A DNA stretch of 64,000 nucleotides from Dyadobacter sp. 50-39 (lineage in GTDB: Bacteria; Bacteroidota; Bacteroidia; Cytophagales; Spirosomataceae), in contig MKSR01000028.1 in assembly GCA_001898145.1 (NCBI GenBank), positions 1 to 64,000 on the forward strand. Reading direction: 5' to 3'. The notes under the pieces were generated by a model. The model saw only the letters and a list, made by a program, of their open reading frames with translations, made no database searches and was not told where the DNA came from. The translations under genes were made by a program, and so were the position numbers. Shown piece after piece: positions 1 to 64,000 of the stretch (positions within the stretch are counted from its first letter, which is position 1; each line of letters starts with the position of its first letter).

Positions 1-374
1 AATGCAGCAATCTGATCGTTGTGTTCTCGAAAAATAGGCAAGATAGTTTTCCCACCCTCAGTTCTTCCTAAAAGAATATTTTTGATGGCTTCTGAGGTAA
101 CCTCTTTATTCGCCTCAATCAAGGATCGCTTTGCTTCATAAATTTTGGAAGTTAGCGTATCCAAGTAGGCATTCAGCGTTTTGGTATCCTCCTTGTTCCC
201 TGTCGCCCGACCCGCGCCGACGCTCCACTTGGATGGATGCCAAATTCTTTTTGTAGAGATGTCCTTTGGGATGCCGTTGACGGTGACTCGGCAATAGACA
301 TAGCGCATTCCACCCGCTAATTCGGGTTTGGGCTTTTTCAAAAAGAAAATCAACCCGAAGCTTGTTTCCAACAT
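1..374 (-). CDS. Tyrosine-type site-specific integrase, N-terminal part (cut by window edge)
   Basis: The reading frame from an ATG at 374 runs open to base 1, so only about 124 residues are visible. The first ~90 residues look like the Arm DNA-binding domain of Bacteroidota integrases: FGLIFFLKKPKPEL, then MRYVYCRVTVNGIPKDIST, IWHPSKWSV and LNAYLDTLTSKIYEAKRSLI. The SAM-like core-binding domain begins near the edge (LPIFREHNDQIAAL). Known members excise or integrate islands and conjugative elements. The catalytic R-H-R-Y residues lie outside the window and cannot be judged. The upstream side holds a hairpin terminator and a tRNA-3'-end-like piece, the layout expected next to an attachment site. 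A different overlapping frame on this strand (136-399) is a shadow. Confidence 0.85.
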   Translation of the reverse strand, partial: MLETSFGLIFFLKKPKPELAGGMRYVYCRVTVNGIPKDISTKRIWHPSKWSVGAGRATGNKEDTKTLNAYLDTLTSKIYEAKRSLIEANKEVTSEAIKNILLGRTEGGKTILPIFREHNDQIAA

Positions 375-565
375 AGTAAAGAATGTTTAAGATGAACAAA
401 AATCGAATTGTTACAATTGAAAGTAAAGATGTTTAGAGTGTAAACATCTTTTGATCAGCCAGTTAGTGCATATGTTATGGAAGTTTTTGTTCAGTTTTGT
501 CACTTCCATGATACCCTACATTTTCATTGGGATTTCTTGCATTTTTTGGTAAGCCTGAAAAACGC

Positions 566-600
566 AAAAACCCCGTTTAAAGCGTTTAAACGGGGTTTTT
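566..600. terminator. Bidirectional hairpin terminator
   Basis: Two perfect 16-base arms (566-581 and 585-600) are separated by a three-base loop. The arms carry A5 and T5 at their outer ends, so the hairpin can act in both directions. It sits between the integrase start and the tRNA-like piece at 618-638. Confidence 0.85.
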
Positions 601-617
601 GAATGTTTTGACATCAT

Positions 618-638
618 GTACTGCAGAGAGAGAGGGAC
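618..638 (-). other. tRNA 3'-end-like fragment, possible attachment site remnant
   Basis: Read on the minus strand, the piece GTCCCTCTCTCTCTGCAGTA resembles the 3' T-arm/acceptor half of a tRNA. It is followed by the hairpin at 600-566 and then the integrase. No T-loop or rest of a tRNA is visible to its right. An att core left by island integration would look like this, but the match is short and the call is tentative. Confidence 0.3.
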
Positions 639-774
639 AAAACATATCCTCATAATCATCTGCAAATCAATATCTTAAAAACAAGAAAAAGATCTGCTCA
701 CCGAATTGCTCACCTTTATTTATTTGGGCTGCAACTTAGGGCAAATCTAACTATGATTTGATCAAATGGCAAAC

Positions 775-830
775 TGTTTTGGCACCGGAAATCTCTGGCT
801 TTCAACTGCCTCGTTTGACGGGGGAGGTCA
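775..830. repeat. Relic IS terminus, related to the IS3 element at 19,808-21,076
   Basis: This stretch aligns with the right-hand end of the intact IS element (21,019-21,076). I count 47 identical bases in 58 aligned columns with two one-base gaps, and both copies finish in AGGTCA. No transposase is left beside it, so it is a solo end or decayed copy of a related element. Confidence 0.6.
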
Positions 831-860
831 GCGATAAACGGTATGCAGAATAGCCAATCC

Positions 861-1562
861 TCAACCCGGGAAATCGATAATTGCTCTTATCCGATTTTCC
901 GCAGCGGAAAAAGATACTTTCGCGCTTACTTTTACAGACAGGTCATTGACCAATCTTAGCCCCAACCCATTCAATCCTGATGAGACATCATCGGACAGGA
1001 TTGCTTCATATTCGGCTTGTGTAAAAACGGCATCTTTGCTTTAGATAACAGGCTTTTTCCCGGATGGCCTGTGTTCACCCCATACTCACTTTTCCATTCC
1101 GCCCCGCCGACTTGATCGCATTCTGGAGAAGATTTCGCAGGATGGTCCGCAAAAAGTATTCGTCGGTATTAACTAAAGTGGGCTGGAATATTATTTCAAT
1201 TTCGGTATGGCTAGCCTCCACATTCAATTGTACCGAATCCAGCGTTTCAGTCATAATTGGAAGTACTTCGACTGGCTTTATCTGGATATTGAACGCACTC
1301 ATCTGCGTTTTTGACCACATTAATAGTTCCTCCATGGCTTCCTGCAGCGAGCCGGTAGCGGTCTGGATTTTGTCACTGTTCCTTCTTCTGGATCTCAGTA
1401 AATACTTGCGCATTGGCCTACTGCAATTTCAAAAACTGATGCACCTGGCTGATAGGCGATCTTAGGTCATAACTCAGGATACTGAACATCCTGAACTTGG
1501 TCTTAAAAAGAAGGGTGACTTGGCGGGTAATTGTCTCCCCAAGAAAAATGAGGCAGCAGTAT
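861..1562 (-). pseudogene. Degraded sensor histidine kinase
   Basis: Three frames on the minus strand together spell the C-terminal half of a Bacteroidota histidine kinase. From 1,562 down one reads a juxtamembrane segment, then FRMFSILSYDLRSPISQV, which matches the H-box except that His is replaced by Tyr, followed by stops. A second frame (about 1,395-1,075) gives the linker and N-box region (LRTILRNLLQNAIKSAG). A third frame (about 1,050-861) gives the G-box region (SGLNGLGLRLVNDL) and a normal-looking end. With two frame changes, internal stops and the missing phospho-acceptor, this cannot make a working kinase. The N-terminal sensor part is absent. It lies 31 bases from the relic IS end, so transposon activity may have helped break it. 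Confidence 0.75.
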
Positions 1563-2466
1563 AGTTGAACAAAAGGCCAATTTGAGTTAAGGAAATCAAA
1601 ATTTGGTTACATATAGTCAAATTTTGCTATGTTAATTAAATTATACCGCCATAAAATTGTACCCAGTAAATATCGAGCGAATGCGCTGGCACCTTAGGAT
1701 ATGATTATTTGCTTCTTCGTCCAGAGGGGATGCTTTTGGTCGAGGGCGTTATGCCAATCCCGACTGTAAATAGACTCGGATGTGCTCTGTTTGTTACTAT
1801 TCCGAGAATTAATCGGCCTGAAAAGAGTTCTTTTAATGTGGGTTTTCGTGGATTTCAGGCGAGAAAGAGGGTTTTGATAGGCTTATGGATATCGGTTAAG
1901 ACAATGCCAAATTTATTTGGTTTGCTGAGATGAATTGTCGCGATGTACTGTCGTCTGTTGAAGTTCCGGCGTACATCGAGTGGTCCTCTGCTGGAGAACG
2001 GCTGATTTTCGGATCCAGCACAAAAAGGATTTTGGCTCCAAACTTCTTTCCAGCGATCGCATCGTAATAAAAAGTTGAATTGATACAGGAAACAGCCATT
2101 TTTTAAATTTTGAAAAGCAGTTACCTATATTGTATCAGGCACAAGTCATAGTTTACCTTACCAGCTCTAAATTTGGAAATTAGTGCTCTTAAAAGTTGAT
2201 TGTAATCTCCACTTTTGCATGGTTTTGCTGAAAAATTTATCGCATTGAAAATGGAGATGTAATTGTATTATACCATTTTTAGTTTTATGTAGATATTTGG
2301 TAATCAGTAGGGTATGTAAGTTGGAAATGGCACTAGTAAAGAAAAGAAAAAAAAATATGGGTTTAGGAGAGGTCAAACGCCGTTAATTCAACTCTTATAT
2401 GCTGTAGGTCTTTTTGTAGATGCGAGAGTTTTGGAATATTTATAACACTGTTATTTTATCCACCCT
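1563..2466. other. About 900 bases without a confident gene
   Basis: No frame here gives a protein I can support. One plus-strand frame (1,709-1,933) contains NVGFRGFQA, faintly like the end of a formylglycine-generating/sulfatase-modifying domain, but it is broken upstream and could be chance. The part from 2,100 to 2,466 is strongly AT-rich and probably holds the promoter of the gene cluster that starts at 2,467; I see no clear TTTG/TAnnTTTG pair. Confidence 0.5.
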
Positions 2467-3558
2467 ATGGAAAAATTGCCAATTGATGCGTTATGGGAGA
2501 AATATATCCACTATGCCCATCTAAACTCGGCTTTTGATGATAGAATTGGGATTTTGGATGGAAAGTCATCCGCAATCCTTCTTTTTTCAGAGCATAAAAA
2601 TAAGTACTATCGGAACGAGGTTTCCGTAAATTTTTTGAGCGATTTAATTGAACAAATCAATTTCAATAGATTATTTTCACTAGGTTATGGGCTCACTGGT
2701 GTTGGAATTTTGATAGATTATTTGGTCGAAAGAGGAGTGCTTGATGAAAGTTCGATAGATATTTTTTCAGATGTTGAGTTAAATATTTCTAAGTTTTTGG
2801 CCAATACTGGAATCACTGACATATCTTTGGCATCAGGATTATCAGGTTATGGGATCTATTTTTTAAAGCGATTAAAGCGAGAAAAATATAATACCCAAAG
2901 TTATAACCTCTATTTAAATCAACTTGATTCTATATACAACACTCTTGAAAAATGCATATTATCGAAGGATGGGGATAGTTATGATATTTCTTTATGGTAT
3001 GGGAGATCTGGTTGTCTTTTATTTATCAGTGAATTGGCAAAAATTCCGCAATTTTCAAAAAGATGCGAAACTACTTGCGACCATCTAAGGGCAGGGATTC
3101 TCGAATCGCTAGCAGACTCACGATTTTCTTGGGATAAGATGCAGGCTTTTTTCGTGATGTATCAGACCGATAGATTAAATAGTTTGCAGACAGAACTCAA
3201 TGTTTTTTTTGGTGAATTCATTGTATCTGCGTCTACAAAACTGTCGGAGTTAGGTATTGCAAACGGTGCTCTATATTCACTGTTTGTTGCTATCCTGATA
3301 GAAACTAAGGGTACCTATTTTGCGGAACATTTTTTATCGAGCATCTATGATGGGATTATGTTATTGTTAAAAAATAGAAGCCCAAAAGAGCTGTTTCCAT
3401 ACGATAATCAAGCAAAAGCTATTCCCATTGGGATTGATGGAGGAATGTCAGCAGTTTTGTTGTCGTTGTGGTCTATTGACTCAAAGAGATATTTGTGGTT
3501 GAATTTCTTTGGATTCTTTTTTGAGGAAGCAAAAATACTAGTAACTAACGAGGGGTGA
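2467..3558 (+). CDS. LanC-like (alpha/alpha toroid) protein lacking zinc ligands
   Basis: This 363-residue protein has the glycine-rich inner-helix repeats of LanC-type cyclases: GLTGVG (75-80), SGLSGYG (123-129), WYGRSG (177-182), GIANG (263-267) and GIDGGMS (322-328). LanC enzymes close thioether rings in lanthipeptides using a zinc ion held by two Cys and one His. Here the expected WCxG motif reads WYGRSG and no CH-type ligand pair is seen near the end, so the zinc site seems absent. Related zinc-less proteins occur beside peptide-modifying glycosyltransferase genes in Bacteroidota. It is the first gene of a tight five-gene run and shares one base with the next gene. A binding or scaffolding role for a peptide or sugar donor is my inference; the fold call is fairly firm. 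Confidence 0.7.
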   Translation: MEKLPIDALWEKYIHYAHLNSAFDDRIGILDGKSSAILLFSEHKNKYYRNEVSVNFLSDLIEQINFNRLFSLGYGLTGVGILIDYLVERGVLDESSIDIFSDVELNISKFLANTGITDISLASGLSGYGIYFLKRLKREKYNTQSYNLYLNQLDSIYNTLEKCILSKDGDSYDISLWYGRSGCLLFISELAKIPQFSKRCETTCDHLRAGILESLADSRFSWDKMQAFFVMYQTDRLNSLQTELNVFFGEFIVSASTKLSELGIANGALYSLFVAILIETKGTYFAEHFLSSIYDGIMLLLKNRSPKELFPYDNQAKAIPIGIDGGMSAVLLSLWSIDSKRYLWLNFFGFFFEEAKILVTNEG

Positions 3559-4823
3559 TGCGAAATAGTACCGAAAGAATTACGCTTGTGACACTTTTTT
3601 GCACAGCTCGGACAGGTCACTTTGGAATGGGGGCGTTCGTGGAAAATTTGATTGGGGAACTTCAAACTTCAAATGAGCTTAACCTTTTTCGATTAAGTAT
3701 GGATTGTGACCATGTCGACGAAGTCAGGCATTCTTTTGAAGGTGGTGAAGAATGGCTTGAGATACCAAGACCGGAAAATAAACTTTTCCTGACTGGGGAA
3801 GATTTTGTTGTTCAACATGTTTATGCTCAGCGTATTGTTGAGATTGCTTTCCCTTTTCTTGATGGAAAACAGCGTATTGTCCTGCTATGCAATACCGTCG
3901 TCCATCTCGAGATTTGCAGACTGTTGAAGGACATGCTTTCGGCCAAGCTTGTTTACGTTCATCACAATTTTTCCTGGAAATCTTATGTCAGCACGACTTA
4001 TGAAAACTATAATGCGGTTTGGGTCAGTGGAAATAGAGGGTACCATCCGCTAGCTTTTCAGGCGACGATTTATCAACAAGAAATCGCCCGACTAGCTGAC
4101 AAGGTTGTTACGGTTACAAAGCAGGCTGCGGATTTCTTGGTAAACACATTATCCATAGAAGCTGAAAAGGTCATAACGATATATAACGGGGTATCCATTG
4201 ATTCGCTCAAAACCGGACTAAATGTGCTCGAAGCTAGAAGCAAGTTCCATATAGACCATAAAGAAAAAATCATCTTATTTTCTGGACGACTTGTCAAGGA
4301 AAAGGGAGTTCATTACCTAGTACAGGCATTCCATTCTGTTTTGAAAGATTTGCCTGACGCAAGGCTTCTTATTATAGGAAATGGTGACTACAGAGAGTAT
4401 TTGAAAGCAGCATCTAATATCTGGACGAAAATAACATTTACAGGCGAGTTACCTCGATCTGAGGTTTTAGCGCTCTATCAGGTTGCTAACCTGGGAGTAA
4501 TGCCATCCTTACAAGAACAATGTAGTATCTCGGCAATTGAAATGAGACTGAGTAATATTCCAATGGTCGTGAGTGCGGTTGAAGGAATGGACGAAGTTTT
4601 TGTTGATGATGAGGATGCGCTAAAAATCAATTACTATTTAGATGAAAATAAGATGATTTACTTGTTGCCGGAGGAGCTTAGCCAGAAAATTATTTTACTT
4701 CTGACAAATGAATCATTAGCGAGGAGACTTTCCGAGAACGGCAAAAAAAAGGCGTTGATTGATTTTGATAGCCGACGAATGGCTGACCGTTATCTTGAAA
4801 TGTTCGGGTCACTAAACTGGTAA
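3558..4823 (+). CDS. GT4-type glycosyltransferase (peptide-maturation-associated type)
   Basis: A 421-residue GT-B glycosyltransferase. The C-terminal Rossmann half carries ILFSGRLVKEKGVHYLVQAF (around residue 235) and the E-x7-E donor-site pattern in EQCSISAIE (around 319-327), typical of GT4. The N-terminus (GHFGMGAFVENLIGEL) and overall length resemble the Bacteroidota glycosyltransferases found in radical-SAM/GG-peptide clusters, though no radical-SAM gene is seen here. I chose the ATG at 3,558, which overlaps the previous stop as TGATG and has a GAGGGG ribosome site just upstream; a GTG one codon earlier is also possible. It probably transfers a sugar from a nucleotide donor onto the cluster's product. 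The acceptor is unknown. Confidence 0.8.
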   Translation: MRNSTERITLVTLFCTARTGHFGMGAFVENLIGELQTSNELNLFRLSMDCDHVDEVRHSFEGGEEWLEIPRPENKLFLTGEDFVVQHVYAQRIVEIAFPFLDGKQRIVLLCNTVVHLEICRLLKDMLSAKLVYVHHNFSWKSYVSTTYENYNAVWVSGNRGYHPLAFQATIYQQEIARLADKVVTVTKQAADFLVNTLSIEAEKVITIYNGVSIDSLKTGLNVLEARSKFHIDHKEKIILFSGRLVKEKGVHYLVQAFHSVLKDLPDARLLIIGNGDYREYLKAASNIWTKITFTGELPRSEVLALYQVANLGVMPSLQEQCSISAIEMRLSNIPMVVSAVEGMDEVFVDDEDALKINYYLDENKMIYLLPEELSQKIILLLTNESLARRLSENGKKKALIDFDSRRMADRYLEMFGSLNW

Positions 4824-4841
4824 TTTAAATTAAAGGGGATT

Positions 4842-5675
4842 ATGTCGCACATAGAAGTACACATTAACGCAGACAATAGCGTAACCTATACTGCTGTGGG
4901 AGGGTACGAATCGCGGGTGGATTCGGTCATAACAATGTTTAATCTTGCATTTGAGCAAATTCAAATGGGGAAAATTGCTACCCGCCATTTTTGTATTTCT
5001 CTTGATGATGTTTCTTCCCCCATTGGTAACTCATTGACGTTTGGGTTTACGCGGGCTTCTGGAGTTGTAGTTTGCCCGGACTATACGTTTATTAAATGGC
5101 CTGAAGTCGGTATCATCAACTATATTGAGACAATAAATTCGATAGCTCATGCGGGCTCTCAGCCGTGGGAAGTAGACAAAATGTTTTGGATCGGTAATCC
5201 CAGAACGCAAGACCTTCGCTACAAGTTAATCGAAATTGGTAACAAAAATAGAAACGATTTTATGTTCGTTCCCATGAACTGGTTGCGGAACTCGGCGCGC
5301 GGGCAGATGCACAGCTATACTTATTTTGTGTCACTGGCAGACCATACAAAATACCGATTTCTAGTTGATTGTGGAGCTTTCGGATACAGCGGTCGGTTAA
5401 AATTTCTGTTGTTTAGCGGCCGTCCGATTTTTTTAGTTGAAAGAACCGAAGATAAGCAAGATCATTTTTATCCTGAACTACGCCCATATGCACATTTTAT
5501 ACCCGTCAAGGCAGATTTGAGTGACCTGGTAGAGCAGTATGAATGGGCCAGGGCGCATGAGAAAGACGTGGAAAAGATTGCCGAGTCCGCTTTATCTTTT
5601 GCAAAAGCGAACCTTTCTGAGACGGCGATTTTGAGGTATTTGTCGGATCAACTTAAAAACTACCTTTACAAATAA
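4842..5675 (+). CDS. GT90-like (CAP10/LpsA family) glycosyltransferase
   Basis: A 277-residue protein whose second half has the family pattern of GT90/LpsA enzymes. FLVDCGAFGYSGRLKFLLFS (around 176-195) corresponds to the usual 'D-G-x-G-x-S-x-R-L-x-x-L-L' block, followed by FYPELRPYAHFIPVKADLSD and an alpha-helical tail with IAESALSFAKANLS. The family includes bacterial lipopolysaccharide-modifying enzymes and eukaryotic protein O-glucosyl/xylosyltransferases such as Rumi/POGLUT1. It is 18 bases after the GT4 gene and has an AAAGGGG ribosome site. With the other two transferases it suggests stepwise building of a glycan. The acceptor specificity cannot be read from sequence. Confidence 0.7.
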   Translation: MSHIEVHINADNSVTYTAVGGYESRVDSVITMFNLAFEQIQMGKIATRHFCISLDDVSSPIGNSLTFGFTRASGVVVCPDYTFIKWPEVGIINYIETINSIAHAGSQPWEVDKMFWIGNPRTQDLRYKLIEIGNKNRNDFMFVPMNWLRNSARGQMHSYTYFVSLADHTKYRFLVDCGAFGYSGRLKFLLFSGRPIFLVERTEDKQDHFYPELRPYAHFIPVKADLSDLVEQYEWARAHEKDVEKIAESALSFAKANLSETAILRYLSDQLKNYLYK

Positions 5676-5678
5676 ATT

Positions 5679-7571
5679 ATGATAAATTTGGAGAGTATTT
5701 CAACTGCCGAAATGCCCGGTGTTTCCGTGTTAATGCCCACCTACAATCAATCGACCTTTATTCTTCGGGCGCTTAACAGCCTTCGTAGGCAAAGTTATCA
5801 AAATTGGGAGTTGATAATCATTAACGATGGCTGTACGGACGATACGGACGAAATTTTGCGCACTTGTGCCCTGGATATTGACTACCGTTATCTTCGTAAT
5901 AAAGTCAATATGGGTCTTGGATACTCTCTGAATAGAGGTATCGATGAGGCCCGGTATGAGCTCGTAGCATACTTGCCTTCCGACGACATATTCTTTGAGG
6001 ATCATTTAGGTTCGCTGATTTCAGTGCTCGCGGATCCTGGAGTTTTGCTTGCATTTTCGGGGACGCTCTTCAATTATTCAGAGACGCTTTCGTCAAGTAC
6101 GCCGCTGCAGACATTGGGGCAGATAGATGGGACTGCATTGCAGCTGGTGCAGGTTATGCACAGAAAAGTCGCGGAGAGATGGATTGAGCGAAGCGAGCTT
6201 GTCACCGCGGACTTGGAGATCATGTATTGGGAAAAGCTTTCTTCACTTGGCCGGTTTGTACCTAGTGGTGAGGTCACTGCCGAATGGGTGAACCACCCAC
6301 GTCAGCGGAGCAAACTGATCAGTGAATTGTACGGTGGGGGGATAAGTACCTATAAGCAATTCTATGGTGTCTCCGATCCTATTACTTTTATCGGATCCGG
6401 GAACTACATTGAGGAGCAGGCAATCGTTGATGAGTTAGAAGATGTACAGGTTACTAGGGAAGGGCGCGGACTGAAAATTTTACTTGTGGGGGAGTTATCC
6501 TTCAATCCTGAGCGGATATTGGCCTTTGAGCAGGCAGGGCACTCGCTATTCGGGTTGTGGATTCAGGCATCCGGATTTCTTTGTTCTGTGGGGCCATTCC
6601 CTTTTGGAAATGTCACGACACTGACCTCGTTTGATCAAATTAATGAGATCCAGCCGGACATTATCTATGGCCTGTTGAATTATAGCTCCGTTCATCTCGT
6701 GACATCGGTCCGGGCGCAGTTTCCGAAAATACCTTTGGTTTGGCATTTTAAGGAAAGTCCGTTCTATTGTAGACAATCCGGTAGCTGGGAGGACCTGATA
6801 CGGCTGTATAGAAGTGCCGACGGTTGTATTTACCTTAATGAGACTATGAAGGCTTGGTTCGACGACATTGTCGGAGCCACCGCAGCGCCGACGTATATAC
6901 TAGATGGTGACCTTCCGAAAATTGACTGGTTTAAAACTGAAAGAAAGCCTCGCTTATCGCTAAGTGAGGGAAGTCTTCACACAGTAGTAGTGGGCAGACC
7001 ATATGGGATTCATCCTGATCATCTGGCGATTCTCTCGCGGGATAATGTTCACGTGCATTTTTACGGAAATTTCCAGCAGAATGTTTGGCGAAAATGGATT
7101 AACGAGGCAAATCTTTTGGCACCAGGATATTTGCATATTCACGACAACTGCGAACCATTTGACTGGGTTGAGGAGCTATCCCAATATGATGCGGGTTGGG
7201 GGCACGTATACGATTGCAGTAATTTCGGTGAGTTGCTTCGCGCCACCTGGAATGAGCTTAATATTCCTGCTAGGATACCGACGCTGATTTGTGCTGGGCT
7301 TCCAGTACTCATTAAGGATAATTCCCGCCATGTCTGCGCGACGGAGAGCCTTCTGGATAAGAAGGGTTATGCCGTGAAATTCAATTCATTTGACCAGATT
7401 GGGGCTTTGCTTTCGAACTCTGTGGAGATGGAAAAGATCAGGGAGCAAATATGGTGTTCACGGCACGAAATTTCATTTGATCACAACGTCAACGATCTAT
7501 TAGCTTTTTTTGAGAAAGTGATTGACTATAAGAGACATGAGTGTAGTATTGATGATCTTCAACTAAGCTAA
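5679..7571 (+). CDS. Two-domain glycosyltransferase (GT2 fused to GT4-like domain)
   Basis: This 630-residue protein starts with a GT-A/GT2 domain: VSVLMPTYNQ (15-24), the INDGCTDDTDE block (about 47-57) and the acidic PSDDIFFEDH (about 99-108) that would bind the metal and nucleotide. A second region from about residue 265 (GLKILLVGELSFNPERILAF) to the end has GT-B-like organisation, with VPLVWHF-type and LPVLIKDN-type segments and no obvious transmembrane helix. It begins three bases after the GT90-like gene. A bifunctional enzyme adding two sugars is a natural reading, but the C-terminal half is divergent and could be a non-catalytic acceptor-binding domain. Confidence 0.75.
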   Translation: MINLESISTAEMPGVSVLMPTYNQSTFILRALNSLRRQSYQNWELIIINDGCTDDTDEILRTCALDIDYRYLRNKVNMGLGYSLNRGIDEARYELVAYLPSDDIFFEDHLGSLISVLADPGVLLAFSGTLFNYSETLSSSTPLQTLGQIDGTALQLVQVMHRKVAERWIERSELVTADLEIMYWEKLSSLGRFVPSGEVTAEWVNHPRQRSKLISELYGGGISTYKQFYGVSDPITFIGSGNYIEEQAIVDELEDVQVTREGRGLKILLVGELSFNPERILAFEQAGHSLFGLWIQASGFLCSVGPFPFGNVTTLTSFDQINEIQPDIIYGLLNYSSVHLVTSVRAQFPKIPLVWHFKESPFYCRQSGSWEDLIRLYRSADGCIYLNETMKAWFDDIVGATAAPTYILDGDLPKIDWFKTERKPRLSLSEGSLHTVVVGRPYGIHPDHLAILSRDNVHVHFYGNFQQNVWRKWINEANLLAPGYLHIHDNCEPFDWVEELSQYDAGWGHVYDCSNFGELLRATWNELNIPARIPTLICAGLPVLIKDNSRHVCATESLLDKKGYAVKFNSFDQIGALLSNSVEMEKIREQIWCSRHEISFDHNVNDLLAFFEKVIDYKRHECSIDDLQLS

Positions 7572-7576
7572 AATTG

Positions 7577-8206
7577 ATGAATTATCGGGTTGTTACGGAT
7601 AATGGCTTTTTGGGGCCGGCTTTGACTTTGCTTCTTCAAAAAAACAAATCGAACTGTGCAGCGGCCTACTTCACTTCACTTGAATTTAATGCACAAGGAT
7701 TTATTGAAACTCCGGGTGTTGTATTCTTTGGTTACGATGTTTCTTTGGATAAGTATACACAGTGGATTGAAAAACTAAGTTGCCTTAATGCCTATGTGCC
7801 TCGACGTCTTTACATTATTGATGATTTGTCATCTATTTTTTGTGCACAAATTTTCTCTATTCCTGACATCTCATTTGTGTATCGAGATGACCTTTTAGAT
7901 GCATTGGATGATATTTCAGAAATATTGATAAATTCTTCGATCTATTTGTCGATATCCATAAAGAAGTCGATAGAAAACTCGTCCGGCACAACGCTGTCAA
8001 CCCTGTCTAAGAAGGAAAAGTTGATTGCCAAATTGATTGTACTGGGGAAAGATAACTGGCAAGTGTCGGAAATACTTGACATAAGTATTGAGACAATAAA
8101 AAACCACAGGAAGAATATTAAAAGAAAACTGAACATTGATGGGGGCAAAAACTCGCTCATTAATTGCCTTTTTTCCAATGTTCCATGGCTTTTTTTGACG
8201 GACTAG
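7577..8206 (+). CDS. LuxR-type transcriptional regulator
   Basis: About 209 residues. The C-terminal ~60 residues form a LuxR/FixJ-type helix-turn-helix: LSKKEKLIAKLI, then WQVSEILDISIETIKNHRKNIKRKL with the family's conserved 'ETIKNHRKNIKRKL' recognition part. The N-terminal ~130 residues look like a degenerate receiver fold with no convincing phospho-Asp. It follows the fused glycosyltransferase by 5 bases and precedes the peptide gene by 104 bases, so it is well placed to control the peptide gene. I chose ATG 7,577 over the TTG one codon upstream. Its signal is unknown. Confidence 0.8.
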   Translation: MNYRVVTDNGFLGPALTLLLQKNKSNCAAAYFTSLEFNAQGFIETPGVVFFGYDVSLDKYTQWIEKLSCLNAYVPRRLYIIDDLSSIFCAQIFSIPDISFVYRDDLLDALDDISEILINSSIYLSISIKKSIENSSGTTLSTLSKKEKLIAKLIVLGKDNWQVSEILDISIETIKNHRKNIKRKLNIDGGKNSLINCLFSNVPWLFLTD

Positions 8207-8310
8207 GAGTTTGCGGGAATGTATAGCCAAAAAAAAATGAAAATGGCTATTGATTGATTGCTGCATTACGAGATACCTTAGCGAGGTAAACTTATCTAAC
8301 CATAATTTTT

Positions 8311-8619
8311 ATGTCAAACAAGAGCAGAGTGTTAAAAAAAATTGCTGTCGCCGCCGAGATTGCGACACTTAGTGTTGGTTTGTTGACCGCCGTGTCAATG
8401 GAAACACTGGCTAGTGGAAGCGGCGGAGGCGGTGGTGGTAACGGTTGTTACTACACTACTACTATCAGCTGTGCCGGAAATATTATTTGGTCGGGTGGGG
8501 AGCGAATTGTATGTAACTTTACCGGTACATATGGTTCTCCAACTAACTGTACTTACACCGAGTGTGGTAATGGGAATGCCACTTATGAGCGGCATTGTGT
8601 ACAGCCTACTAACCCGTAG
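8311..8619 (+). CDS. NVEALA-like secreted peptide precursor
   Basis: A 102-residue small protein in two parts. Residues 1-~35 are basic then hydrophobic (RVLKKIAVAAEIATLSVGLL) and end in METLASG, which resembles the NVEALA motif of small Bacteroidota secreted peptides. A run of six glycines (38-43) leads into a C-terminal core of about 58 residues with six cysteines (46, 54, 68, 80, 85, 96), many Thr/Tyr/Asn and three N-x-T triplets (NFT 69, NCT 79, NAT 89). NVEALA-type genes are commonly found beside 6-bladed propeller lipoproteins, as here. I infer that it is the substrate of the three glycosyltransferases upstream; disulfide-bonded mature peptide is also likely. No homology search was possible. 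Confidence 0.7.
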   Translation: MSNKSRVLKKIAVAAEIATLSVGLLTAVSMETLASGSGGGGGGNGCYYTTTISCAGNIIWSGGERIVCNFTGTYGSPTNCTYTECGNGNATYERHCVQPTNP

Positions 8620-8624
8620 GAATT

Positions 8625-8661
8625 ACCAGCCGAAATGAATAATTAGTTTGTTTCGGCTGGT
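8625..8661 (+). terminator. Hairpin after the peptide gene (terminator or attenuator)
   Basis: Perfect 11-base arms (8,625-8,635 and 8,651-8,661) with a 15-base loop, followed by T-rich sequence, 5 bases after the peptide stop codon. It would make the short peptide transcript more abundant than the downstream propeller/pump genes if part of the transcripts read through. Confidence 0.8.
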
Positions 8662-8706
8662 TTTTATTTCTAAATATAGATTAATAAATAAGATTTGTTT
8701 ACAATT

Positions 8707-9924
8707 ATGAAGTTTAGATTATTTCCTTCTATTGTATTGATTTGGCTATGTATTTCTCTGGACGCATGTAAGCAATCGGGTGGTAAATGGGATGAGTTGG
8801 TGAGCACGCTACCACGAAACAATGTTCAGATTAAAAGTGCTGAATTGATTGAATCATATGATCTTTCCGATAAAATCGAAAGTATCGAGGTGATCCCCCT
8901 GATAGAGCAAAAAGGACATTATTTGGGAGATATATATAAAGTTTTTTATCACAACGGGCAATTTGTTGTGCATGATCGTGTGAATGCTCCACAGATATTG
9001 CTTTTTGATAGCGAGGGGCAATTTAAAAAGCAAATACTAGGAATTGGAAAGGCGCCACATGAGGCTTTGCAGATTGACGATTGCTGGGCGAATAATGATG
9101 GGACATTTGACGCATATGATTTTGCTCAGAAGAAGGTGTATCACTATAATAGTGCTTTTGATCTAGTTGATACTCAGAAGGGTGAAACAAATTTGTATCA
9201 CAACTTATTTCGGATCCCGGGAAGCAGGGACTTTCTAGCATACTCCACCTTGAATGCCTACAATACAACTTTGGATTCCCGTAACTATCAGTTAGAAGTC
9301 CTAGATGACGAACTGAAGGCGAAAAAGGGTTTTTTGCAATATTTCGAGGATATCAAAGGTGCAAACATACTTGCATTCAACTCGCAATTCCATGTTTATG
9401 GAGATACTGTAAGATTTATCAGGCCGTACGATAATAATGTTTATAACATTGTTAACGGGGAATTCAAGTCTGTTACTGAAATGAAATTTTCGGAAAATGC
9501 TTTGGATTGGGATAAATTTCAGGGAATAGTGAAGAGCAACGAATTTGTTTTCAAAGATAGAAAGGTTCATCCGCGGGAGAAAAATAAATTGCTGTCTAAT
9601 TTTTCTTATTGCTATGGAGACTGGGTGGAAGACGATGACCATGTTGTTCTCTCATCTATGAAAAATGGAAAAGGGTTTCAAACTATCATTGACAAGAATA
9701 ACTCTCGCAATCAAATAAATGCGCGTTATTTTACGGAAACAAAAAAATACAACATGATTTTACCAGTGCTAACTTCATCGGGAGACGGATATTTGATTGG
9801 ATTCATTAACTCTCTAATGCTTTCTAAACATTTGTTGGGTGAATCGTCATTAAAAAAATATGTGGATCCAAAATTTAATAGCTTTCTTCTCGTAAAATTA
9901 AAACTGGCTTCAAAAAATGCGTAA
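8707..9924 (+). CDS. 6-bladed beta-propeller lipoprotein
   Basis: About 405 residues. The N-terminus has a lipoprotein signal ending in the lipobox SLDAC. The body matches the Bacteroidota 6-bladed beta-propeller family: an early IESIEVIPLIE strand, GDIYKVFYHNGQFVVHD, then ILLFDSEGQFKKQILGIG, the usual 'F-D-x-x-G-x-F-x-x-x-I-G-x-G-x-x-P' signature, and a C-terminal GYLIGFINSL strand. Family members are encoded next to NVEALA peptides; their biochemical role is not established. I chose the ATG at 8,707 rather than a TTG at 8,695 because it starts a normal signal peptide. It overlaps the next gene by 8 bases, so the two are co-translated. Confidence 0.85.
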   Translation: MKFRLFPSIVLIWLCISLDACKQSGGKWDELVSTLPRNNVQIKSAELIESYDLSDKIESIEVIPLIEQKGHYLGDIYKVFYHNGQFVVHDRVNAPQILLFDSEGQFKKQILGIGKAPHEALQIDDCWANNDGTFDAYDFAQKKVYHYNSAFDLVDTQKGETNLYHNLFRIPGSRDFLAYSTLNAYNTTLDSRNYQLEVLDDELKAKKGFLQYFEDIKGANILAFNSQFHVYGDTVRFIRPYDNNVYNIVNGEFKSVTEMKFSENALDWDKFQGIVKSNEFVFKDRKVHPREKNKLLSNFSYCYGDWVEDDDHVVLSSMKNGKGFQTIIDKNNSRNQINARYFTETKKYNMILPVLTSSGDGYLIGFINSLMLSKHLLGESSLKKYVDPKFNSFLLVKLKLASKNA

Positions 9925-10516
9925 ACTATTGTTAATATTTGTTTCTGCTATTTTTTTTATTTCATGCAAGGTAGATGGGGGAAATTCGGAAAACATTTCA
10001 CGTAAATTAAGTGACTCTTTGACAAAAGTTTCAAGCGAAAATGACTATCTTAAATTATTGCTTTCTATTGGATATAGGCCGAGTTTACATAAGGATATAC
10101 CTCCAATTGATGATGCTTATGAAGTAACTGATACTGCTTTTTTGAATCCCGTCAAGATTTTCTCCAAAGCAGACACGAGGAAGCAACTTGTTATCAGGTA
10201 TACCGCCATTGGGTGTAACTCTTGCACTGATGAATTGTTCAAAACGCTAAACAGGACTCCGGAATTGAGCAAGCGATACGATATTTTGGTACTTGCTAGT
10301 TATTCTGATTATATGTATTTTTTAAAATGGTACAAAATCGCCGAGGTAAACTGCAAGGTTCTATTTCTTTCAAAGGGGAAAATTCCCAACGACCTGGAAA
10401 ACGATAATACAAGTTATGCATTTGTGTTGGATAGGGGAAAGGTATCATCTATGTTTATTCCGAATAGTTTGTTCCCGGATCAAACGAAGGTGTATTTCAA
10501 ATCGCTGCTGATGTAA
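9917..10516 (+). CDS. Thioredoxin-like lipoprotein
   Basis: 199 residues with a lipobox (FFISC) in the signal peptide and a CNSC pair near residues 100-103 after a beta strand (LVIRYTAIGCNSC), the position of the CxxC site in thioredoxin folds. The rest (YDILVLASYSDY, CKVLFLSKG, YAFVLDRG) fits a small alpha/beta domain. It is membrane-anchored, outside the cytoplasm. It overlaps the propeller gene. Disulfide formation or isomerisation in the six-cysteine peptide is an attractive role, but is inferred from position only. Confidence 0.65.
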   Translation: MRKLLLIFVSAIFFISCKVDGGNSENISRKLSDSLTKVSSENDYLKLLLSIGYRPSLHKDIPPIDDAYEVTDTAFLNPVKIFSKADTRKQLVIRYTAIGCNSCTDELFKTLNRTPELSKRYDILVLASYSDYMYFLKWYKIAEVNCKVLFLSKGKIPNDLENDNTSYAFVLDRGKVSSMFIPNSLFPDQTKVYFKSLLM

Positions 10517-10539
10517 TCGTTGAATGTTTTAAGCGTTTT

Positions 10540-11622
10540 ATGCGGGTTTCCTCTTTTTTAGTTCTACTTTGTTTGGCGGCTCTATTCTTTTCTTGCAGTT
10601 CAATTGAACAGTCGGGTGAAGATGATTTGGGATTTGGCTCCGGCGACCAGGTTGAGGATACTACAGTAGTCAAGATTGGTAGTGTACTTATTGGAGGGTT
10701 TGAATCGGAGATTATTTGCAACGGGCGTTTGAGCGCAAATAAGCAAGCCGTCCTTCGATTCAGGATAAGTGAGCAAATTCAAGAAATCAGAATAGTTGGC
10801 GGTGAGCATGTTGATAAAGGACAGGTTTTGGCTGTGCTGCGAGGAGACGAGCTCGAAAATCAAAGTCGCCGGTCCCGTTTGGTGTTGGAAAAGGCGACTG
10901 TGGATTTAGATGATCGACTGATTGATTATGGTTACCGAATTGCCGATACACTTCGTGTGCCGAGGTCGATATTGCGAATGGCAAAAATAAAAAGTGGATA
11001 TCTCACGGCGCAATTCGATTACGACGAGGTCCAGCAGAATTTGGGGAAAACTAAGGTGACTGCGCCATTCGCCGGTACGGTAGCTAATTTGAGCAAATCT
11101 GCTCACAATGATGCGCAGGTTAACGATGAGCTCTGCACGCTGCTGGATGAAAGCGAAATGCGTGTAGAATTTACTTTATTGGAAGGTGAGTTGGACAAGT
11201 TCTCGCCGGGCACGGTCATCGAGGTAGTCGCGGCAAATGGAGTTGTAGTTGAGGGTTCAGTAACTCACATAAACCCTGTTGTTGAGAAGTCGGGGCTTGT
11301 CAGGGGATACGGCATCATAAAAAATGTTCGCGGCAGGCTTCTTTCCGGAATGAACGTCGAGGTTATAGTTAAAAGGCAAATGAAAGATAAAATGTATGTC
11401 CCGAAAGCAGCTGTCGTGAGACGGGACAATCGGTCGGTGGTGTTCACTTTCGATAGTGGCCGGGCAAAATGGAACTATGTCGAGACCGGAAATGAAAATC
11501 GGGGCTACATATGTATCGAATCGGGCTTAAATGGGGATCAGAAAGTAATTGTTTCTAATAATCTTACCCTTGCGCACGACTCGTTTGTAAAGATTGATTC
11601 ACGGCCAATCGAGCAACTTTGA
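10540..11622 (+). CDS. RND efflux periplasmic adaptor (membrane fusion protein), lipoprotein
   Basis: 360 residues with a lipobox (LFFSC) at the N-terminus. The two half-motifs of the lipoyl-like domain are clear: EIRIVGGEHVDKGQVLAVL (about 83-101) and KTKVTAPFAGTVANLSKSA (about 171-189), with a shorter alpha-hairpin between them. Beta-barrel and membrane-proximal domains follow (GTVIEVVAANG, MNVEVIVKRQ, VPKAAVVRR). Such adaptors join an inner-membrane RND pump to a TolC-type channel. Its last bases overlap the next gene by 4 bases, so it is the adaptor of the two pump genes that follow. Confidence 0.9.
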   Translation: MRVSSFLVLLCLAALFFSCSSIEQSGEDDLGFGSGDQVEDTTVVKIGSVLIGGFESEIICNGRLSANKQAVLRFRISEQIQEIRIVGGEHVDKGQVLAVLRGDELENQSRRSRLVLEKATVDLDDRLIDYGYRIADTLRVPRSILRMAKIKSGYLTAQFDYDEVQQNLGKTKVTAPFAGTVANLSKSAHNDAQVNDELCTLLDESEMRVEFTLLEGELDKFSPGTVIEVVAANGVVVEGSVTHINPVVEKSGLVRGYGIIKNVRGRLLSGMNVEVIVKRQMKDKMYVPKAAVVRRDNRSVVFTFDSGRAKWNYVETGNENRGYICIESGLNGDQKVIVSNNLTLAHDSFVKIDSRPIEQL

Positions 11623-14600
11623 TCAAGCGAGCTATTTTGTCCCCTTTTAGCACTATTCTATTATTTATCTTTTTGGCAAGTGCCGGGTTGCTCGTCTCAC
11701 CGTTCTTGAACGTTTCGAACGGTGCAGGTAAGCAGGCACAAGATGCGATCTATATCGATTTTACTTGGGAGAATGCGAGCCCAAGTGCGGTCGAGACCAA
11801 TGTTACCGCAAAATTGGAGGGGATTATTTCGACGATTAGAGGTATTAAAAATGTCTTTTCCACATCGACAGTGGGTAGAGGAAGTCTGGTGATTGAGATT
11901 GACTCACGGAGGAAGTACCAGGAAATCAGATACGAGATAACATCCGTCGTCCGGCAGTATTATAGCAAACTTCCCAAAGGAGTGAGTCATCCGGTTGTTA
12001 GCAACAGACCAACATCCTCCGCATCAAGCAAACCTATTGCATCCTTCGCAATTGCGTCTTCGACAGTCGAAAATGTTTATGAGGTTATAAATAGTCAGCT
12101 AACTCCTGAATTTTCTGCAATAGAGCAAATCTACAAAATTGAGATCCACAACAAGCCGGAAGTCAATTGGTACCTGGAACTCGACCCTGCGCTGTTACTC
12201 CGGTTGGGAATTTCGGTGGATGACGCTTTGGCACAGATTCGTCCGTACCTTTCAAATAGTGATTTAGGAACTATTCAAGTCAAGATGGGCGGGGATAGCC
12301 CTCGGTCTGGTACTATCCAGCTGCGGATTATTAATGTACTGGATTTTCGACGGGTTTGGGAGCTGTTACCCATCAAATCCTCAGGGGGGGGCGTAACCCG
12401 TTTGGGAGATTTAGCCGAACTGAACTTTCGTCGCTCAGTAGATCAGTCAATATTTCGTGTGAATGGACGTGACGCATTAGTCGTTAGCATCTTCGCATTG
12501 GATCAGTCAAATTACTTTTTTCTGGGAAAGTATATTAAACAGGCTGTGGGGCGCTTCCGAAGCAAGCTACCGAAAGGTTTCGTTTTTCATGTTCTTACGG
12601 ACGAGGGGGGAGAACTTGTCAAGAAATTAGAGGGTTTTTTATTTCAGGTTGCATGTTCCCTATTGATTGTTACGGTCTTTCTTTTCTTTTCTACCCGAAA
12701 CGTTGCGTACGCCCTGGCACTCGTGTATGCAACGTTATGTAATGTTCTGATATCGCTGCTTGTCTTTTTCTTTCTGGGCTTACAGATTGACATTTATTCG
12801 ATAACCTGGCTGTCTGTGGCAGTTTGTTTGACTTTCGACAATGCAATTGTTATGATTGAGCATTGCAGAAGTTCCAGGCGTTATCCGGTACTTTTGACAA
12901 TGATTGGGAGTGCTATGGTAATAGTCGGGACAGTTAGCATCACTCTTCTTACCACTAGGGAAATAGCTGAGTGGTTTCAGAATTTTGCATGGATAACGAT
13001 AGTCTGGGTCTTTGTGTCTGTCATTGTTGCAGCTTTGCTGGTGCCCGCTCTAGTGTCAACGACCGTCAACGGTACTCAGAGGGTGAGGATACCAATCCAG
13101 CGATATAAGAGAATTGTCAGATGGAATAGTATTTACATCCGTTTCATAACTCGCTTGATGTCACACAGGAAGAAGCTTTGTGCCGTGCTTATTCTGATAT
13201 TTGGGATGCCTTTTTTTTTGTTGCCACGTAGCCTCGAGGGAGACAATATCGTCTCTAAATCATATAACGGTACTTTTGGTTCGGAGCCATATGTCAGTCA
13301 CATTCGTCCCTGGTTGGATGTACTTTGCGGAGGTCTGCTACAACTTTTTTCCAAAGGATATACCCCAAAGTCGTGGAATTCTGAAACGAGCTCGCCCAGT
13401 ATATATATACAGGCGAGTATGCCGAAGGGAACTACAATAGGACAGATTGCAAGAGTGTTGCGGGTGGTGGAAAATGCTGTAGAGGGTGCGGAGGGCGTTG
13501 AGAGATATACTGTAACTGCTAATTCGGGCAATCAGGCAATTATTCATGTTCTGTTCAAGTCCTTTGACCGGTCAAATCAATTGGCGATAAACTTAAAAAG
13601 GAGAGTAGAACGTGCAGTTCTGAAAGTCGGATTAGCCGAGTTTAATATTTATGGCGTTGATAGGGGGTTCAGTAACGTCCTTGATGCTGCTTCTATGAAC
13701 AGGAGCATTAGTCTTTACGGTTATGACTACTTAACACTGACTGCATTCGCAGATCAGGTGAAAAGACGTCTTCTAACTTACAGCAAAATCACCCGTGCTT
13801 CGATCAGCGATCAAGAGTATTGGTCCAGCAAGGGTATTGGTAGACAGCACGAGCTTGTTAAGCAGGAGAACTCGCGAATACTTTTGGCCTCTTCGCCACT
13901 ACTTCGAACCGCTCGTTTTTTCGAAAACTCGAATAGCTCTTTGGGCGTCTTAGGCGGGTCCGATTATCCTCGGGAGATACTGTTGCATGTAGACACACCC
14001 GGAGATCTCTGGTGGAACCTTTGGCGACCTTTGGGTGATGATTCGGTTGGGATAGCCCGTCTGGGTGACCACTACAATGTCGATCTGGCTGAACATGCTG
14101 CAGCAATAAATCGTGAGAACCAACAATACAAATTATACGTCAATTTCAATTACATAGGTGACGAAAGTTATAGCAAAGAGGTGATTGAGTCATTGCTCCT
14201 GGATATTAGGCAAAAACTTCCGCTGGGGTATAGAATAGATTCGGACCTTGCCTCGCGAAATAATATCAGCGAAAACACGATTGCTGCATCCGTTCTTGTG
14301 AGTATGGCTGTGGTTTTCTTTGTGTGCGCAGTAATTTTGAATAGTATTCGATTGTCCTTGGCAGTAATTGCTACGATACCGATTTCTTACATCGGAGTCT
14401 TCGTAGCTGGTAGCTTGTTTGGGTTTAGTTTCTCGCCGGGGGTTTATCTGTCATTTGTCATATTAACGGGAGTCAGCGTCGCAGGAGCTTTGCATGTAGT
14501 GATTACGTACCATCAAGCGGGGGCCACGCGACGGAACCGTGGCAGCGTGTTATCATTTGTCAGGGCGATAAACCAAAGATTTCTCTTTATCCTGTTCAGT

Positions 14601-14762
14601 AGAGTAACCCTGCTTGCCGGGCTGGCGTCCTATTTATTGGAGGTAGATGTCGATGATTTCTGGTTTTCAGTGACGCTAAGCGTACTCGGGGGAAGTATCT
14701 TTTCGCTTCTAGCAACATTTGTGTTTTTGCCACTTTTCTGCTTTTCTGTTGACAAAAAATAA
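11619..14762 (+). CDS. RND-family transporter subunit, divergent
   Basis: 1,047 residues with the duplicated RND architecture: one N-terminal helix, a large periplasmic part, helices 2-6, another periplasmic part and a C-terminal helix bundle. The TM4 segment reads CLTFDNAIVMIEH (about 402-414); of the two Asp residues that carry protons in AcrB-like pumps, the first is kept and the second is Asn. Conservation is lower than in the next gene, especially in the C-terminal half. Translation probably starts at the TTG in TTGA, overlapping the adaptor stop. Together with the next gene it suggests a heteromeric pump, as known for MdtB/MdtC, with the more diverged subunit here. Confidence 0.85.
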   Translation: MIKRAILSPFSTILLFIFLASAGLLVSPFLNVSNGAGKQAQDAIYIDFTWENASPSAVETNVTAKLEGIISTIRGIKNVFSTSTVGRGSLVIEIDSRRKYQEIRYEITSVVRQYYSKLPKGVSHPVVSNRPTSSASSKPIASFAIASSTVENVYEVINSQLTPEFSAIEQIYKIEIHNKPEVNWYLELDPALLLRLGISVDDALAQIRPYLSNSDLGTIQVKMGGDSPRSGTIQLRIINVLDFRRVWELLPIKSSGGGVTRLGDLAELNFRRSVDQSIFRVNGRDALVVSIFALDQSNYFFLGKYIKQAVGRFRSKLPKGFVFHVLTDEGGELVKKLEGFLFQVACSLLIVTVFLFFSTRNVAYALALVYATLCNVLISLLVFFFLGLQIDIYSITWLSVAVCLTFDNAIVMIEHCRSSRRYPVLLTMIGSAMVIVGTVSITLLTTREIAEWFQNFAWITIVWVFVSVIVAALLVPALVSTTVNGTQRVRIPIQRYKRIVRWNSIYIRFITRLMSHRKKLCAVLILIFGMPFFLLPRSLEGDNIVSKSYNGTFGSEPYVSHIRPWLDVLCGGLLQLFSKGYTPKSWNSETSSPSIYIQASMPKGTTIGQIARVLRVVENAVEGAEGVERYTVTANSGNQAIIHVLFKSFDRSNQLAINLKRRVERAVLKVGLAEFNIYGVDRGFSNVLDAASMNRSISLYGYDYLTLTAFADQVKRRLLTYSKITRASISDQEYWSSKGIGRQHELVKQENSRILLASSPLLRTARFFENSNSSLGVLGGSDYPREILLHVDTPGDLWWNLWRPLGDDSVGIARLGDHYNVDLAEHAAAINRENQQYKLYVNFNYIGDESYSKEVIESLLLDIRQKLPLGYRIDSDLASRNNISENTIAASVLVSMAVVFFVCAVILNSIRLSLAVIATIPISYIGVFVAGSLFGFSFSPGVYLSFVILTGVSVAGALHVVITYHQAGATRRNRGSVLSFVRAINQRFLFILFSRVTLLAGLASYLLEVDVDDFWFSVTLSVLGGSIFSLLATFVFLPLFCFSVDKK

Positions 14763-14770
14763 TTGTAGGG

Positions 14771-17700
14771 ATGGTCAAATATTTGATTAACAGGCCAGTT
14801 TCGGTTTTAATATCGTATTTGGCATTCATTATCCTCGGGATTTTTGCGTCCTGGCACATACCGGTCACTACAATGCCGGATATTGACATTCCCGAAATCA
14901 CAGTTCATGTTGTAAGGGATAACGCATCAGCAGAAGATCTGGAACGTCGGGCTGTGGGTACTTTGATAGGCCATTTACAACACCTATCGAATGTTTCGGA
15001 TATTGTCAGTGAGACAAGGAATTCTTATTCGATCATCAGGATAACGTTTCAACATGGAACAGATATCAACATGTCTTTTGTCGAAGCGAATGAACAGATT
15101 GATCTGGCAATGACTTCATTACCCCGGGAGTTTGAACGCCCTAAGGTAGTAAAAGTAAACACAAATGATATTCCAGTATTTAGTTTTAATATTAACTATC
15201 GAGGCCAGAAGCAAATCGAAAAATCCCGGGACTTTCGGGAGTTGAGCGATTTTGCCAAGAATGTTGTGAAGCGGAGGTTGGAACAACTGCCTGAGGTGGC
15301 TTTTGTTGACATAAGTGGTACAGAGGAGTCAGAAATCATCATTAAGGCAAAAAAGGAATACCTACGTGCACTCGATCTGAATGTACGGCAAATGCAGGAG
15401 TTGCTGACAGACCAGAATCCTGGCTTTCAGTCTATTATCGTGACAGAAGGCGATTATCAATACCAATTAGGTATAAGAGGTACTAACCTTAACGATGTTG
15501 AGGATATTAAATCAATCGTGATTCCCCGGCAGGAAAAAAAAATGCGTTTGGGAGACGTGGCCGACGTTTCGATCGTCAAAAGAAAATCCAGAGGAGAGTT
15601 CTATTTCAACCGAAGTCGTGCCGTGAACATGGCAATCATAAAGACCTCAAATGAGAATTTGGACCAGCTTGAGGAAAATGTGCAGAAGGTGATAAAAGAT
15701 ATCGAAAGAGAATATCCTCAGATAGCGTTTACTAAAACAAGAGATCAGACACTATTGCTAAATGTGTCAATCTCTAACCTGAAACAAGATCTGATTATTG
15801 GTCTTGTTTTGGCGTTTTTAATATTGCTTTTGTTTTTGCGTGAGTCGAGAGCACCGATGCTGATAGGAATTACCGTTCCGACTTCGCTCGTGTTGACAGT
15901 CTGCTTGTTTTACCTTTTGGGGCTTTCAATAAATATCATATCGCTATCTGGTCTTGTCCTGGGGGTTGGACTTATGATTGACAATTCTATTATTGTGATA
16001 GATAATATTACCCAGCACAGGAGAATGGGTAAATCATTACATGATGCTTGTGTAAATGGGGTTAATGAGGTGATCAATCCACTTTTGTTTTCGACCATTA
16101 CAACAACGTCTGTTTTTGTACCGCTGTCGTTTCTTAGCGGGATAGCCGGAGCGTTGTTTCATGACCAGGCAATGGCTATTTTTATTGGACTTGCTTCGTC
16201 TCTGATTGTCTCTGTTACGCTGCTGCCGATTCTATACAAAGTAATGTATGACAGTCTCGGAGATTCTACTCGGATGAAGCCTGATGTTCATAAACAGGGT
16301 TTATTTGAGAAGATTTATGAACTGGGATTTAAGTGGACGTTTGAAAATAGAGGCATTATTATAGTTGCTGCCATTGCGTTACTCGCGGCAGATGTTTGGC
16401 TATTTAACAAATTGCCTAAAGAGAAGATGCCCTCTCTTAAATACGACGATACGGAAGTGTATATCGATTGGAATGAGGATATTAATCTTAGCGAAAATGC
16501 CAATCGGGTATTGGGATTACTTGGCAAAATTGAAACTTTGGTTGAAGTGTCTGAGGCGTCCGTCGGTGAGGAAAGCTTTTTGCTGTCCAAGGAACGGGCA
16601 TTATCTGTCTCGGAAGCCAAACTGTATCTAAAGTGCAGGGGCCATGTTCAGGTGAGTAAGGCGGCGGATCAGTTAAGCAAGCTTTTTTCGAATAGGTTCC
16701 CGTCAGCAAGAATCAGATTTTCGCCTCCCAAAAATATTTTCGAAAAAATATTTGGAGGTGAAGAAAGCACTATTCAAGTTCAGTTGTTTGACATAACCAA
16801 AGACAAGTCGCCGAGCCACGAGGCTGCTGCTAGATTTACAGAGGCGATAACTTCTAATTTTAAAAATGCGATCATCGAACCATTGCAATACCAGTCGGAA
16901 GCTATAATTGTACCTGATATTGAAAAATTGAACCGATATAATGTATCGCTGAAAGTTTTTACCGAATCTCTCAATAAACGTGTTGCAATACAGAATTTAG
17001 GTAGAGCAGATCAAGGAAGCAAAAGTATTTCAATCGGTTTTGATAGCGGGGTAGTGTCAGACCTAAGCCAGCTACTACGAAATCTATTTGTAGAAAATTC
17101 AGAGGGAGTTTCGATACCCGCCTCAACACTTGGAACTATCCAGATGTCAAGGCAATTGAAAAATCTTAACTCCGGAAAACTTGGCAGGTATATTCCTATT
17201 AATATTGTATGTGAAAATCCGGATGAAATTATTGCTTTTATTAAAAGACTTGATCGTAAAGATGAGAATATTGAAGCTAAGATTGCTGGTCAGTTCCTTG
17301 CCAATAAAGCACAAGTTAGGGAAATGTCAACGGTACTTCTCGCGGCAATACTTACTTTGTTTTTCGTGCTCGGGATCCAATTTGGATCCCTGGTTCAATC
17401 AGCTATCGTACTTTGTGAGATTCCCCTTGGCATAGGAGGGGCATTGATCTTTCTCGGAATAAATGGAGCTTCGATTAATCTGGTATCTTTAATCGGACTG
17501 GTTGTAATTTGCGGTATTATCATCAACGACTCCATTATTAAAATAGACACTATTAACCGCTACCGGCAGTCCGGGAATTACACACTGGCAAATGCCATAC
17601 ATCTGGCTGGTAAGAACCGGTTGAAAGCGATAACAATGACCGCATTGACAACAACGTTGACAGTTGTGCCTTTTCTATTTGCTAAGGACATAGGGTCGTT

Positions 17701-17842
17701 GTTGCAACAGCCACTTTCGCTGGCCATCATCGGAGGGATGTTTGTTGGGACACCGGTTAGTCTCTATTTTATTCCATTGGTGTACTACCAATATTATAAC
17801 TTGACCGATCGTTTTGGATTTTCGAAAAAGAAGTGGTCATAG
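14771..17842 (+). CDS. RND-family transporter subunit (AcrB/HAE1-like)
   Basis: 1,023 residues, close to the normal RND length. The start MVKYLINRPVSVLISYLAFI, the pore-domain block MPDIDIPEI and the TM4 motif GLMIDNSIIVIDN (about 397-409) are typical of the hydrophobe/amphiphile efflux group. A second repeat has the TM10-like GLVVICGIIINDSI segment. It begins 8 bases after the divergent subunit with a TAGGG ribosome site. Its stop codon overlaps that of the convergent TolC gene. Substrate cannot be inferred by sequence; the gene neighbourhood suggests the cluster's peptide or a small molecule. Confidence 0.9.
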   Translation: MVKYLINRPVSVLISYLAFIILGIFASWHIPVTTMPDIDIPEITVHVVRDNASAEDLERRAVGTLIGHLQHLSNVSDIVSETRNSYSIIRITFQHGTDINMSFVEANEQIDLAMTSLPREFERPKVVKVNTNDIPVFSFNINYRGQKQIEKSRDFRELSDFAKNVVKRRLEQLPEVAFVDISGTEESEIIIKAKKEYLRALDLNVRQMQELLTDQNPGFQSIIVTEGDYQYQLGIRGTNLNDVEDIKSIVIPRQEKKMRLGDVADVSIVKRKSRGEFYFNRSRAVNMAIIKTSNENLDQLEENVQKVIKDIEREYPQIAFTKTRDQTLLLNVSISNLKQDLIIGLVLAFLILLLFLRESRAPMLIGITVPTSLVLTVCLFYLLGLSINIISLSGLVLGVGLMIDNSIIVIDNITQHRRMGKSLHDACVNGVNEVINPLLFSTITTTSVFVPLSFLSGIAGALFHDQAMAIFIGLASSLIVSVTLLPILYKVMYDSLGDSTRMKPDVHKQGLFEKIYELGFKWTFENRGIIIVAAIALLAADVWLFNKLPKEKMPSLKYDDTEVYIDWNEDINLSENANRVLGLLGKIETLVEVSEASVGEESFLLSKERALSVSEAKLYLKCRGHVQVSKAADQLSKLFSNRFPSARIRFSPPKNIFEKIFGGEESTIQVQLFDITKDKSPSHEAAARFTEAITSNFKNAIIEPLQYQSEAIIVPDIEKLNRYNVSLKVFTESLNKRVAIQNLGRADQGSKSISIGFDSGVVSDLSQLLRNLFVENSEGVSIPASTLGTIQMSRQLKNLNSGKLGRYIPINIVCENPDEIIAFIKRLDRKDENIEAKIAGQFLANKAQVREMSTVLLAAILTLFFVLGIQFGSLVQSAIVLCEIPLGIGGALIFLGINGASINLVSLIGLVVICGIIINDSIIKIDTINRYRQSGNYTLANAIHLAGKNRLKAITMTALTTTLTVVPFLFAKDIGSLLQQPLSLAIIGGMFVGTPVSLYFIPLVYYQYYNLTDRFGFSKKKWS

Positions 17843-19285
17843 CACTTTGAGTTTCCTTCTCATTTCGAAATCATACAGCGTGAGATATCGAATCTGATAT
17901 TTCGTAATCCAGTAATTTCTCATAGTGGCTAAGTACTCAAGGGCGGCCCGATCTTTTTCAAGTTGAGCAAAATTGAAATTGCTAAAAGTGTAGTTTCCAG
18001 TGGAGTATTTTTGTCGTGCAATTTCATATGTTTCGTTAGCCACGACATTGGCTAATTTGGCTAACCGAATTTGCTCGACTATGGATTCCCATCTTGCGCA
18101 CGCGTAGACTACTTCTTTTTCTGCTGTTAGACTTTGTTGAGAAATTAACTCCTTTTCAACTTCCATTGCTGCCTGAATCCTTTTTCGGCTGGCTTTATTG
18201 GCACCCCAATCCATGATTGGAAGAAAGAAGCCCATTGAGACGGATTGATTATTAAGGAGGTTTTGATAAGCATCACCAGCGCGTTGCCCTGTTTGCGTTA
18301 ATCCCAGGTTTGCCATAATGCTTACCACTGGAGCTGTTTCGGCTTTTGTTTTTAGGAGCTCTTTCTTTAGTTCCAGCTCTCTTCGCTGAAAATTGTGACT
18401 GAAATATTTGTTCTGCCTGGATTCTTGTAATGCTACTTCGGGGTCCACTGTGTAAAAGGGAACGCTGTCAGGCAGTGCTAGTTCGATATTTGACGCCAGC
18501 GGCAGGTCGAGGAACCTGAGGAAGGCATGTTTGGCTACTTTCAGATCCAGTTTGGAGTTCGAAATTGACTTTTGGGCGTTGATGAGACTTACCTTGGACT
18601 GTAAAACTTCACTAAGCTGGGAAGTGCCTATCTCTAATCTCGCTTCCAGAGCTCTAAGTAAATCAATAATATTTTTCTCGTTTTGCAAGTCCAACCTCAA
18701 CCTTGTTTCCGCTTGTAAGAGGTCACAATAGAGTTCGGTAGTTTTGATTGCGATCTCTTCGATACTTTCAATTTTCTTGGACTCTGCTTCGCTGATTTTG
18801 AGTGACTCAACTTTCTTATCCCACTTAATCGGATTAAAGAAAATATTTTGCTGACTATAACTTATTGTGAACGGTACCGAAGTATACGCAGTGTTTTTGT
18901 AACTACCAAAGTTATCAATTCTGTAAAGAGACGTTCCGACAGATAGAGTGCCGCCAGTAATGGCTACACTTTGTGTTGCGCTCAGATTTAGGCTGGAACT
19001 AGCGATATTTTGCGAGACAAAATCGCTAGCACCATTTGGCAGTGTTATGGGATTGATCGTTCGGTAATAATTGGGTAACGTTCCTGAAATGGCAACTCTT
19101 GGATTTAGGCCGGCTTTATACCGTTGGTATGTCCAGTACGAGAGTGAGTAAGTGTGTTCCGCAATTCGCTGCTCACGCGAAGACTGTTTGGCAGTTTCAA
19201 TTGCGACATCCAATGAGATCTTGGTTTTATCTTGGGCACTTAATTGGAAAGGCAGTACTATAAATAGAACAACAAATATCCTCAT
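17837..19285 (-). CDS. TolC-like outer-membrane efflux channel
   Basis: 482 residues with a signal peptide (LFIVLPFQLSAQ) and the two repeated halves of the outer-membrane efflux family, each with long coiled helices (SLDVAIETAKQSSREQRIAEH at the start; ELISQQSLTAEKEVVYACAR and YEIARQKYSTGNYTFSNF in the second half). It supplies the outer-membrane exit for the adaptor and RND pair but is transcribed towards them; the stop codons overlap by six bases at 17,837-17,842. Confidence 0.9.
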   Translation of the reverse strand: MRIFVVLFIVLPFQLSAQDKTKISLDVAIETAKQSSREQRIAEHTYSLSYWTYQRYKAGLNPRVAISGTLPNYYRTINPITLPNGASDFVSQNIASSSLNLSATQSVAITGGTLSVGTSLYRIDNFGSYKNTAYTSVPFTISYSQQNIFFNPIKWDKKVESLKISEAESKKIESIEEIAIKTTELYCDLLQAETRLRLDLQNEKNIIDLLRALEARLEIGTSQLSEVLQSKVSLINAQKSISNSKLDLKVAKHAFLRFLDLPLASNIELALPDSVPFYTVDPEVALQESRQNKYFSHNFQRRELELKKELLKTKAETAPVVSIMANLGLTQTGQRAGDAYQNLLNNQSVSMGFFLPIMDWGANKASRKRIQAAMEVEKELISQQSLTAEKEVVYACARWESIVEQIRLAKLANVVANETYEIARQKYSTGNYTFSNFNFAQLEKDRAALEYLATMRNYWITKYQIRYLTLYDFEMRRKLKVL

Positions 19286-19316
19286 TTTAAATACTTAGAT
19301 AATAGCGATTTCATTT

Positions 19317-19362
19317 AAAAATTAATCCTCGCATCTCTGTAGAAATGTGAGGATTGATTTTT
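19317..19362 (-). terminator. Hairpin terminator downstream of the small membrane protein gene
   Basis: Arms 19,317-19,334 and 19,345-19,362 pair almost fully and are rich in A and T at their ends. It lies between the TolC gene start and the stop of the gene at 19,376-19,609. Confidence 0.75.
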
Positions 19363-19375
19363 AAAATACAACGTA

Positions 19376-19609
19376 TTAATTATATTGCTTTTTGGGTGAC
19401 CTGCCGTAGTACAGGTATATCAGTGTTCCTAGTACAGGTGCGATAAGGATTATTATTATCCACAATAGTTTGGCAAAGCCGGTAAATGCTTGATTTCTAA
19501 GGATATCTACCACTGCCCACGCAATTTGAACATATACGAGCACAGCCAATGCGATGAGCAACAGTTCACTGGACCCAAAGCCGAGAAATGAGGTAATTAA
19601 CACTCCCAT
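19376..19609 (-). CDS. Small two-helix membrane protein, PLD-nuclease N-terminal domain type
   Basis: About 77 residues with two transmembrane helices (LLLIALAVLVYVQIAWAVVD and LLWIIIILIAPVLGTLIYLY) ending in GRSPKKQYN. The 'IAPVLGTLIYLYYGR' end is the signature of the short PLDc_N-type membrane proteins that are common and of unknown function. I chose the ATG at 19,609; a TTG eight codons upstream is also in frame. It seems unrelated to the pump cluster. Confidence 0.75.
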   Translation of the reverse strand: MGVLITSFLGFGSSELLLIALAVLVYVQIAWAVVDILRNQAFTGFAKLLWIIIILIAPVLGTLIYLYYGRSPKKQYN

Positions 19610-19630
19610 GATGTGTATGTTTGTTTCTTT

Positions 19631-19638
19631 CAAATATA
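19631..19638 (-). promoter_or_regulatory. Possible Bacteroidota -7 promoter element
   Basis: Read on the minus strand the bases are TATATTTG, matching the TAnnTTTG consensus, 22 bases upstream of the ATG at 19,609. No clear -33 TTTG is seen at the right distance. Confidence 0.35.
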
Positions 19639-19807
19639 GATCAAAATTTTTATAAAAAAAATTAGGAGGACAATTTTAAAGCGGAAAAGTTAGCAACTCA
19701 AATTCACACGCAACTCCTTCGGTTGAGTACACGACTGACGTGGTTCCGTTTCGGTTGACACTTTTGCGGGATAGTAAATATTTAAAGTCTCAATTCTCAT
19801 CCAGTTT

Positions 19808-19835
19808 TGTAAGTGTCCCGAAACGGCAGACAGTT
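19808..19835 (+). repeat. Left terminal inverted repeat of the IS3 element
   Basis: Starts TGTAAGTGTCCCGAAACGGC. It shares the CCCG, AAACG and AGACAG blocks with the complement of the right end, allowing small gaps. Confidence 0.65.
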
Positions 19836-19877
19836 TAGAATTAGAGATTAAACCTTAATTGACGTCCTCCCAGGTAT

Positions 19878-20732
19878 TCAGACGGTTGAAAGTAGAGTTT
19901 CCGGTGTTTCTTGATGTAAATTAACAAATTCCTTCGGGGTTAAATCATTCAGCGCACTGTGTGGCCGGAAGTGGTTGTACTCCCACCGGAAGTCTTCGAT
20001 TTTTTCTCGGGCATCGTCCAGAGATAAGAACCAATTTACGGAAAGACATTCATCCCGAAACTTCCCATTAAAAGATTCAACATATGGGTTGTCTGTAGGT
20101 TTTCCTGGTCTTGAGAAGTCTAGCGTCACACCATTTGAATATGCCCATAAGTCCATTTCCTTCGAGATAAATTCACTTCCATTATCGCATTGAATTCGCT
20201 CGGGGAAGCATCCTTCGACGAGACAAATTTTTTTTAATTCGACAACAACGTCTACCCCTTTTAGCGATTTTCCAGCCAGTAACCCGTGGCAAATTTTGCT
20301 ACAATTATCGACTACAGTTAACACCCGGAATCGTTCGCCATTGTAAAGCGCATCTTGCACAAAATCCATGCTCCAGACTTTGTTGATTCCTTGAGTGTCC
20401 AGACGTTCCAGGCGATGTTCAGCGCTGCGACTACGCCTAGGCCGCTTTGTCCGCAAATTCAGTCCGCAGGCCTTATAAATACGGTAAACGCGTTTGTGAT
20501 TGTCACTGAAGCCTTCTCTTTTCAACAGCACAAAAATCCTACGAAACCCGTATCGAACCCTGGCATTTGCTATCTCTTTGATGCGCATCGTCAGCAACGT
20601 GTCGTCACGACGATGAGATTTATAGTAGTACATTGCCCGAACCAACTTAACACAGCGGCAAGCCCTTTGAATTGAGACGCGATAATTCGAAATGAGCCAA
20701 TTGGCCATTTCCTTTTTGTAAGGAGGCCTCAC
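19878..20732 (-). CDS. IS3-family transposase OrfB (DDE integrase domain)
   Basis: 284 residues. An HTH_21-like N-terminal region (RIKEIANARVRYGFRRIFVL) is followed by the rve/DDE core with WSMDFVQDAL (first Asp), CDNGSEFISKEM (second Asp) and YVESFNGKFRDECLS (Glu). It opens with GTG, overlapping the orfA stop as GTGA. A run of eight A residues just before the orfA stop could allow the -1 frameshift that yields the OrfAB fusion in IS3 elements. All catalytic residues are present, so it is likely active. Confidence 0.95.
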   Translation of the reverse strand: MRPPYKKEMANWLISNYRVSIQRACRCVKLVRAMYYYKSHRRDDTLLTMRIKEIANARVRYGFRRIFVLLKREGFSDNHKRVYRIYKACGLNLRTKRPRRSRSAEHRLERLDTQGINKVWSMDFVQDALYNGERFRVLTVVDNCSKICHGLLAGKSLKGVDVVVELKKICLVEGCFPERIQCDNGSEFISKEMDLWAYSNGVTLDFSRPGKPTDNPYVESFNGKFRDECLSVNWFLSLDDAREKIEDFRWEYNHFRPHSALNDLTPKEFVNLHQETPETLLSTV

Positions 20733-20995
20733 AGCTTTTTTTTAATGACGTCCTGAAGCATCTGCTTGTCCAAGCTCAGATCCGCCACAAGCTTCTTCAA
20801 CTGAGCGTTCTCTTCTTCAAGTTGTCGAAGTTTTCGCAGCTCGGCGACGCCCATGCCGCCGTACTTTTTCTTCCAGTTAAAAAAGGTGGCTTGGGAAACT
20901 CCCAGCTGTCGGCATATCTCCTCGACGCGTGTACCAGTCTCAGATTGCCTAAGCGCAAAAGCAATCTGAGCTTCTGTGAATTTCGATTTTTTCAT
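20729..20995 (-). CDS. IS3-family transposase OrfA (helix-turn-helix)
   Basis: 88 residues: an HTH_Tnp_1-type domain (FTEAQIAFALRQSETGTRVE, then QLGVSQATFFNWKKKYGG) and a leucine-zipper-like tail (LRQLEEENAQLKKLVADLS). It binds the element ends and multimerises with OrfB. It ends at the A8 slippery run. Confidence 0.95.
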   Translation of the reverse strand: MKKSKFTEAQIAFALRQSETGTRVEEICRQLGVSQATFFNWKKKYGGMGVAELRKLRQLEEENAQLKKLVADLSLDKQMLQDVIKKKL

Positions 20996-21047
20996 AGTGA
21001 CAAATTACAATTTTGACCTGTTTTTGCCACCGAAAATCTCTATTTAT

Positions 21048-21076
21048 CAGCTGTCTCGTTTGCCGGGGGGAGGTCA
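21048..21076 (-). repeat. Right terminal inverted repeat of the IS3 element
   Basis: Read from the right it begins TGACCTCCCCCCGGCAAACG. The inner CCCGG-AAACG-AGACAG order matches the left end. Confidence 0.65.
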
Positions 21077-21695
21077 AACAAACTTAGCTAACTCATGGAA
21101 CACAGGCATAGGTACCAGTGGTGGCGGCACCGCAGCTCAGACAGTACCCCCAATTACTATGAGCTATAATTCTAGCACCGACGTATACACCGCATCTGCG
21201 CCTTCTGGATATGTGGATTATAAATGGGTGGTTGGCAATGGTGAATTAGATCGTGGAGTTGGATCCGGATCGTCCGCATCCAGCATGGCATTGGCCGGCG
21301 CGGGTGTTCGCTGCTGGGTTAAAAACAGCACGGGGAACTGGAAACTAACTCCGCTGGTCTATGCGCAGACTTGCCGTAGCGGAGCGCGCCTTGGCGCTGG
21401 GGACGGAAGTCACAGCGACACCCCTGGGAACGAGGAGCTAATTAACTTGACGGTATCGCCAAATCCGGGTGCAGACCAAGTTAACATCCGATTCAATCTG
21501 CTTAATTCTGCACAAGTTTCGTTAAACATCATTAACGACAATGGACAAATACTACGGAAAGTCGTTAACAATCAGCATGGAAAGGGTTCTTTCAACTACC
21601 TCGTTAACGTTTCCGATTTGCCGGATGGCATTTATCTTTGCCAATTGAAAGCCAATGATATCTCGCTAGTAAAGAAACTTTTGGTAAAAAAATGA
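21077..21695 (+). pseudogene. C-terminal fragment of a T9SS-sorted secreted protein, cut by the IS
   Basis: The frame is open right from the IS right end. It begins NLANSWNTGIGTSGGGTA and ends with a type IX secretion sorting tail (LTVSPNPGADQVNIRFNL ... LPDGIYLCQLKAND ... KKLLVKK). The middle (DVYTASAPSGYVDYKWVVGN) looks like an Ig/PKD-like or repeat domain. The first part of the gene is not found on the left side of the IS, so it was lost. The apparent start inside the IS is artificial. Confidence 0.75.
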
Positions 21696-21701
21696 CAACG
21701 C

Positions 21702-21733
21702 TCCGGTCCGGCAATTTAAACAGCCGGGCCGGA
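21702..21733 (+). terminator. GC-rich hairpin after the T9SS fragment
   Basis: Arms 21,702-21,712 and 21,723-21,733 pair over 11 bases with one G-U. There is no strong T run after it, so it may be a weak terminator. Confidence 0.5.
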
Positions 21734-21755
21734 ACTATCTAAATTTGATCGTTCT

Positions 21756-23069
21756 ATGGATGCCAAGCTGATGTACTTTTGCTTATTACTTATCGGGGCG
21801 ACGGCTTGTCGATCAACCGACGTACCTCAGCAAACCTACGAATCGATTATCACTGGGGAAATTTCTGTTCCCATCAAAGAAGATGTGAAGCTACCCAACC
21901 TGGCTTTCACGCCCGACGTTCGCGCTTTAAGGCCAGTCTCAGATACCTCGCCAATCCGAATGATGGCTTACGGCGGCACTTATTTTGCCGGTTTCCGAAG
22001 CGGCGGATTATTTCGTGAGGGACAGCTGACATCCATTCCTGAGCTTGTCGCACACCAGATGCAGCTGCCAATTTTCGAATCGCCCGTCTTTCAAACGGAA
22101 CATGGAAATGGCAGCGGCTACTACCTCTTCGACAAAAAAGCAAGCCTGCCTTCGTGGAAACATGTTACTAACCAAACCGCCATTGTGTCCACGAGCCCAT
22201 TGAAGCTGCTACCATTCGACGGTAAACGTGTTGATAATATCACGTGCCCGGAAGGACCGATTGCAACGGCTGATTCATCCAGGTATTATTTCAGATATCC
22301 CAGACAGAAGGAATACTTCGCCTACCTTCGCCGATTCTTTACAAAATCCGGCGCGGCAGACAATCCGTTTGACTTTTTCTCAGATTCACTCGAGTCAAAA
22401 ACTCATATCCTACTTCGTTTTGATGATATGGATTTGTGGGTTGGGATGGCTTTACACCCCAAACAGTTAAGAATCGACGAAATTCTGCACAGTGGCTATT
22501 TTACAGCAAAGCGGATTTTTATTGAAAATAATCTAGAAAAGGGTAGAAAAATTGTACTCTATAACGTACCAGACTTTTTAGATTTTCCATTCTTTCACCT
22601 TTTCGATGTAAAAAAACTATCTGAGGGCGACATGCATCGTCAGGAATTGACCGATGGCTCACTACTTATTCCAAGCGATCGCGTTAAGACTTTGTTTGCT
22701 GCCAGGCAAAATATTTTACTACAAGATGAAGACATATTATCTGAAAACGAGGTAGCCGGTTTTAGATACACAATTCAAAATATTCTGAACAAAAATGCAA
22801 CTCAGACATTTGCAGACCAATACAATCTGCCTATGGTAGATCTGCACACCCTTTTCAAGCAAATCTTCCAGGGCGACTACCGCACTGAGCAAGGCTTTTT
22901 AATCGACCCTTCATTCCCTAATGGAAACTTTTTCTCTGACGATGGTATTCACCTAACTGCGATAGGCAATGCTGTTGTTGCCAACGAGACTGTTAAAACA
23001 ATCAACAAGTTTTATAAAACAACAATCCCATTAATCAACCTAGCGGATTTCTCAAAAAGTGTTAGATGA
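21756..23069 (+). CDS. SGNH/GDSL-like lipoprotein with altered nucleophile site
   Basis: 437 residues with a lipobox (GATAC) at the N-terminus. The pattern GGTYFAGFRSGGLFREGQLT (about 70-89) aligns with the block I region of Bacteroidota SGNH hydrolases, normally GDSLTAG-RxGGLxREGQLT; Asp and the nucleophile Ser are replaced by Gly and Thr. Block V is intact (SDDGIHLTAIGNAVVANE, around 394-411, with the D-x-x-H pair). SGNH enzymes are esterases acting on sugars or lipids. With Thr in place of Ser, activity is uncertain; it may be a binding protein. It is close to the island end. Confidence 0.7.
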   Translation: MDAKLMYFCLLLIGATACRSTDVPQQTYESIITGEISVPIKEDVKLPNLAFTPDVRALRPVSDTSPIRMMAYGGTYFAGFRSGGLFREGQLTSIPELVAHQMQLPIFESPVFQTEHGNGSGYYLFDKKASLPSWKHVTNQTAIVSTSPLKLLPFDGKRVDNITCPEGPIATADSSRYYFRYPRQKEYFAYLRRFFTKSGAADNPFDFFSDSLESKTHILLRFDDMDLWVGMALHPKQLRIDEILHSGYFTAKRIFIENNLEKGRKIVLYNVPDFLDFPFFHLFDVKKLSEGDMHRQELTDGSLLIPSDRVKTLFAARQNILLQDEDILSENEVAGFRYTIQNILNKNATQTFADQYNLPMVDLHTLFKQIFQGDYRTEQGFLIDPSFPNGNFFSDDGIHLTAIGNAVVANETVKTINKFYKTTIPLINLADFSKSVR

Positions 23070-23150
23070 GGCTTTGCGGTTATTATACAGCTGGAACTTC
23101 TGAAGTACTCCCTATTTTCAAGACCAGCAGTTCGCTACTGGTAGTTTAAA

Positions 23151-23440
23151 TCAAGCTGTATTCAGATAAAGGTTCATCGGTTTCTTGCAGCCAATACCCT
23201 GACGCTTCTTTGCATTGTAATGTGCTACAAATCGATCTATTCCCTGGTAAAGGTCAAGGCCATTTTTCTCCACATTCAGCTATATATATATGTTTTATTT
23301 AGCGAAGCCACCGCTCGATATGTACGTTCTCGGTTGCTTGCCCTTTTCCATCAATACTGATCCGGATTTTTAGATCATTTAGTGTGCTAACCCAATTCTC
23401 GCAGGTGTATTGTGCACCGGTCGCTACTTCGAGCGAATTG
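23151..23440 (-). pseudogene. IS3-family transposase OrfB remnant
   Basis: Two neighbouring minus-strand stretches read as the end of an IS3-type OrfB: GAQYTCENWVSTL, then ISIDGKGQATENVHIERWLR (with the family's D-N-x-x-I-E-R-x-x-R style), a break with a stop, then GLDLYQGIDRFVAHYNAKKR and a terminal MNLYLNTA. The N-terminal half is missing. It differs from the intact IS3 element in this window. Confidence 0.7.
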
Positions 23441-23588
23441 CATCTTGGTTGCGCAAGTAATGTATAGTTTGTATATTTGTTCTTAAAGGATTCCGAGTCA
23501 AGGTTAGAAATGTAGCCAAGGGACGGATTCGGGACTGAAGAATCAGCTGGCTAGGTAACTGTTTGATTATAAGGAAGGTGTTTAAGTC

Positions 23589-23612
23589 GTTCGACTCCCT
23601 CCGTCTCCACTC
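23589..23612 (+). other. tRNA/tmRNA 3'-end-like fragment, probable attachment site
   Basis: GTTCGACTCCCTCCGTCTCC followed by ACTC has the T-loop (TTCGACT) and 3' T-stem/acceptor strand of a tRNA or tmRNA. The bases before it do not pair with the T-stem 3' strand, and no full tRNA can be folded, so only the 3' part is real. This is what the far end of an island integrated in a tRNA or ssrA gene leaves behind. Confidence 0.55.
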
Positions 23613-23630
23613 TAACAAGTTTCAAACGTC

Positions 23631-23665
23631 AAAACTCCCGTAGATCTTGGATTTACGGGAGTTTT
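23631..23665 (+). terminator. Hairpin terminator after the tRNA-like fragment
   Basis: Twelve-base arms (23,631-23,642 and 23,654-23,665) with flanking A4 and T4. It lies 18 bases after the tRNA-like piece, where a tRNA/tmRNA terminator would be. Confidence 0.8.
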
Positions 23666-23822
23666 GTTTGATGCTCAATATCTCAAATCTTTCAAAGTCA
23701 ACAAAGGCTACGGGACGAATTTGGCACTGGATCCCAGTGAGGTTTCTTGGTCCCTTTTGTATCCATAATTGGTTGTTTTTTAGTTGTACATATATAAGAA
23801 ATAAGCGTCTTGATTCAATAAA

Positions 23823-24139
23823 ATGAGTAATCTGATTTTGCATGAAACGATAGAGGCGAGAAAAGTCAACGCATTTTTGGAGTCTTTGGTAGGTAAAGCT
23901 TATGGCATCCAGCTACAAATCATCCATGAAGACTAATTAATGTGCATCGAACTTTTTTAGAGGAAGTGGCAAGTGAAGATCAGAATATGATGGAACTCCT
24001 ATCCATATTCGAAGAACATAATGTGAAAGTTAAAATATTGATAGGCTTAGAATATGCTCATGCAACCTGCATGCTATATCGGACAACTTTCAGGCGCGCC
24101 CGGGAATGCAGCAACTGGAATAAGATGATTTTGCATTAG
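23823..24139 (+). pseudogene. Degraded tyrosine integrase (Arm and SAM-like domains only)
   Basis: Two consecutive frames resemble the N-terminal half of the integrase at the left window edge. 23,823-23,939 gives IEARKVNAFLESLVGKAYGI (Arm domain end; compare LNAYLDTLTSKIYEAKRSLI at the left edge). 23,942-24,139 gives MELLSIFEEHNVKVKILIGL and YAHATCMLYRTTFRRARE, the start of the SAM-like core-binding domain. A stop and frame change separate them and the catalytic domain is missing. It stands just downstream of the tRNA-like fragment and terminator, the usual place for an island integrase. Confidence 0.65.
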
Positions 24140-24408
24140 CGTATAAGAAAAGTCCGCTGTCTTTTTTGAAATCCATTTAACTCAGACTCTCGGGTGATTG
24201 CGGGAGTATCTAATCGGAAATAGGTCAGTCGTCGAAAAATATTGCGCATTGGTCGAAAAATTATACTGTAAACTAGTTCTACTAATTTTTGTAAAAAAAA
24301 TGCACTACATTGGCGTATATTCTTCAAATACTACTACGACTCTGTCGAATGCACCACTTGGTGCCGATATTCCCTGCACATTATCAGTACAAAACTTCTT
24401 AATTATCA
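24140..24408. other. Intergenic, AT-rich, no gene seen
   Basis: No supported coding frame. It separates the integrase relic from the Crp/Fnr gene and should contain that gene's promoter. Confidence 0.5.
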
Positions 24409-24996
24409 ATGATTTCCAGTTGTAAAAATTATTATCCATCCGATCTATTAGATTCGAATTCACCCATATTTCAAGAAATACAGCAACATGCCGGTACAAT
24501 AAATCTGAATGAAGGGTCAACTTTCCTCTTTCCAAATAGGGTGCAGCCATCGTTATATTTTGTAAAACAGGGTATTTTGAGAAGTTATACTGTTCATAAT
24601 GAGCGAGATATAACGAGGTGGTTCTACGGAAAAAACAATCTGGCAACGTCATTCCAAAGTTTCCTGTATGGTTTGCCTTCCGACGTTTACATGCAGTCAC
24701 TCACTCCGTCTTTACTTGTTGAAGTATCCAAGGATTATTACAATTATCTATGTATTGAGTATCCTGTCTTTAAAGATTTTGTGGATCAAATTAACGGCGA
24801 CTATTTAATTAAGAACCAGGCATATGTCGATCGTCTTAAAACATATTCAGCCTTAGAAAGATATGAATATTTTATGGAGGAGAATCCCGAGATTAACCGA
24901 TGCGTTCAGGTGCAGCATATAGCGACTTTTCTTGGAATCACCCCGGATACATTAACGAAGATCCGAAAGAAATGCAGTCGAAGACAGGATCTTTGA
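24409..24996 (+). CDS. Crp/Fnr family transcriptional regulator
   Basis: 195 residues. The N-terminal cyclic-nucleotide-binding-like barrel has LYFVKQGILRSYTV and DITRWFYGKNNLATSFQSFL, typical of Bacteroidota Crp-like proteins without conserved cAMP contacts. A short helix-turn-helix follows at the C-terminus (VQHIATFLGITPDTLTKIRK). These regulators often act as single local regulators. There is no obvious link to neighbours; it lies 327 bases upstream of the large RHS-related gene and may control it. Confidence 0.85.
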   Translation: MISSCKNYYPSDLLDSNSPIFQEIQQHAGTINLNEGSTFLFPNRVQPSLYFVKQGILRSYTVHNERDITRWFYGKNNLATSFQSFLYGLPSDVYMQSLTPSLLVEVSKDYYNYLCIEYPVFKDFVDQINGDYLIKNQAYVDRLKTYSALERYEYFMEENPEINRCVQVQHIATFLGITPDTLTKIRKKCSRRQDL

Positions 24997-25322
24997 ATTG
25001 TTATACGATCCGACAAAAGTCGGTTCGCTTTAAGTTTTTTACCGGTTGTTGGCTAAAAATATCGGGCCTAAATTTATGTCGACTATTTTGTTGGCTTAAT
25101 TCGATTAAGCCTAATCGTTCTCAATGATATAAATTTGGAAATATGATAAACTCTACTCTTCAAAATGCCAGCACAACCCCATTAACTATGGGACTACCGT
25201 GATTGGTCCGCCAAAGCCACAATCTTAGCTCTACCGACCCTCAAATCGGAAGCAATGCATGCGCTTCCCGGCGGAGCTTTGCCTAACTCTCTCATTAACG
25301 CTTAAAGATTCCATTCCTTCAC
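24997..25322. other. 326 bases without a gene
   Basis: No coding frame with family features. It probably carries the leader of the gene at 25,323. Confidence 0.45.
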
Positions 25323-28300
25323 ATGCAATTCAAATCCATCTGTACACATTTGCTTGCTTTGCTTTTGTGTGTTGTGCTGGCCAACCAACGGGCACTCGCA
25401 CAACAGCAACTCGAATCCAGTCGAAATATAGCGAGGGCAGTTATTACTCCTTCCCCTGCTGCCGCAGGTATTGGTACCTTCGGAAATACACCTGTGAGCT
25501 ATTACACCGGCACGCCGGACATCAATGTCCCACTTTATAATGTAAATTATAAAGAACTATCTGTCGACCTGGCACTGAAATACCACCAGGCTATCGGTAC
25601 CAAACCGGATGCTTTCCCCGGGTCGACGGGAAATGGATGGGTTTTAAATACTGGTGGGGTCATTACTCGCATTGCACGTGGAGCTACCGGTGCAAACATG
25701 CCGTCAAATTACCCTTTGCCAGTAAACTTCAATCCTACGGCTGCCGCCGATTGGTCGTCTCAAACCAAAATGGATGACCATTTGGCAAAACAAACCGTAT
25801 TTATAAATCAGGAAGGGCGGTACGACGAGTATGCATACAACTTTGCGGGTTATTCCGGGAAATTTTACATTGACCATACGGATGCATTTCGTATCAAAAC
25901 AGAACAGGGTGAGGATATTATGGTCGAGAAGGTTGTCAAAATGGACACCAACTTTGTCCTCCCTACTGAGACACAAATCGCAGTTCCTTGCGGGAATTTT
26001 CCCTACCGAGACACATTATATCAAAAATATATAGTTTATAAGTTTACGCTCACCGACAGCAGGGGTATCAAATATATTTTTGGCGGGGACAATGCATCAA
26101 TTGAAATAACTCGTCCAGGAATGGAACTTGGTATATATGATTTGTCTAATCAAAATCCAGTACCCACTAGCTGGTACTTAACATCTATTCAATCACCCAA
26201 TGGATATAAGATAGACCTGAAATACACCAGAGGGAAATTCTATATTACGAATGAAATTTCAGTCTTCGCAAAGAACATGGTTCCGTCCAAGTGGATGGAT
26301 ATAGGGAACAATGCGCCTTATCCTCCATACATAAAAAGTACGATGTATAACCCGTGCTATCTTGACGAAATCATCACACCGATTAGCAAGGTGAAATTTA
26401 ACTGGAGCATTGCAAACCAACAGCTAGGTTACACTTTCGCTCCGGACTGTATGAACAATACGATAAACGGAGCCGTTTATTTCTACGCATATCCTGATGT
26501 AAGGACGGCTTCCATAATCGGCCGTTTTCCTAACAAGCTGGATAACTTTGTGATCAGCAACATCGTCAATAGTAGAATGCAGAAAGTAGAATTTACTTAC
26601 ACTAATTCTACGTCAACAAGATTGAAGCTGTTATCTGTGAAATTTCGCGGGCAATCCGATTTGCCTCAGAACGTCCCGACCTATTCCTTTGCATACAATC
26701 AGACTTCGTTACCAGCCTATCTAGCTCTCAAATCGGATGATTACGGCTTTTTTAACAATAATAATACTTACACCACATCGACTGATCCCAACTACTATTG
26801 GAATATGTTCAGGGATGCAACGGCCAGGCAAAACTACCTGAATTCCCGTGCACCAAACGCGACGTACGCAAAGGCCGAGGTATTAGAGAAGGTTACCTAT
26901 CCAACTGGTGGTTATACACAATATGAATATGAACTTAACCAGTACGGGCGGATTGCAAAGTTTTGGCCTGCCACCATTGCCGAGAATGCCGGCGGCGCTG
27001 TCAACACAGGCGGACTGCGTATCAAACGAATATCCAACTACGATGTTGCTAGCCATAAGGCTACCGAAAAGACATATTACTACAACAAGAATTATGCAAC
27101 CGGAGGGACTTCTTCCAGCGGAGTATTAAGTTTCGAACCGATTCATTTCCTTTATTTTACAGGAACTGTTACGGCTCCTAAATACTACCAGGGTAAACCT
27201 GGGGAATCCAATTTCGCTGGCACGATGACTTTCACACAGTACAGTACCGATCCGCTTAATGTTTCCAATTACCGTGGAAATCACGTCACGTATTCTGAGG
27301 TTGCGGAGGTGGACATTGATGGCAGCTATTCAATATATAAGTATAAAAATTACGACAATAACTACCATGACAAACCTGCGGAGAAAATGGTGGTCGACAA
27401 CGCGAATGTGGGAGACTTCTGGAAAGAGGATGAAATGAACAGCATGGAGCTGGAGCGTGGTCAGATATTGTCCGAGGAGAAATTCAATAGTTCCAACAGC
27501 ATCCGGGAAAAAACTGAGTTTCAGTATAATGACGATCCCAACCGGTTTAACACGAACGTCAGAAGGATAAAGCTGTCGCCTAACCCGATGTATTCTCCGA
27601 ATTATCCGTCCATCAGGTATACAGCCACGCTCGTGTACACCTATTATCCTTTCGTAAAGACGTTAACCAAAACGACTTATGAATCCGGCGGGAACCTATC
27701 ATCACCAGTAACCCGCACGTATGCGGCGAACAGACTGATATCCTCGGAGACGACAACCGATAGCAAAGAGCAGAGCGTTGTGACAACTTATAAGTATCCA
27801 AATGATTATACGGATGCTGTAAGCGTAGCAATGACTGGAAAGCACATCATTTCGCCTGTGATAGAAACGAAAACAACAGTCGCCGGTACGCAGTTGAAAC
27901 TGGTGCAGACGCCTTATTACTCCCCCTCAGCGAATATTTATGTTCCGCAGGAGGTAAAAGAACAAAATGGCTCGGGCGCATTGGAAACCCGCTTGCAGTT
28001 TACCAAATACGATGCTAAGGGAACACTACTCGAACAGCAAAAACCCGGTGATGTAAAAGAGAATTTTCTGTGGGGGTATAATTCTCAATTTCTAATGGCA
28101 AAGATAGTGGGAAGCGATTTTGCCACGATCAACGCTGCAGTGAATCAATCAATACTTGATAATGCAGAAACAAGTGACCTTGCCGTCAACTCAACCCTTT
28201 CGGCCACTCGCAATTCACTTGCCAACTCGAACCCCGCCGCACAAATGACCAGTTACGCGCGTGCTCAGGCATCGATCATTGGTGTGCGGACAAGCACTGA

Positions 28301-29048
28301 TGCGAATGGTAAAACGATCCTTTACCAGTACGATAACTTTGGGAGACTTAGTAATGTAAGCAATGCCATTGGTTCCAATGAGCCGGGCTCTATCCGTGCC
28401 TCTTACTGCTACAACTACCGGGGCCAGCCGACGGACTGTTCGACGATGGCTCCCACTGGCAGTATCGCAGCATCTACGCCGATGTTATTAGGTGAGGACG
28501 CCCTACCTGTTACCCTGATTAATTTTGAAGCTTTCAGGCAGGAAAAGGCTGCGGTTCTGAAATGGTCGACCAGCTTTGAAACGAACAGCGATCGGTTCGA
28601 AATCGAGCGGAGTACTGATGCTAGGACCTGGATAAGAATTGGTACGGTATCGGCGCAAGGTGAGAGTAACGAAAATCACCAATACAGTTTTACGGATTTT
28701 ACTCCGGTCTTGGGGCGCTCTGGAGAGAGTGAAAATTTCTACCGCTTGAAAATGGTCGATGCTGACGCAAGTTATACGTATAGCCGTATCCGTAATGTAA
28801 GTTTTGGCGACAATGCTCAGATTGCACTGTATCCGAATCCTTTGACGATTGGTGGAAAGTTGAACATCCTTGCTGACGATGTAAGTAACATTGTTTCCAT
28901 CAGAATCTATAATTCGGCTGGGAAGCTAGTCCATCAGACAAAGGCGACGAAGCAGATCGATACAAGCAAGTTAGCGGCTGGGTTGTATGTGGTTATGATC
29001 ACCTACACCGATGGAAGCACGAGCTCTCATCGCGTTGCCAAACAGTAG
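25323..29048 (+). CDS. Large RHS/YD-related secreted protein with T9SS tail
   Basis: 1,241 residues with a signal peptide (LLALLLCVVLANQRALAQ). The N-terminal part (PSPAAAGIGTFGNTPVSYYT, NVNYKELSVDLALKYHQA, GNGWVLNTGGVITR) matches the SpvB/RHS-leading domain seen before RHS proteins in Bacteroidota. The later part has YD-like turns (YQYDNFGRLSNV). The end is a T9SS sorting domain: LPVTLINFEAFRQEKAAVLK, then YPNPLTIGGKLNIL and GLYVVMITYTDG. It is exported by T9SS to the surface or medium. It lies 31 bases before the toxin-tipped RHS gene, so both are probably co-expressed and may act together as a delivery shell. Confidence 0.8.
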   Translation: MQFKSICTHLLALLLCVVLANQRALAQQQLESSRNIARAVITPSPAAAGIGTFGNTPVSYYTGTPDINVPLYNVNYKELSVDLALKYHQAIGTKPDAFPGSTGNGWVLNTGGVITRIARGATGANMPSNYPLPVNFNPTAAADWSSQTKMDDHLAKQTVFINQEGRYDEYAYNFAGYSGKFYIDHTDAFRIKTEQGEDIMVEKVVKMDTNFVLPTETQIAVPCGNFPYRDTLYQKYIVYKFTLTDSRGIKYIFGGDNASIEITRPGMELGIYDLSNQNPVPTSWYLTSIQSPNGYKIDLKYTRGKFYITNEISVFAKNMVPSKWMDIGNNAPYPPYIKSTMYNPCYLDEIITPISKVKFNWSIANQQLGYTFAPDCMNNTINGAVYFYAYPDVRTASIIGRFPNKLDNFVISNIVNSRMQKVEFTYTNSTSTRLKLLSVKFRGQSDLPQNVPTYSFAYNQTSLPAYLALKSDDYGFFNNNNTYTTSTDPNYYWNMFRDATARQNYLNSRAPNATYAKAEVLEKVTYPTGGYTQYEYELNQYGRIAKFWPATIAENAGGAVNTGGLRIKRISNYDVASHKATEKTYYYNKNYATGGTSSSGVLSFEPIHFLYFTGTVTAPKYYQGKPGESNFAGTMTFTQYSTDPLNVSNYRGNHVTYSEVAEVDIDGSYSIYKYKNYDNNYHDKPAEKMVVDNANVGDFWKEDEMNSMELERGQILSEEKFNSSNSIREKTEFQYNDDPNRFNTNVRRIKLSPNPMYSPNYPSIRYTATLVYTYYPFVKTLTKTTYESGGNLSSPVTRTYAANRLISSETTTDSKEQSVVTTYKYPNDYTDAVSVAMTGKHIISPVIETKTTVAGTQLKLVQTPYYSPSANIYVPQEVKEQNGSGALETRLQFTKYDAKGTLLEQQKPGDVKENFLWGYNSQFLMAKIVGSDFATINAAVNQSILDNAETSDLAVNSTLSATRNSLANSNPAAQMTSYARAQASIIGVRTSTDANGKTILYQYDNFGRLSNVSNAIGSNEPGSIRASYCYNYRGQPTDCSTMAPTGSIAASTPMLLGEDALPVTLINFEAFRQEKAAVLKWSTSFETNSDRFEIERSTDARTWIRIGTVSAQGESNENHQYSFTDFTPVLGRSGESENFYRLKMVDADASYTYSRIRNVSFGDNAQIALYPNPLTIGGKLNILADDVSNIVSIRIYNSAGKLVHQTKATKQIDTSKLAAGLYVVMITYTDGSTSSHRVAKQ

Positions 29049-29079
29049 CAATTCATTAGACATAATCCTCAATTGATAT

Positions 29080-32000
29080 ATGAGACGCATACTTTCCGCG
29101 ATTCTTGTAATGGTACTTGGCGTAGCAGCCCATGCGCAGCAGACCAATACCCAGAATTATATTATCTCCCGAACTTACAAACAAGCCGGAGCCGCTGAGA
29201 ATGATGTAAGTAAAGTTATCACGCAGGTGCAATACCTTGACGGGCTGGGAAGACCTCTTCAAAACGTTAGGGTCAAGCAAAGTCCGACAGGTAATGATAT
29301 TGTTCAACCAGAAGAGTATGACAATATTGGCAGAAAAGCCAAAGAGTACCTGCCTTACGCCGCGTCCGGGAATGGCTCGTATAAAGACAAGGCCCTGGTG
29401 GGGGGTGACGGAGCCAGTATATTCAAATGGTACAACGACAATTCTGCCGGACTGCAAAAATTTGCGGCAAATGATCTGGAGAACCCGTTTACGGAGACGT
29501 TCTTTGAACAATCTTCAAACCGGCCCACCGGTGCACGCGCCGCGGGTAACCGAAGTAAAAGTTCTTCCATAGAATATGCTGTAAATTCCGCAAATGTGGT
29601 TAAACGTTATGATTACAATCCAACTAACAACACGGTTGCCCAAAACAATTTCTATGGCGCAGGCACGCTGATCAAAACCCAGGAAACTGATGAGCAAGGG
29701 GTGGTCAAGACCCAGTATACAGACAAAGCCGGACAGGTTGTTTGCAGGCAAGACCAGGCATCAGGCTATACTTATTACGTTTTTGATAATTTAGGCTTGC
29801 TGAGGGCGGTGCTGCAACCTAAATTTCAAGACGACGCAAATTTTACCAACCACGCTTTTTTATACAACTACGATTCCCGAAACAGACTTACGCGAAAGCA
29901 AATCCCGGGAGGTGGAGCGGTGGAATTCGTGTATGATAAGTTTGATCGGACCGTAGCATCGCGTGATTCAAGTCAGCTTAAGAGAGGCGTATGGGCTTTC
30001 ACCAAATATGATTCACTGAACCGCCCTATTGCGACGGGGGAAATAGCGTCAACAACTACAAGGGATCAATGGGTTACCTCAGTGAATGCCGTAACCGGGC
30101 ATCATGAGACGAGAAATAATGGGGTCGTCGCGGGATATTCGCTTAATCAGACAGCACCGGTCAATGCCACGGAGGCCGATTTGATGACGATTACATTCTA
30201 CGATGACTATCAGTTTTCGAAACCGTCTGGCTGGTCATTTTCGAGTAGCTACTATGGTTCAAGCAATGCGAAAGTCAAAGGACAACGCACGGGAAGACGA
30301 AGCAGGGTGTTACTAGGGAGTGGCTCTGCGGGCGCTTGGCTAACGGATGTGGTATACTACGACAACGAATACAGGCCGATCCAAACGTTGCGGCAACTTC
30401 ACGACCTAGGTGCAACGGCATATGAAAGGGTATCCATCAAGTACCTGTACGACCTGGCGGCTGTCGTAGAGCAGCAGAAAACCGAGCAGATTTTGTCCGG
30501 TACCGTTACGCTTACACACACTGCGACTTATACTTATGACCACGCTGATCGTTTGTTGGGGGTCAAGGAAAAAGTAGATGCCGGAACCAAAAGTAAGGAA
30601 GTATTTACTGTTGCAAGACGTTATAATAACTTGGGGCATTTGCGAAGCAAGTGGCTGCATTCCATCAACGCGGGGACGAAATTCAGGCGTAGGGTGGACT
30701 ATACGAACAACATTCGTGGATGGCAGACTGATGCAAAGACCTTCTACCTGCCAGTGTTTAGTGGTGTTGAGTTCCCGTTCCATGCCATTCACGCCAGTTA
30801 CAGAAAGGGCGAGTATTACAGCAACGGAAGTGTCGATTCCCTTGCATGGCTCGGCAAAGATGAGCAGGAATTCTCAGGTGGTTTAACTTTTACATACGAC
30901 GATGCAAGCCGATTGAGTGCATCCTCCGGAATTTTCGACTATGCCAACTCAGAGAACAATATAACTTATGACAAAAATGGCAATTTGGCGTCTCTAAGCA
31001 GGGTAGGTTATGCTGTCGATAATATTAGCTATTCGTACGCAGGGATCGGGAACCGGACATCATCTATCAACAACCCCGGGGGGAATGGTAAAGGAGCGAA
31101 AGCCGGGTCGAGTACCTATTCCTATGATGCAAATGGTAATATGACGGTAGATGGCAGTCGGGGAAGCACCATCACCTACAACTTTCTGAATTTACCTAAA
31201 TCGGTTAAAGTCGGCTCAGGTGCGGCGTCGTTGTATGACTACGACGCATCGGGGTTCAAACACAAATACGTCAATTCCGCAGATGGTTTTACGGTAAAAT
31301 ATGCGGGTATTTTTGAGTATGATGCCTCAAATACCTTCAAAAGGGCAGCAGTCTCCGATGGACAGGTCATTGTTACTCCGGATTCGCTTGTGTTCAACTA
31401 TTACCTCAAAGATCACCAGGATAATGTCCGGCTAGTGTTTAATGAACATGGGGACATAATTCAGACAACAGGCTATTACCCTTTCGGTCTAGAAATCCCG
31501 GGCTACGACGAGACACAAGGTATCCGGATTACAACCAACCGTTACAATTTCCTTACACGGGAGTCACAGGTAGGGACCGGCTATATTGATTTACAGGCCA
31601 GGTTTTATGATCCCACCGTCGGGCGTTTTCTTCAGGTTGATCCTTTGACGGAAGCTCAGGAAAATTTCTCCGTGTACCAATATGGTTGGAATAACCCGAT
31701 TACAAACAGTGATCCTGATGGCCGGTTCCCGGGTGGACCAGGTTCAAGATTGTTGGCAGAAGCAGAAAGAGAGTGGAATGTGTTCACGAGAGACGCCAAA
31801 GTATTCGGAGAATATGCAGAATCGGCAACAGCCAAGATACTAACTTACACCGATATAAACGATGCAACGGTATTAGCTACTTCTATTTCACGGGATGGCA
31901 ATGCAGTAAATATAGATGGTACGCCGGCAACTAGTCTCGACAAGGGGGCGGCTATGTTGGGGGTTGTTCTGCCGATAATCTCGGGCAGTGCCCTGAAAAA

Positions 32001-32388
32001 GGGTATTGAATTTATTGGCGAGCGTGCATTTGGTGCATATCGTGACCTAAGTGGAACGGTGGTGCAGGCCCACCATATCATCCAAGATGCTGCGGTCCGG
32101 GACTTGCCGGGTTACAAGTACTTTGAGGCACCTTCCGTACACTTGCAAGGAAAAGCGACGACCGCCGGGACAGAGCACAAGCTAGCGACTGCTGCACAAA
32201 ATGCGAGAAGGAAACTTGGAGATGGCGGGACTTATGGGGCAGAGCGCCGAGTGGCTTTCAGGGCGCTCAGAGAGGCCGGAGTTAGTGCGAACGATGCGAA
32301 ACAACTGGTGAGACAAGCCGATCAATACTTCAGAAATCTTGGAGTAACTTTGGATACACAGACGAGAATACCTTTCAAACGAAATTAA
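29080..32388 (+). CDS. RHS repeat protein with AHH-type nuclease toxin tip
   Basis: 1,102 residues with a signal peptide (MVLGVAAHAQ). The N-terminus (YIISRTYKQAGA, VQYLDGLGRPLQNVRVKQSP) is the DUF6443-type start of Bacteroidota RHS proteins. YD repeats follow and then the RHS core (YYLKDHQDNVRLVF, GYYPFGLEIPGY, GYIDLQARFYDPTVGRFLQV, DPDG). After the core the tip changes: a spacer of ~100 residues, then VQAHHIIQDAAVRDLPGYKY, the A-H-H motif of predicted HNH-like nucleases, and a helical end (YGAERRVAFRALREAGVSAN). RHS proteins deliver C-terminal toxins to competitors. Nuclease activity is inferred from family. A small gene follows after 4 bases, as expected for immunity. Confidence 0.85.
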   Translation: MRRILSAILVMVLGVAAHAQQTNTQNYIISRTYKQAGAAENDVSKVITQVQYLDGLGRPLQNVRVKQSPTGNDIVQPEEYDNIGRKAKEYLPYAASGNGSYKDKALVGGDGASIFKWYNDNSAGLQKFAANDLENPFTETFFEQSSNRPTGARAAGNRSKSSSIEYAVNSANVVKRYDYNPTNNTVAQNNFYGAGTLIKTQETDEQGVVKTQYTDKAGQVVCRQDQASGYTYYVFDNLGLLRAVLQPKFQDDANFTNHAFLYNYDSRNRLTRKQIPGGGAVEFVYDKFDRTVASRDSSQLKRGVWAFTKYDSLNRPIATGEIASTTTRDQWVTSVNAVTGHHETRNNGVVAGYSLNQTAPVNATEADLMTITFYDDYQFSKPSGWSFSSSYYGSSNAKVKGQRTGRRSRVLLGSGSAGAWLTDVVYYDNEYRPIQTLRQLHDLGATAYERVSIKYLYDLAAVVEQQKTEQILSGTVTLTHTATYTYDHADRLLGVKEKVDAGTKSKEVFTVARRYNNLGHLRSKWLHSINAGTKFRRRVDYTNNIRGWQTDAKTFYLPVFSGVEFPFHAIHASYRKGEYYSNGSVDSLAWLGKDEQEFSGGLTFTYDDASRLSASSGIFDYANSENNITYDKNGNLASLSRVGYAVDNISYSYAGIGNRTSSINNPGGNGKGAKAGSSTYSYDANGNMTVDGSRGSTITYNFLNLPKSVKVGSGAASLYDYDASGFKHKYVNSADGFTVKYAGIFEYDASNTFKRAAVSDGQVIVTPDSLVFNYYLKDHQDNVRLVFNEHGDIIQTTGYYPFGLEIPGYDETQGIRITTNRYNFLTRESQVGTGYIDLQARFYDPTVGRFLQVDPLTEAQENFSVYQYGWNNPITNSDPDGRFPGGPGSRLLAEAEREWNVFTRDAKVFGEYAESATAKILTYTDINDATVLATSISRDGNAVNIDGTPATSLDKGAAMLGVVLPIISGSALKKGIEFIGERAFGAYRDLSGTVVQAHHIIQDAAVRDLPGYKYFEAPSVHLQGKATTAGTEHKLATAAQNARRKLGDGGTYGAERRVAFRALREAGVSANDAKQLVRQADQYFRNLGVTLDTQTRIPFKRN

Positions 32389-32392
32389 ACAT

Positions 32393-32728
32393 ATGGAAAA
32401 GGAAAAAGTGATTTTAGCTTTCAAACAATTGATGACGCTCATTGCACATAGGCAATTCGGGCTTGTTTATGATCTGGATTACGAAAAGGAACTGACCGAG
32501 CAGGAGATTGAAGAAATTGTGGATTCCCACCCAGGAACACTGTCGCCCACTCCCGACGACATTATAGAAGATACCTATATTTTTGAAACATTGTATCCCA
32601 ATCAAGTTAGAACTGACATACCCCTATATTATGATGGAGAACGTGGAGATTTAACAGTGGGTTGCCGTGTATTTGATGTCGGAGAGGAAGAATACAGATT
32701 CGCAATAGAAGAGATTCATGTAATGTAG
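32393..32728 (+). CDS. Probable immunity protein for the AHH toxin
   Basis: 111 residues, acidic, starting 4 bases after the RHS stop. It has a helical start (LAFKQLMTLIAHRQFGLVYD) and a beta-strand end (GDLTVGCRVFDVGEEEYRFA, IEEIHVM) that resembles the DUF7668 type of immunity-like proteins. The acidic charge fits neutralising a nucleic-acid-binding toxin. No signal peptide, so it would act in the cytoplasm, protecting against the toxin of kin cells. The role is inferred mainly from position. Confidence 0.65.
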   Translation: MEKEKVILAFKQLMTLIAHRQFGLVYDLDYEKELTEQEIEEIVDSHPGTLSPTPDDIIEDTYIFETLYPNQVRTDIPLYYDGERGDLTVGCRVFDVGEEEYRFAIEEIHVM

Positions 32729-32813
32729 GAAAATTGGTACCTGAACTGTACGCTTGTAGTTTGTTGGGCTTAGTTAGAAGTTTATAATTACACCCTTTCC
32801 CGAAGTGATATTT

Positions 32814-34664
32814 ATGAAGCGTTCAATTAAAACTCTTTCACTGAAACAAATACTCCTTTTTCTCTTTTACTTGCACTTAGCAACTACTGTTTCAATTGCT
32901 CAGGGAAAAGAGCAGGTGCAAAACGAGCTGTTTACATTGATCGCCGACACCGACCTCGCCAAAGTTGCTCCGGCTCGCTCAGACAAGTATTCTCAATTGA
33001 AAAGAAGTCGTATCTATAAAAATATCTTTGCGGTTAAAGTTGGGAAGCTTGCAAAAATTCAGCGGAATGGTGTACTGAAATTTAATATCCCAGGATCTGC
33101 CGAAGAAGTAACAATCGTCGCCAAAAAAGTTGACGCGCAGAACGACGATGATTTTTACTGGTATGGGACTTCTGAGAACCAAAGGAACACCGCGCTGTTC
33201 AATTCGGAAAAAGGCAGGCTCAGCGGTTCATTCAATGTGGGGGATCGTTATTTCCAGTTAAGCAGTCTGGAAGTAGGTGTTGGGGCGATAATTGAGGAAG
33301 TGCCGATCAATGGACTTGCCTGCGGCAGCACTGGTGCTCCCCTCGACCCGCATTCGGTCGAACCATATGTTATACCGAAGCAGGACGAAAATGCGAGGGC
33401 AGGTGTTTGTACTGAGCCCATTCGGGTGCTGATCCTGTACACGCAACAAGCGGCAACTCATACACTGGACATTGTTCAGCTGGCCAACGGTGCAGTAGGT
33501 CAATACAATCAGGCAATCGACAATGTTGGAAGATCCATACCTCAGACCAATAAAATAGCTGTTGCCGGGATTCAGCCGATAACGTTTACGTCGAATGACC
33601 CGGAAAGCACAACCAATAGCGCGGATGCTGCCAGTTGGGTGAATAGTAACAGTACCGTACAGTCAATGCGGAATACCTATAATGCCGACTTAGTAATATG
33701 CTTTATTTTTAAAAACCAGTCCCATGCAGGTTGGGCTGCGCAAATACCCGCTAATAATGCGCAGTTTTCAGCGATTGTCCGTGTGGAAGCTACTCCGATA
33801 TGGACCTTTGCGCACGAGCTTGGGCATCTGCTGGGCGGGCGCCATCACGACGATTCAAACGCCCCGCAATACTCACACGGTTATTCGTTTACCGGAACTG
33901 ATAATGTCCTGTATCAGGACATCATGTATAATGGCACGGCAGGAACGCGTATCAATTATTTTTCCGCGCCGAATGTCAACTACGCAGGAGTACCCGTCGG
34001 GACCTATGCGAACAACGACGTCGCCAGAAGGATTTCCGAAGTCAGTACGAGTGTAGTGAATTTGAGGCCCTCCACAACCCAGCCTTTTAACGCAGCCATC
34101 ATTGGTCCAACCAGTATTAGTTCTGCCGGATATTACGACTGGGAGCTATACACATTCTGTCGGAACTTTCTGACAACAACCTGGCAATTCAGTACCGATG
34201 GATTCAACTACGGCTCGTCAGTCGGATTTGGGGATATGGTCAGCTTCCATTATGTAGATGGAAATAATAATGGCACGTTGTATTTGAGATGTACGATTAC
34301 CACTGATCAAAATCAAACGTATGTGACAACGTCGACCATCAACGTCAACATTTGCAGCGGCTGCCGGGAAACATCGGAGAAAAAGGATTTGCCGGAGCAA
34401 CGTGCACCGCTCGTAAACGCGATTTTTCCGAATCCAGCCTCTACCAAAATCACGGTAGACTATTCGCTTACAGAAAAGGCCGATGTCGATCTTCAATTGA
34501 TCGATCTTGTAGGCCGACCTCATATTGCCCGAAAGTTGGGTGAAATGGAGGCGGGAGAGTATAAGCATGAGATTAGTACCGGGAACCTTGCTAATGGAAT
34601 GTACGTATGCCGGATAAAAATAAATGGAGTAGCGATAAACAGGCTAATTACGATCACCAGATGA
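32814..34664 (+). CDS. Reprolysin-like metalloprotease with T9SS tail
   Basis: About 616 residues. A signal peptide (LFYLHLATTVSIAQ) and a propeptide-like region are followed by a catalytic domain starting at IRVLILYTQQAATH. The zinc site is HELGHLLGGRHHDD (about 333-346), the HExxHxxGxxH-D pattern of metzincins of the reprolysin group. YQDIMYNGTAGTRINYFSAP provides the Met-turn-like region. An Ig-like segment and a T9SS sorting domain (IFPNPASTKITVDYSLTEKA, NGMYVCRIKING) end it. It is secreted and cell-attached or released. I prefer the ATG at 32,814, which starts MKRSIKTL. The next gene overlaps its stop. Confidence 0.85.
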   Translation: MKRSIKTLSLKQILLFLFYLHLATTVSIAQGKEQVQNELFTLIADTDLAKVAPARSDKYSQLKRSRIYKNIFAVKVGKLAKIQRNGVLKFNIPGSAEEVTIVAKKVDAQNDDDFYWYGTSENQRNTALFNSEKGRLSGSFNVGDRYFQLSSLEVGVGAIIEEVPINGLACGSTGAPLDPHSVEPYVIPKQDENARAGVCTEPIRVLILYTQQAATHTLDIVQLANGAVGQYNQAIDNVGRSIPQTNKIAVAGIQPITFTSNDPESTTNSADAASWVNSNSTVQSMRNTYNADLVICFIFKNQSHAGWAAQIPANNAQFSAIVRVEATPIWTFAHELGHLLGGRHHDDSNAPQYSHGYSFTGTDNVLYQDIMYNGTAGTRINYFSAPNVNYAGVPVGTYANNDVARRISEVSTSVVNLRPSTTQPFNAAIIGPTSISSAGYYDWELYTFCRNFLTTTWQFSTDGFNYGSSVGFGDMVSFHYVDGNNNGTLYLRCTITTDQNQTYVTTSTINVNICSGCRETSEKKDLPEQRAPLVNAIFPNPASTKITVDYSLTEKADVDLQLIDLVGRPHIARKLGEMEAGEYKHEISTGNLANGMYVCRIKINGVAINRLITITR

Positions 34665-35290
34665 CAAGCCGACTTTTGATAAGAATTCTCTGCTTTTCCT
34701 TGGTAGTGGCCTGTTCGTGCAAAGAGGAGAAATTCGATATGTATTCCTACAATGGAGCCTATCCGCGGAATATGGATGGCAGCCAGATTACTACGTATAC
34801 GCCTGTCGTGGAAAACGGTGAAATAAAGGTTGACTTTAATGGGCACGCCTGGAATCATGCACCATTTCAAAGGGTCGATATAACTAGATTTCCGTTTGGC
34901 AACGGTGGCAGTGAAGATAGATTGGAGATTTTTATCAGATCAATGCTCGATAGCCAACTCGAATATTCATGCTCCCTCGAACATCTCATTTTCAGGGTTC
35001 CTGCAAAGAATGGCACCGTAGATTTGAACGGTTTCCCCGACGATGTGTCGGATGCCCAGGGTGCCGCATTCAGTACTGCCAACTGCGACGCTACAAAGGA
35101 CCGGTATCGATTAGATCGTACCAAGACAAATCGGCTCACGGTGCTAAACTATGACGGGGTGGATAAAAAAGTGACCGTGCAATTTGAGGTTAATTTCATC
35201 ATTGCAGCGAGGAACTCCGATTTCGGGCCCATTTTTCCAGAAGAAGTAAGCATGAAAGGCACGGCTACGACTATTGTGACGGCCATGTAA
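34661..35290 (+). CDS. Small lipoprotein of unknown function
   Basis: About 209 residues starting with ATGA that overlaps the protease stop. The signal peptide (LLIRILCFSLVVACSC) ends in a lipobox-like VVAC. The body is beta-rich with acidic stretches (GEIKVDFNGHAWNHAPFQRV, KVTVQFEVNFIIAARNSDFG). I do not recognise the family. Overlap suggests translational coupling to the protease; a chaperone, inhibitor or anchor for it is possible. A start 18 codons earlier inside the protease gene is less likely because it would precede the signal peptide. Confidence 0.65.
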   Translation: MTSRLLIRILCFSLVVACSCKEEKFDMYSYNGAYPRNMDGSQITTYTPVVENGEIKVDFNGHAWNHAPFQRVDITRFPFGNGGSEDRLEIFIRSMLDSQLEYSCSLEHLIFRVPAKNGTVDLNGFPDDVSDAQGAAFSTANCDATKDRYRLDRTKTNRLTVLNYDGVDKKVTVQFEVNFIIAARNSDFGPIFPEEVSMKGTATTIVTAM

Positions 35291-35353
35291 TATGTTGTTA
35301 AACCGACACTCACTACTCGCTTACAGTAATTATTCATTGTAAATTTTAAGCTT

Positions 35354-38300
35354 ATGAAATTGAAAAAGTGTACTTCATTTTGCGGAGTGCTTTTGCTATT
35401 CCTCTGTCTCTGTATATCTGATACATTTGCTCAGAAATGGAGCGGGGTTAATGGCAACGAATGGCTTGCCGGCAAATATAGTAAGCAGTGGGTGCGGATA
35501 GGAGTATCCGCAAAAGGTGTCCACAAGGTTGCGATATCCTCTTTGCCAGCCGCATTTCAATCGGCAGACAAAGCAAAGCTGCAACTGTGGCATCGCGGCA
35601 ATCAGGTTGGTATCCTGAAATCCGATAATACCGAGATCCTTTTTTACGGGGTACCCAACGATGGAGCATCGGATTCGTTACTCTACCGGCCGTCCAGTTC
35701 ACGTATTAACCCATATTACAGTACTTTTTCAAATGAAAGCGCTTATTTCCTTGTTGTCGGAGATGAAAATGGGCTGCGTGCGTTAGTGGAAAATACAGCG
35801 GTTGATACGGGTATTACCGCATCTCAGTTTCATAACCAGGTTGAAATAAAGGCCTTTCAAACCGAATACACCTATGGATCTGTCGACTCCTATCGCCCTT
35901 CTACCTACAACAGCTATTTCGAGGGGGGCAAAATGGGTACGGGTACAAAGCTCCCGGTGGGTACAGCGGCTTCAAGTCCGGCCTATACGGCAAACCCGGC
36001 GTCAACCTGGCAAGCCGGTTCGGTGGCCACCAATTTCAGTTTTGCGGCTAAGAACGTATATCCAGGTTCGGTTCCAAAGGTCAGAATGTTACTGAGTGGC
36101 CGGTACGGAGCGGCAGAGGTGCAGATCAAAGTAGGTAAGAACGCTTCGTCACTAAGACATGTAACTACCACAAATACGATCGACTTTGTGCCACTGGAGG
36201 TGAATTTTGATTTAGATCCGGTCCAGGACTATGACATAAACGGAGGAACGTTCGGTTTTCAAAACGTCATATCAACTGCCTGGTTTTCTGTGAACTACTA
36301 CACTGTCAGCTATGCTCAAACGGTTGATGTCAACAATACCAACGAATTCAATTTTCCCGCGGCTTCGGCGGGATCGAAGTCGAGGATACCCATCCTAAAT
36401 CCCCCGGCGAGCCCGTTATTTTATGACATTTCAAATGCAGATACCCCGCGTATCATACAAGGTGTTGCGTCCAACCTGATGGTAACCCGTAACGGTAGTC
36501 CATTAAAATTGCTTGCTACCAGTGATGGACAGAACATCAGTGTTTTGCCTGCTAAAATCTCTGCGGTAACGTTCCGAGACATTAACCCAAGCGCTTACAA
36601 CTACCTTATCGTTGCATCGGAGAACCTGGCCTCATCCGCGCAGGCCTTTGCAAATTACCGTCAAAATGAATCCCCAGGCACGAGGTATTCACCGATTGCA
36701 ATTACCATCAAAGAGGTTTACAACCAATTCAACTATGGCGAACCAAGCCCTGTTGCGATCAGAAGGTTTGTGGACTACATGATCTCGGACGGTAACAAAT
36801 CCAAATTTCTGCTACTGCTTGGTAAGTCTATTATGAGCTACCAGAGGATAGTCAAGGAGTTGCCCGACGAAGTACCTACCGTTGGTTTCCCGGGATCTGA
36901 TTTACTTCTGGTAGATGGTTTGCGTGATACTCCGGATGACGTTCCAACTATTCCGGTAGGCCGTGTTTCCGCGCTGACCGATGCGGAAGTGAATGGGTAT
37001 CTGGACAAAGTCAGGACCTATGAAGCTCAGACTGATCTGACATGGAGAAAGAACGTGATGCATATCAGTGGGGGGAAAAGTGCGGGAGAAATTGGCCAGT
37101 TTACATCATACCTTTCTGCGATCGGAAGCACTGTAACCGGTACACCTTTCGGAGGAACGATCATCCAGAAAGTGAAAACGCAGGCAGCCAATGTCATTGA
37201 ACAGCTCAATATTTCACCAGAACTGAATGGAGCGGGCCTCGGTATGATCAGCTATTTTGGGCACGGAACCACTTACCGCACCGACTTCAATGCCGGCTAC
37301 GTGACCGACGCTGCCAAAGGGTACAATAATACTAACAAGTACCCCGTCATGTTTTTCAACGGTTGCGGTGCAAACAACGTTTTCAGTAACCTGTTCGGAG
37401 CCACCGTTAACGCGAGTACGTCGCGGCCACTTTCACTCGACTGGCTTATCGCTCCGGGTAAAGGCGCAATTGCCGTGTTTGGAAATACCTGGGATTCTTA
37501 CCCCGCTGCTTCAAAAGAATATCTGAACCGACTGTATCCCGCTATATTTTCCAAATCGGACAGCGACCGTGGAACAGTGGGGCAGATTTTGCAGGAGGTA
37601 GCCCTGAGAACCAAATTGGAGAAAAAATATGCTTACCGCTCCTCAGATAATATTTATGACGCGCATCGTGCAAATGTTCATCAGGTGCTGCTTCAAGGTG
37701 ATCCTGCGCTTAGGATACTGATGAGCGAACCCATTGCTGCTATCCCTCAATCGACCTGTGAAAGCCTTGGAGACCAATGTTCAGGAAATTCCCAGGAGGT
37801 ACGTCCCTATAACATCAATATGTCGTCCAGTGGTTCGGTGCCATTCAGATTGACCTATAAGGCGCACGAGGGCCCGTCCACGGGAAGAATCCGGATCAAT
37901 GGTGGTGTATGGCAAACATTTAACCTTGCACAAACCAATATAGGAAAATATGTGGAAGCGATTATAGGGACTTATGCACTGAATGCAGGCGATAACACCA
38001 TTGATTTTGCGAGTGGAGATGGCTATATTTGTTTTCGGCAACTCTGCACCGGTACGCCTCCACCATCAAACTGTACTGGACTTGGAGACGTTTGCTCCGG
38101 GAATCCCTCAGAAATTCGCTCGTACACAATTAACATGTCGGCTGGTGGTTCAAAGCAATTTAAACTAACCTACAAAGCCCACGAAGGTCCCTCAACAGGG
38201 AGAATGCGGATCAATGGAGGTGCCTGGCAAACGTTCGGTCTTGTCCAAACCAATATCGGACAATATGTAGAAGCCACCATTGGATCCTATTCACTCAATG

Positions 38301-38671
38301 CAGGCAACAACACCGTAGAATTTGCCAGTGGAGGCGGCTATATCTGTTTCAGACAGCTCTGCACTGGTAATACCGGCACGAGAATCAGCATTGGAGAAAA
38401 CAGCATCGAACAACAGGCCGACGACGAGGTTTCGGTGTCGCCTAACCCGAATGACGGGAAGTTTGATTTACGGTTTTACATCGAGCCGGGCAAGACGGCC
38501 GTCCTGACGATCCTTAGCCAGGCAGGAACCGAACTGTTAAGTAAGCGTTTCGTCGGCCATGGCGAGCATCTTGAACATATTCAACTCGATTCGTCGGCTG
38601 CCGGTATTTTTCTCGTTCAGCTTCGGACTAATGATCGCATTCGGACGAAAAAGATTATCATAGTAAGATAG
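35354..38671 (+). CDS. C25 (gingipain-like) cysteine protease with two tandem repeats and T9SS tail
   Basis: 1,105 residues with a signal peptide. The N-terminal beta domain (WVRIGVSAKGVHKVAISSLP) is as in PorU/gingipain-like proteins. The C25 core follows, with catalytic His in MISYFGHGTTYRTD (about 635) and Cys in VMFFNGCGANNVF (about 670). Then come two near-copies of a 105-residue beta domain (each with LTYKAHEGPSTGR and GYICFRQLCTG) and a T9SS sorting tail (SVSPNPNDGKFDLRFYIEPG, AAGIFLVQLRTND). T9SS members cleave or are exported. It may be a PorU2-like sortase or a secreted protease; the CTD suggests that it is itself exported. Confidence 0.85.
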   Translation: MKLKKCTSFCGVLLLFLCLCISDTFAQKWSGVNGNEWLAGKYSKQWVRIGVSAKGVHKVAISSLPAAFQSADKAKLQLWHRGNQVGILKSDNTEILFYGVPNDGASDSLLYRPSSSRINPYYSTFSNESAYFLVVGDENGLRALVENTAVDTGITASQFHNQVEIKAFQTEYTYGSVDSYRPSTYNSYFEGGKMGTGTKLPVGTAASSPAYTANPASTWQAGSVATNFSFAAKNVYPGSVPKVRMLLSGRYGAAEVQIKVGKNASSLRHVTTTNTIDFVPLEVNFDLDPVQDYDINGGTFGFQNVISTAWFSVNYYTVSYAQTVDVNNTNEFNFPAASAGSKSRIPILNPPASPLFYDISNADTPRIIQGVASNLMVTRNGSPLKLLATSDGQNISVLPAKISAVTFRDINPSAYNYLIVASENLASSAQAFANYRQNESPGTRYSPIAITIKEVYNQFNYGEPSPVAIRRFVDYMISDGNKSKFLLLLGKSIMSYQRIVKELPDEVPTVGFPGSDLLLVDGLRDTPDDVPTIPVGRVSALTDAEVNGYLDKVRTYEAQTDLTWRKNVMHISGGKSAGEIGQFTSYLSAIGSTVTGTPFGGTIIQKVKTQAANVIEQLNISPELNGAGLGMISYFGHGTTYRTDFNAGYVTDAAKGYNNTNKYPVMFFNGCGANNVFSNLFGATVNASTSRPLSLDWLIAPGKGAIAVFGNTWDSYPAASKEYLNRLYPAIFSKSDSDRGTVGQILQEVALRTKLEKKYAYRSSDNIYDAHRANVHQVLLQGDPALRILMSEPIAAIPQSTCESLGDQCSGNSQEVRPYNINMSSSGSVPFRLTYKAHEGPSTGRIRINGGVWQTFNLAQTNIGKYVEAIIGTYALNAGDNTIDFASGDGYICFRQLCTGTPPPSNCTGLGDVCSGNPSEIRSYTINMSAGGSKQFKLTYKAHEGPSTGRMRINGGAWQTFGLVQTNIGQYVEATIGSYSLNAGNNTVEFASGGGYICFRQLCTGNTGTRISIGENSIEQQADDEVSVSPNPNDGKFDLRFYIEPGKTAVLTILSQAGTELLSKRFVGHGEHLEHIQLDSSAAGIFLVQLRTNDRIRTKKIIIVR
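37751..38380 (+). repeat. Two tandem 315-base repeats inside the C25 protease gene
   Basis: Copies at 37,751-38,065 and 38,066-38,380 encode near-identical beta domains (period 105 residues). Both contain CSGN, KAHEGPSTGR, INGG-WQTF and GYICFRQLCTG. The look is that of a jelly-roll, carbohydrate-binding-like domain; I cannot name it. Confidence 0.8.
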
Positions 38672-39257
38672 CAATTCTCAATTTCAATTGTTCGACATTG
38701 AGCCTGCGAATTCATATTTGCAGGCTCTGTATTTGACCCCTTTTTCAAAGTGTAGCCTGTAGCGGTTTACATCTTAAATTGTCATCGATCCACTCCGGTT
38801 CAAGTACTAAGTTGCAGCAAGAAGTTTCACTTCCAATACTACGATAAAATATTCCGTTTAGCTTATTGCCGTCATTGCTCATGTAGGTTTATTTGATATC
38901 AGTGTAATACTTCTGCAGAGCTTTAACTTGGATCTACTATCGGAAAAATAGAGATCGAACAATGCAGCTATTTGATTTGCGAATGGTGATATGAAATTGA
39001 GGAAGTTTTATTGATTTTACATTCATAATGAGCTGAGTAAGCAGTGAATCTGAGGTTAATTAAGCATTGTTGATCATATTTGGACGTTGTTTGGATTCTG
39101 CGCGTGCGCATGTAGCTAAATGATGAATGGTAGTTTAAGTTGCTAGTAATCAAGTTATAAACTAGGTTCTCTCCACCAATTCCCATTAAGATAACGCCAC
39201 AGGAGAGGTCGAAAGCCTCGCCTACTTTGTTAAAAGGCGGTTTGCGGCCATTCCGCA
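38672..39257. other. 586-base intergenic stretch with one hairpin
   Basis: A hairpin (38,700-38,707 with 38,720-38,727, GAGCCTGC/GCAGGCTC) lies just after the protease and may terminate it. The rest shows no supported gene; a minus-strand frame from 39,261 to 38,968 has no family features. Confidence 0.5.
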
Positions 39258-40601
39258 TCATGACTGGGCCCTGTTCATAACTTCTTCGAAAGTAACCAAC
39301 GCCGTGAAGTGCGGATGGTCATATTGAATTTCGAAATGTGCACCGATAGTTTCCGACAGTTTTGCAACAATCCAAAGTCCGAGCCCGAAGCCGTCGATCT
39401 GGTGGTCCTGCCGGTTGAACTCGTGCGTGAGGGTATCGGGATCTGTGATCCTATTCGTGACCGTGTTCCGTAGGGTCAGAATTAGCCGATCCTGCATTTT
39501 TTCAACCCTTACCACTATCGCGGAATCCGGCTTGCCATGTTTGACGGCGTTTTCCAGCAGGTTCAACAGCATGGTGATGAGCAGCGAGGTGTCGGTGTAA
39601 ATTTCGAAGTCGGCGTTTTCCGGTATGAGGTCGATTTTGAATGTTTGCGTGTTCCGCCGCGCCCGGTCGGCTATGCGATCGAGCAGGCCTATGAGTACTT
39701 CGGGTAGGTTGACATTGGAATGCGTTAACGTCAGAGAGCCCGCTTTTAATTGGCTGAGCAGGAGGAAGTCGTTCACGAGCTTGCCCAGCCGCTGAACCTC
39801 GGTGGTCTGGTTGCTTATAACAAGTCGGATGTCGGGCGGAAGCTGCTCTTTTTGCAAGGTTTGTAGCTCTGTGAGCATTACGCTGAGCGGCGTCCTGAGT
39901 TCGTGGGAGGCGGAAGCAAAAAAGGCATTCTGGTATTGCGATTGTTTTTCAATGCGGTCCAGCATCCGGTTCAGCGAAATGGTGAGCTTGTGCAACTCGT
40001 CCCGGACTTCCGGTTCTTCAAGCAAATGGATCCGGCCTTGCAGACTGCTTTGATCAGCCTTACTGACAATGTTCTCGATCGGCCGCAGCAGAAATCCCGA
40101 AAGCAGGTAACCGGCCATCAATGCTGCCAGGAATGCGAGCGGGAAATACAAAAACAGGATCACCTGCAAGTTCCGGATATCCTCGTTGAGCTCGGTAGCC
40201 GGGAGGACGTAGACAATGCGCAGCACGCCGCCAGTCTCCAACTTCCGTTCAAGCGCAACACTTCGCCAAAGCCCGGAATTTGCATTCTTGCCGAAATGGG
40301 AAACCGGTTCGGGCAGGTTATTGAAAAGCGTGTCCGCTTTTGCATTGGCCAAATATACCAAACTGAAATGTTCGCCTGAGGCGGGAAATGGAATGGTAAT
40401 CGGGCTGACCTCCGTTTCTTGCAGGAGCAGGCTGCCTTGCGCTTTCAGCCGGGCCGCAAAGCTTTTTTCGAATTGCGTTTTGACGTTTGAGTACAGTAAA
40501 AGCCCGGTTATCAGTAAAAAACAGAGAAATGCAAACCCGAAAATCAGCCCGAAGCGAAATCTGAGGCTTGTGTAGAATGGGTAGGACACCGGCTTTTTCA
40601 C
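39258..40601 (-). CDS. Two-component sensor histidine kinase
   Basis: 447 residues. Two transmembrane helices (FGLIFGFAFLCFLLITGLLL and VILFLYFPLAFLAALMAGYL) enclose a small periplasmic sensor. A HAMP-like linker leads to HisKA with SASHELRTPLSVM (His near residue 235) and HATPase with NLLENAVKHG and GFGLGLWIVAKL. Pairs with the OmpR-type regulator gene, with which it overlaps by 4 bases. Related families sense envelope or metal stress; the signal here is unknown. Confidence 0.92.
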   Translation of the reverse strand: MKKPVSYPFYTSLRFRFGLIFGFAFLCFLLITGLLLYSNVKTQFEKSFAARLKAQGSLLLQETEVSPITIPFPASGEHFSLVYLANAKADTLFNNLPEPVSHFGKNANSGLWRSVALERKLETGGVLRIVYVLPATELNEDIRNLQVILFLYFPLAFLAALMAGYLLSGFLLRPIENIVSKADQSSLQGRIHLLEEPEVRDELHKLTISLNRMLDRIEKQSQYQNAFFASASHELRTPLSVMLTELQTLQKEQLPPDIRLVISNQTTEVQRLGKLVNDFLLLSQLKAGSLTLTHSNVNLPEVLIGLLDRIADRARRNTQTFKIDLIPENADFEIYTDTSLLITMLLNLLENAVKHGKPDSAIVVRVEKMQDRLILTLRNTVTNRITDPDTLTHEFNRQDHQIDGFGLGLWIVAKLSETIGAHFEIQYDHPHFTALVTFEEVMNRAQS

Positions 40602-41281
40602 AGCATTGATTTTGAACCTGAGAATTTGTACCCGACGCCGATCACCGTTTCTATCAGGCTGGTTTCAAAACCTTTGTCGATCTTCTTGCGCAGCTGGTGC
40701 ATGTATACCTCCACAATATTGCTCTCCGGATCGAAATCCATATTCCATACATTTTCCAGGATCTGGCTCTTGCTCACTACCCGGTTCAGGTTTCGGATGA
40801 GGTATTCGAGCAATGTAAATTCCTTGGCTGTCAGCTGGACCGGCTTTCCGCTCCGGGAGACTTCGCGCGTGATGAAGTCTATCAAAAGGTCGTCAATGGC
40901 GATGCGGGTACTTTCACTACCCAGCGCCTTCCGCTGCTGAATGCGGATCCGGGCTAGCAACTCGTCCCATTCGAATGGTTTCCGGATGTAATCTACCGCG
41001 CCGAGATCCAGCCCCTCCACCACCTGGGATGTTCCGCTCAAAGCACTTACGATGATGACCGGCGACGGAATTTTGAATGCCCGCAGGTTTTTCAAAACAT
41101 CGATCCCTGTCATGCCGGGCAGCATCAGGTCCAGCAGGATCAGGTCAAAAGTTTCGGAAGCGGCCTTTTCCAGCGCTTCGGTACCGCTGCCGGCCCATTG
41201 TACAAGATATCCCGCCTGTTGCAGGCCTTTCGACACAAATCCGGCCAGTTTAGGTTCATCTTCGACCACCAGTATCTTCAT
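40598..41281 (-). CDS. OmpR-type response regulator
   Basis: 227 residues. The receiver has the acidic pair (VVEDE), the phospho-Asp in LILLDLMLPG (about 51), Thr/Ser in VSALSG and Lys in YIRKPFEW. The C-terminal winged helix has LTAKEFTLLEYLIRN and VEVYMHQLRKKIDKGF. It is the first gene of the pair with the kinase. Likely targets are the envelope genes just upstream on the same strand. Confidence 0.93.
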   Translation of the reverse strand: MKILVVEDEPKLAGFVSKGLQQAGYLVQWAGSGTEALEKAASETFDLILLDLMLPGMTGIDVLKNLRAFKIPSPVIIVSALSGTSQVVEGLDLGAVDYIRKPFEWDELLARIRIQQRKALGSESTRIAIDDLLIDFITREVSRSGKPVQLTAKEFTLLEYLIRNLNRVVSKSQILENVWNMDFDPESNIVEVYMHQLRKKIDKGFETSLIETVIGVGYKFSGSKSML

Positions 41282-41311
41282 CGGTTTTTGTTTTGGGGTA
41301 GGTCAATATTA

Positions 41312-42055
41312 TTATCGGATTTTGTAGCTGATACTATCGAGCTGTACCAATGTCGCCTGAATCACCGGGTGACCGGACGCGGAAACAAATCCCTGGGTTG
41401 AATCCCGCATTTTGCCCTTCACCACAATGTTACCGGCGCGCCGGATCAATGGCAGCAGCTCTTCCGCCATGTGCGGGGGAAGGGAAATTTGCTTTTTCGA
41501 AAGCATAAAGGTGTTCCCGGGCGAAGTCCCGATTTCCAGATCATGGGCTGCATTCCCGCGGACCTCTGCCTCAGTGCCCGCGCTGGGCGCCGGCGGGGAA
41601 ATGTCGGACAGGATTATTTCCGTATTGGATGAATTGTTTTTCAAAGCTTTAAGTTCGCATCTGTGATCGGCACCGGGGCCGGTCGGGCCGCGGCGGTCGG
41701 TCTGCACGGAAACGGTTGCATGCAAGGGCGCAGCCTCAATGACCTGCCGGGCCGTGTGCGGCGGAAAATGCAGCCATATTTCACCTTTTTCCGATCGGAG
41801 CAGGATTTTATCCATATCCCCCTCGGGATTATTGCCATATGCTTGCACGGTTCCTTCAAACATGGCTGGCTGGTGACCGGGAGGGGTAGGGTGTTCCGGA
41901 AGTTCAAGAGTGGCCGGCCCTGGATTGGTCGGTGTTTTGTAAAATAAATAACCTCCTGCCGCAACGATCAGCAGCAGGAGTATCGGGGCCCATATCGGAA
42001 TGACTCTTTTCAAGCTGGTTCTGGATGATACGTTTCCTTCATGAACAGGAGGCAA
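41312..42055 (-). CDS. Membrane-anchored protein with repeated 'PPH' domain
   Basis: Up to 247 residues. One transmembrane helix near the N-terminus (APILLLLIVAAGGYLFY), then an extracytoplasmic part with two copies of a small domain: FEGTVQAYGN ... EIWLHFPPHTARQVIEAA and FMLSKKQISLPPHMAEELLP ... NIVVKGKMRD. The same domain pair occurs in the protein at 42,923-43,627. The shape 'h-G-x-V ... L-x-h-P-P-H-x-x-x-x-h' and small beta segments suggest an OB-like fold. I cannot match it to a named family. The TTG start at 42,055 overlaps the remains of the MFS gene, and the true start is uncertain. Only 30 bases separate it from the response regulator. Confidence 0.7.
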   Translation of the reverse strand: MPPVHEGNVSSRTSLKRVIPIWAPILLLLIVAAGGYLFYKTPTNPGPATLELPEHPTPPGHQPAMFEGTVQAYGNNPEGDMDKILLRSEKGEIWLHFPPHTARQVIEAAPLHATVSVQTDRRGPTGPGADHRCELKALKNNSSNTEIILSDISPPAPSAGTEAEVRGNAAHDLEIGTSPGNTFMLSKKQISLPPHMAEELLPLIRRAGNIVVKGKMRDSTQGFVSASGHPVIQATLVQLDSISYKIR

Positions 42056-42487
42056 ATTACAAAAGCAATTGCGGCAGTGGCACTCAGGATCAAAAATGCA
42101 TATTTAAATGAGTATAAATTCGCAATGTACCCGCCGGCGGTATTGCTCAGCGATGCACCATTGCAGGAACACGATGCTCAGCAGGGAAAGCACAAAAATG
42201 AAAATAGCTTTTAACCCGAAATAATAACCGATAATGCCGGATATGACCTCGATAGCCACCACCAGCTTTTTATTTTCATAACGGTCTACGAACGCGCCGG
42301 CAGGTGTTTGCACGATCACGCACGCGAAAGTGGCGAGCGAGGTGGCAATGCCGATGTCGCGCAAATTCCAGTGCTGCGACGACAGGAGAAAAATGCCCAG
42401 AAACGGGCCGACGCCATCGCGCATGTCGGCCAGTGAAAAGTTGATCAGGTCCAGTCCCCGGAGAGACCGGCTTTTGGAATGCTCCAT
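42010..42487 (-). pseudogene. MFS transporter with large internal deletion
   Basis: The first ~105 residues are a good MFS start: INFSLADMRDGVGPFLGIFL, IGIATSLATFACVIVQTPAG, FVDRYENKKLVVAIEV. The frame then shifts, and another frame gives a typical MFS end: ASLSNTAGGYIANLYSFKYA, then FLILSATAAIAFVICLLFMK and ETYHPEPA. About 250 central residues are absent, so this is a deletion and frameshift product. Its start codon overlaps the stop of the DUF486 gene by one base. Confidence 0.8.
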
Positions 42488-42861
42488 TAACCTTTGAAAA
42501 TGAAGTACACCGCGCCGACCAGTAATGCAAACCCGATGAGGTGGTTAACCGTAAAATGGGTGTTTTTGAAAACGGTCAGGGAAAAGATCATGAACACGAC
42601 GAGCGTGATGACTTCTTGAATGATCTTCAACTGCACCAGCGAGAAGGGCCCACCCATTTCCTCGGAACCGATGCGGTTGGCGGGTACCTGAAAGCAGTAC
42701 TCGAAGAAGGCAAGCCCCCAGCTCATGAGCACAATGGCCCAGACCGGCGTGGAACTGTGGCCGCCCTCCTTGCCGAAGATTTTGAGATGACCGTACCAGG
42801 CCATTGTCATAAATGCATTGGAAAGCAGCAGTAACCCGATAGTGGAAATGTATTTGGACAT
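42487..42861 (-). CDS. DUF486-type small membrane protein (DMT superfamily)
   Basis: About 124 residues with four helices: ISTIGLLLLSNAFMTMAWYG, VWAIVLMSWGLAFFEYCFQV, LVQLKIIQEVITLVVFMIFS, HLIGFALLVGAVYFIFKG. 'NAFMTMAWYGHLK' and 'FQVPANRIG' are hallmarks of DUF486. I chose the ATG at 42,861 (MSKYISTIG); the in-frame upstream extension lacks family sequence. Function is unknown; drug/metabolite-transporter-like fold. Confidence 0.85.
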   Translation of the reverse strand: MSKYISTIGLLLLSNAFMTMAWYGHLKIFGKEGGHSSTPVWAIVLMSWGLAFFEYCFQVPANRIGSEEMGGPFSLVQLKIIQEVITLVVFMIFSLTVFKNTHFTVNHLIGFALLVGAVYFIFKG

Positions 42862-42922
42862 GACAGAAGGTTTTACACCGGACAAAGCAACAATGATGCC
42901 ACTTTGTCCGGATGGATATTTG

Positions 42923-43627
42923 TTAGCGAAGAAGGTGCTGTTGTCCGTTGACCGTGAGCGTGTTGGCGTGGACGATGTTGAGGTTATCCTGAGATATTTC
43001 CCCGCCATCCGCATTTCTCTGGTTACCCGAATAACCAATTGTGCTGCCGGGCTGCAAGGCGTCGCCCAGCTGCATGATGATGTGGGGCGGCAGTTTCAGG
43101 AGTGTTTTGTTATCCAGCAGCACGCCGTTCACCATGCCGTCGCGGCCTTTCCGCAGGCTGCTGATCTTTCCTTTTTGCTCTACGAATTTTTCAACGGGCG
43201 GCATTTCCTGCCGGGGAGAGTCGTTGATCGTCGCGTTGTTGATACTTACCAATCTTACTTCGGTCGCTCCGAAAGGTGTACTTTCCGCCGTACCTGTCAG
43301 ATTTACATTGCGACCGACTTTGGCGGAGCCGGCGATTTGTTTGCCCAAATGCGGCGGGAAGGTGATCAGTACGCTGTCGCTGCCGCTGAGCACGTAAAAT
43401 CCGTCGAATACGGAATCATCATTGTACTGCCATCTGACGACTTTTCCCTGCCAGGCGTTCACGGGCCGCAAACCTCCCGGCGCAGGCTGACCAATGGGCA
43501 TCGGGGGCCGGCCGGGACCTCTGGCGGCCATACGGTCCGGTCCGCCGGGCAGTCCGGGTTGGGCTTGGATAACATTGCTCAATGCCAGTGCGGCCGACAA
43601 TGCCGCTGTGATTACGAATGCTTTCAT
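42923..43627 (-). CDS. Secreted protein with repeated 'PPH' domain
   Basis: About 234 residues with a signal peptide (VITAALSAALALSNVIQAQ) and a Pro/Gly/Arg-rich linker. Two copies of the same small domain as in the 41,312 gene follow: AWQGKVVRWQYNDDSVFDGF ... VLITFPPHLGKQIA and VEQKGKISSLRKGRDGMVNG ... LLKLPPHIIMQLGDAL. The chosen start (43,627) makes a clean signal peptide. It lies 61 bases upstream of the DUF486 gene and is probably part of one transcription unit with the two-component system. Confidence 0.75.
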   Translation of the reverse strand: MKAFVITAALSAALALSNVIQAQPGLPGGPDRMAARGPGRPPMPIGQPAPGGLRPVNAWQGKVVRWQYNDDSVFDGFYVLSGSDSVLITFPPHLGKQIAGSAKVGRNVNLTGTAESTPFGATEVRLVSINNATINDSPRQEMPPVEKFVEQKGKISSLRKGRDGMVNGVLLDNKTLLKLPPHIIMQLGDALQPGSTIGYSGNQRNADGGEISQDNLNIVHANTLTVNGQQHLLR

Positions 43628-43654
43628 GATTGATACATCTGATTGTTGATGCAT

Positions 43655-43662
43655 CAAAACTA
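43655..43662 (-). promoter_or_regulatory. Possible Bacteroidota -7 promoter element
   Basis: On the minus strand the bases read TAGTTTTG, matching TAnnTTTG, 27 bases upstream of the ATG at 43,627. A -33 TTTG at the right spacing is not clear. Confidence 0.3.
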
Positions 43663-43752
43663 GAAAGGCGACCTAAGGCCGGGATGAAGCCGAAATTAAT
43701 TTTTATTTATCCCGGCAGATTGGAGAAGCTTGTGAGGTAGTATCTGCCAAAA

Positions 43753-43795
43753 AACACCCCGGTGAACAGTAATCAACTGTTCGCTCCGGGGTGTT
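43753..43795 (-). terminator. Strong hairpin terminator
   Basis: Outer arms 43,753-43,762 and 43,786-43,795 (AACACCCCGG/CCGGGGTGTT) with a second inner stem. It ends the gene at 43,814-44,527; a T run follows on the minus strand. Confidence 0.85.
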
Positions 43796-43813
43796 CGATG
43801 TTTTCTCTTTAAC

Positions 43814-44527
43814 TTAAATATCTTTCAATCGCTGAATATAGAGTAGATTTTGTCTCTTCGATTCGATAAGATTGGCTGCGATGACCTCTGCGCTTATGGG
43901 GCCGTCTTTGACAGTTTTACTTTCTGCAATGGCTTTATCATATATTTCCTCATATTTCTTCATGTTGTTTATTTGCGAAGCAATAATGGTTCTTACAAAA
44001 TTCTCGTCCGGGAACCCATTAAGTTTTTCCACAGAGTACAAAACGATGCCGGGGCTGTAAGATCCCTCATCGGCCAGAATGTTCACGTATTCGGCGATTT
44101 TAGTTTTTGCACCATCTGAATTGTCGCTGAGTAAGTTTGTTTTTGCAAGCATTCCCTGTGCGCATTCCTGACGGTAAAGGAATGAATACCGGTCATTCTC
44201 GATTTGGGATAAAAAATTTTGCACTTTCTTATCTTCGGATTTCCAGTCTAGTTCAAACCCAGGTTTGGCAGCCGCTGATTTATCTTCTTTAATAAACAAT
44301 AGTGCTCTTGCCATTTTAGCATCGGCGATAAGCCCCCAGTCATTATCAGTTGGCAGGTCCTTGAAATTTAACATGTACGGAATATATCTAAGATTCTTAG
44401 CCTCATATTCGGCGGCAAGCTTTTGCTCGACTTCTGACGGCCCAGCCGTACCGATATGCTTATTTTCCGTGTTGCAACTTAAAACAGTTGCCGCCGCAAC
44501 GAAAGGAAGAATTTGCCACTTTTTCAT
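43814..44527 (-). CDS. Lipoprotein of unknown function
   Basis: 237 residues with a lipobox-like VLSC in the signal peptide (WQILPFVAAATVLSC). The remainder is largely helical and polar (SEVEQKLAAEYEAKNLRYIP, TKIAEYVNILADEGSYSPGI, YEEIYDKAIAESKTVKDG). I do not recognise a family. It follows the small Cys-rich protein gene by 33 bases on the same strand and may be co-transcribed. Confidence 0.65.
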   Translation of the reverse strand: MKKWQILPFVAAATVLSCNTENKHIGTAGPSEVEQKLAAEYEAKNLRYIPYMLNFKDLPTDNDWGLIADAKMARALLFIKEDKSAAAKPGFELDWKSEDKKVQNFLSQIENDRYSFLYRQECAQGMLAKTNLLSDNSDGAKTKIAEYVNILADEGSYSPGIVLYSVEKLNGFPDENFVRTIIASQINNMKKYEEIYDKAIAESKTVKDGPISAEVIAANLIESKRQNLLYIQRLKDI

Positions 44528-44560
44528 ATCGCGATTAGTTTAAAAGATGTGTGATCAGGG

Positions 44561-44866
44561 CTATGCTGTGCAGGAATTGTTGCATTTGTTTTTAACCATT
44601 TCTTCCTGGATATACAGAATTTGGGTCCAAACAGTACTTCCGCAAAGTTTATACTTTGCAGTTACAGGATAGCCGGCCAGGCGATAATTGTAGCATCCAC
44701 AACCCGTAATCTGGTCATCAACATAGTAAGTAACAACAGTTGTGGGACATTGCGTGCTGTAATCGTCCCACCATTGACAATTGCAGGGCGTCACGATGGT
44801 AGCGCCTGCATTGAGCGAGGAGCATAACACTAAACTAAATAAGAAGATTGAGATAACTTTTTTCAT
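44561..44866 (-). CDS. Small Cys-rich secreted peptide
   Basis: About 101 residues. A signal peptide (VISIFLFSLVLCSSLNAGA) precedes a mature part with eight cysteines in CNC, CPT, GCGC, LCG and CNNSC groups (TPCNCQWWDDYSTQC; ITGCGCYNYRLAGYP; NKCNNSCTA). It is likely disulfide-bonded outside the cell. The start at 44,866 gives a normal signal peptide; an ATG four codons earlier is possible. No family is recognised. Confidence 0.6.
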   Translation of the reverse strand: MKKVISIFLFSLVLCSSLNAGATIVTPCNCQWWDDYSTQCPTTVVTYYVDDQITGCGCYNYRLAGYPVTAKYKLCGSTVWTQILYIQEEMVKNKCNNSCTA

Positions 44867-44879
44867 AAATATTATCATA

Positions 44880-45296
44880 TGTGGTTGATTAATAGGCGGT
44901 AAATGTGGCGATGGACACTTTAAAAATCAAACAGCCGAGGGCCTTTTTTCAACCACTGGGTCATCAAATTACCTGTTGGTATCTATTTGACAATGAACGT
45001 ACATTGTGGGTGTTTTACTGAAAATGGCCCAAAATGGACAATGCATCTTGTAGTGCAAGCGTGTCATGTGATCTTGGTTGAATTGGCATGCACCCACCAC
45101 TGATGGCAGGCACCACATGGTTGTCCCAATTCACAAGCTGCTGCGCATTGGCAAAAAGTTCTTCCGGCTATCATCCTTTTTAGTTACATTAAAATTATCC
45201 TGAAAAACCTGCGAATTATTATAGTATAGTTATTACATTGCCGGAGTTTTATTACACCATTGATTTTCTAACGTGTTTTAAAATTTCCCCTCCGAC
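44880..45296. other. About 420 bases between divergent genes
   Basis: This region should carry promoters for the small Cys-rich peptide and the MBOAT gene. A 36-codon minus-strand frame at 45,064-45,174 has a CQC...CGAC cysteine pattern but no convincing ribosome site; see findings. Confidence 0.4.
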
Positions 45297-46733
45297 ATGC
45301 TGTTCAATTCCATTTCGTTCACAGTATTCCTGCCTGCCGTTTTTGTGCTGTATTGGGTTTTGCCGAGGAAGATGGTCAGGTATCAGAACATCCTCCTGCT
45401 TATTGCCAGCTATTTCTTTTATGGTTGCTGGGACTGGCGTTTTCTGGGGTTGTTAAGTTTCTCTACGCTGCTGGACTTTTATAGCGGCCTTCGCATTCAC
45501 AATTCGAAATCGGAAATAGCACGGAAGCGGGGGCTCATTGCAAGTGTGACTATAAACCTGGGTTTCCTGGCCTATTTTAAATACTTCGGCTTTTTTGTTG
45601 ACTCGTTTGCCGAATTGCTTTCTTTGAATGGCTTGCAGGCTTATTCCGGCACATTAAATATCATTTTACCTATTGGAATTTCTTTTTACACATTCCATGG
45701 CCTTTCTTATGTGTTCGATATTTATAACAGGAAGGTAATTCCAACCACGAACTTCGTCGACTACGCATTGTTTGTAAGCTTTTTTCCATTGCTGGTAGCT
45801 GGCCCGATCGAACGCGCCACGCACTTGCTGCCGCAGATCGAACGTCCGCGTACCTTCGAGTTTTCCAAAGCAGTCGACGGTCTTCGCCAGATGCTGTGGG
45901 GTTTTTTCAAAAAAGTAGTGATCGCCGATGGCTGTGCCGCTTATGCAACCCCGATTTTCAGCGATCCGGGAAATTACAGCGGCAGTACGCTGGCGCTCGG
46001 GGCCGTATTCTTCGCATTCCAGATCTACGGCGATTTTTCCGGTTATTCCGACATCGCACTCGGTACAGCGCGGCTGTTTGGGTTTGAATTATTGAAAAAC
46101 TTCAATTTCCCCTACTTTTCAAGAGACATCGCCGAGTTCTGGCGGCGCTGGCACATTTCCCTCTCTTCGTGGTTCAAGGATTACCTCTACTATCCGCTGG
46201 GCGGAAGCCGGGGCGGAAAGCTGCTGACGATTCGCAACACGTTAATCATCTTTGCGGTCAGCGGCTTTTGGCACGGCGCTAACTGGACGTTTATAGCCTG
46301 GGGTTTATATCACGGTCTGCTGTTTCTGCCCCTGGTGCTATTGGACAGGAACCGCCAAAATATCGGGACAGCGGCAGAGGGGCGTTTGCTGCCTTCCTTC
46401 AAAGAGGCATTTCAAATGGGGCTTACATTTATAATGGTCACGATTGGCTGGATCCTTTTTCGCGCCGAGAACATTACCAAAGCCGTTGAATACCTGCAAG
46501 GCATTGCGGACAACTCACTTTTCTCGATGCCAATGCACAGCGGGCACCATACGCTGATGGTTTTCATCGCATTGATGTTCGGCATTGAATGGCTCGAACG
46601 AACTAGTAACCATCCCTTCGAAACGGTGCGTTTCGGCTATCCGGTCATCCGTTGGAGCATGTACCTCTTTCTGCTGGTGCTCTGTCTGGCAAACTACAAA
46701 CAGGATCAGGAATTCATCTATTTCCAGTTTTAA
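45297..46733 (+). CDS. MBOAT family O-acyltransferase (AlgI/DltB-like)
   Basis: 478 residues with many transmembrane helices. Typical MBOAT features: FNSISFTVFLPAVFVLYWVL at the start, FPLLVAGPIERATHLLPQIE, DFSGYSDIALGTARLFGFEL, NFNFPYFSRDIAEFWRRWHI and the active His in AVSGFWHGANWTFIAWG. These enzymes move acyl groups (usually acetyl) across the membrane onto extracellular polysaccharide. It is followed by a gene for an SGNH partner, the standard pair. Confidence 0.9.
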   Translation: MLFNSISFTVFLPAVFVLYWVLPRKMVRYQNILLLIASYFFYGCWDWRFLGLLSFSTLLDFYSGLRIHNSKSEIARKRGLIASVTINLGFLAYFKYFGFFVDSFAELLSLNGLQAYSGTLNIILPIGISFYTFHGLSYVFDIYNRKVIPTTNFVDYALFVSFFPLLVAGPIERATHLLPQIERPRTFEFSKAVDGLRQMLWGFFKKVVIADGCAAYATPIFSDPGNYSGSTLALGAVFFAFQIYGDFSGYSDIALGTARLFGFELLKNFNFPYFSRDIAEFWRRWHISLSSWFKDYLYYPLGGSRGGKLLTIRNTLIIFAVSGFWHGANWTFIAWGLYHGLLFLPLVLLDRNRQNIGTAAEGRLLPSFKEAFQMGLTFIMVTIGWILFRAENITKAVEYLQGIADNSLFSMPMHSGHHTLMVFIALMFGIEWLERTSNHPFETVRFGYPVIRWSMYLFLLVLCLANYKQDQEFIYFQF

Positions 46734-46736
46734 ACC

Positions 46737-47666
46737 ATGAAGCGGTTTGTCGCTTACACTGCCATTTTTACCAGCCTGGCATTATTGCTGCTGGCCGTTG
46801 CTCTTTTCATGCCCAACCCGGTCGTACAGCACAATATGCTGGGTGCATTGGTGGACAAACACGAATTACTGCGTAAAACCGGCAACATCGGGCCCAGGAT
46901 TGTGCTTATCGGCGGATCCAATGTCTCGTACGGGGTTGACAGCAAGCGTATACAGGAGGCCATGCAGATGCCTGTTGTGAATGCCGGCTTGCACGCAAGC
47001 CTTGGGATGAAATTCTACCTGACCGACCTCCAACCGTATATCCGTGACGGAGATATGGTGGTGGTGATCCCCGAATACAGCCAGTACTATACCGATTCGT
47101 TTTACGGAAATATCGAGCTGGTGTCGGTGCTGGTCGATGTGGACCGGGCATGTATGAAACAAATCGGTCCCGGGCAATGGTGGCACCTTATGCAGTTTAT
47201 CCCGTTCTATGCGGCTTCGAAACTGAAAGTATCAAGGGCACCCGCCACGGATGCACCCGTGGGCGTATATGACCGGAAGGCGTTCAATTCTCATGGCGAC
47301 GCATATATACATTGGAGTAAGCCGGGTATCAAGTTCACGCCCGCGCAAAAAGCCAGGGAGGAGGATCGGGTTAACCCGGAAGCGATGAAGTTACTGGTCG
47401 ATTTCCAGGAATTTGTCAGAGCAAAAAATGCCAGAATGGTTCTTTTACCGCCTGCTTATCATTCTACCTCGTTTGTGAATCAGAAGCCGCTGATAGATAA
47501 GATATATCGGGCTATCCGGGAGCACAATCTGCCTGTCATCGCCAAGCCGGAGCGTTATGTGCTTCCCGACTCCGTGTTTTTTGATACCAGCTATCACCTG
47601 ATCCGGCCGGGGATCGAGCGGCGGAGCGAATTGATCATTGAAGATCTCAGGCGCGCATTCCCCTGA
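46737..47666 (+). CDS. DltD/SGNH-like partner of the MBOAT protein
   Basis: 309 residues with one N-terminal membrane helix (TAIFTSLALLLLAVALF) and a periplasmic SGNH-like fold: VLIGGSNVSYGVDS (nucleophile Ser), VNAGLHASLGMKFYLTDL and a C-terminal YHLIRPGIERRSELI with the His. It follows the MBOAT stop by 3 bases. It probably passes the acyl group from MBOAT to the extracellular polymer. Confidence 0.8.
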   Translation: MKRFVAYTAIFTSLALLLLAVALFMPNPVVQHNMLGALVDKHELLRKTGNIGPRIVLIGGSNVSYGVDSKRIQEAMQMPVVNAGLHASLGMKFYLTDLQPYIRDGDMVVVIPEYSQYYTDSFYGNIELVSVLVDVDRACMKQIGPGQWWHLMQFIPFYAASKLKVSRAPATDAPVGVYDRKAFNSHGDAYIHWSKPGIKFTPAQKAREEDRVNPEAMKLLVDFQEFVRAKNARMVLLPPAYHSTSFVNQKPLIDKIYRAIREHNLPVIAKPERYVLPDSVFFDTSYHLIRPGIERRSELIIEDLRRAFP

Positions 47667-47949
47667 ACCTACCCATTTTTTCCGTGAACCAGAGCAAATT
47701 CCCGCTTCTTTCGCATCCCTCCCTGCATGGTGCCTGTTTCCATTCCCGTGACAGGGAGCATTCACTACGACTGCCCGTCTCACCCCTCTGGTACGCTCCA
47801 ATGAGACCGGGGGGGAATTCATATTATCATGTATTCACTTCATGACGTACAAATTGGTTAAGGGTTTGGATTTGTGTCTGTTAATATTGAAACCGGAAGA
47901 TGTCGCCGACATCCCGGAGAACATATTAATCAACAAAAACAAATTAGCT

Positions 47950-48315
47950 ATGAAAGCCTCATTCACCTCATTGTTGTGCGTTGCAGTACTGTTGTTTGGC
48001 CAGAGTTGCACAAAAGAGGATGCCGGTTCGGATCCCACTCCAATGGAGTCCAAAACAGGTAACGAGCGGCTTGCCGACACCGGCACCGCTAGCGGAAAGC
48101 TTTTTAAACTGCAAGTGACGTCGTTTATGTACGGGACACATGGATTGCAGATATCGCCTACGTCGACTGACAGCATCATCGTTCTGAAAAGCAGCCTGAA
48201 CCTGGATGCATTCATCGACAAAAACGTTACGGTTTCCGGTAACATGGTCGAAGGCTACCCGATTGAAGGTGGTCCGGCGCTATTCAATGTCACCACCGTC
48301 GAGGAGTCCAAGTAA
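47950..48315 (+). CDS. Small lipoprotein of unknown function
   Basis: About 121 residues. The signal peptide (SLLCVAVLLFGQSC) has a lipobox ending in Cys. The mature part is beta-like (KLFKLQVTSFMYGTHGLQIS, DAFIDKNVTVSGNMVEGYPI). I chose the ATG at 47,950, as an upstream in-frame ATG would put 36 polar residues before the signal. No family recognised. Confidence 0.65.
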   Translation: MKASFTSLLCVAVLLFGQSCTKEDAGSDPTPMESKTGNERLADTGTASGKLFKLQVTSFMYGTHGLQISPTSTDSIIVLKSSLNLDAFIDKNVTVSGNMVEGYPIEGGPALFNVTTVEESK

Positions 48316-48361
48316 CAGGTCGCGGGTTAAAATCAATCAGTTTAGTTTTTCATTCCAGCGC

Positions 48362-48393
48362 AGGAGCCCGTTCCGTAACAGGAAGGGGCTCCT
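48362..48393 (+). terminator. Hairpin terminator
   Basis: Arms AGGAGCCC (48,362-48,369) and GGGCTCCT (48,386-48,393) with an inner GTTCC/GGAA pairing, followed by CTTTTTG. It closes the lipoprotein gene. Confidence 0.8.
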
Positions 48394-48623
48394 CTTTTTG
48401 GGATAGGGCTGCATATTCCCGGCGAGGACCTGCTGAAATGTATCGTGATCGTCGTCCGTAGCCATTTGCGTTGCGTGAAATACATTTCATCATCAAAATC
48501 CGCTTTTACGTTTCGGTAACATTCTTTTACAGGCGATTAGCAGACCATGCGGTCGAAAATTCTAGCTTTGCGGCTGTCACTGTGGTGATTGAAATTCTTG
48601 AAAACATCCGACCAAACCATCCC

Positions 48624-50366
48624 ATGAAAAACCAACGCGTCTTGCTGATCCTTTCCCTTTTGTTAGTTGTATGTCATGCCCGCGCGGATGAGCTGGATGA
48701 TTTTATCCGGAGCCAAATGCAGAAGCGGCGCGTTCCCGGGTTGTCCCTGGCGATCATTCGGGACGGAAAAATCCTGAAAGCACAGGCTTACGGATTTATT
48801 GACAAGGATGGAAAGGTGCCTGTCACGACGAGCACCTTGTTTCAGGCAGGTTCGGTGAGTAAATCGGTGGCGGCGCTGGGCGCCCTGTACCTGGTTGAGC
48901 AGGGCAAACTTTCGCTGGACGAGAATGTTAATGTGAAGCTTAAAAGCTGGAAAGTTCCTGATAATGAATTCACAGGGGAGAAGAAGGTGACGCTCCGGGG
49001 AATACTCAGTCACACCACCGGCCTTACCGTGCACGGATTCCCGGGCTATGCTGTGGGCGAAAAGATCCCCTCCGTTGTGCAGATTCTGGACGGGACAGCG
49101 CCGGCCAATACGCCGCCCGTGCGCGTCGACTTTGTTCCCGGCTCCCGTTGGCGGTATTCGGGTGGCGGTTATACCGTCATGCAGCAACTGATGGTGGATG
49201 TGACGGGCACGGATTTCCCGGAATTCATGAAAAGCAATGTGCTCTCGCCACTGGGTATGAAAAACAGTACCTACCAGCAGCCGTTACCTCGGGAAAAAGC
49301 AAAGCTGACGGCAACCGGGCATTACAACAACAGAAGTATCGTGGAAGGCCGCTGGCACATTTATCCTGAAATGGCGGCAGCAGGGTTGTGGACCACGCCG
49401 TCCGATCTGGCCCGTTTCGCGATAGGAATTCAAAATGCAAACGCTGGAAAGTCGGGAAATGTATTATCCCAGGTTATGACGCGCCAAATGCTGACAGATC
49501 AGAAAAACAGGGATGGATTGGGTGTGTTTTTGCAGGGCGACAGTACTACGCTCCGCTTCGGCCACAACGGGCGCGACGAGGGTTTTGATGCATTGCTGAC
49601 CGCCAGCGCGCACAAAGGATACGGCATCGTGATCATGATCAATGCGAATGATAATTCGGCTATGATGGGCAGGATTGTTGACTATATCGCAGAATATTAC
49701 CACTGGGATGGATTTCCTGTAAAAACCGCTAAACCCGTCGCGGTGGATGTGGATCCCAAAAATTTGAAGGCTTTCGAAGGGCGATATGAATTGTTTAATA
49801 ATCGGATCGTCACTTTCGAAGCTCAGGGCCAGCGGCTCTTTACCCTGGAAGATGGTTTTGTGGATGAGGAGTTCGTGCCCGTCGGGAACAACAAGTTTAC
49901 ATCAACAGACCGGAATGTTTCGGTGATTTTCACGGCCGACACGAGTGGAAAGCTCACAGGCTTCACGCTTAAAGACGATGAGCAAAAGTATGAGCGAAAA
50001 ATCCCGCGTATAGGCCCGCTTGCCGATCCTCACCAGACCCATACTGATCCTGATCCGTCACGTACACCCAAAATCATGGCTGCTTTGCAGGCGATGGTGA
50101 AAGGGGGTAAAGCATTGGAAGAAGCATCAGGCCTCACGGCAGGGGCCAAACGCGATTTCGCAGGAGGGATGCGGGAACCGGAAACAATTAAATCATTGAC
50201 CTTTATTCATTCAGAAAATGTCGCAGGCCGGGGAATTCAACGCCATGACAGCGACGTAAGTGAAATAGTCACCTACCAATTGAAATCCGATCGGCCGGAC
50301 ACCTTTATCATCGTGCATCTGACCTCCGATGGCCTGGTGACCGATTGCGACCTCGTCGAAAAATAA
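48624..50366 (+). CDS. Beta-lactamase-family serine hydrolase
   Basis: About 580 residues with a signal peptide (LLILSLLLVVCHARA). The class C/PBP-like domain has SxxK in QAGSVSKSVAALGAL (about 77), the Y-x-x motif in RYSGGGYTVMQQL (about 178) and the third motif as FGHNGRDEGF (about 312). A C-terminal extension of ~170 residues (FEGRYELFNNRIVTFEAQGQ) forms a lipocalin-like domain, common in such esterase/peptidase homologues. It acts in the periplasm or outside. The substrate is unknown; real antibiotic resistance is unlikely. I chose the ATG at 48,624. Confidence 0.85.
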   Translation: MKNQRVLLILSLLLVVCHARADELDDFIRSQMQKRRVPGLSLAIIRDGKILKAQAYGFIDKDGKVPVTTSTLFQAGSVSKSVAALGALYLVEQGKLSLDENVNVKLKSWKVPDNEFTGEKKVTLRGILSHTTGLTVHGFPGYAVGEKIPSVVQILDGTAPANTPPVRVDFVPGSRWRYSGGGYTVMQQLMVDVTGTDFPEFMKSNVLSPLGMKNSTYQQPLPREKAKLTATGHYNNRSIVEGRWHIYPEMAAAGLWTTPSDLARFAIGIQNANAGKSGNVLSQVMTRQMLTDQKNRDGLGVFLQGDSTTLRFGHNGRDEGFDALLTASAHKGYGIVIMINANDNSAMMGRIVDYIAEYYHWDGFPVKTAKPVAVDVDPKNLKAFEGRYELFNNRIVTFEAQGQRLFTLEDGFVDEEFVPVGNNKFTSTDRNVSVIFTADTSGKLTGFTLKDDEQKYERKIPRIGPLADPHQTHTDPDPSRTPKIMAALQAMVKGGKALEEASGLTAGAKRDFAGGMREPETIKSLTFIHSENVAGRGIQRHDSDVSEIVTYQLKSDRPDTFIIVHLTSDGLVTDCDLVEK

Positions 50367-50427
50367 CTTTTGCACGGACGGCCCGGAGGAGGGTTCCTGA
50401 ACTTTGTTGCTCATAAACAAAACAACT

Positions 50428-50589
50428 ATGAAGCAACAAACAGACAAAGTATGGTTCATCACCGAAGCTTCGCTTGGTTTAGGCCGTGTTTGAACAGAAG
50501 CCGCCTTGAAACGCGGAGTTAAAGTAGCTGCGACAGCCAAAGCCCAAACCTACATCTCGCTACTCGAATTCCGGAGATCGTTTAACTGA
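50428..50589 (+). pseudogene. Short-chain dehydrogenase relic
   Basis: An ATG at 50,428 opens MKQQTDKVWFITEASLGLGR, then a stop, then in the same frame TEAALKRGVKVAATAKA. This matches the first ~35 residues of SDR oxidoreductases (normally VWFITGAS-GxG, W-TEAALKRGDKVAATAR). The dinucleotide-binding Gly is changed to Glu and a TGA replaces Trp. After this the similarity stops. Confidence 0.7.
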
Positions 50590-50873
50590 GCGGTGAAACC
50601 AATGGAGTTTACCAGAAGCAGCATCTTATTTTATAGGATGCTTGCTTCTTTGTGTGCCAACTCAATAGAATTTTGCATTGATTGTTTTTAATTGAGAGAA
50701 TACGCAAGTTGGTGGCAAGTATGAGAATTATATATCGAATTGTCCGAAAGCCAAACATTTACCCGTAACAAAATTTGATTTATATTCTTGAATTTCTAAT
50801 CTTACAATACAGCTCTTCCATGAACTATCATTCGAGTTTTTCCTAACTAATTGTTAATGTGTTTTGAATTTCA
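50590..50873. other. Intergenic, no gene seen
   Basis: AT-rich leader region of the PAS-domain gene. No coding frame or clear hairpin. Confidence 0.4.
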
Positions 50874-53354
50874 ATGCAGATCAAAGCGCTCCTTAAAGAT
50901 GATGGTGTAAGCAAACTTCTGGCTTGCGGTTTTGAAGTTGTTTCACTGCTGAATCCGGCACTTGAAATCGTCTATCGCAGTCCCAATGCTGCCCGGGTCA
51001 CCGGATGGTCTGATCAAGTACGGTTGGGGCGCCACATAAGCGAGGTGATACATCCGGACGATGCAGAGACGGTTATGCAAACACTTTACGAGGTTTTGGG
51101 CTGTGCGGGGCTGGTAAAATCGTCTCTCTTCCGAATTGATGCGCCAGCAGGAGACTTTATTTGGATACAGGCTTCCTTTACCAACATGCTGGAAGATTTA
51201 GCCATTCAGGCAATTGTCTGTCATTTTCTTGACGTTTCCCACAAAAAGAGTTCGAGTTTGTTATTAGAACAAACCAATAGTGAATTGTTCGCATACAAAT
51301 ATGCGCTTGACGAATCTGCTATCGTAGCCATTACCGACCAAAAGGGAATTATCAAGAAAGTTAATGAGAATTTTTGTCGTATATCCGGTTATAGTGCGGA
51401 TGAATTAATCGGGCAGGATCACCGTATTTTAAATTCAGCCTATCATGAAAAAGAATACATACGTAATCTTTGGACGACAATTGCCAACGGGCTTGTTTGG
51501 AAAGGTGAACTAAGAAACAGGGCAAAGGATGGCAGCTATTATTGGGTTGATACGACGATAGTTCCGTTCTTGAATGATAAAGGAAAACCTTACCAATACT
51601 TGGCGATCCGGGCGGACATCACTTCCAGAAAATTGGGTGAAGAGAAGCTTGCAGAGGAACAGCGACATTTGAAATTGCTGGAATCTGTTGTTACCAATAC
51701 AAAAGATGCCATTCTGATTACGGAAGCCGAGCCACAGGACGAACCCGGGCCCAGGATCATTTATGTCAATGATGCATTCACAAGGATGACAGGCTATAGG
51801 GCAGCGGAAGTGGTGGGGAAGACGCCGAGGCTTTTACAAGGACCTAAAACCGACCGGCGTGAGTTGGACAGGCTCAAGGAATCTCTTCTGAAGTGGGAGT
51901 CGTGCGAGACTACGATCGTCAATTACAAAAAAAATGGGGAGGAATTCTGGATTAACCTGGTTGTGACACCTGTTGCGGATGACAATGGATTGTATACGCA
52001 TTGGATTTCCGTTGAGCGCGATATTACTGAAAGTCGTAAAATGGAAGATTTGCTCGACAAGGTGACTACCCTGGCGGGAATTGGCGCGTGGGTAGTAGAC
52101 ATGGAAACCAGCAAAATATTCTGGTCACCTATTACCAGGAAAATCCATGAAGTGGAAGACGATTTCGAGCCGGATATGGAATCGGGACTGGACTTTTACC
52201 AGGAAGCCGACGACCGTGAGCGGGTGCGTATACAGATATCCAGGGCCACAAATACCGGCCAGCCGTTTGATTTTGAGGCCCGAATTCTGACTGCGAAGCA
52301 GAACGTGCGATGGGTGCGCGCGATTGGCGAGCCGGAATTTGAAAGGGGGAAATGTGTACGGATTCGTGGCAGTTTCCAGGATATTGATGTCCGAAAGAGG
52401 GCGGAACTGGCTGCGCAGGAAGCATCAGAAGAAAGAAATGCCATTTTGGAAAGTATCGGGGATGCTTTTTTTGCAGCGGATAAAAACTGGACGGTCACAT
52501 ATTGGAACAACGTTGCGGAAGCGGTTTTTGGAAAGAAGAAGCGTGAAGTGAAGGGCCAAAACTTCTGGGTAGTTTTTCCAGAATCGATAGGATTAGGATA
52601 CGATCATTACTACCAGCTTGCTATTGAAACCAACCAGCCAGTTCATTTTGAATATTTCTATCAACCTCTTGAAAAGTGGTACGACATCAGCGCGTATCCA
52701 TCGGTTAATGGCATTTCCGTCTATTTGAAAGACGTAACCGAGCGGAAGCGTGTGACATCCGCGCTGGAAGTGTCGGAACGGAATTACAGTTCGTTATTTC
52801 AGTCAAGTCCGCTTCCGATGTGGGTTTTTGATATGCAGACCCTCCGTTTTCTGGACGTGAACGAAGCTGCGATACATCACTACGGATACCGGAAAGAGGA
52901 GTTTTTGAAAATGACAATCCGGGACATCAGACCGGCTGACGACCTGATCGATTTAGAGAAAGCGCTATCCGGTAACGACCAAGCTCACCAGGCCGTTAAA
53001 AAAGGGGTATTTCGACATCAAAAAAAGAACGGAGATATTATTCAGGTAGACATTCAAAGTAACCTGATTCAATACAAAGGCAGGCCAGCTACGGTGATTG
53101 TCGCGAATGACATGACAGAGCGATTTGCCTATGTCCGCGCGATAGAGGAGCAGAACGCCAAATTAAAAGACATTGCGTTCATGCAATCGCACGTCGTTCG
53201 CGCCCCGCTGGCGCGGATTATGGGAATTGTGCGGATGTTGCAAAACTGGGAGATGTTTGCAGACGAGCGCGAGCAGTTGCTCGCATTTCTTCAGATCGCA
53301 GCCAACGAACTTGATGATGTGGTCAAAGAAATTTCTGATCGGACAGCTCCCTAG
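50874..53354 (+). CDS. Multi-PAS sensory protein with kinase-like dimerisation end but no ATPase
   Basis: 826 residues with about five to six PAS domains and PAC segments, e.g. GIIKKVNENFCRISGYSADE, IIYVNDAFTRMTGYRAAEVV, LRFLDVNEAAIHHYGYRKEE and DGSYYWVDTTIVPFLNDKGK. The C-terminus has a HisKA-like helix with a candidate His: LKDIAFMQSHVVRAPLARIM, then LQIAANELDDVVKEISDRT and a stop. The catalytic HATPase domain is absent. Several Bacteroidota PAS proteins share this ending, so it is likely not a truncation. It may act as a dimeric sensor or accept phosphate from another kinase. Confidence 0.8.
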   Translation: MQIKALLKDDGVSKLLACGFEVVSLLNPALEIVYRSPNAARVTGWSDQVRLGRHISEVIHPDDAETVMQTLYEVLGCAGLVKSSLFRIDAPAGDFIWIQASFTNMLEDLAIQAIVCHFLDVSHKKSSSLLLEQTNSELFAYKYALDESAIVAITDQKGIIKKVNENFCRISGYSADELIGQDHRILNSAYHEKEYIRNLWTTIANGLVWKGELRNRAKDGSYYWVDTTIVPFLNDKGKPYQYLAIRADITSRKLGEEKLAEEQRHLKLLESVVTNTKDAILITEAEPQDEPGPRIIYVNDAFTRMTGYRAAEVVGKTPRLLQGPKTDRRELDRLKESLLKWESCETTIVNYKKNGEEFWINLVVTPVADDNGLYTHWISVERDITESRKMEDLLDKVTTLAGIGAWVVDMETSKIFWSPITRKIHEVEDDFEPDMESGLDFYQEADDRERVRIQISRATNTGQPFDFEARILTAKQNVRWVRAIGEPEFERGKCVRIRGSFQDIDVRKRAELAAQEASEERNAILESIGDAFFAADKNWTVTYWNNVAEAVFGKKKREVKGQNFWVVFPESIGLGYDHYYQLAIETNQPVHFEYFYQPLEKWYDISAYPSVNGISVYLKDVTERKRVTSALEVSERNYSSLFQSSPLPMWVFDMQTLRFLDVNEAAIHHYGYRKEEFLKMTIRDIRPADDLIDLEKALSGNDQAHQAVKKGVFRHQKKNGDIIQVDIQSNLIQYKGRPATVIVANDMTERFAYVRAIEEQNAKLKDIAFMQSHVVRAPLARIMGIVRMLQNWEMFADEREQLLAFLQIAANELDDVVKEISDRTAP

Positions 53355-53472
53355 ACGTTACACAGCAATACCCATTCACCCATTTTTTATTTTACACCCC
53401 CACAGCCTGTCAGACCCCGAAAATTTTATTTAGCTTCGTTTTTTCCAGACGAAAGACTAAGATTGCTTCGCT

Positions 53473-54081
53473 ATGAAACCAGACGTGGCCCAGACGAACG
53501 CTGACCTGTACGCGTCGCTGCCGGATGAAATGCTGGGCAGGCTGCTGTTTACGGGCGATGCGAAGGCCTACGAGGCCATTTATCAGCGTCATTGGCGGGC
53601 GCTGTTCTCCCTGGCGTGCTGGAAAACAAATAGCCGCGCGGTAGCCGAAGAGATGGTGCAGGAGCTGTTTTTGAAGCTTTGGGAAAACCGGCAGAAGACC
53701 CTGATCGAGCATCCAGAAGCCTACCTGAATACCGCCCTCAAATACAGTGTGATCGGCTTTATCAAAAGAAAGCTGGTGAATGCGCAGGCCGAGTTGGGAG
53801 AGGCGTCCGAGCAAGCTGCCGACCAGCTGGCCGACGCTGACATGGACCTGGCGGAACTGTCGGCTGCATTGGAAAATGCCCTTAATATGCTGCCACCCAA
53901 AACGCGGCAAGTGTTTCAAATGAGCCGTTTCGAGCATCGCTCCACGGCGGAAATCGCAACGCAGCTGGGCCTCACCGACCGCGCGGTGGAATACCACATC
54001 ACACAATCGCTTCGCCTGCTTCGTTTTCAATTGAAAGACTACCTCGCCTTCTCGGTCGTCGCCTCTATGTTGATCTCCTGA
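53473..54081 (+). CDS. ECF-type RNA polymerase sigma factor (Bacteroides expansion family)
   Basis: 202 residues. Sigma region 2 (FTGDAKAYEAIYQRHWRALF, EEMVQELFLKLWENR) and region 4 (ALNMLPPKTRQVFQMSRFEH, STAEIATQLGLTDRAVEYHI) are clear. It sits upstream of a FecR-type anti-sigma factor and SusC/SusD, the standard order. It should direct transcription of the SusCD operon when released by the anti-sigma factor. Confidence 0.93.
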   Translation: MKPDVAQTNADLYASLPDEMLGRLLFTGDAKAYEAIYQRHWRALFSLACWKTNSRAVAEEMVQELFLKLWENRQKTLIEHPEAYLNTALKYSVIGFIKRKLVNAQAELGEASEQAADQLADADMDLAELSAALENALNMLPPKTRQVFQMSRFEHRSTAEIATQLGLTDRAVEYHITQSLRLLRFQLKDYLAFSVVASMLIS

Positions 54082-54233
54082 TGTTCGTCTTCGGACGGAT
54101 CATATTATTATTTCAAGATTCTTCCATTTGAATGCTTATTTATTTGGCATTTTTTAAATAACTGCAAATATTTTTTACGGCTTCCTGCGCTTTTCCCCAC
54201 TATATGTGTGAGAACCAATGACGCTGCCGAATA

Positions 54234-55289
54234 ATGAATCGATCGACCCTTATTGACTTATTGACTCGTTATGAAGCGCATGCGTGCACACCCGAGGAAT
54301 CGCAGCTGGTGGAGCATTGGTATGAACTGCTGGGAGAGCCGGTGGAAATACCAATGACCGAAGCGCAGTGGGTTGCGATCGAACAAAAGCTTTGGCGGAA
54401 GGTTCAGCCGCAGGTACACGATGAAGAGGGTGCTACGGTGCCGTTAATGCGGCCATTGTGGCGCAAAGTGGTGCTGGCCGCGGTCGGTATGGCGGCGGCA
54501 GTGGCGGTGGCGGTGGGGTTAAACTGGCATGTGCAATTGCTTCCGGGCTGGTTTGGCGGGCAGACAGCCCTCATCGGCCAGTTGGAAGAAAGCGACTGGA
54601 CGCAGCATATGAACGAAACGGGTAAGCCGGAGGAAATCAGGCTGCCGGACGGAAGCCATATAGTGCTAGCGCCGCATGCGCAGCTGGCAGTGCACAAGGC
54701 ATTCAACAGCAGGAACCGCGACGTGCGCTTGCTGGGGGAGGCCAACTTCAATGTGCACCGCGATCCTGCCAGGCCATTCCTCGTGTATTCGGGAGACATT
54801 GTCACGAAGGTGCTGGGTACGTCATTCAGGATCCGGGCCGGAGATCCGGCGCAGCCTATCCAGGTTACCGTTCAAAGTGGAAAGGTAACGGTGTACAGAC
54901 CGGTGGTCAACGATCTTCCGAATGTGAATCCGAACCGCGGCGTGATCCTTACGCCCAATCAGAAAGCAACCTATTTTCCTGATAACAAGCAGTTTGTTAC
55001 CGGTATTGCCGAAGACCCGCAGCCCATTGCTGCCCCGGCCGAGACGAATGCAACAGCTCCTTCGCTGGAATTTACGGACACGCCCATCGGTGACGTCATC
55101 CATCGGCTGGAAGCCATTTACGGCATGGAGATCGAGCTCGAACAGGAATCGCTGAGCCATTGCCCGTTCACCGGCGACCTCACGCACCAGTCGCTTTATA
55201 CGAAGCTGGAATTGCTTTGCGGAACGATCAACGGAAGCTATGAAGTGCGCGGGACGAAAATTCTGGTTACCGGAAAAGGCTGCCAATAA
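54234..55289 (+). CDS. FecR-family anti-sigma factor
   Basis: 351 residues. A cytoplasmic N-terminus (LIDLLTRYEAHACTPEESQL), one transmembrane helix (VVLAAVGMAAAVAVAVGLNW), a FecR domain (LPDGSHIVLAPHAQLAVHKA, FNVHRDPARPFLVYSGDIVT) and a C-terminal DUF4974/STN-like domain (LEFTDTPIGDVIHRLEAIYG). It senses the STN domain of the SusC protein and controls the sigma factor 152 bases upstream. Confidence 0.92.
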   Translation: MNRSTLIDLLTRYEAHACTPEESQLVEHWYELLGEPVEIPMTEAQWVAIEQKLWRKVQPQVHDEEGATVPLMRPLWRKVVLAAVGMAAAVAVAVGLNWHVQLLPGWFGGQTALIGQLEESDWTQHMNETGKPEEIRLPDGSHIVLAPHAQLAVHKAFNSRNRDVRLLGEANFNVHRDPARPFLVYSGDIVTKVLGTSFRIRAGDPAQPIQVTVQSGKVTVYRPVVNDLPNVNPNRGVILTPNQKATYFPDNKQFVTGIAEDPQPIAAPAETNATAPSLEFTDTPIGDVIHRLEAIYGMEIELEQESLSHCPFTGDLTHQSLYTKLELLCGTINGSYEVRGTKILVTGKGCQ

Positions 55290-55472
55290 CCCACCTCTAA
55301 ACCACCCGACTATGATGTGATGACTTTTACCGACGTCTGTAAATGAAATCGGTACCGTGGGGGCGGTACCGGATTCCTTCGCCCTTCCTGTATCTCGCAG
55401 AACGCCCATTTCAGGGTGTGACAGGGCTTCTTTTGCTAAATCCTAAACAAAACTTAACAAACATTCAAAAGT

Positions 55473-58400
55473 ATGAAAGACCGTCTACTTTGTCAATCCT
55501 GGCTTTGGGTAGTTATGAAACATTCCGTCTACCAACTTTTTCTGGCCGTTGTTTTGATAAGCGCCATTCAGGCGCGCGACACCCATGCACAAAACCTGCT
55601 GGAACGGATCGTTACGATCCATTTCGACCAGACGGACGTGAGCACGTTTTTGAATTCCCTTGAAAAATCGACCGGCGTCGATTTCGTATACAGCTCCAAG
55701 GCCATTGGTGCACACCGGAAGTTATCCGTCCACCAGAGCAACCAGAAGCTCGCTTTTGTGCTCGAAAGCACATTGAAACCCATGAATATTGGTTTCCGGC
55801 TCGTGGACGGGTCCATCCTGCTGCACCGATCGGCGAGCCCGCCGCCATCCGCGGAGGGAGATCCGGCGCATCCGACAGGCGCATTGCCCGCAGCCACTCC
55901 GGCCGATATCCAGATCACGGGCAAGGTAACCGACGAAAAAGGCGAAGGGTTGCCCGGTGTGAGCGTGGTCGTGAAGGGCACGCAGCGCGGGACGGTCAGT
56001 GTCGCCAACGGTTCTTACAGCATCGGTGTGCCCGCAGAGAGCGATGTACTCGTGTTCTCATTTGTAGGGTATCTTTCGCAGGAAGTGGTGGTGGGGAGCA
56101 AAAAGCAGGTGGATGTAGCGATGGCGACCGACACCAAGGCTTTGGAAGAGGTGATGGTGGTAGGATACGGAACGCAGAAGAAATCTGATCTGACGGGGTC
56201 CGTCAGTTCGGTGAAAGGTGCCGATCTTACGCGGCTGCCCACCCAGCGTGTCGACCAGGCGCTGCAAGGCCGGGCGGCGGGCGTAATGGTGCAGAATACC
56301 GACGGCGCACCCGGTGGTAATGCCACGATCCGCGTCCGGGGAGGGAACTCGATCACCGGGGGCAACAATGCGCTCGTGGTGGTGGACGGCATTCAGGGGG
56401 TCAATATTTCAACCATCAACCCGAACGACATCGAATCGCTGGAAGTGTTGAAGGATGCCTCTGCCACAGCAATTTACGGCGCTCGCGGGGCTAATGGCGT
56501 AATCCTGATCACCACCAAAAGAGGCGCGTCCGGCAAGGCCGTTCTCAATTATGGGTTCAGTTTCGGCGTACAATCGCTGGGCCATAAGCTCGACCTGATG
56601 AATGCCGGCGACTATGCCCGCAAGTCCAACGACTGGGCCGCGACCCAAAACGGTACCCCCAGCGCGCCGATAGAGCCGGTACTGCCTTTTTCTACGGAGC
56701 AGATCGCCAAACTGGACGCCTCGGGAGGCACCGACTGGCAGAATGAGATTTACCGGAAAGGCAAAATGCAAAACCATCAGCTGTCGGTAAGCGGCGGCAA
56801 CGAGTCGGCGCGGTATTTCGTCTCGGGCGGCTATATGAACCAGCAGGGAATTGTACTGAATACCAAATATACCCGCTACAATTTGCGGAGTAACCTGGAT
56901 TTCAAGGTGACCGGCTGGATGAATGCGGGTATCAACCTCAATGTGATCAAGGATAAGGGGAATGTGCCTCCGGTGGGCGAGGGGACACGGTTCGGAGATA
57001 TTCTCGGCCAGGTCATCAACACCGTCGCCCGCTTCGACCCGATCACTCCCGTGTACGACGCCAATGGGAATTATAACTCGAAAGCGTTGAAAGGTGGTCC
57101 CGACGGTACGAAGATCTACGCCGATAACGACGTATGGAACCCGGTAGCCACGGCATTGGAAACCAAGTCGGAGAAAAACAATATCACCAATGAAATCAGC
57201 ACCTTCCTGGATTTCAAATTGGCGAAAGGGCTGTCGCTGCGGGTGACGGGTGCCGCCAGTATCAATGCCAACAACGAGCAGCATTACTATGGCACCAAAA
57301 CCCAGCCCGGGCGCGGCGTGAGCGGGACGGGCGACCTGGCCGAAAACAGCTACCAGTATTTCCAAAATTCGAACATTCTGACCTATAACCACGTGTTCGC
57401 GAAAAAACACGCACTGACCTTCACCGGCGTGGCAGAGCAGCAGCTGATCCAGTCAAAAAGCTCATTTATTTCTGCACAGGGCTTTTTCAGCGACGATACG
57501 GGCATTAACGATCTCGGCGGCGCGTCGCAGATCAACGAGCGGTACAACTCCCGTTACAAACAGATCCTCAACTCGTTCCTCGGTCGTGTGAATTATGTTT
57601 TTGACGAAAAATACATGATTACCGCCAGCTACCGTGCGGATGGTTCGTCGGTATTCGGGGCCAACAACAAATGGGGCTACTTTCCTTCCGCGGCAGCTGC
57701 CTGGCGGATTTCTCAGGAGGATTTTTTGAAAGATGTGCATGCGATCTCGAACCTGAAACTGCGCGGCAGCTGGGGTAAAACGGGTAACCAGGCCATTCAG
57801 CCTTACCAGACACTCGCCACAGTGGCTTCGGGCTTTAACTATCCTTATGATGGCACGAATGTTCCGAATATCGGTTTCCAGCTGGGCAGGGCGGCTAACC
57901 CCAACCTGAAATGGGAAACTACCGAGCAGGCGAACGTAGGTATCGACCTGGGCTTTTTCGGGGAGCGGCTCGTTGCCACCGTGGATGTTTATAAAAAGAA
58001 AACCAAGGACCTCCTGCTGAACAAACAGGTGGAAGCTTACACGGGTTTTGCCACCATTCTTTCCAATGTAGGTTCAATTGAAAACAAAGGCCTTGAAATA
58101 TCGTTGGGCGGTAAGCCGTTCACCGGTGATAAGCTGAGATGGAATACATCCGCCAATATCTCTTTCAACCGGAGCAAGGTGCTGGCCCTGCTCGATAATG
58201 CCCCGCTCGCGATACGGACCAGCACAGGCGGCGGCTACCAGATCTACGGAAGCGGCTTTTCACTCAAATACCTGCAGGTAGGGCAGCCGGTAGACCAGAT
58301 GCGCGGCTACGTGAACCAAGGGACATGGAGCGAGGCGGAAAAGGACCAGGCCCGGAAAATGGGACAGGCCCCCGGCGAGGCCAAATGGAAGGATGTGAAC

Positions 58401-58994
58401 GGCGACGGCAAGATCACCCGTGCCGGCGACGGGCAGGAGGTGATCGGAAATGCTTCGCCCAAGTTTATTTATGGCTGGAACAACAGCATCAGTTACCGAG
58501 ACTTTGACCTCACCTTCCTGATCCAGGGCAATTATGGCAACCAGATCTTCAATGCGGTGCGCATCAAAACGGAAAACCCATCCAACGGACTGAGTACCAA
58601 TTTGAAAAACCGCTGGACGCCGGCCAGCCAGCACACTGATGTCCCGGCGTTCATCTCCACGCGGGAGCGGAATGCGATGGAACTGGGGTCGAATCAGACG
58701 GCCGGGATTGGGGTCGATCAGCGGTCGAGCCGGTGGGTAGAGAATGGTTCCTACCTGCGGATGAAGAATATTACGCTCAACTACACCGTCCCTTCGGCCA
58801 TGGCCGGCAAGATCGGCGCGAGCAGGCTGGCGGCTTATGTGACGGCCATCAACCTTTTCACCTGGACCAAATACACCGGATATGACCCCGAAGTGAGCTC
58901 GTTCAACGCCGGTGGTGCCGGTGGGCTGGGCATCGATCTCAGCAATTACCCTACTGCCAGAGTATTCATGTTCGGCGTCAATCTCACATTTTAA
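55473..58994 (+). CDS. SusC/RagA TonB-linked outer-membrane transporter with STN domain
   Basis: 1,173 residues. The signal peptide is followed by an STN (secretin/TonB N-terminal) domain (IHFDQTDVSTFLNSLEKSTG), a carboxypeptidase-D-like domain (ITGKVTDEKGEGLPGVSVVV), a plug (LEEVMVVGYGTQKKSDLTGS, NPNDIESLEVLKDASATAIY) and a beta barrel ending in FGVNLTF. It imports a glycan or similar nutrient with the SusD lipoprotein. The STN domain should signal to the FecR protein. Start may be 55,473 or the ATG 14 codons further down at 55,515. Confidence 0.95.
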   Translation: MKDRLLCQSWLWVVMKHSVYQLFLAVVLISAIQARDTHAQNLLERIVTIHFDQTDVSTFLNSLEKSTGVDFVYSSKAIGAHRKLSVHQSNQKLAFVLESTLKPMNIGFRLVDGSILLHRSASPPPSAEGDPAHPTGALPAATPADIQITGKVTDEKGEGLPGVSVVVKGTQRGTVSVANGSYSIGVPAESDVLVFSFVGYLSQEVVVGSKKQVDVAMATDTKALEEVMVVGYGTQKKSDLTGSVSSVKGADLTRLPTQRVDQALQGRAAGVMVQNTDGAPGGNATIRVRGGNSITGGNNALVVVDGIQGVNISTINPNDIESLEVLKDASATAIYGARGANGVILITTKRGASGKAVLNYGFSFGVQSLGHKLDLMNAGDYARKSNDWAATQNGTPSAPIEPVLPFSTEQIAKLDASGGTDWQNEIYRKGKMQNHQLSVSGGNESARYFVSGGYMNQQGIVLNTKYTRYNLRSNLDFKVTGWMNAGINLNVIKDKGNVPPVGEGTRFGDILGQVINTVARFDPITPVYDANGNYNSKALKGGPDGTKIYADNDVWNPVATALETKSEKNNITNEISTFLDFKLAKGLSLRVTGAASINANNEQHYYGTKTQPGRGVSGTGDLAENSYQYFQNSNILTYNHVFAKKHALTFTGVAEQQLIQSKSSFISAQGFFSDDTGINDLGGASQINERYNSRYKQILNSFLGRVNYVFDEKYMITASYRADGSSVFGANNKWGYFPSAAAAWRISQEDFLKDVHAISNLKLRGSWGKTGNQAIQPYQTLATVASGFNYPYDGTNVPNIGFQLGRAANPNLKWETTEQANVGIDLGFFGERLVATVDVYKKKTKDLLLNKQVEAYTGFATILSNVGSIENKGLEISLGGKPFTGDKLRWNTSANISFNRSKVLALLDNAPLAIRTSTGGGYQIYGSGFSLKYLQVGQPVDQMRGYVNQGTWSEAEKDQARKMGQAPGEAKWKDVNGDGKITRAGDGQEVIGNASPKFIYGWNNSISYRDFDLTFLIQGNYGNQIFNAVRIKTENPSNGLSTNLKNRWTPASQHTDVPAFISTRERNAMELGSNQTAGIGVDQRSSRWVENGSYLRMKNITLNYTVPSAMAGKIGASRLAAYVTAINLFTWTKYTGYDPEVSSFNAGGAGGLGIDLSNYPTARVFMFGVNLTF

Positions 58995-59005
58995 CAAGCA
59001 CCAGA

Positions 59006-60454
59006 ATGAAAAAGAACTTATCCTATACAGGCAGCGGTTTCGTGGCGGTATTGCTGTTCATCGCAAGCTTTTCCTGCCAGAGCCTGGTAGAAACGCCGGA
59101 AGGCATTTCTACGCCCCAGAATTTTTACACCACCGTGGCACAATGCGAAGCCGCCTATGCAGGTTCGATGAATGCCTTGTTTGTCGAATGGGGCGGGTAC
59201 CAGAACATCCCCGCTTTTCCGGACGGGCAATTTGAAGGTGCCAGCCTGGATATTGCCGCGACGTCGTTCAACGACTTGTGGAGCTGGCATTACAAGGCCA
59301 TTGCGAACGTGAATGCGGTATTGAAAGCGGTGAAGCAAGGCAGCCTGGCCGGCAATTCCCAGGACGATATCGACAAGGTGATCGGGCAGGGACGCTTTCT
59401 CCGCGCATTCAACTACTTCACGCTGGTGCGGCTTTACGGCAAAATCCCTTACATCACCGAAGACACGCCCGATCCAGTTTCTACGCCCCTTACGCCCGCG
59501 TCACGGCTGGAAATAGCGAAAGTGTACGACCTGCTGGAAGCCGACCTCACATTCGCCGCGGAGCACCTCGGCGACCTGGACGCTGCGTCAGGCAAGCCTA
59601 ACAAATGGATCGCTAAGGGATACCTTGCCAAAGTGTATCTGACCCGTGCCACCGCCCCGCTCAACCAGACAGAGAACTACGCAAAAGCCCGTGATGTGGC
59701 CAACGACGTGATTGCCAACGGTCCCTACGACTTGCTGCCGAGCTTCCAGGACGTTTTCAAAACATCCAATAACCACAGCAAGGAGGTCATGTTCGCATTT
59801 CATTCCTCGCCCCAAACGCCCTACATGCCCGGCAATGCCTGGGCGCCTTCCGAAATGGACGGATGGAGCGGCGGTCCGGTGAAAATTTACTGGGCGTCCA
59901 ACATTTACCCGGAGCAGCCACGGAAGCACAATTACCTGCTCCTCGATTTTACATCCGATATTTACGACCCTTCGGCACCCATTATCAACTGGTCCAAGTC
60001 GGCCGACGGCGTGCCCTATATCGGTAAATACAATATGCCTAACCTCACTTACGATCAGCAGGTGGGCGGCGGCGATGCCGGCATCGAGATGAAACTCCTG
60101 CGCTTTGCCGATATCCTGCTCATCTACGCCGAAGCGGCCAACATGGCCGGCAATGGCCCGACCCAACTCGCTGTCGACCGGCTGAACAGGATCATCGACC
60201 GCGCGAATGCAGGCACGGGTAAGGAGGCCCGCGCGACGCTGTCCATGACCAAGGCGCAGTTTGACCAGAAAGTGATCGACGAAAGGAGCTATGAGCTGTG
60301 TTTCGAAAACGATCGTTACTTCGATGTGCTGCGGAAGCGCATTCTCCAGCAGGTGAACCTGCCCGACAATGCGCAGGGTTACGATGAAAACGACTACCTG
60401 CTGCCCATTCCGGCCCTGGATGCAAAAGCGATAGGACAAAACCCGGGTTATTAA
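59006..60454 (+). CDS. SusD/RagB nutrient-binding lipoprotein
   Basis: 482 residues. A lipoprotein signal (VLLFIASFSCQ) is followed by the SusD pattern: EGISTPQNFYTTVAQCEAAY, QGRFLRAFNYFTLVRLYGKI, KWIAKGYLAKVYLTRA and a C-terminal IDERSYELCFENDRYFDVLR with YLLPIPALD. It binds the nutrient at the cell surface as the lid of the SusC barrel. It starts 11 bases after SusC. Confidence 0.95.
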   Translation: MKKNLSYTGSGFVAVLLFIASFSCQSLVETPEGISTPQNFYTTVAQCEAAYAGSMNALFVEWGGYQNIPAFPDGQFEGASLDIAATSFNDLWSWHYKAIANVNAVLKAVKQGSLAGNSQDDIDKVIGQGRFLRAFNYFTLVRLYGKIPYITEDTPDPVSTPLTPASRLEIAKVYDLLEADLTFAAEHLGDLDAASGKPNKWIAKGYLAKVYLTRATAPLNQTENYAKARDVANDVIANGPYDLLPSFQDVFKTSNNHSKEVMFAFHSSPQTPYMPGNAWAPSEMDGWSGGPVKIYWASNIYPEQPRKHNYLLLDFTSDIYDPSAPIINWSKSADGVPYIGKYNMPNLTYDQQVGGGDAGIEMKLLRFADILLIYAEAANMAGNGPTQLAVDRLNRIIDRANAGTGKEARATLSMTKAQFDQKVIDERSYELCFENDRYFDVLRKRILQQVNLPDNAQGYDENDYLLPIPALDAKAIGQNPGY

Positions 60455-60462
60455 TTTCAGGT

Positions 60463-62901
60463 ATGTATTTCAAAAGATTGTGGAAAGCGGCCCTGTGCGT
60501 CGGGCTGCTCGGAGGTACTTTGGCGTTCCGGGTCTGCTACCAGGATAATCCCGTACATAAAGGCCGGAGGCTGCATGGGGAGAAGATGGGAAAAGGCCAG
60601 CCCTATGCCCGAAATGACCCATGGGGATTTGCCGGCTTTGGCGGCGGCGGGGCAATGTTTTATCCGGCGGTGAGCCCGCACAATGCCAACCGCGCCATGG
60701 TAGCCTGTGACATGACCGGCTCTTTCGCTACCTGCGACGGCGGCAAGTCGTGGCGGATGTTCAATCTAAGGGGCCCCGTGGATTACTTTGTTTTCGACCC
60801 GGTGGATTCCAACACGGTTTACGCAAACTCCGTTGGCCTGTTCAAAAGCATTGACCGTGGCAATACCTGGTCGCTGTTTTACCCGGCGCCTTCCGACATC
60901 AGCGGCATTGTTTCGCAGGGCGACCACGCCAGTGAGAAGATCGTGACGAAAGATAGCACCGTGCGGAAGGTGCAGGCATTCGCAGTGGATCCCGCGGATT
61001 CCAAAAAGCTGTACGCGGCCATTGCGGTCAACGACAAATCCGCGTGCTATATTTCCACCGACGGCGGCGTGAGCTGGCAGAAAGAATGGGATCTGGCAGG
61101 GCAGGCAAAAAACATTTTCGTCCATCCCGCCTCCCCCGCACATGACAGGACGATCTACATTTGCGGACAAAATGCCATTACCAAACGGGAGAAAGGCGTC
61201 TGGAAAATCAATCGGAACCCGGATGTACAGGTGTTTACCGGGTTTACGGGAGGTTTTGACACAAAAAGTAAGGGCTTCACAATCTATGCCATTTCCGGCA
61301 CCTCCTATTTTAATCCTAACCCTGAAAAATCTGGAATTTTTTATACCGGGGATGGTGGTGAAACCTGGGAAAACCGTCAGAATGGACTGGCACGATTTGC
61401 CGTGAAAGGTGCAGAAGCGCCCGAATGGCGGAGTATCGCCACCAGCGCATTGCACCCGAATGTGGTATATGTCTCTTACGCCAATCTGAAAGTGCATGCG
61501 GACACCGCGAGCATCGGCGTAGCGAAAAGTGACGATTTTGGCCGGAGCTGGAAGCTTGTCTGGAAAGACGATCTCACGAAAAAAGGGGGCTTCCCTGCCA
61601 AAAATTTCGAAAAGGAATGGATCAACGAACGTTTCGGCCCTTCCTGGGGCGAAAATCCATTTTCGATCGGCGTGTCGGCTACCGATCCGGACATTTGCTT
61701 CGCAACCGACTTCGGACGTACGGTCAAAACGCGGAATGGCGGCCAAAGCTGGGAGCAGGTATATACCCGTAAGAAGGCGGATAATGGCTGGGTCTCCCGC
61801 GGATTGGAGGTAACCACCAGCTACGCCGTCGTTTTTGACCCGTTCGACACAAGCCATGTGTTAATAGCCAATACCGACATTGGCCTCATGGAAAGCCGCG
61901 ACGGCGGCGAAAGCTGGCTGAGCGCAACCCGGAATAATGGCGTTCCGAATGCCTGGGCCAATAGCACCTACTGGCTGGAATTTGACCCGGCGGTGAAAGG
62001 CCGCGTTTGGGCGGCTATGAGCGGCACACACGATCTGCCGCGCCCGAAAATGTGGCGTAAAACCGGTGTGAGGAGCTACCAGGGCGGTATTTTGCAGAGT
62101 GAGGATGCCGGTAGGACGTGGAAGCCTGTAAGCGACGATATCGGTGAAGGCGCGATGACGCACGTGCTCATAGACCCGGCGAGCAGCCCCGAAAAACGGA
62201 CATTGTACGTCTGCGCGTTTGGAAAAGGGGTGTACAAATCCCTGGACGGCGGCAAGAGCTGGCAACCTAAAAACAAGGGGATTGAAGGCAGGGAGCCATT
62301 TGCGTGGCGCATCGTCAGGCGTAAATACGACCACACGCTGTTCCTGGTCGTGAGCCGCAGGAGCGAAGACGGAAAGTCCGCAGCGGACGACGGTGCCTTG
62401 TACCGCTCCACCGACGGGGCCGGATCCTGGAAGAAAATGCACTTGCCCGAAGGTACCAATGGCCCCACAAGCCTGGCCGTAGACCCGGGGAACCGCGGCC
62501 GGCTGATCCTCTCCGCCTGGGGCCGCAAAATGCCTGGCCCGTTTTCACCGGATACCGGCGGCGGTATTTTTATTTCGGATAATGACGGCGAAACCTGGCG
62601 GCAGGTGCTCCGAAATGACCAGCATATTCACGACATCACCTACGACGCCCGCGTACGTACCTTCTACGCCTGCGGGTTCAATGGCTCGGCGTACCGCTCG
62701 GAGGATGCAGGCACAAGCTGGAAGCGGCTCGGCGGCTATAATTTCAAATGGGGAAAACGCGTCGAGCCCGATCCGCGCGACCCCGAAAAAGTATTTATCG
62801 TCACATTCGGGGGCGGAATATGGCACGGCCCGGCAAGGGGCGACGACAATGCATTGGAAGATATTCTGGGCCCTGTATTGATGCGAATTCCGGATTACTG
62901 A
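60463..62901 (+). CDS. Secreted Asp-box (BNR/GH74-like) beta-propeller protein
   Basis: 812 residues, starting 8 bases after SusD. After an N-terminal hydrophobic segment (WKAALCVGLLGGTLAF) there are about 12 Asp-box motifs (TCDGGKSW, SIDRGNTW, STDGGVSW, TGDGGETW, SDDFGRSW, TRNGGQSW, SRDGGESW, SEDAGRTW, SLDGGKSW, STDGAGSW, SDNDGETW, SEDAGTSW), which form two 7-blade-type propellers as in GH74 xyloglucanases and BNR/VPS10 proteins. In a SusCD operon it is most likely a glycan-degrading enzyme or glycan-binding protein. The catalytic Asp pair of GH74 cannot be confirmed by eye. Confidence 0.8.
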   Translation: MYFKRLWKAALCVGLLGGTLAFRVCYQDNPVHKGRRLHGEKMGKGQPYARNDPWGFAGFGGGGAMFYPAVSPHNANRAMVACDMTGSFATCDGGKSWRMFNLRGPVDYFVFDPVDSNTVYANSVGLFKSIDRGNTWSLFYPAPSDISGIVSQGDHASEKIVTKDSTVRKVQAFAVDPADSKKLYAAIAVNDKSACYISTDGGVSWQKEWDLAGQAKNIFVHPASPAHDRTIYICGQNAITKREKGVWKINRNPDVQVFTGFTGGFDTKSKGFTIYAISGTSYFNPNPEKSGIFYTGDGGETWENRQNGLARFAVKGAEAPEWRSIATSALHPNVVYVSYANLKVHADTASIGVAKSDDFGRSWKLVWKDDLTKKGGFPAKNFEKEWINERFGPSWGENPFSIGVSATDPDICFATDFGRTVKTRNGGQSWEQVYTRKKADNGWVSRGLEVTTSYAVVFDPFDTSHVLIANTDIGLMESRDGGESWLSATRNNGVPNAWANSTYWLEFDPAVKGRVWAAMSGTHDLPRPKMWRKTGVRSYQGGILQSEDAGRTWKPVSDDIGEGAMTHVLIDPASSPEKRTLYVCAFGKGVYKSLDGGKSWQPKNKGIEGREPFAWRIVRRKYDHTLFLVVSRRSEDGKSAADDGALYRSTDGAGSWKKMHLPEGTNGPTSLAVDPGNRGRLILSAWGRKMPGPFSPDTGGGIFISDNDGETWRQVLRNDQHIHDITYDARVRTFYACGFNGSAYRSEDAGTSWKRLGGYNFKWGKRVEPDPRDPEKVFIVTFGGGIWHGPARGDDNALEDILGPVLMRIPDY

Positions 62902-62956
62902 CGCCGATTTCCGGTTAAGTCGCCTTCCGGAAGTTCAACCAGACGTTGCGTGGCTG

Positions 62957-64000
62957 TCAGGATTCATTTCGTTTCAGGGCCTGCATGAATTGCAGCGGTG
63001 ATTTGCCGTATTCTTTTTTGAAAACCCGGGAAAAATTGGAGCTGCTTTGCAAGCCTACCCGCTCGACTATTTTGTTGAGCGGGATATCCTCATGGGCCAT
63101 GATCTGAATAGCCTTTTTGAGCCGGATGGTCCTGATAAAATCGCCTACGGACTGGTCGGTAATGCTTTTGATTTTCTGATAGAGCTTGGTGCGGCTCACA
63201 TAGAGGTTTTTGCACAAAAAGTCGACATCCAGTTCGGGGTCCTGCATGTGCTCCTCGATCAGGTTCAGCAAGGTCTCGAAAAACGCCTTGTCTTTCTCGG
63301 AATGGACCAGTTCGGTAGCCTGGGAAAGATAGTTATTGGTGAATTTCTGTTGAAGCTTTTCCCTTTGATCGAAGATATTGTTGACGGTCAGCATGAGCAG
63401 GTCCACGCTCAGCGGTTTGGCGAAGTAGAAATCCGCGCCCGACTCCATTCCTTCGATCTTGCTGTCGAGCGCATCTTTGGCCGACAGGATGATGAATGGA
63501 ATGTGACTGGTTTCGAAGTGCTCTTTCACCTGCCTGCAAAGGTCAATGCCGCTGATACCGGGCATCATAATGTCGCTGATAATCAGGTCGGGCAGCTTTT
63601 CGGTTGCCAGTTTCATCGCAGCGTCGCCGTCCGAAGCCTCGTAAACGAAATACTGGTTCTCCAATTTCTGTTTCAGGAACAGGCGGAGCTCGGCATTGTC
63701 ATCCACCAGTAAAATGCGTTTTCTGGCGGAGGGCGAAACTTTTTGCGGGGAGGCAGTCGGATCCGTGACGGGCAATAGCGTCGAATTGTCGATCGCTTCG
63801 AGGCGGATCTGAGGCTCAAATTGCGACGGGGCGCGCTCGGCCTCGGTCCAGTTCTGCTCGCCCAGAGGAATGCCTATGATGATTTCGGTGCCCTTGTAGT
63901 GCTCGCTGTATACATAAATATCCCCCTTGTGCAGCTGGGTAAGGCTCTTGACCAGCGCCAGGCCTACACCGGAACCCATATGGTCGCGGCTGATCCGGTA
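62957..64000 (-). CDS. Hybrid two-component system regulator, C-terminal part (cut by window edge)
   Basis: The visible ~348 residues begin inside the HATPase domain (MGSGVGLALVKSLTQLHKGD, its G2-box), continue with a receiver (ILLVDDNAELRLFLKQKLEN, phospho-Asp in PDLIISDIMMPGIS, Lys in YFAKPLSV) and end in an AraC-type DNA-binding domain (KLYQKIKSITDQSVGDFIRT, SSNFSRVFKKEYGKSPLQFM). The fold order is that of HTCS regulators of PULs. The sensor and kinase start are outside the window. It converges with the propeller gene with 55 bases between, and is a candidate second regulator of this locus. Confidence 0.93.
   Translation of the reverse strand, partial: YRISRDHMGSGVGLALVKSLTQLHKGDIYVYSEHYKGTEIIIGIPLGEQNWTEAERAPSQFEPQIRLEAIDNSTLLPVTDPTASPQKVSPSARKRILLVDDNAELRLFLKQKLENQYFVYEASDGDAAMKLATEKLPDLIISDIMMPGISGIDLCRQVKEHFETSHIPFIILSAKDALDSKIEGMESGADFYFAKPLSVDLLMLTVNNIFDQREKLQQKFTNNYLSQATELVHSEKDKAFFETLLNLIEEHMQDPELDVDFLCKNLYVSRTKLYQKIKSITDQSVGDFIRTIRLKKAIQIMAHEDIPLNKIVERVGLQSSSNFSRVFKKEYGKSPLQFMQALKRNES

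Follow-up and report, generated by a model that had tools for sequence, protein, structure and literature searches.

The window, that is, the whole 64,000-nucleotide stretch of Dyadobacter sp. 50-39 DNA analysed here, carries a set of 12 genes and one hairpin between positions 2467 and 19285 (Table 1). An ORF check of this interval found all 12 ORFs open where a preliminary description had placed them. As also described there, the first five genes form a tightly packed run and the TolC gene is convergent; in this check the run lies on the plus strand (2467 to 8206) with intergenic gaps of -4 to +18, and the end of the TolC gene overlaps the last RND gene.

Table 1. Genes and features of the locus
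Feature	Position	Strand	Evidence
LanC-like protein, 363 aa, without zinc ligands	2467..3558	+	PF05147 19.6 bits, below the cut-off of 23.2
GT4 glycosyltransferase, TIGR04157-like	3555..4823	+	PF00534 108 bits; TIGR04157 256 bits, cut-off 400
GT90 glycosyltransferase	4842..5675	+	PF05686 98.2 bits, cut-off 24
630 aa protein with N-terminal GT2	5679..7571	+	PF00535 94.6 bits, residues 16-136; 57% identity to SG02
LuxR-type HTH regulator, no receiver domain matched	7574..8206	+	PF00196 54.1 bits
Predicted secreted Cys-rich peptide precursor, 102 aa, 6 Cys	8311..8619	+	Hydrophobic N-terminus, METLA/SGSGGGGGG, Cys/Thr-rich core; SG02 counterpart
Terminator-like hairpin, 16-pair stem and U tract	8625..8661	+	Directly 3' of the peptide gene
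6-bladed beta-propeller lipoprotein; likely start is an ATG a few codons in	8695..9924	+	PF17170 (DUF5128) 95.9 bits
CxxC lipoprotein, redox-type by position and motif	9917..10516	+	One CxxC, CNSC
RND periplasmic adaptor	10540..11622	+	TIGR01730 151 bits
RND permease 1 (RND1), divergent clade	11619..14762	+	ACR_tran 198 bits; own clade, support 100/100
RND permease 2 (RND2), partner clade	14771..17842	+	ACR_tran 515 bits; own clade, support 100/100
TolC-type outer membrane channel	17837..19285	-	PF02321 (OEP) 96.9 bits

Both RND subunits, the adaptor and the convergent TolC matched their families, so that the permease, adaptor and channel make-up of a tripartite RND exporter is complete in the window. 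In the phylogenetic tree, RND1 and RND2 each formed one clade (100/100). The proton-relay Asp of TM4 is present in both window permeases and is lost in RND1 of Dyadobacter sp. SG02 and of G097. The lipoprotein preceding the adaptor had been called thioredoxin-like; its CxxC motif and its position agree with a redox role, but sequence matching returned nothing in Pfam, NCBIfam or PDB. CxxC proteins occur in four other loci of this kind. The peptide had been described as NVEALA-like, and the usual NVEALA context, a 6-bladed propeller lipoprotein next to the peptide (a feature outside the Pfam definition), is indeed found directly beside it, whereas the peptide gave no match to PF14055 (NVEALA) at E up to 10 (cut-off 27 bits). 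The hairpin attributed to the peptide gene was confirmed by folding: the folding energy of the stretch 8600 to 8690 is -30.8 kcal/mol, whereas its shuffled versions average -12 (z -6.4). The adjoining LuxR-type gene lies next to the peptide gene in SG02 and G097 as well.

The three glycosyltransferases proposed earlier, GT4, GT90 and GT2, all matched their Pfam families. A fourth, the GT4 half of a "fused GT2-GT4" gene, is unproven, since the C-terminal half of this protein gave no significant match in profile searches, a GT4 domain included; its structure prediction was unusable (pLDDT 37). The separate GT4 enzyme missed the threshold of TIGR04157, the GT4 family of peptide clusters. For GT90, the best PDB matches in a profile search were POGLUT2 (E 1.5e-20), POGLUT1 (2.2e-15) and Rumi (6.8e-12), the alignment spanning the C-terminal part only. 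The substrates of these animal protein O-glucosyltransferases are small Cys-rich EGF-like domains, as described in the available part of PMC5543122, and the window GT90 therefore fits peptide glycosylation. Unlike the animal enzymes, the bacterial protein is shorter and shows no signal sequence by eye. Residues D55 D56 are present in both cluster copies of GT90 and do not align in other GT90s; they are a candidate equivalent of the catalytic base Asp133 only.

Co-occurrence of the genes elsewhere, set beforehand as a check, was found in Dyadobacter sp. SG02, whose cluster holds together the LuxR, peptide, propeller, LanC-like, GT4, GT90, fused GT2, adaptor, TolC and both RND genes. Gene order in SG02 differs from that of the window, RND1 being divergent from the rest. 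In the whole-genome searches, first-look candidates were scored up to a fixed maximum for each genome, and genome counts refer to the matches listed. Among these, both a strong LanC-like match and a peptide match occurred in two of 222 genomes of the family, the window genome and SG02, with a peptide profile built from these same two genomes; the full sugar cassette together with the peptide was likewise found in these two genomes only, among the matches listed. The gene set is thus real and conserved, and it goes beyond chance, given this second copy and the control RND loci presented below. The single combined set first envisaged does stay together in SG02, but it consists of two modules: a wider core of peptide, propeller and paired RND permeases, and a rare sugar cassette.

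In an alternative reading, the core secretes the peptide, whereas the glycosyltransferases, only captured alongside it, serve to build some other glycan or glycolipid. GT2 and GT4 enzymes are common in polysaccharide loci, the fused GT2 was found alone in G563, and GT90 occurred in nine of the 222 family genomes among the matches listed, seven of them with GT90 outside such clusters, for which reason GT90 was rejected as a cluster marker. We nevertheless consider a separate glycan unlikely. The four sugar genes of SG02 are flanked by core genes, a DUF1573 lipoprotein gene on one side and the adaptor gene on the other, a place taken by different genes in G097; the set has been kept although identity between window and SG02 has fallen to 27% (LanC-like), 45% (GT90) and 57% (fused GT2); and profile searches with the 12 window proteins gave no match to a flippase, polymerase or ligase. 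Three of four inspected distant GT4 relatives adjoin peptide-export genes, with C39-type exporters in G360, G558 and G051; the fourth, in G615, has no recognised exporter gene in 39 kb. The label "glycopeptide-type" denotes a modification predicted from sequence. Ser/Thr content was rejected as a mark of glycosylation: among 16 peptide cores compared (row G294e, out of frame, left out; rows G316b and Pm0 started one codon off), Ser/Thr richness did not set the sugar-cassette peptides apart from those without the cassette. A GS-x-x-x-C stretch present in both cassette peptides, which we take to be somewhat like the POGLUT2/3 motif, is, with two sequences, no evidence. Plasmid spread of the cassette was rejected, as fused GT2 and GT90 had no plasmid match, and so was viral spread, as the RND1 and GT90 profiles had no match in viruses.

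Versions of the core that lack the window's sugar genes come from another Dyadobacter, a different family of the order and Phocaeicola. The core comprises a Cys-rich secreted peptide and a 6-bladed-propeller lipoprotein, in most cases joined by a CxxC or DUF1573 lipoprotein, along with an adaptor, TolC and two RND permeases, each from a clade of its own. RND1-type permeases occur in at least seven loci, and small Cys-rich ORFs with hydrophobic N-termini in six of seven (those of G097 and G316 taken from ORF lists). An automated screen recovered the peptide-propeller pair in four of the seven RND1 loci, versus none of 30 other RND loci of the window genome, where no propeller turned up either. 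The window propeller's match in this screen was weak (2.5e-4), and no pair was found in G097, G316 or Persicobacter; the propeller-like protein of G097 has no Pfam match, and that of Persicobacter is below the cut-off, with no peptide placed beside it. The controls come from one genome. Of its 33 ACR_tran places listed beyond the window, 30 were used; the remaining three are pieces of two split genes, and one such piece lies inside a control stretch. Some control stretches are shorter than 19 kb. At least one ORF passed the small-peptide rule in six of the 30 control loci, none of them adjoining a propeller. The literature searched yielded no description of peptide-and-pump sets without sugar genes.

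The core peptides of Phocaeicola are true PF14055 NVEALA peptides, mostly each followed by a propeller-type gene of its own; at the loci of P. massiliensis and G294, three peptides scored 45.4 to 52.5 bits. In G294, five of six PF14055 genes lie 13 to 27 kb from RND1 (P 4e-9 under uniform placement, which ignores tandem duplication), and all five of five precede an ORF of 347 to 393 aa. In P. massiliensis, nine of 11 NVEALA-type ORFs precede an ORF of 328 to 385 aa. The NVEALA loci of both carry the same paired RND clades as the window. The window peptide resembles NVEALA precursors in being short, with a hydrophobic N-terminus, an ALA-type site, a Cys-rich variable core and an adjoining propeller; unlike them, it has no PF14055 match and no long pro-segment such as precedes NVEALA. 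Furthermore, the window has the sugar cassette and the LuxR gene and no signal peptidase match among its 12 proteins in profile searches, whereas a signal peptidase gene is present at the P. massiliensis and G294 loci. On the P. vulgatus plasmid pPvulCL10_1, a same-strand propeller or BF3164 lipoprotein gene follows five of five annotated NVEALA genes, and two of seven propeller-type genes lack a preceding annotated NVEALA gene. We know of no function for NVEALA peptides and their propeller partners; no papers on NVEALA, DUF4221, DUF4934, DUF5128 or BF3164 were found in the literature searched, where the string PF14055 occurred only in unrelated malaria and enzyme-profile works.

Alternatively, the RND complex could be an efflux or self-protection pump, with peptide and propeller acting as envelope sensor or pump accessory rather than cargo. 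Small molecules or toxic compounds are the usual cargo of known RND systems, and a LuxR regulator would suit sensing. In addition, some peptide-propeller pairs sit on plasmids for which no RND1 match is listed, and the listed RND1 matches include neither the P. vulgatus nor the P. dorei NVEALA plasmid. RND1 had five partial plasmid matches (20 to 39% covered, not counted as loci); around the one in B. finegoldii, no NVEALA or propeller gene is annotated. This reading appears quite improbable, however, because peptide cores differ strongly among tandem copies while the leader is kept, unlike a pump subunit, and because several peptides accompany one pump in G294 and P. massiliensis.

The LanC-like protein has a weak LANC_like profile match, below the cut-off. 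The zinc motifs WCYG and CHG, present in the comparison proteins L027 and L028, fall opposite VFFG and a gap in the alignment, so that none of the three zinc ligands (Cys, Cys-His) aligns; a lanthionine cyclase was rejected on this ground. Two of four comparison LanC proteins (L029, L033) likewise have no zinc ligands. As to the alpha/alpha toroid fold of LanC cyclases, the model of the window protein is all-helical but too poor to use (mean pLDDT 48), and at E 0.001 the protein matched nothing in PDB. That the locus is a modified lanthipeptide cluster, with thioether rings closed by the LanC-like protein, is highly improbable despite the profile match and the abundant Cys and Thr of the core, given the missing zinc ligands and the lack of any dehydratase match among the 12 proteins in profile searches. 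A defence system was also rejected: PADLOC, run on eight proteins with the adaptor, RND and TolC proteins left out, matched the LuxR-type protein only, weakly, to two models (24.5 and 13.9 bits). So was an RNA element, as Rfam gave nothing at gathering score in positions 1 to 24000.

Glycocins combine a Cys-rich peptide with a dedicated glycosyltransferase and a thiol-redox partner, and the Cys-rich peptide, glycosyltransferases and CxxC lipoprotein of the window are alike in this. Unlike glycocins, the window has several glycosyltransferases and RND export, with no C39 peptidase ABC exporter among its 12 proteins in profile searches and no SunS-type enzyme over cut-off among its proteins in NCBIfam profiles. 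Bacteroidales RiPP clusters, in the part of PMC10352776 available, carry rSAM, LanC-like and GlyS genes, GG-type leaders and mostly C39 ABC exporters. Like the clusters in that part, the window has a peptide gene, export genes and, close to carbohydrate enzymes, a LanC-like protein that lacks key residues; it differs in a signal that looks Sec-type, an RND exporter and the lack of an rSAM match among the 12 proteins in profile searches (PMC10352776, same part).

We give about even weight to a secreted-peptide system with a dedicated exporter, fitted here with a glycosylation cassette. Building on gene content, conservation, pairing and control loci, we infer its biochemical steps, transport direction and role as follows. 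The LuxR-type regulator would switch on the peptide gene, and the hairpin after it would keep peptide mRNA in excess over the downstream genes. Ser/Thr (or Cys) residues of the core may receive sugars from the GT90, GT4 and GT2 proteins in the cytosol, where the LanC-like protein would serve as helper or substrate holder instead of as a cyclase. The N-terminal hydrophobic segment would then direct Sec passage, with cleavage probably near the ETLA/SGS site; the CxxC lipoprotein may help form the disulfides of the peptide, the propeller lipoprotein would bind its cognate peptide, and the adaptor, paired RND permeases and TolC would move the peptide outward. The peptide may be a bacteriocin or a signal, most likely aimed at close relatives in either case, and the propeller would be its immunity or receptor partner.

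More tentatively, and with some doubt, we propose a new class of Gram-negative peptide secretion, in which a two-permease RND machine would be dedicated to Cys-rich NVEALA-type peptides that arrive through Sec and each have a propeller lipoprotein of their own, across Bacteroidota, gut species and plasmids included, and in which the Dyadobacter cargo would receive sugars from a bacterial enzyme related to the animal protein O-glucosyltransferases. The link to one specific RND clade pair provides NVEALA-type peptides and their propellers with a first testable role, secretion. If GT90 does glycosylate the Dyadobacter peptide, the product would be a new type of peptide natural product, and the locus a genetically simple bacterial model of the enzyme family of animal Notch O-glucosylation.

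All 12 ORFs of the preliminary description were recovered at their places in the window, and Pfam and NCBIfam named GT4, GT90, a LuxR-type HTH protein, a DUF5128 propeller, an RND adaptor, two RND permeases (RND1 and RND2) and TolC; the Cys-rich peptide and the CxxC lipoprotein matched no family. The hairpin reported 3′ of the peptide gene was present, strong and terminator-like. The recombinase start and the transposase pair listed below suggest a mobile or rearranged stretch.

Coordinates of features in the window and in stretches (L) fetched from other genomes and plasmids
Stretch	Position	Strand	Feature	Detail
Window	3-386	-	Start of tyrosine-recombinase-type gene	Arm-DNA-bind_5, 42 bits; truncated by contig end
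Window	8311-8619	+	Cys-rich peptide
Window	9917-10516	+	CxxC lipoprotein
Window	11619-14762	+	RND1
Window	14771-17842	+	RND2
Window	19878-20995	-	IS3-type transposase pair	rve, HTH_21, HTH_Tnp_1; directly beyond TolC
Window	29080-32388	+	RHS/DUF6443 protein	C-terminal Tox-SHH nuclease-like domain, 25.2 bits, above cut-off
Window	35354-38671	+	Peptidase family C25 (gingipain-type) protein	229 bits
Window	48471-50366	+	Beta-lactamase family serine hydrolase (PF00144)	185 bits; long C-terminal part
L025 (SG02)	16307-19441		RND1	TM4 aspartate lost
L074 (G097)	3-3101		RND1	TM4 aspartate lost
L037 (G563)	17765-19621		Fused GT2	E 8e-219
L071 (G051, same genus)	455-14426		Distinct sugar-peptide cluster	TIGR04157-like GT4 and ABC exporter
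L151 (Phocaeicola)	1697-9195		NVEALA unit, then lepB and O-antigen-ligase-type gene	Redoxin and transglutaminase genes also in this stretch
L084 (Phocaeicola)	13603-20272		NVEALA unit, then lepB and O-antigen-ligase-type gene

The gene set comprises two modules, a peptide, propeller and paired-RND core and a sugar cassette (LanC-like, GT4, GT90 and fused GT2), the latter in two Dyadobacter genomes. The expectation that the genes co-occur elsewhere was borne out by Dyadobacter sp. SG02, of the same genus, in which the set lay on a single stretch. One strand carried LuxR, peptide, propeller, DUF1573 lipoprotein, LanC-like, GT4, GT90, fused GT2, adaptor, TolC and RND2 genes, with RND1 divergent from the rest. 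Identity between the copies was 57% for the fused GT2, 45% for GT90, 33% for the peptide, 31% for LuxR, 27% for the LanC-like protein and 24% for RND1; both peptides contained KSRVLxKI, VGL and SGSGGGG, and their cores differed. In the window the cassette lies upstream of LuxR; in SG02 it is flanked by the DUF1573 lipoprotein and adaptor genes, a site occupied in G097, another Dyadobacter, by a TonB-linked gene and a DUF4249 gene.

RND1 searches matched three of 48 genus genomes and three of 101 class genomes (the window's counted both times), together with seven plasmid records, two of them with nearly full coverage. The resulting RND1 loci numbered seven: the window, SG02, G097, genomes G294 and G316, Phocaeicola massiliensis (OY726023.1) and Persicobacter (CP012861.1). 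The window's sugar genes had no match in the scanned stretches of the last five. Besides the two genes mentioned, the G097 locus held LuxR, two small Cys-rich ORFs (60 and 63 aa), adaptor, TolC, RND2, divergent RND1, a CxxC lipoprotein and a 409 aa lipoprotein without Pfam match. The G316 locus comprised a peptide, a DUF4221 protein (66 bits), a CxxC lipoprotein and a short adaptor-like ORF, followed by a second peptide, a second lipoprotein without relevant match, adaptor, RND2 and RND1. Persicobacter carried adaptor, RND1, RND2, TolC and a lipoprotein whose propeller match was sub-threshold and which no peptide adjoined. The P. massiliensis and G294 loci both held a signal peptidase, CxxC protein, adaptor, RND2, TolC and RND1. 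In the former, 11 NVEALA-type ORFs lay within record bases 100,000-144,000, nine preceding ORFs of 328-385 aa and two preceding ORFs of 276-287 aa (the 276 aa one with CxxC and DUF1573); all five such peptides of G294 preceded ORFs of 347-393 aa, and five of its six PF14055 genes were 13-27 kb away from RND1. All three peptides tested from these two loci matched PF14055 (NVEALA).

As controls, 30 RND loci of the window's genome, from 33 places listed outside the window, were searched with 11 propeller queries (for a core locus, its own query was withheld) and with a single rule for small Cys-rich ORFs. Peptide-propeller pairs occurred in none of the 30 controls versus 4 of 7 core loci (window, SG02, G294 and P. 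massiliensis; hypergeometric P ~ 5e-4, by hand arithmetic), and propeller matches in 0/30 versus the same four loci, or 5/8 stretches; G097, G316 and Persicobacter were missed by the screen. Small ORFs meeting the Cys-rich rule were present in 6/30 controls versus all eight core stretches. Propeller matches included six ORFs downstream of P. massiliensis and G294 peptides, a further G294 propeller near the adaptor (DUF5128, 141 bits) and one more G294 ORF without such a peptide before it.

Furthermore, in a tree of 20 permeases the seven RND1 formed one clade and the seven RND2 another (each 100/100), both apart from six ordinary permeases of the window genome. RND1 of SG02 and RND1 of G097 have lost the proton-relay aspartate of TM4; the five remaining RND1, every RND2 and the six ordinary permeases retain it. 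Its loss from RND1 and retention in RND2 suggest that SG02 and G097 may form a mixed complex driven by RND2.

Within the cassette, the LanC-like label stood insofar as a LANC_like match exists, but this match was weak (Pfam/NCBIfam) and the zinc ligands are absent, a likeness to the LanC-like proteins without key residues that adjoin carbohydrate enzymes in Bacteroidales peptide clusters, as described in an excerpt of PMC10352776. For the proposed GT2-GT4 fusion, GT2 was matched, but the C-terminal half received no Pfam or NCBIfam assignment. The GT90 profile retrieved POGLUT2, POGLUT1 and Rumi from PDB and nothing further at E 1; POGLUT1, an inverting GT90 enzyme, uses Asp133 as its base and glucosylates Ser of EGF-like domains (PMC5543122, excerpt). 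The catalytic base of the window GT90 was not located in this alignment, which spans the C-terminal part only, and no signal sequence was seen by eye.

Counting the window's, three of 395 class genomes and three of 390 order genomes contained strong GT4 relatives according to TIGR04157 searches. GT4 neighbours were a LanC-like protein, TolC, C39-type ABC and GG-type peptide in G360; rSAM-type proteins, C39-type ABC and lipoproteins in G558; and a GT25-like protein (below cut-off), VKOR-C39-thioredoxin, another sugar transferase and C39-type ABC in G051; the C39-ABC, GG and rSAM names were given by eye, and tested only for the G051 VKOR-C39 protein. No exporter was recognised around the G615 GT4. 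The LanC-like query matched 5 of 222 same-family genomes at E 1e-5, the window's own counted: SG02 at 1.7e-32, and three weakly (2e-7 to 9e-6), adjoining ORFs of about 1,030-1,050 aa, lantibiotic dehydratase-like by eye. Among these 222 genomes, a peptide profile built from just the window and SG02 sequences matched those two only, and GT90 occurred in nine, the other seven outside such clusters. Of 395 class genomes, two had the fused GT2: the window's and that of G563, which belongs to another family and in which the gene stands alone; among the named genomes scanned, SG02 only had it.

Peptide-propeller pairing also occurred on Phocaeicola plasmids. On P. vulgatus pPvulCL10_1 (bases 1-89,990 of 92,536), all five annotated NVEALA genes were followed by a same-strand 6-bladed propeller or BF3164 lipoprotein gene, and five of the seven such genes were preceded by NVEALA. 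One unit continued with redoxin, lepB, O-antigen-ligase-type and transglutaminase genes, broadly as in P. massiliensis; the genes after Phocaeicola NVEALA units could possibly be a maturation set. On P. dorei pBdorCL06T03-4, 3/3 NVEALA genes were paired in the 24 kb examined. Neither plasmid was among the RND1 plasmid matches at E 1e-20.

Exactly four Cys were present in 10 of 16 peptides compared. Among the papers listed from an open-access library, most subscription journals being outside its scope, none dealt with NVEALA or this gene set. The best account is a secreted, disulfide-bonded peptide that is probably glycosylated. Variable tandem peptides, each with a propeller and some on plasmids, would fit either toxin and immunity or signal and receptor.
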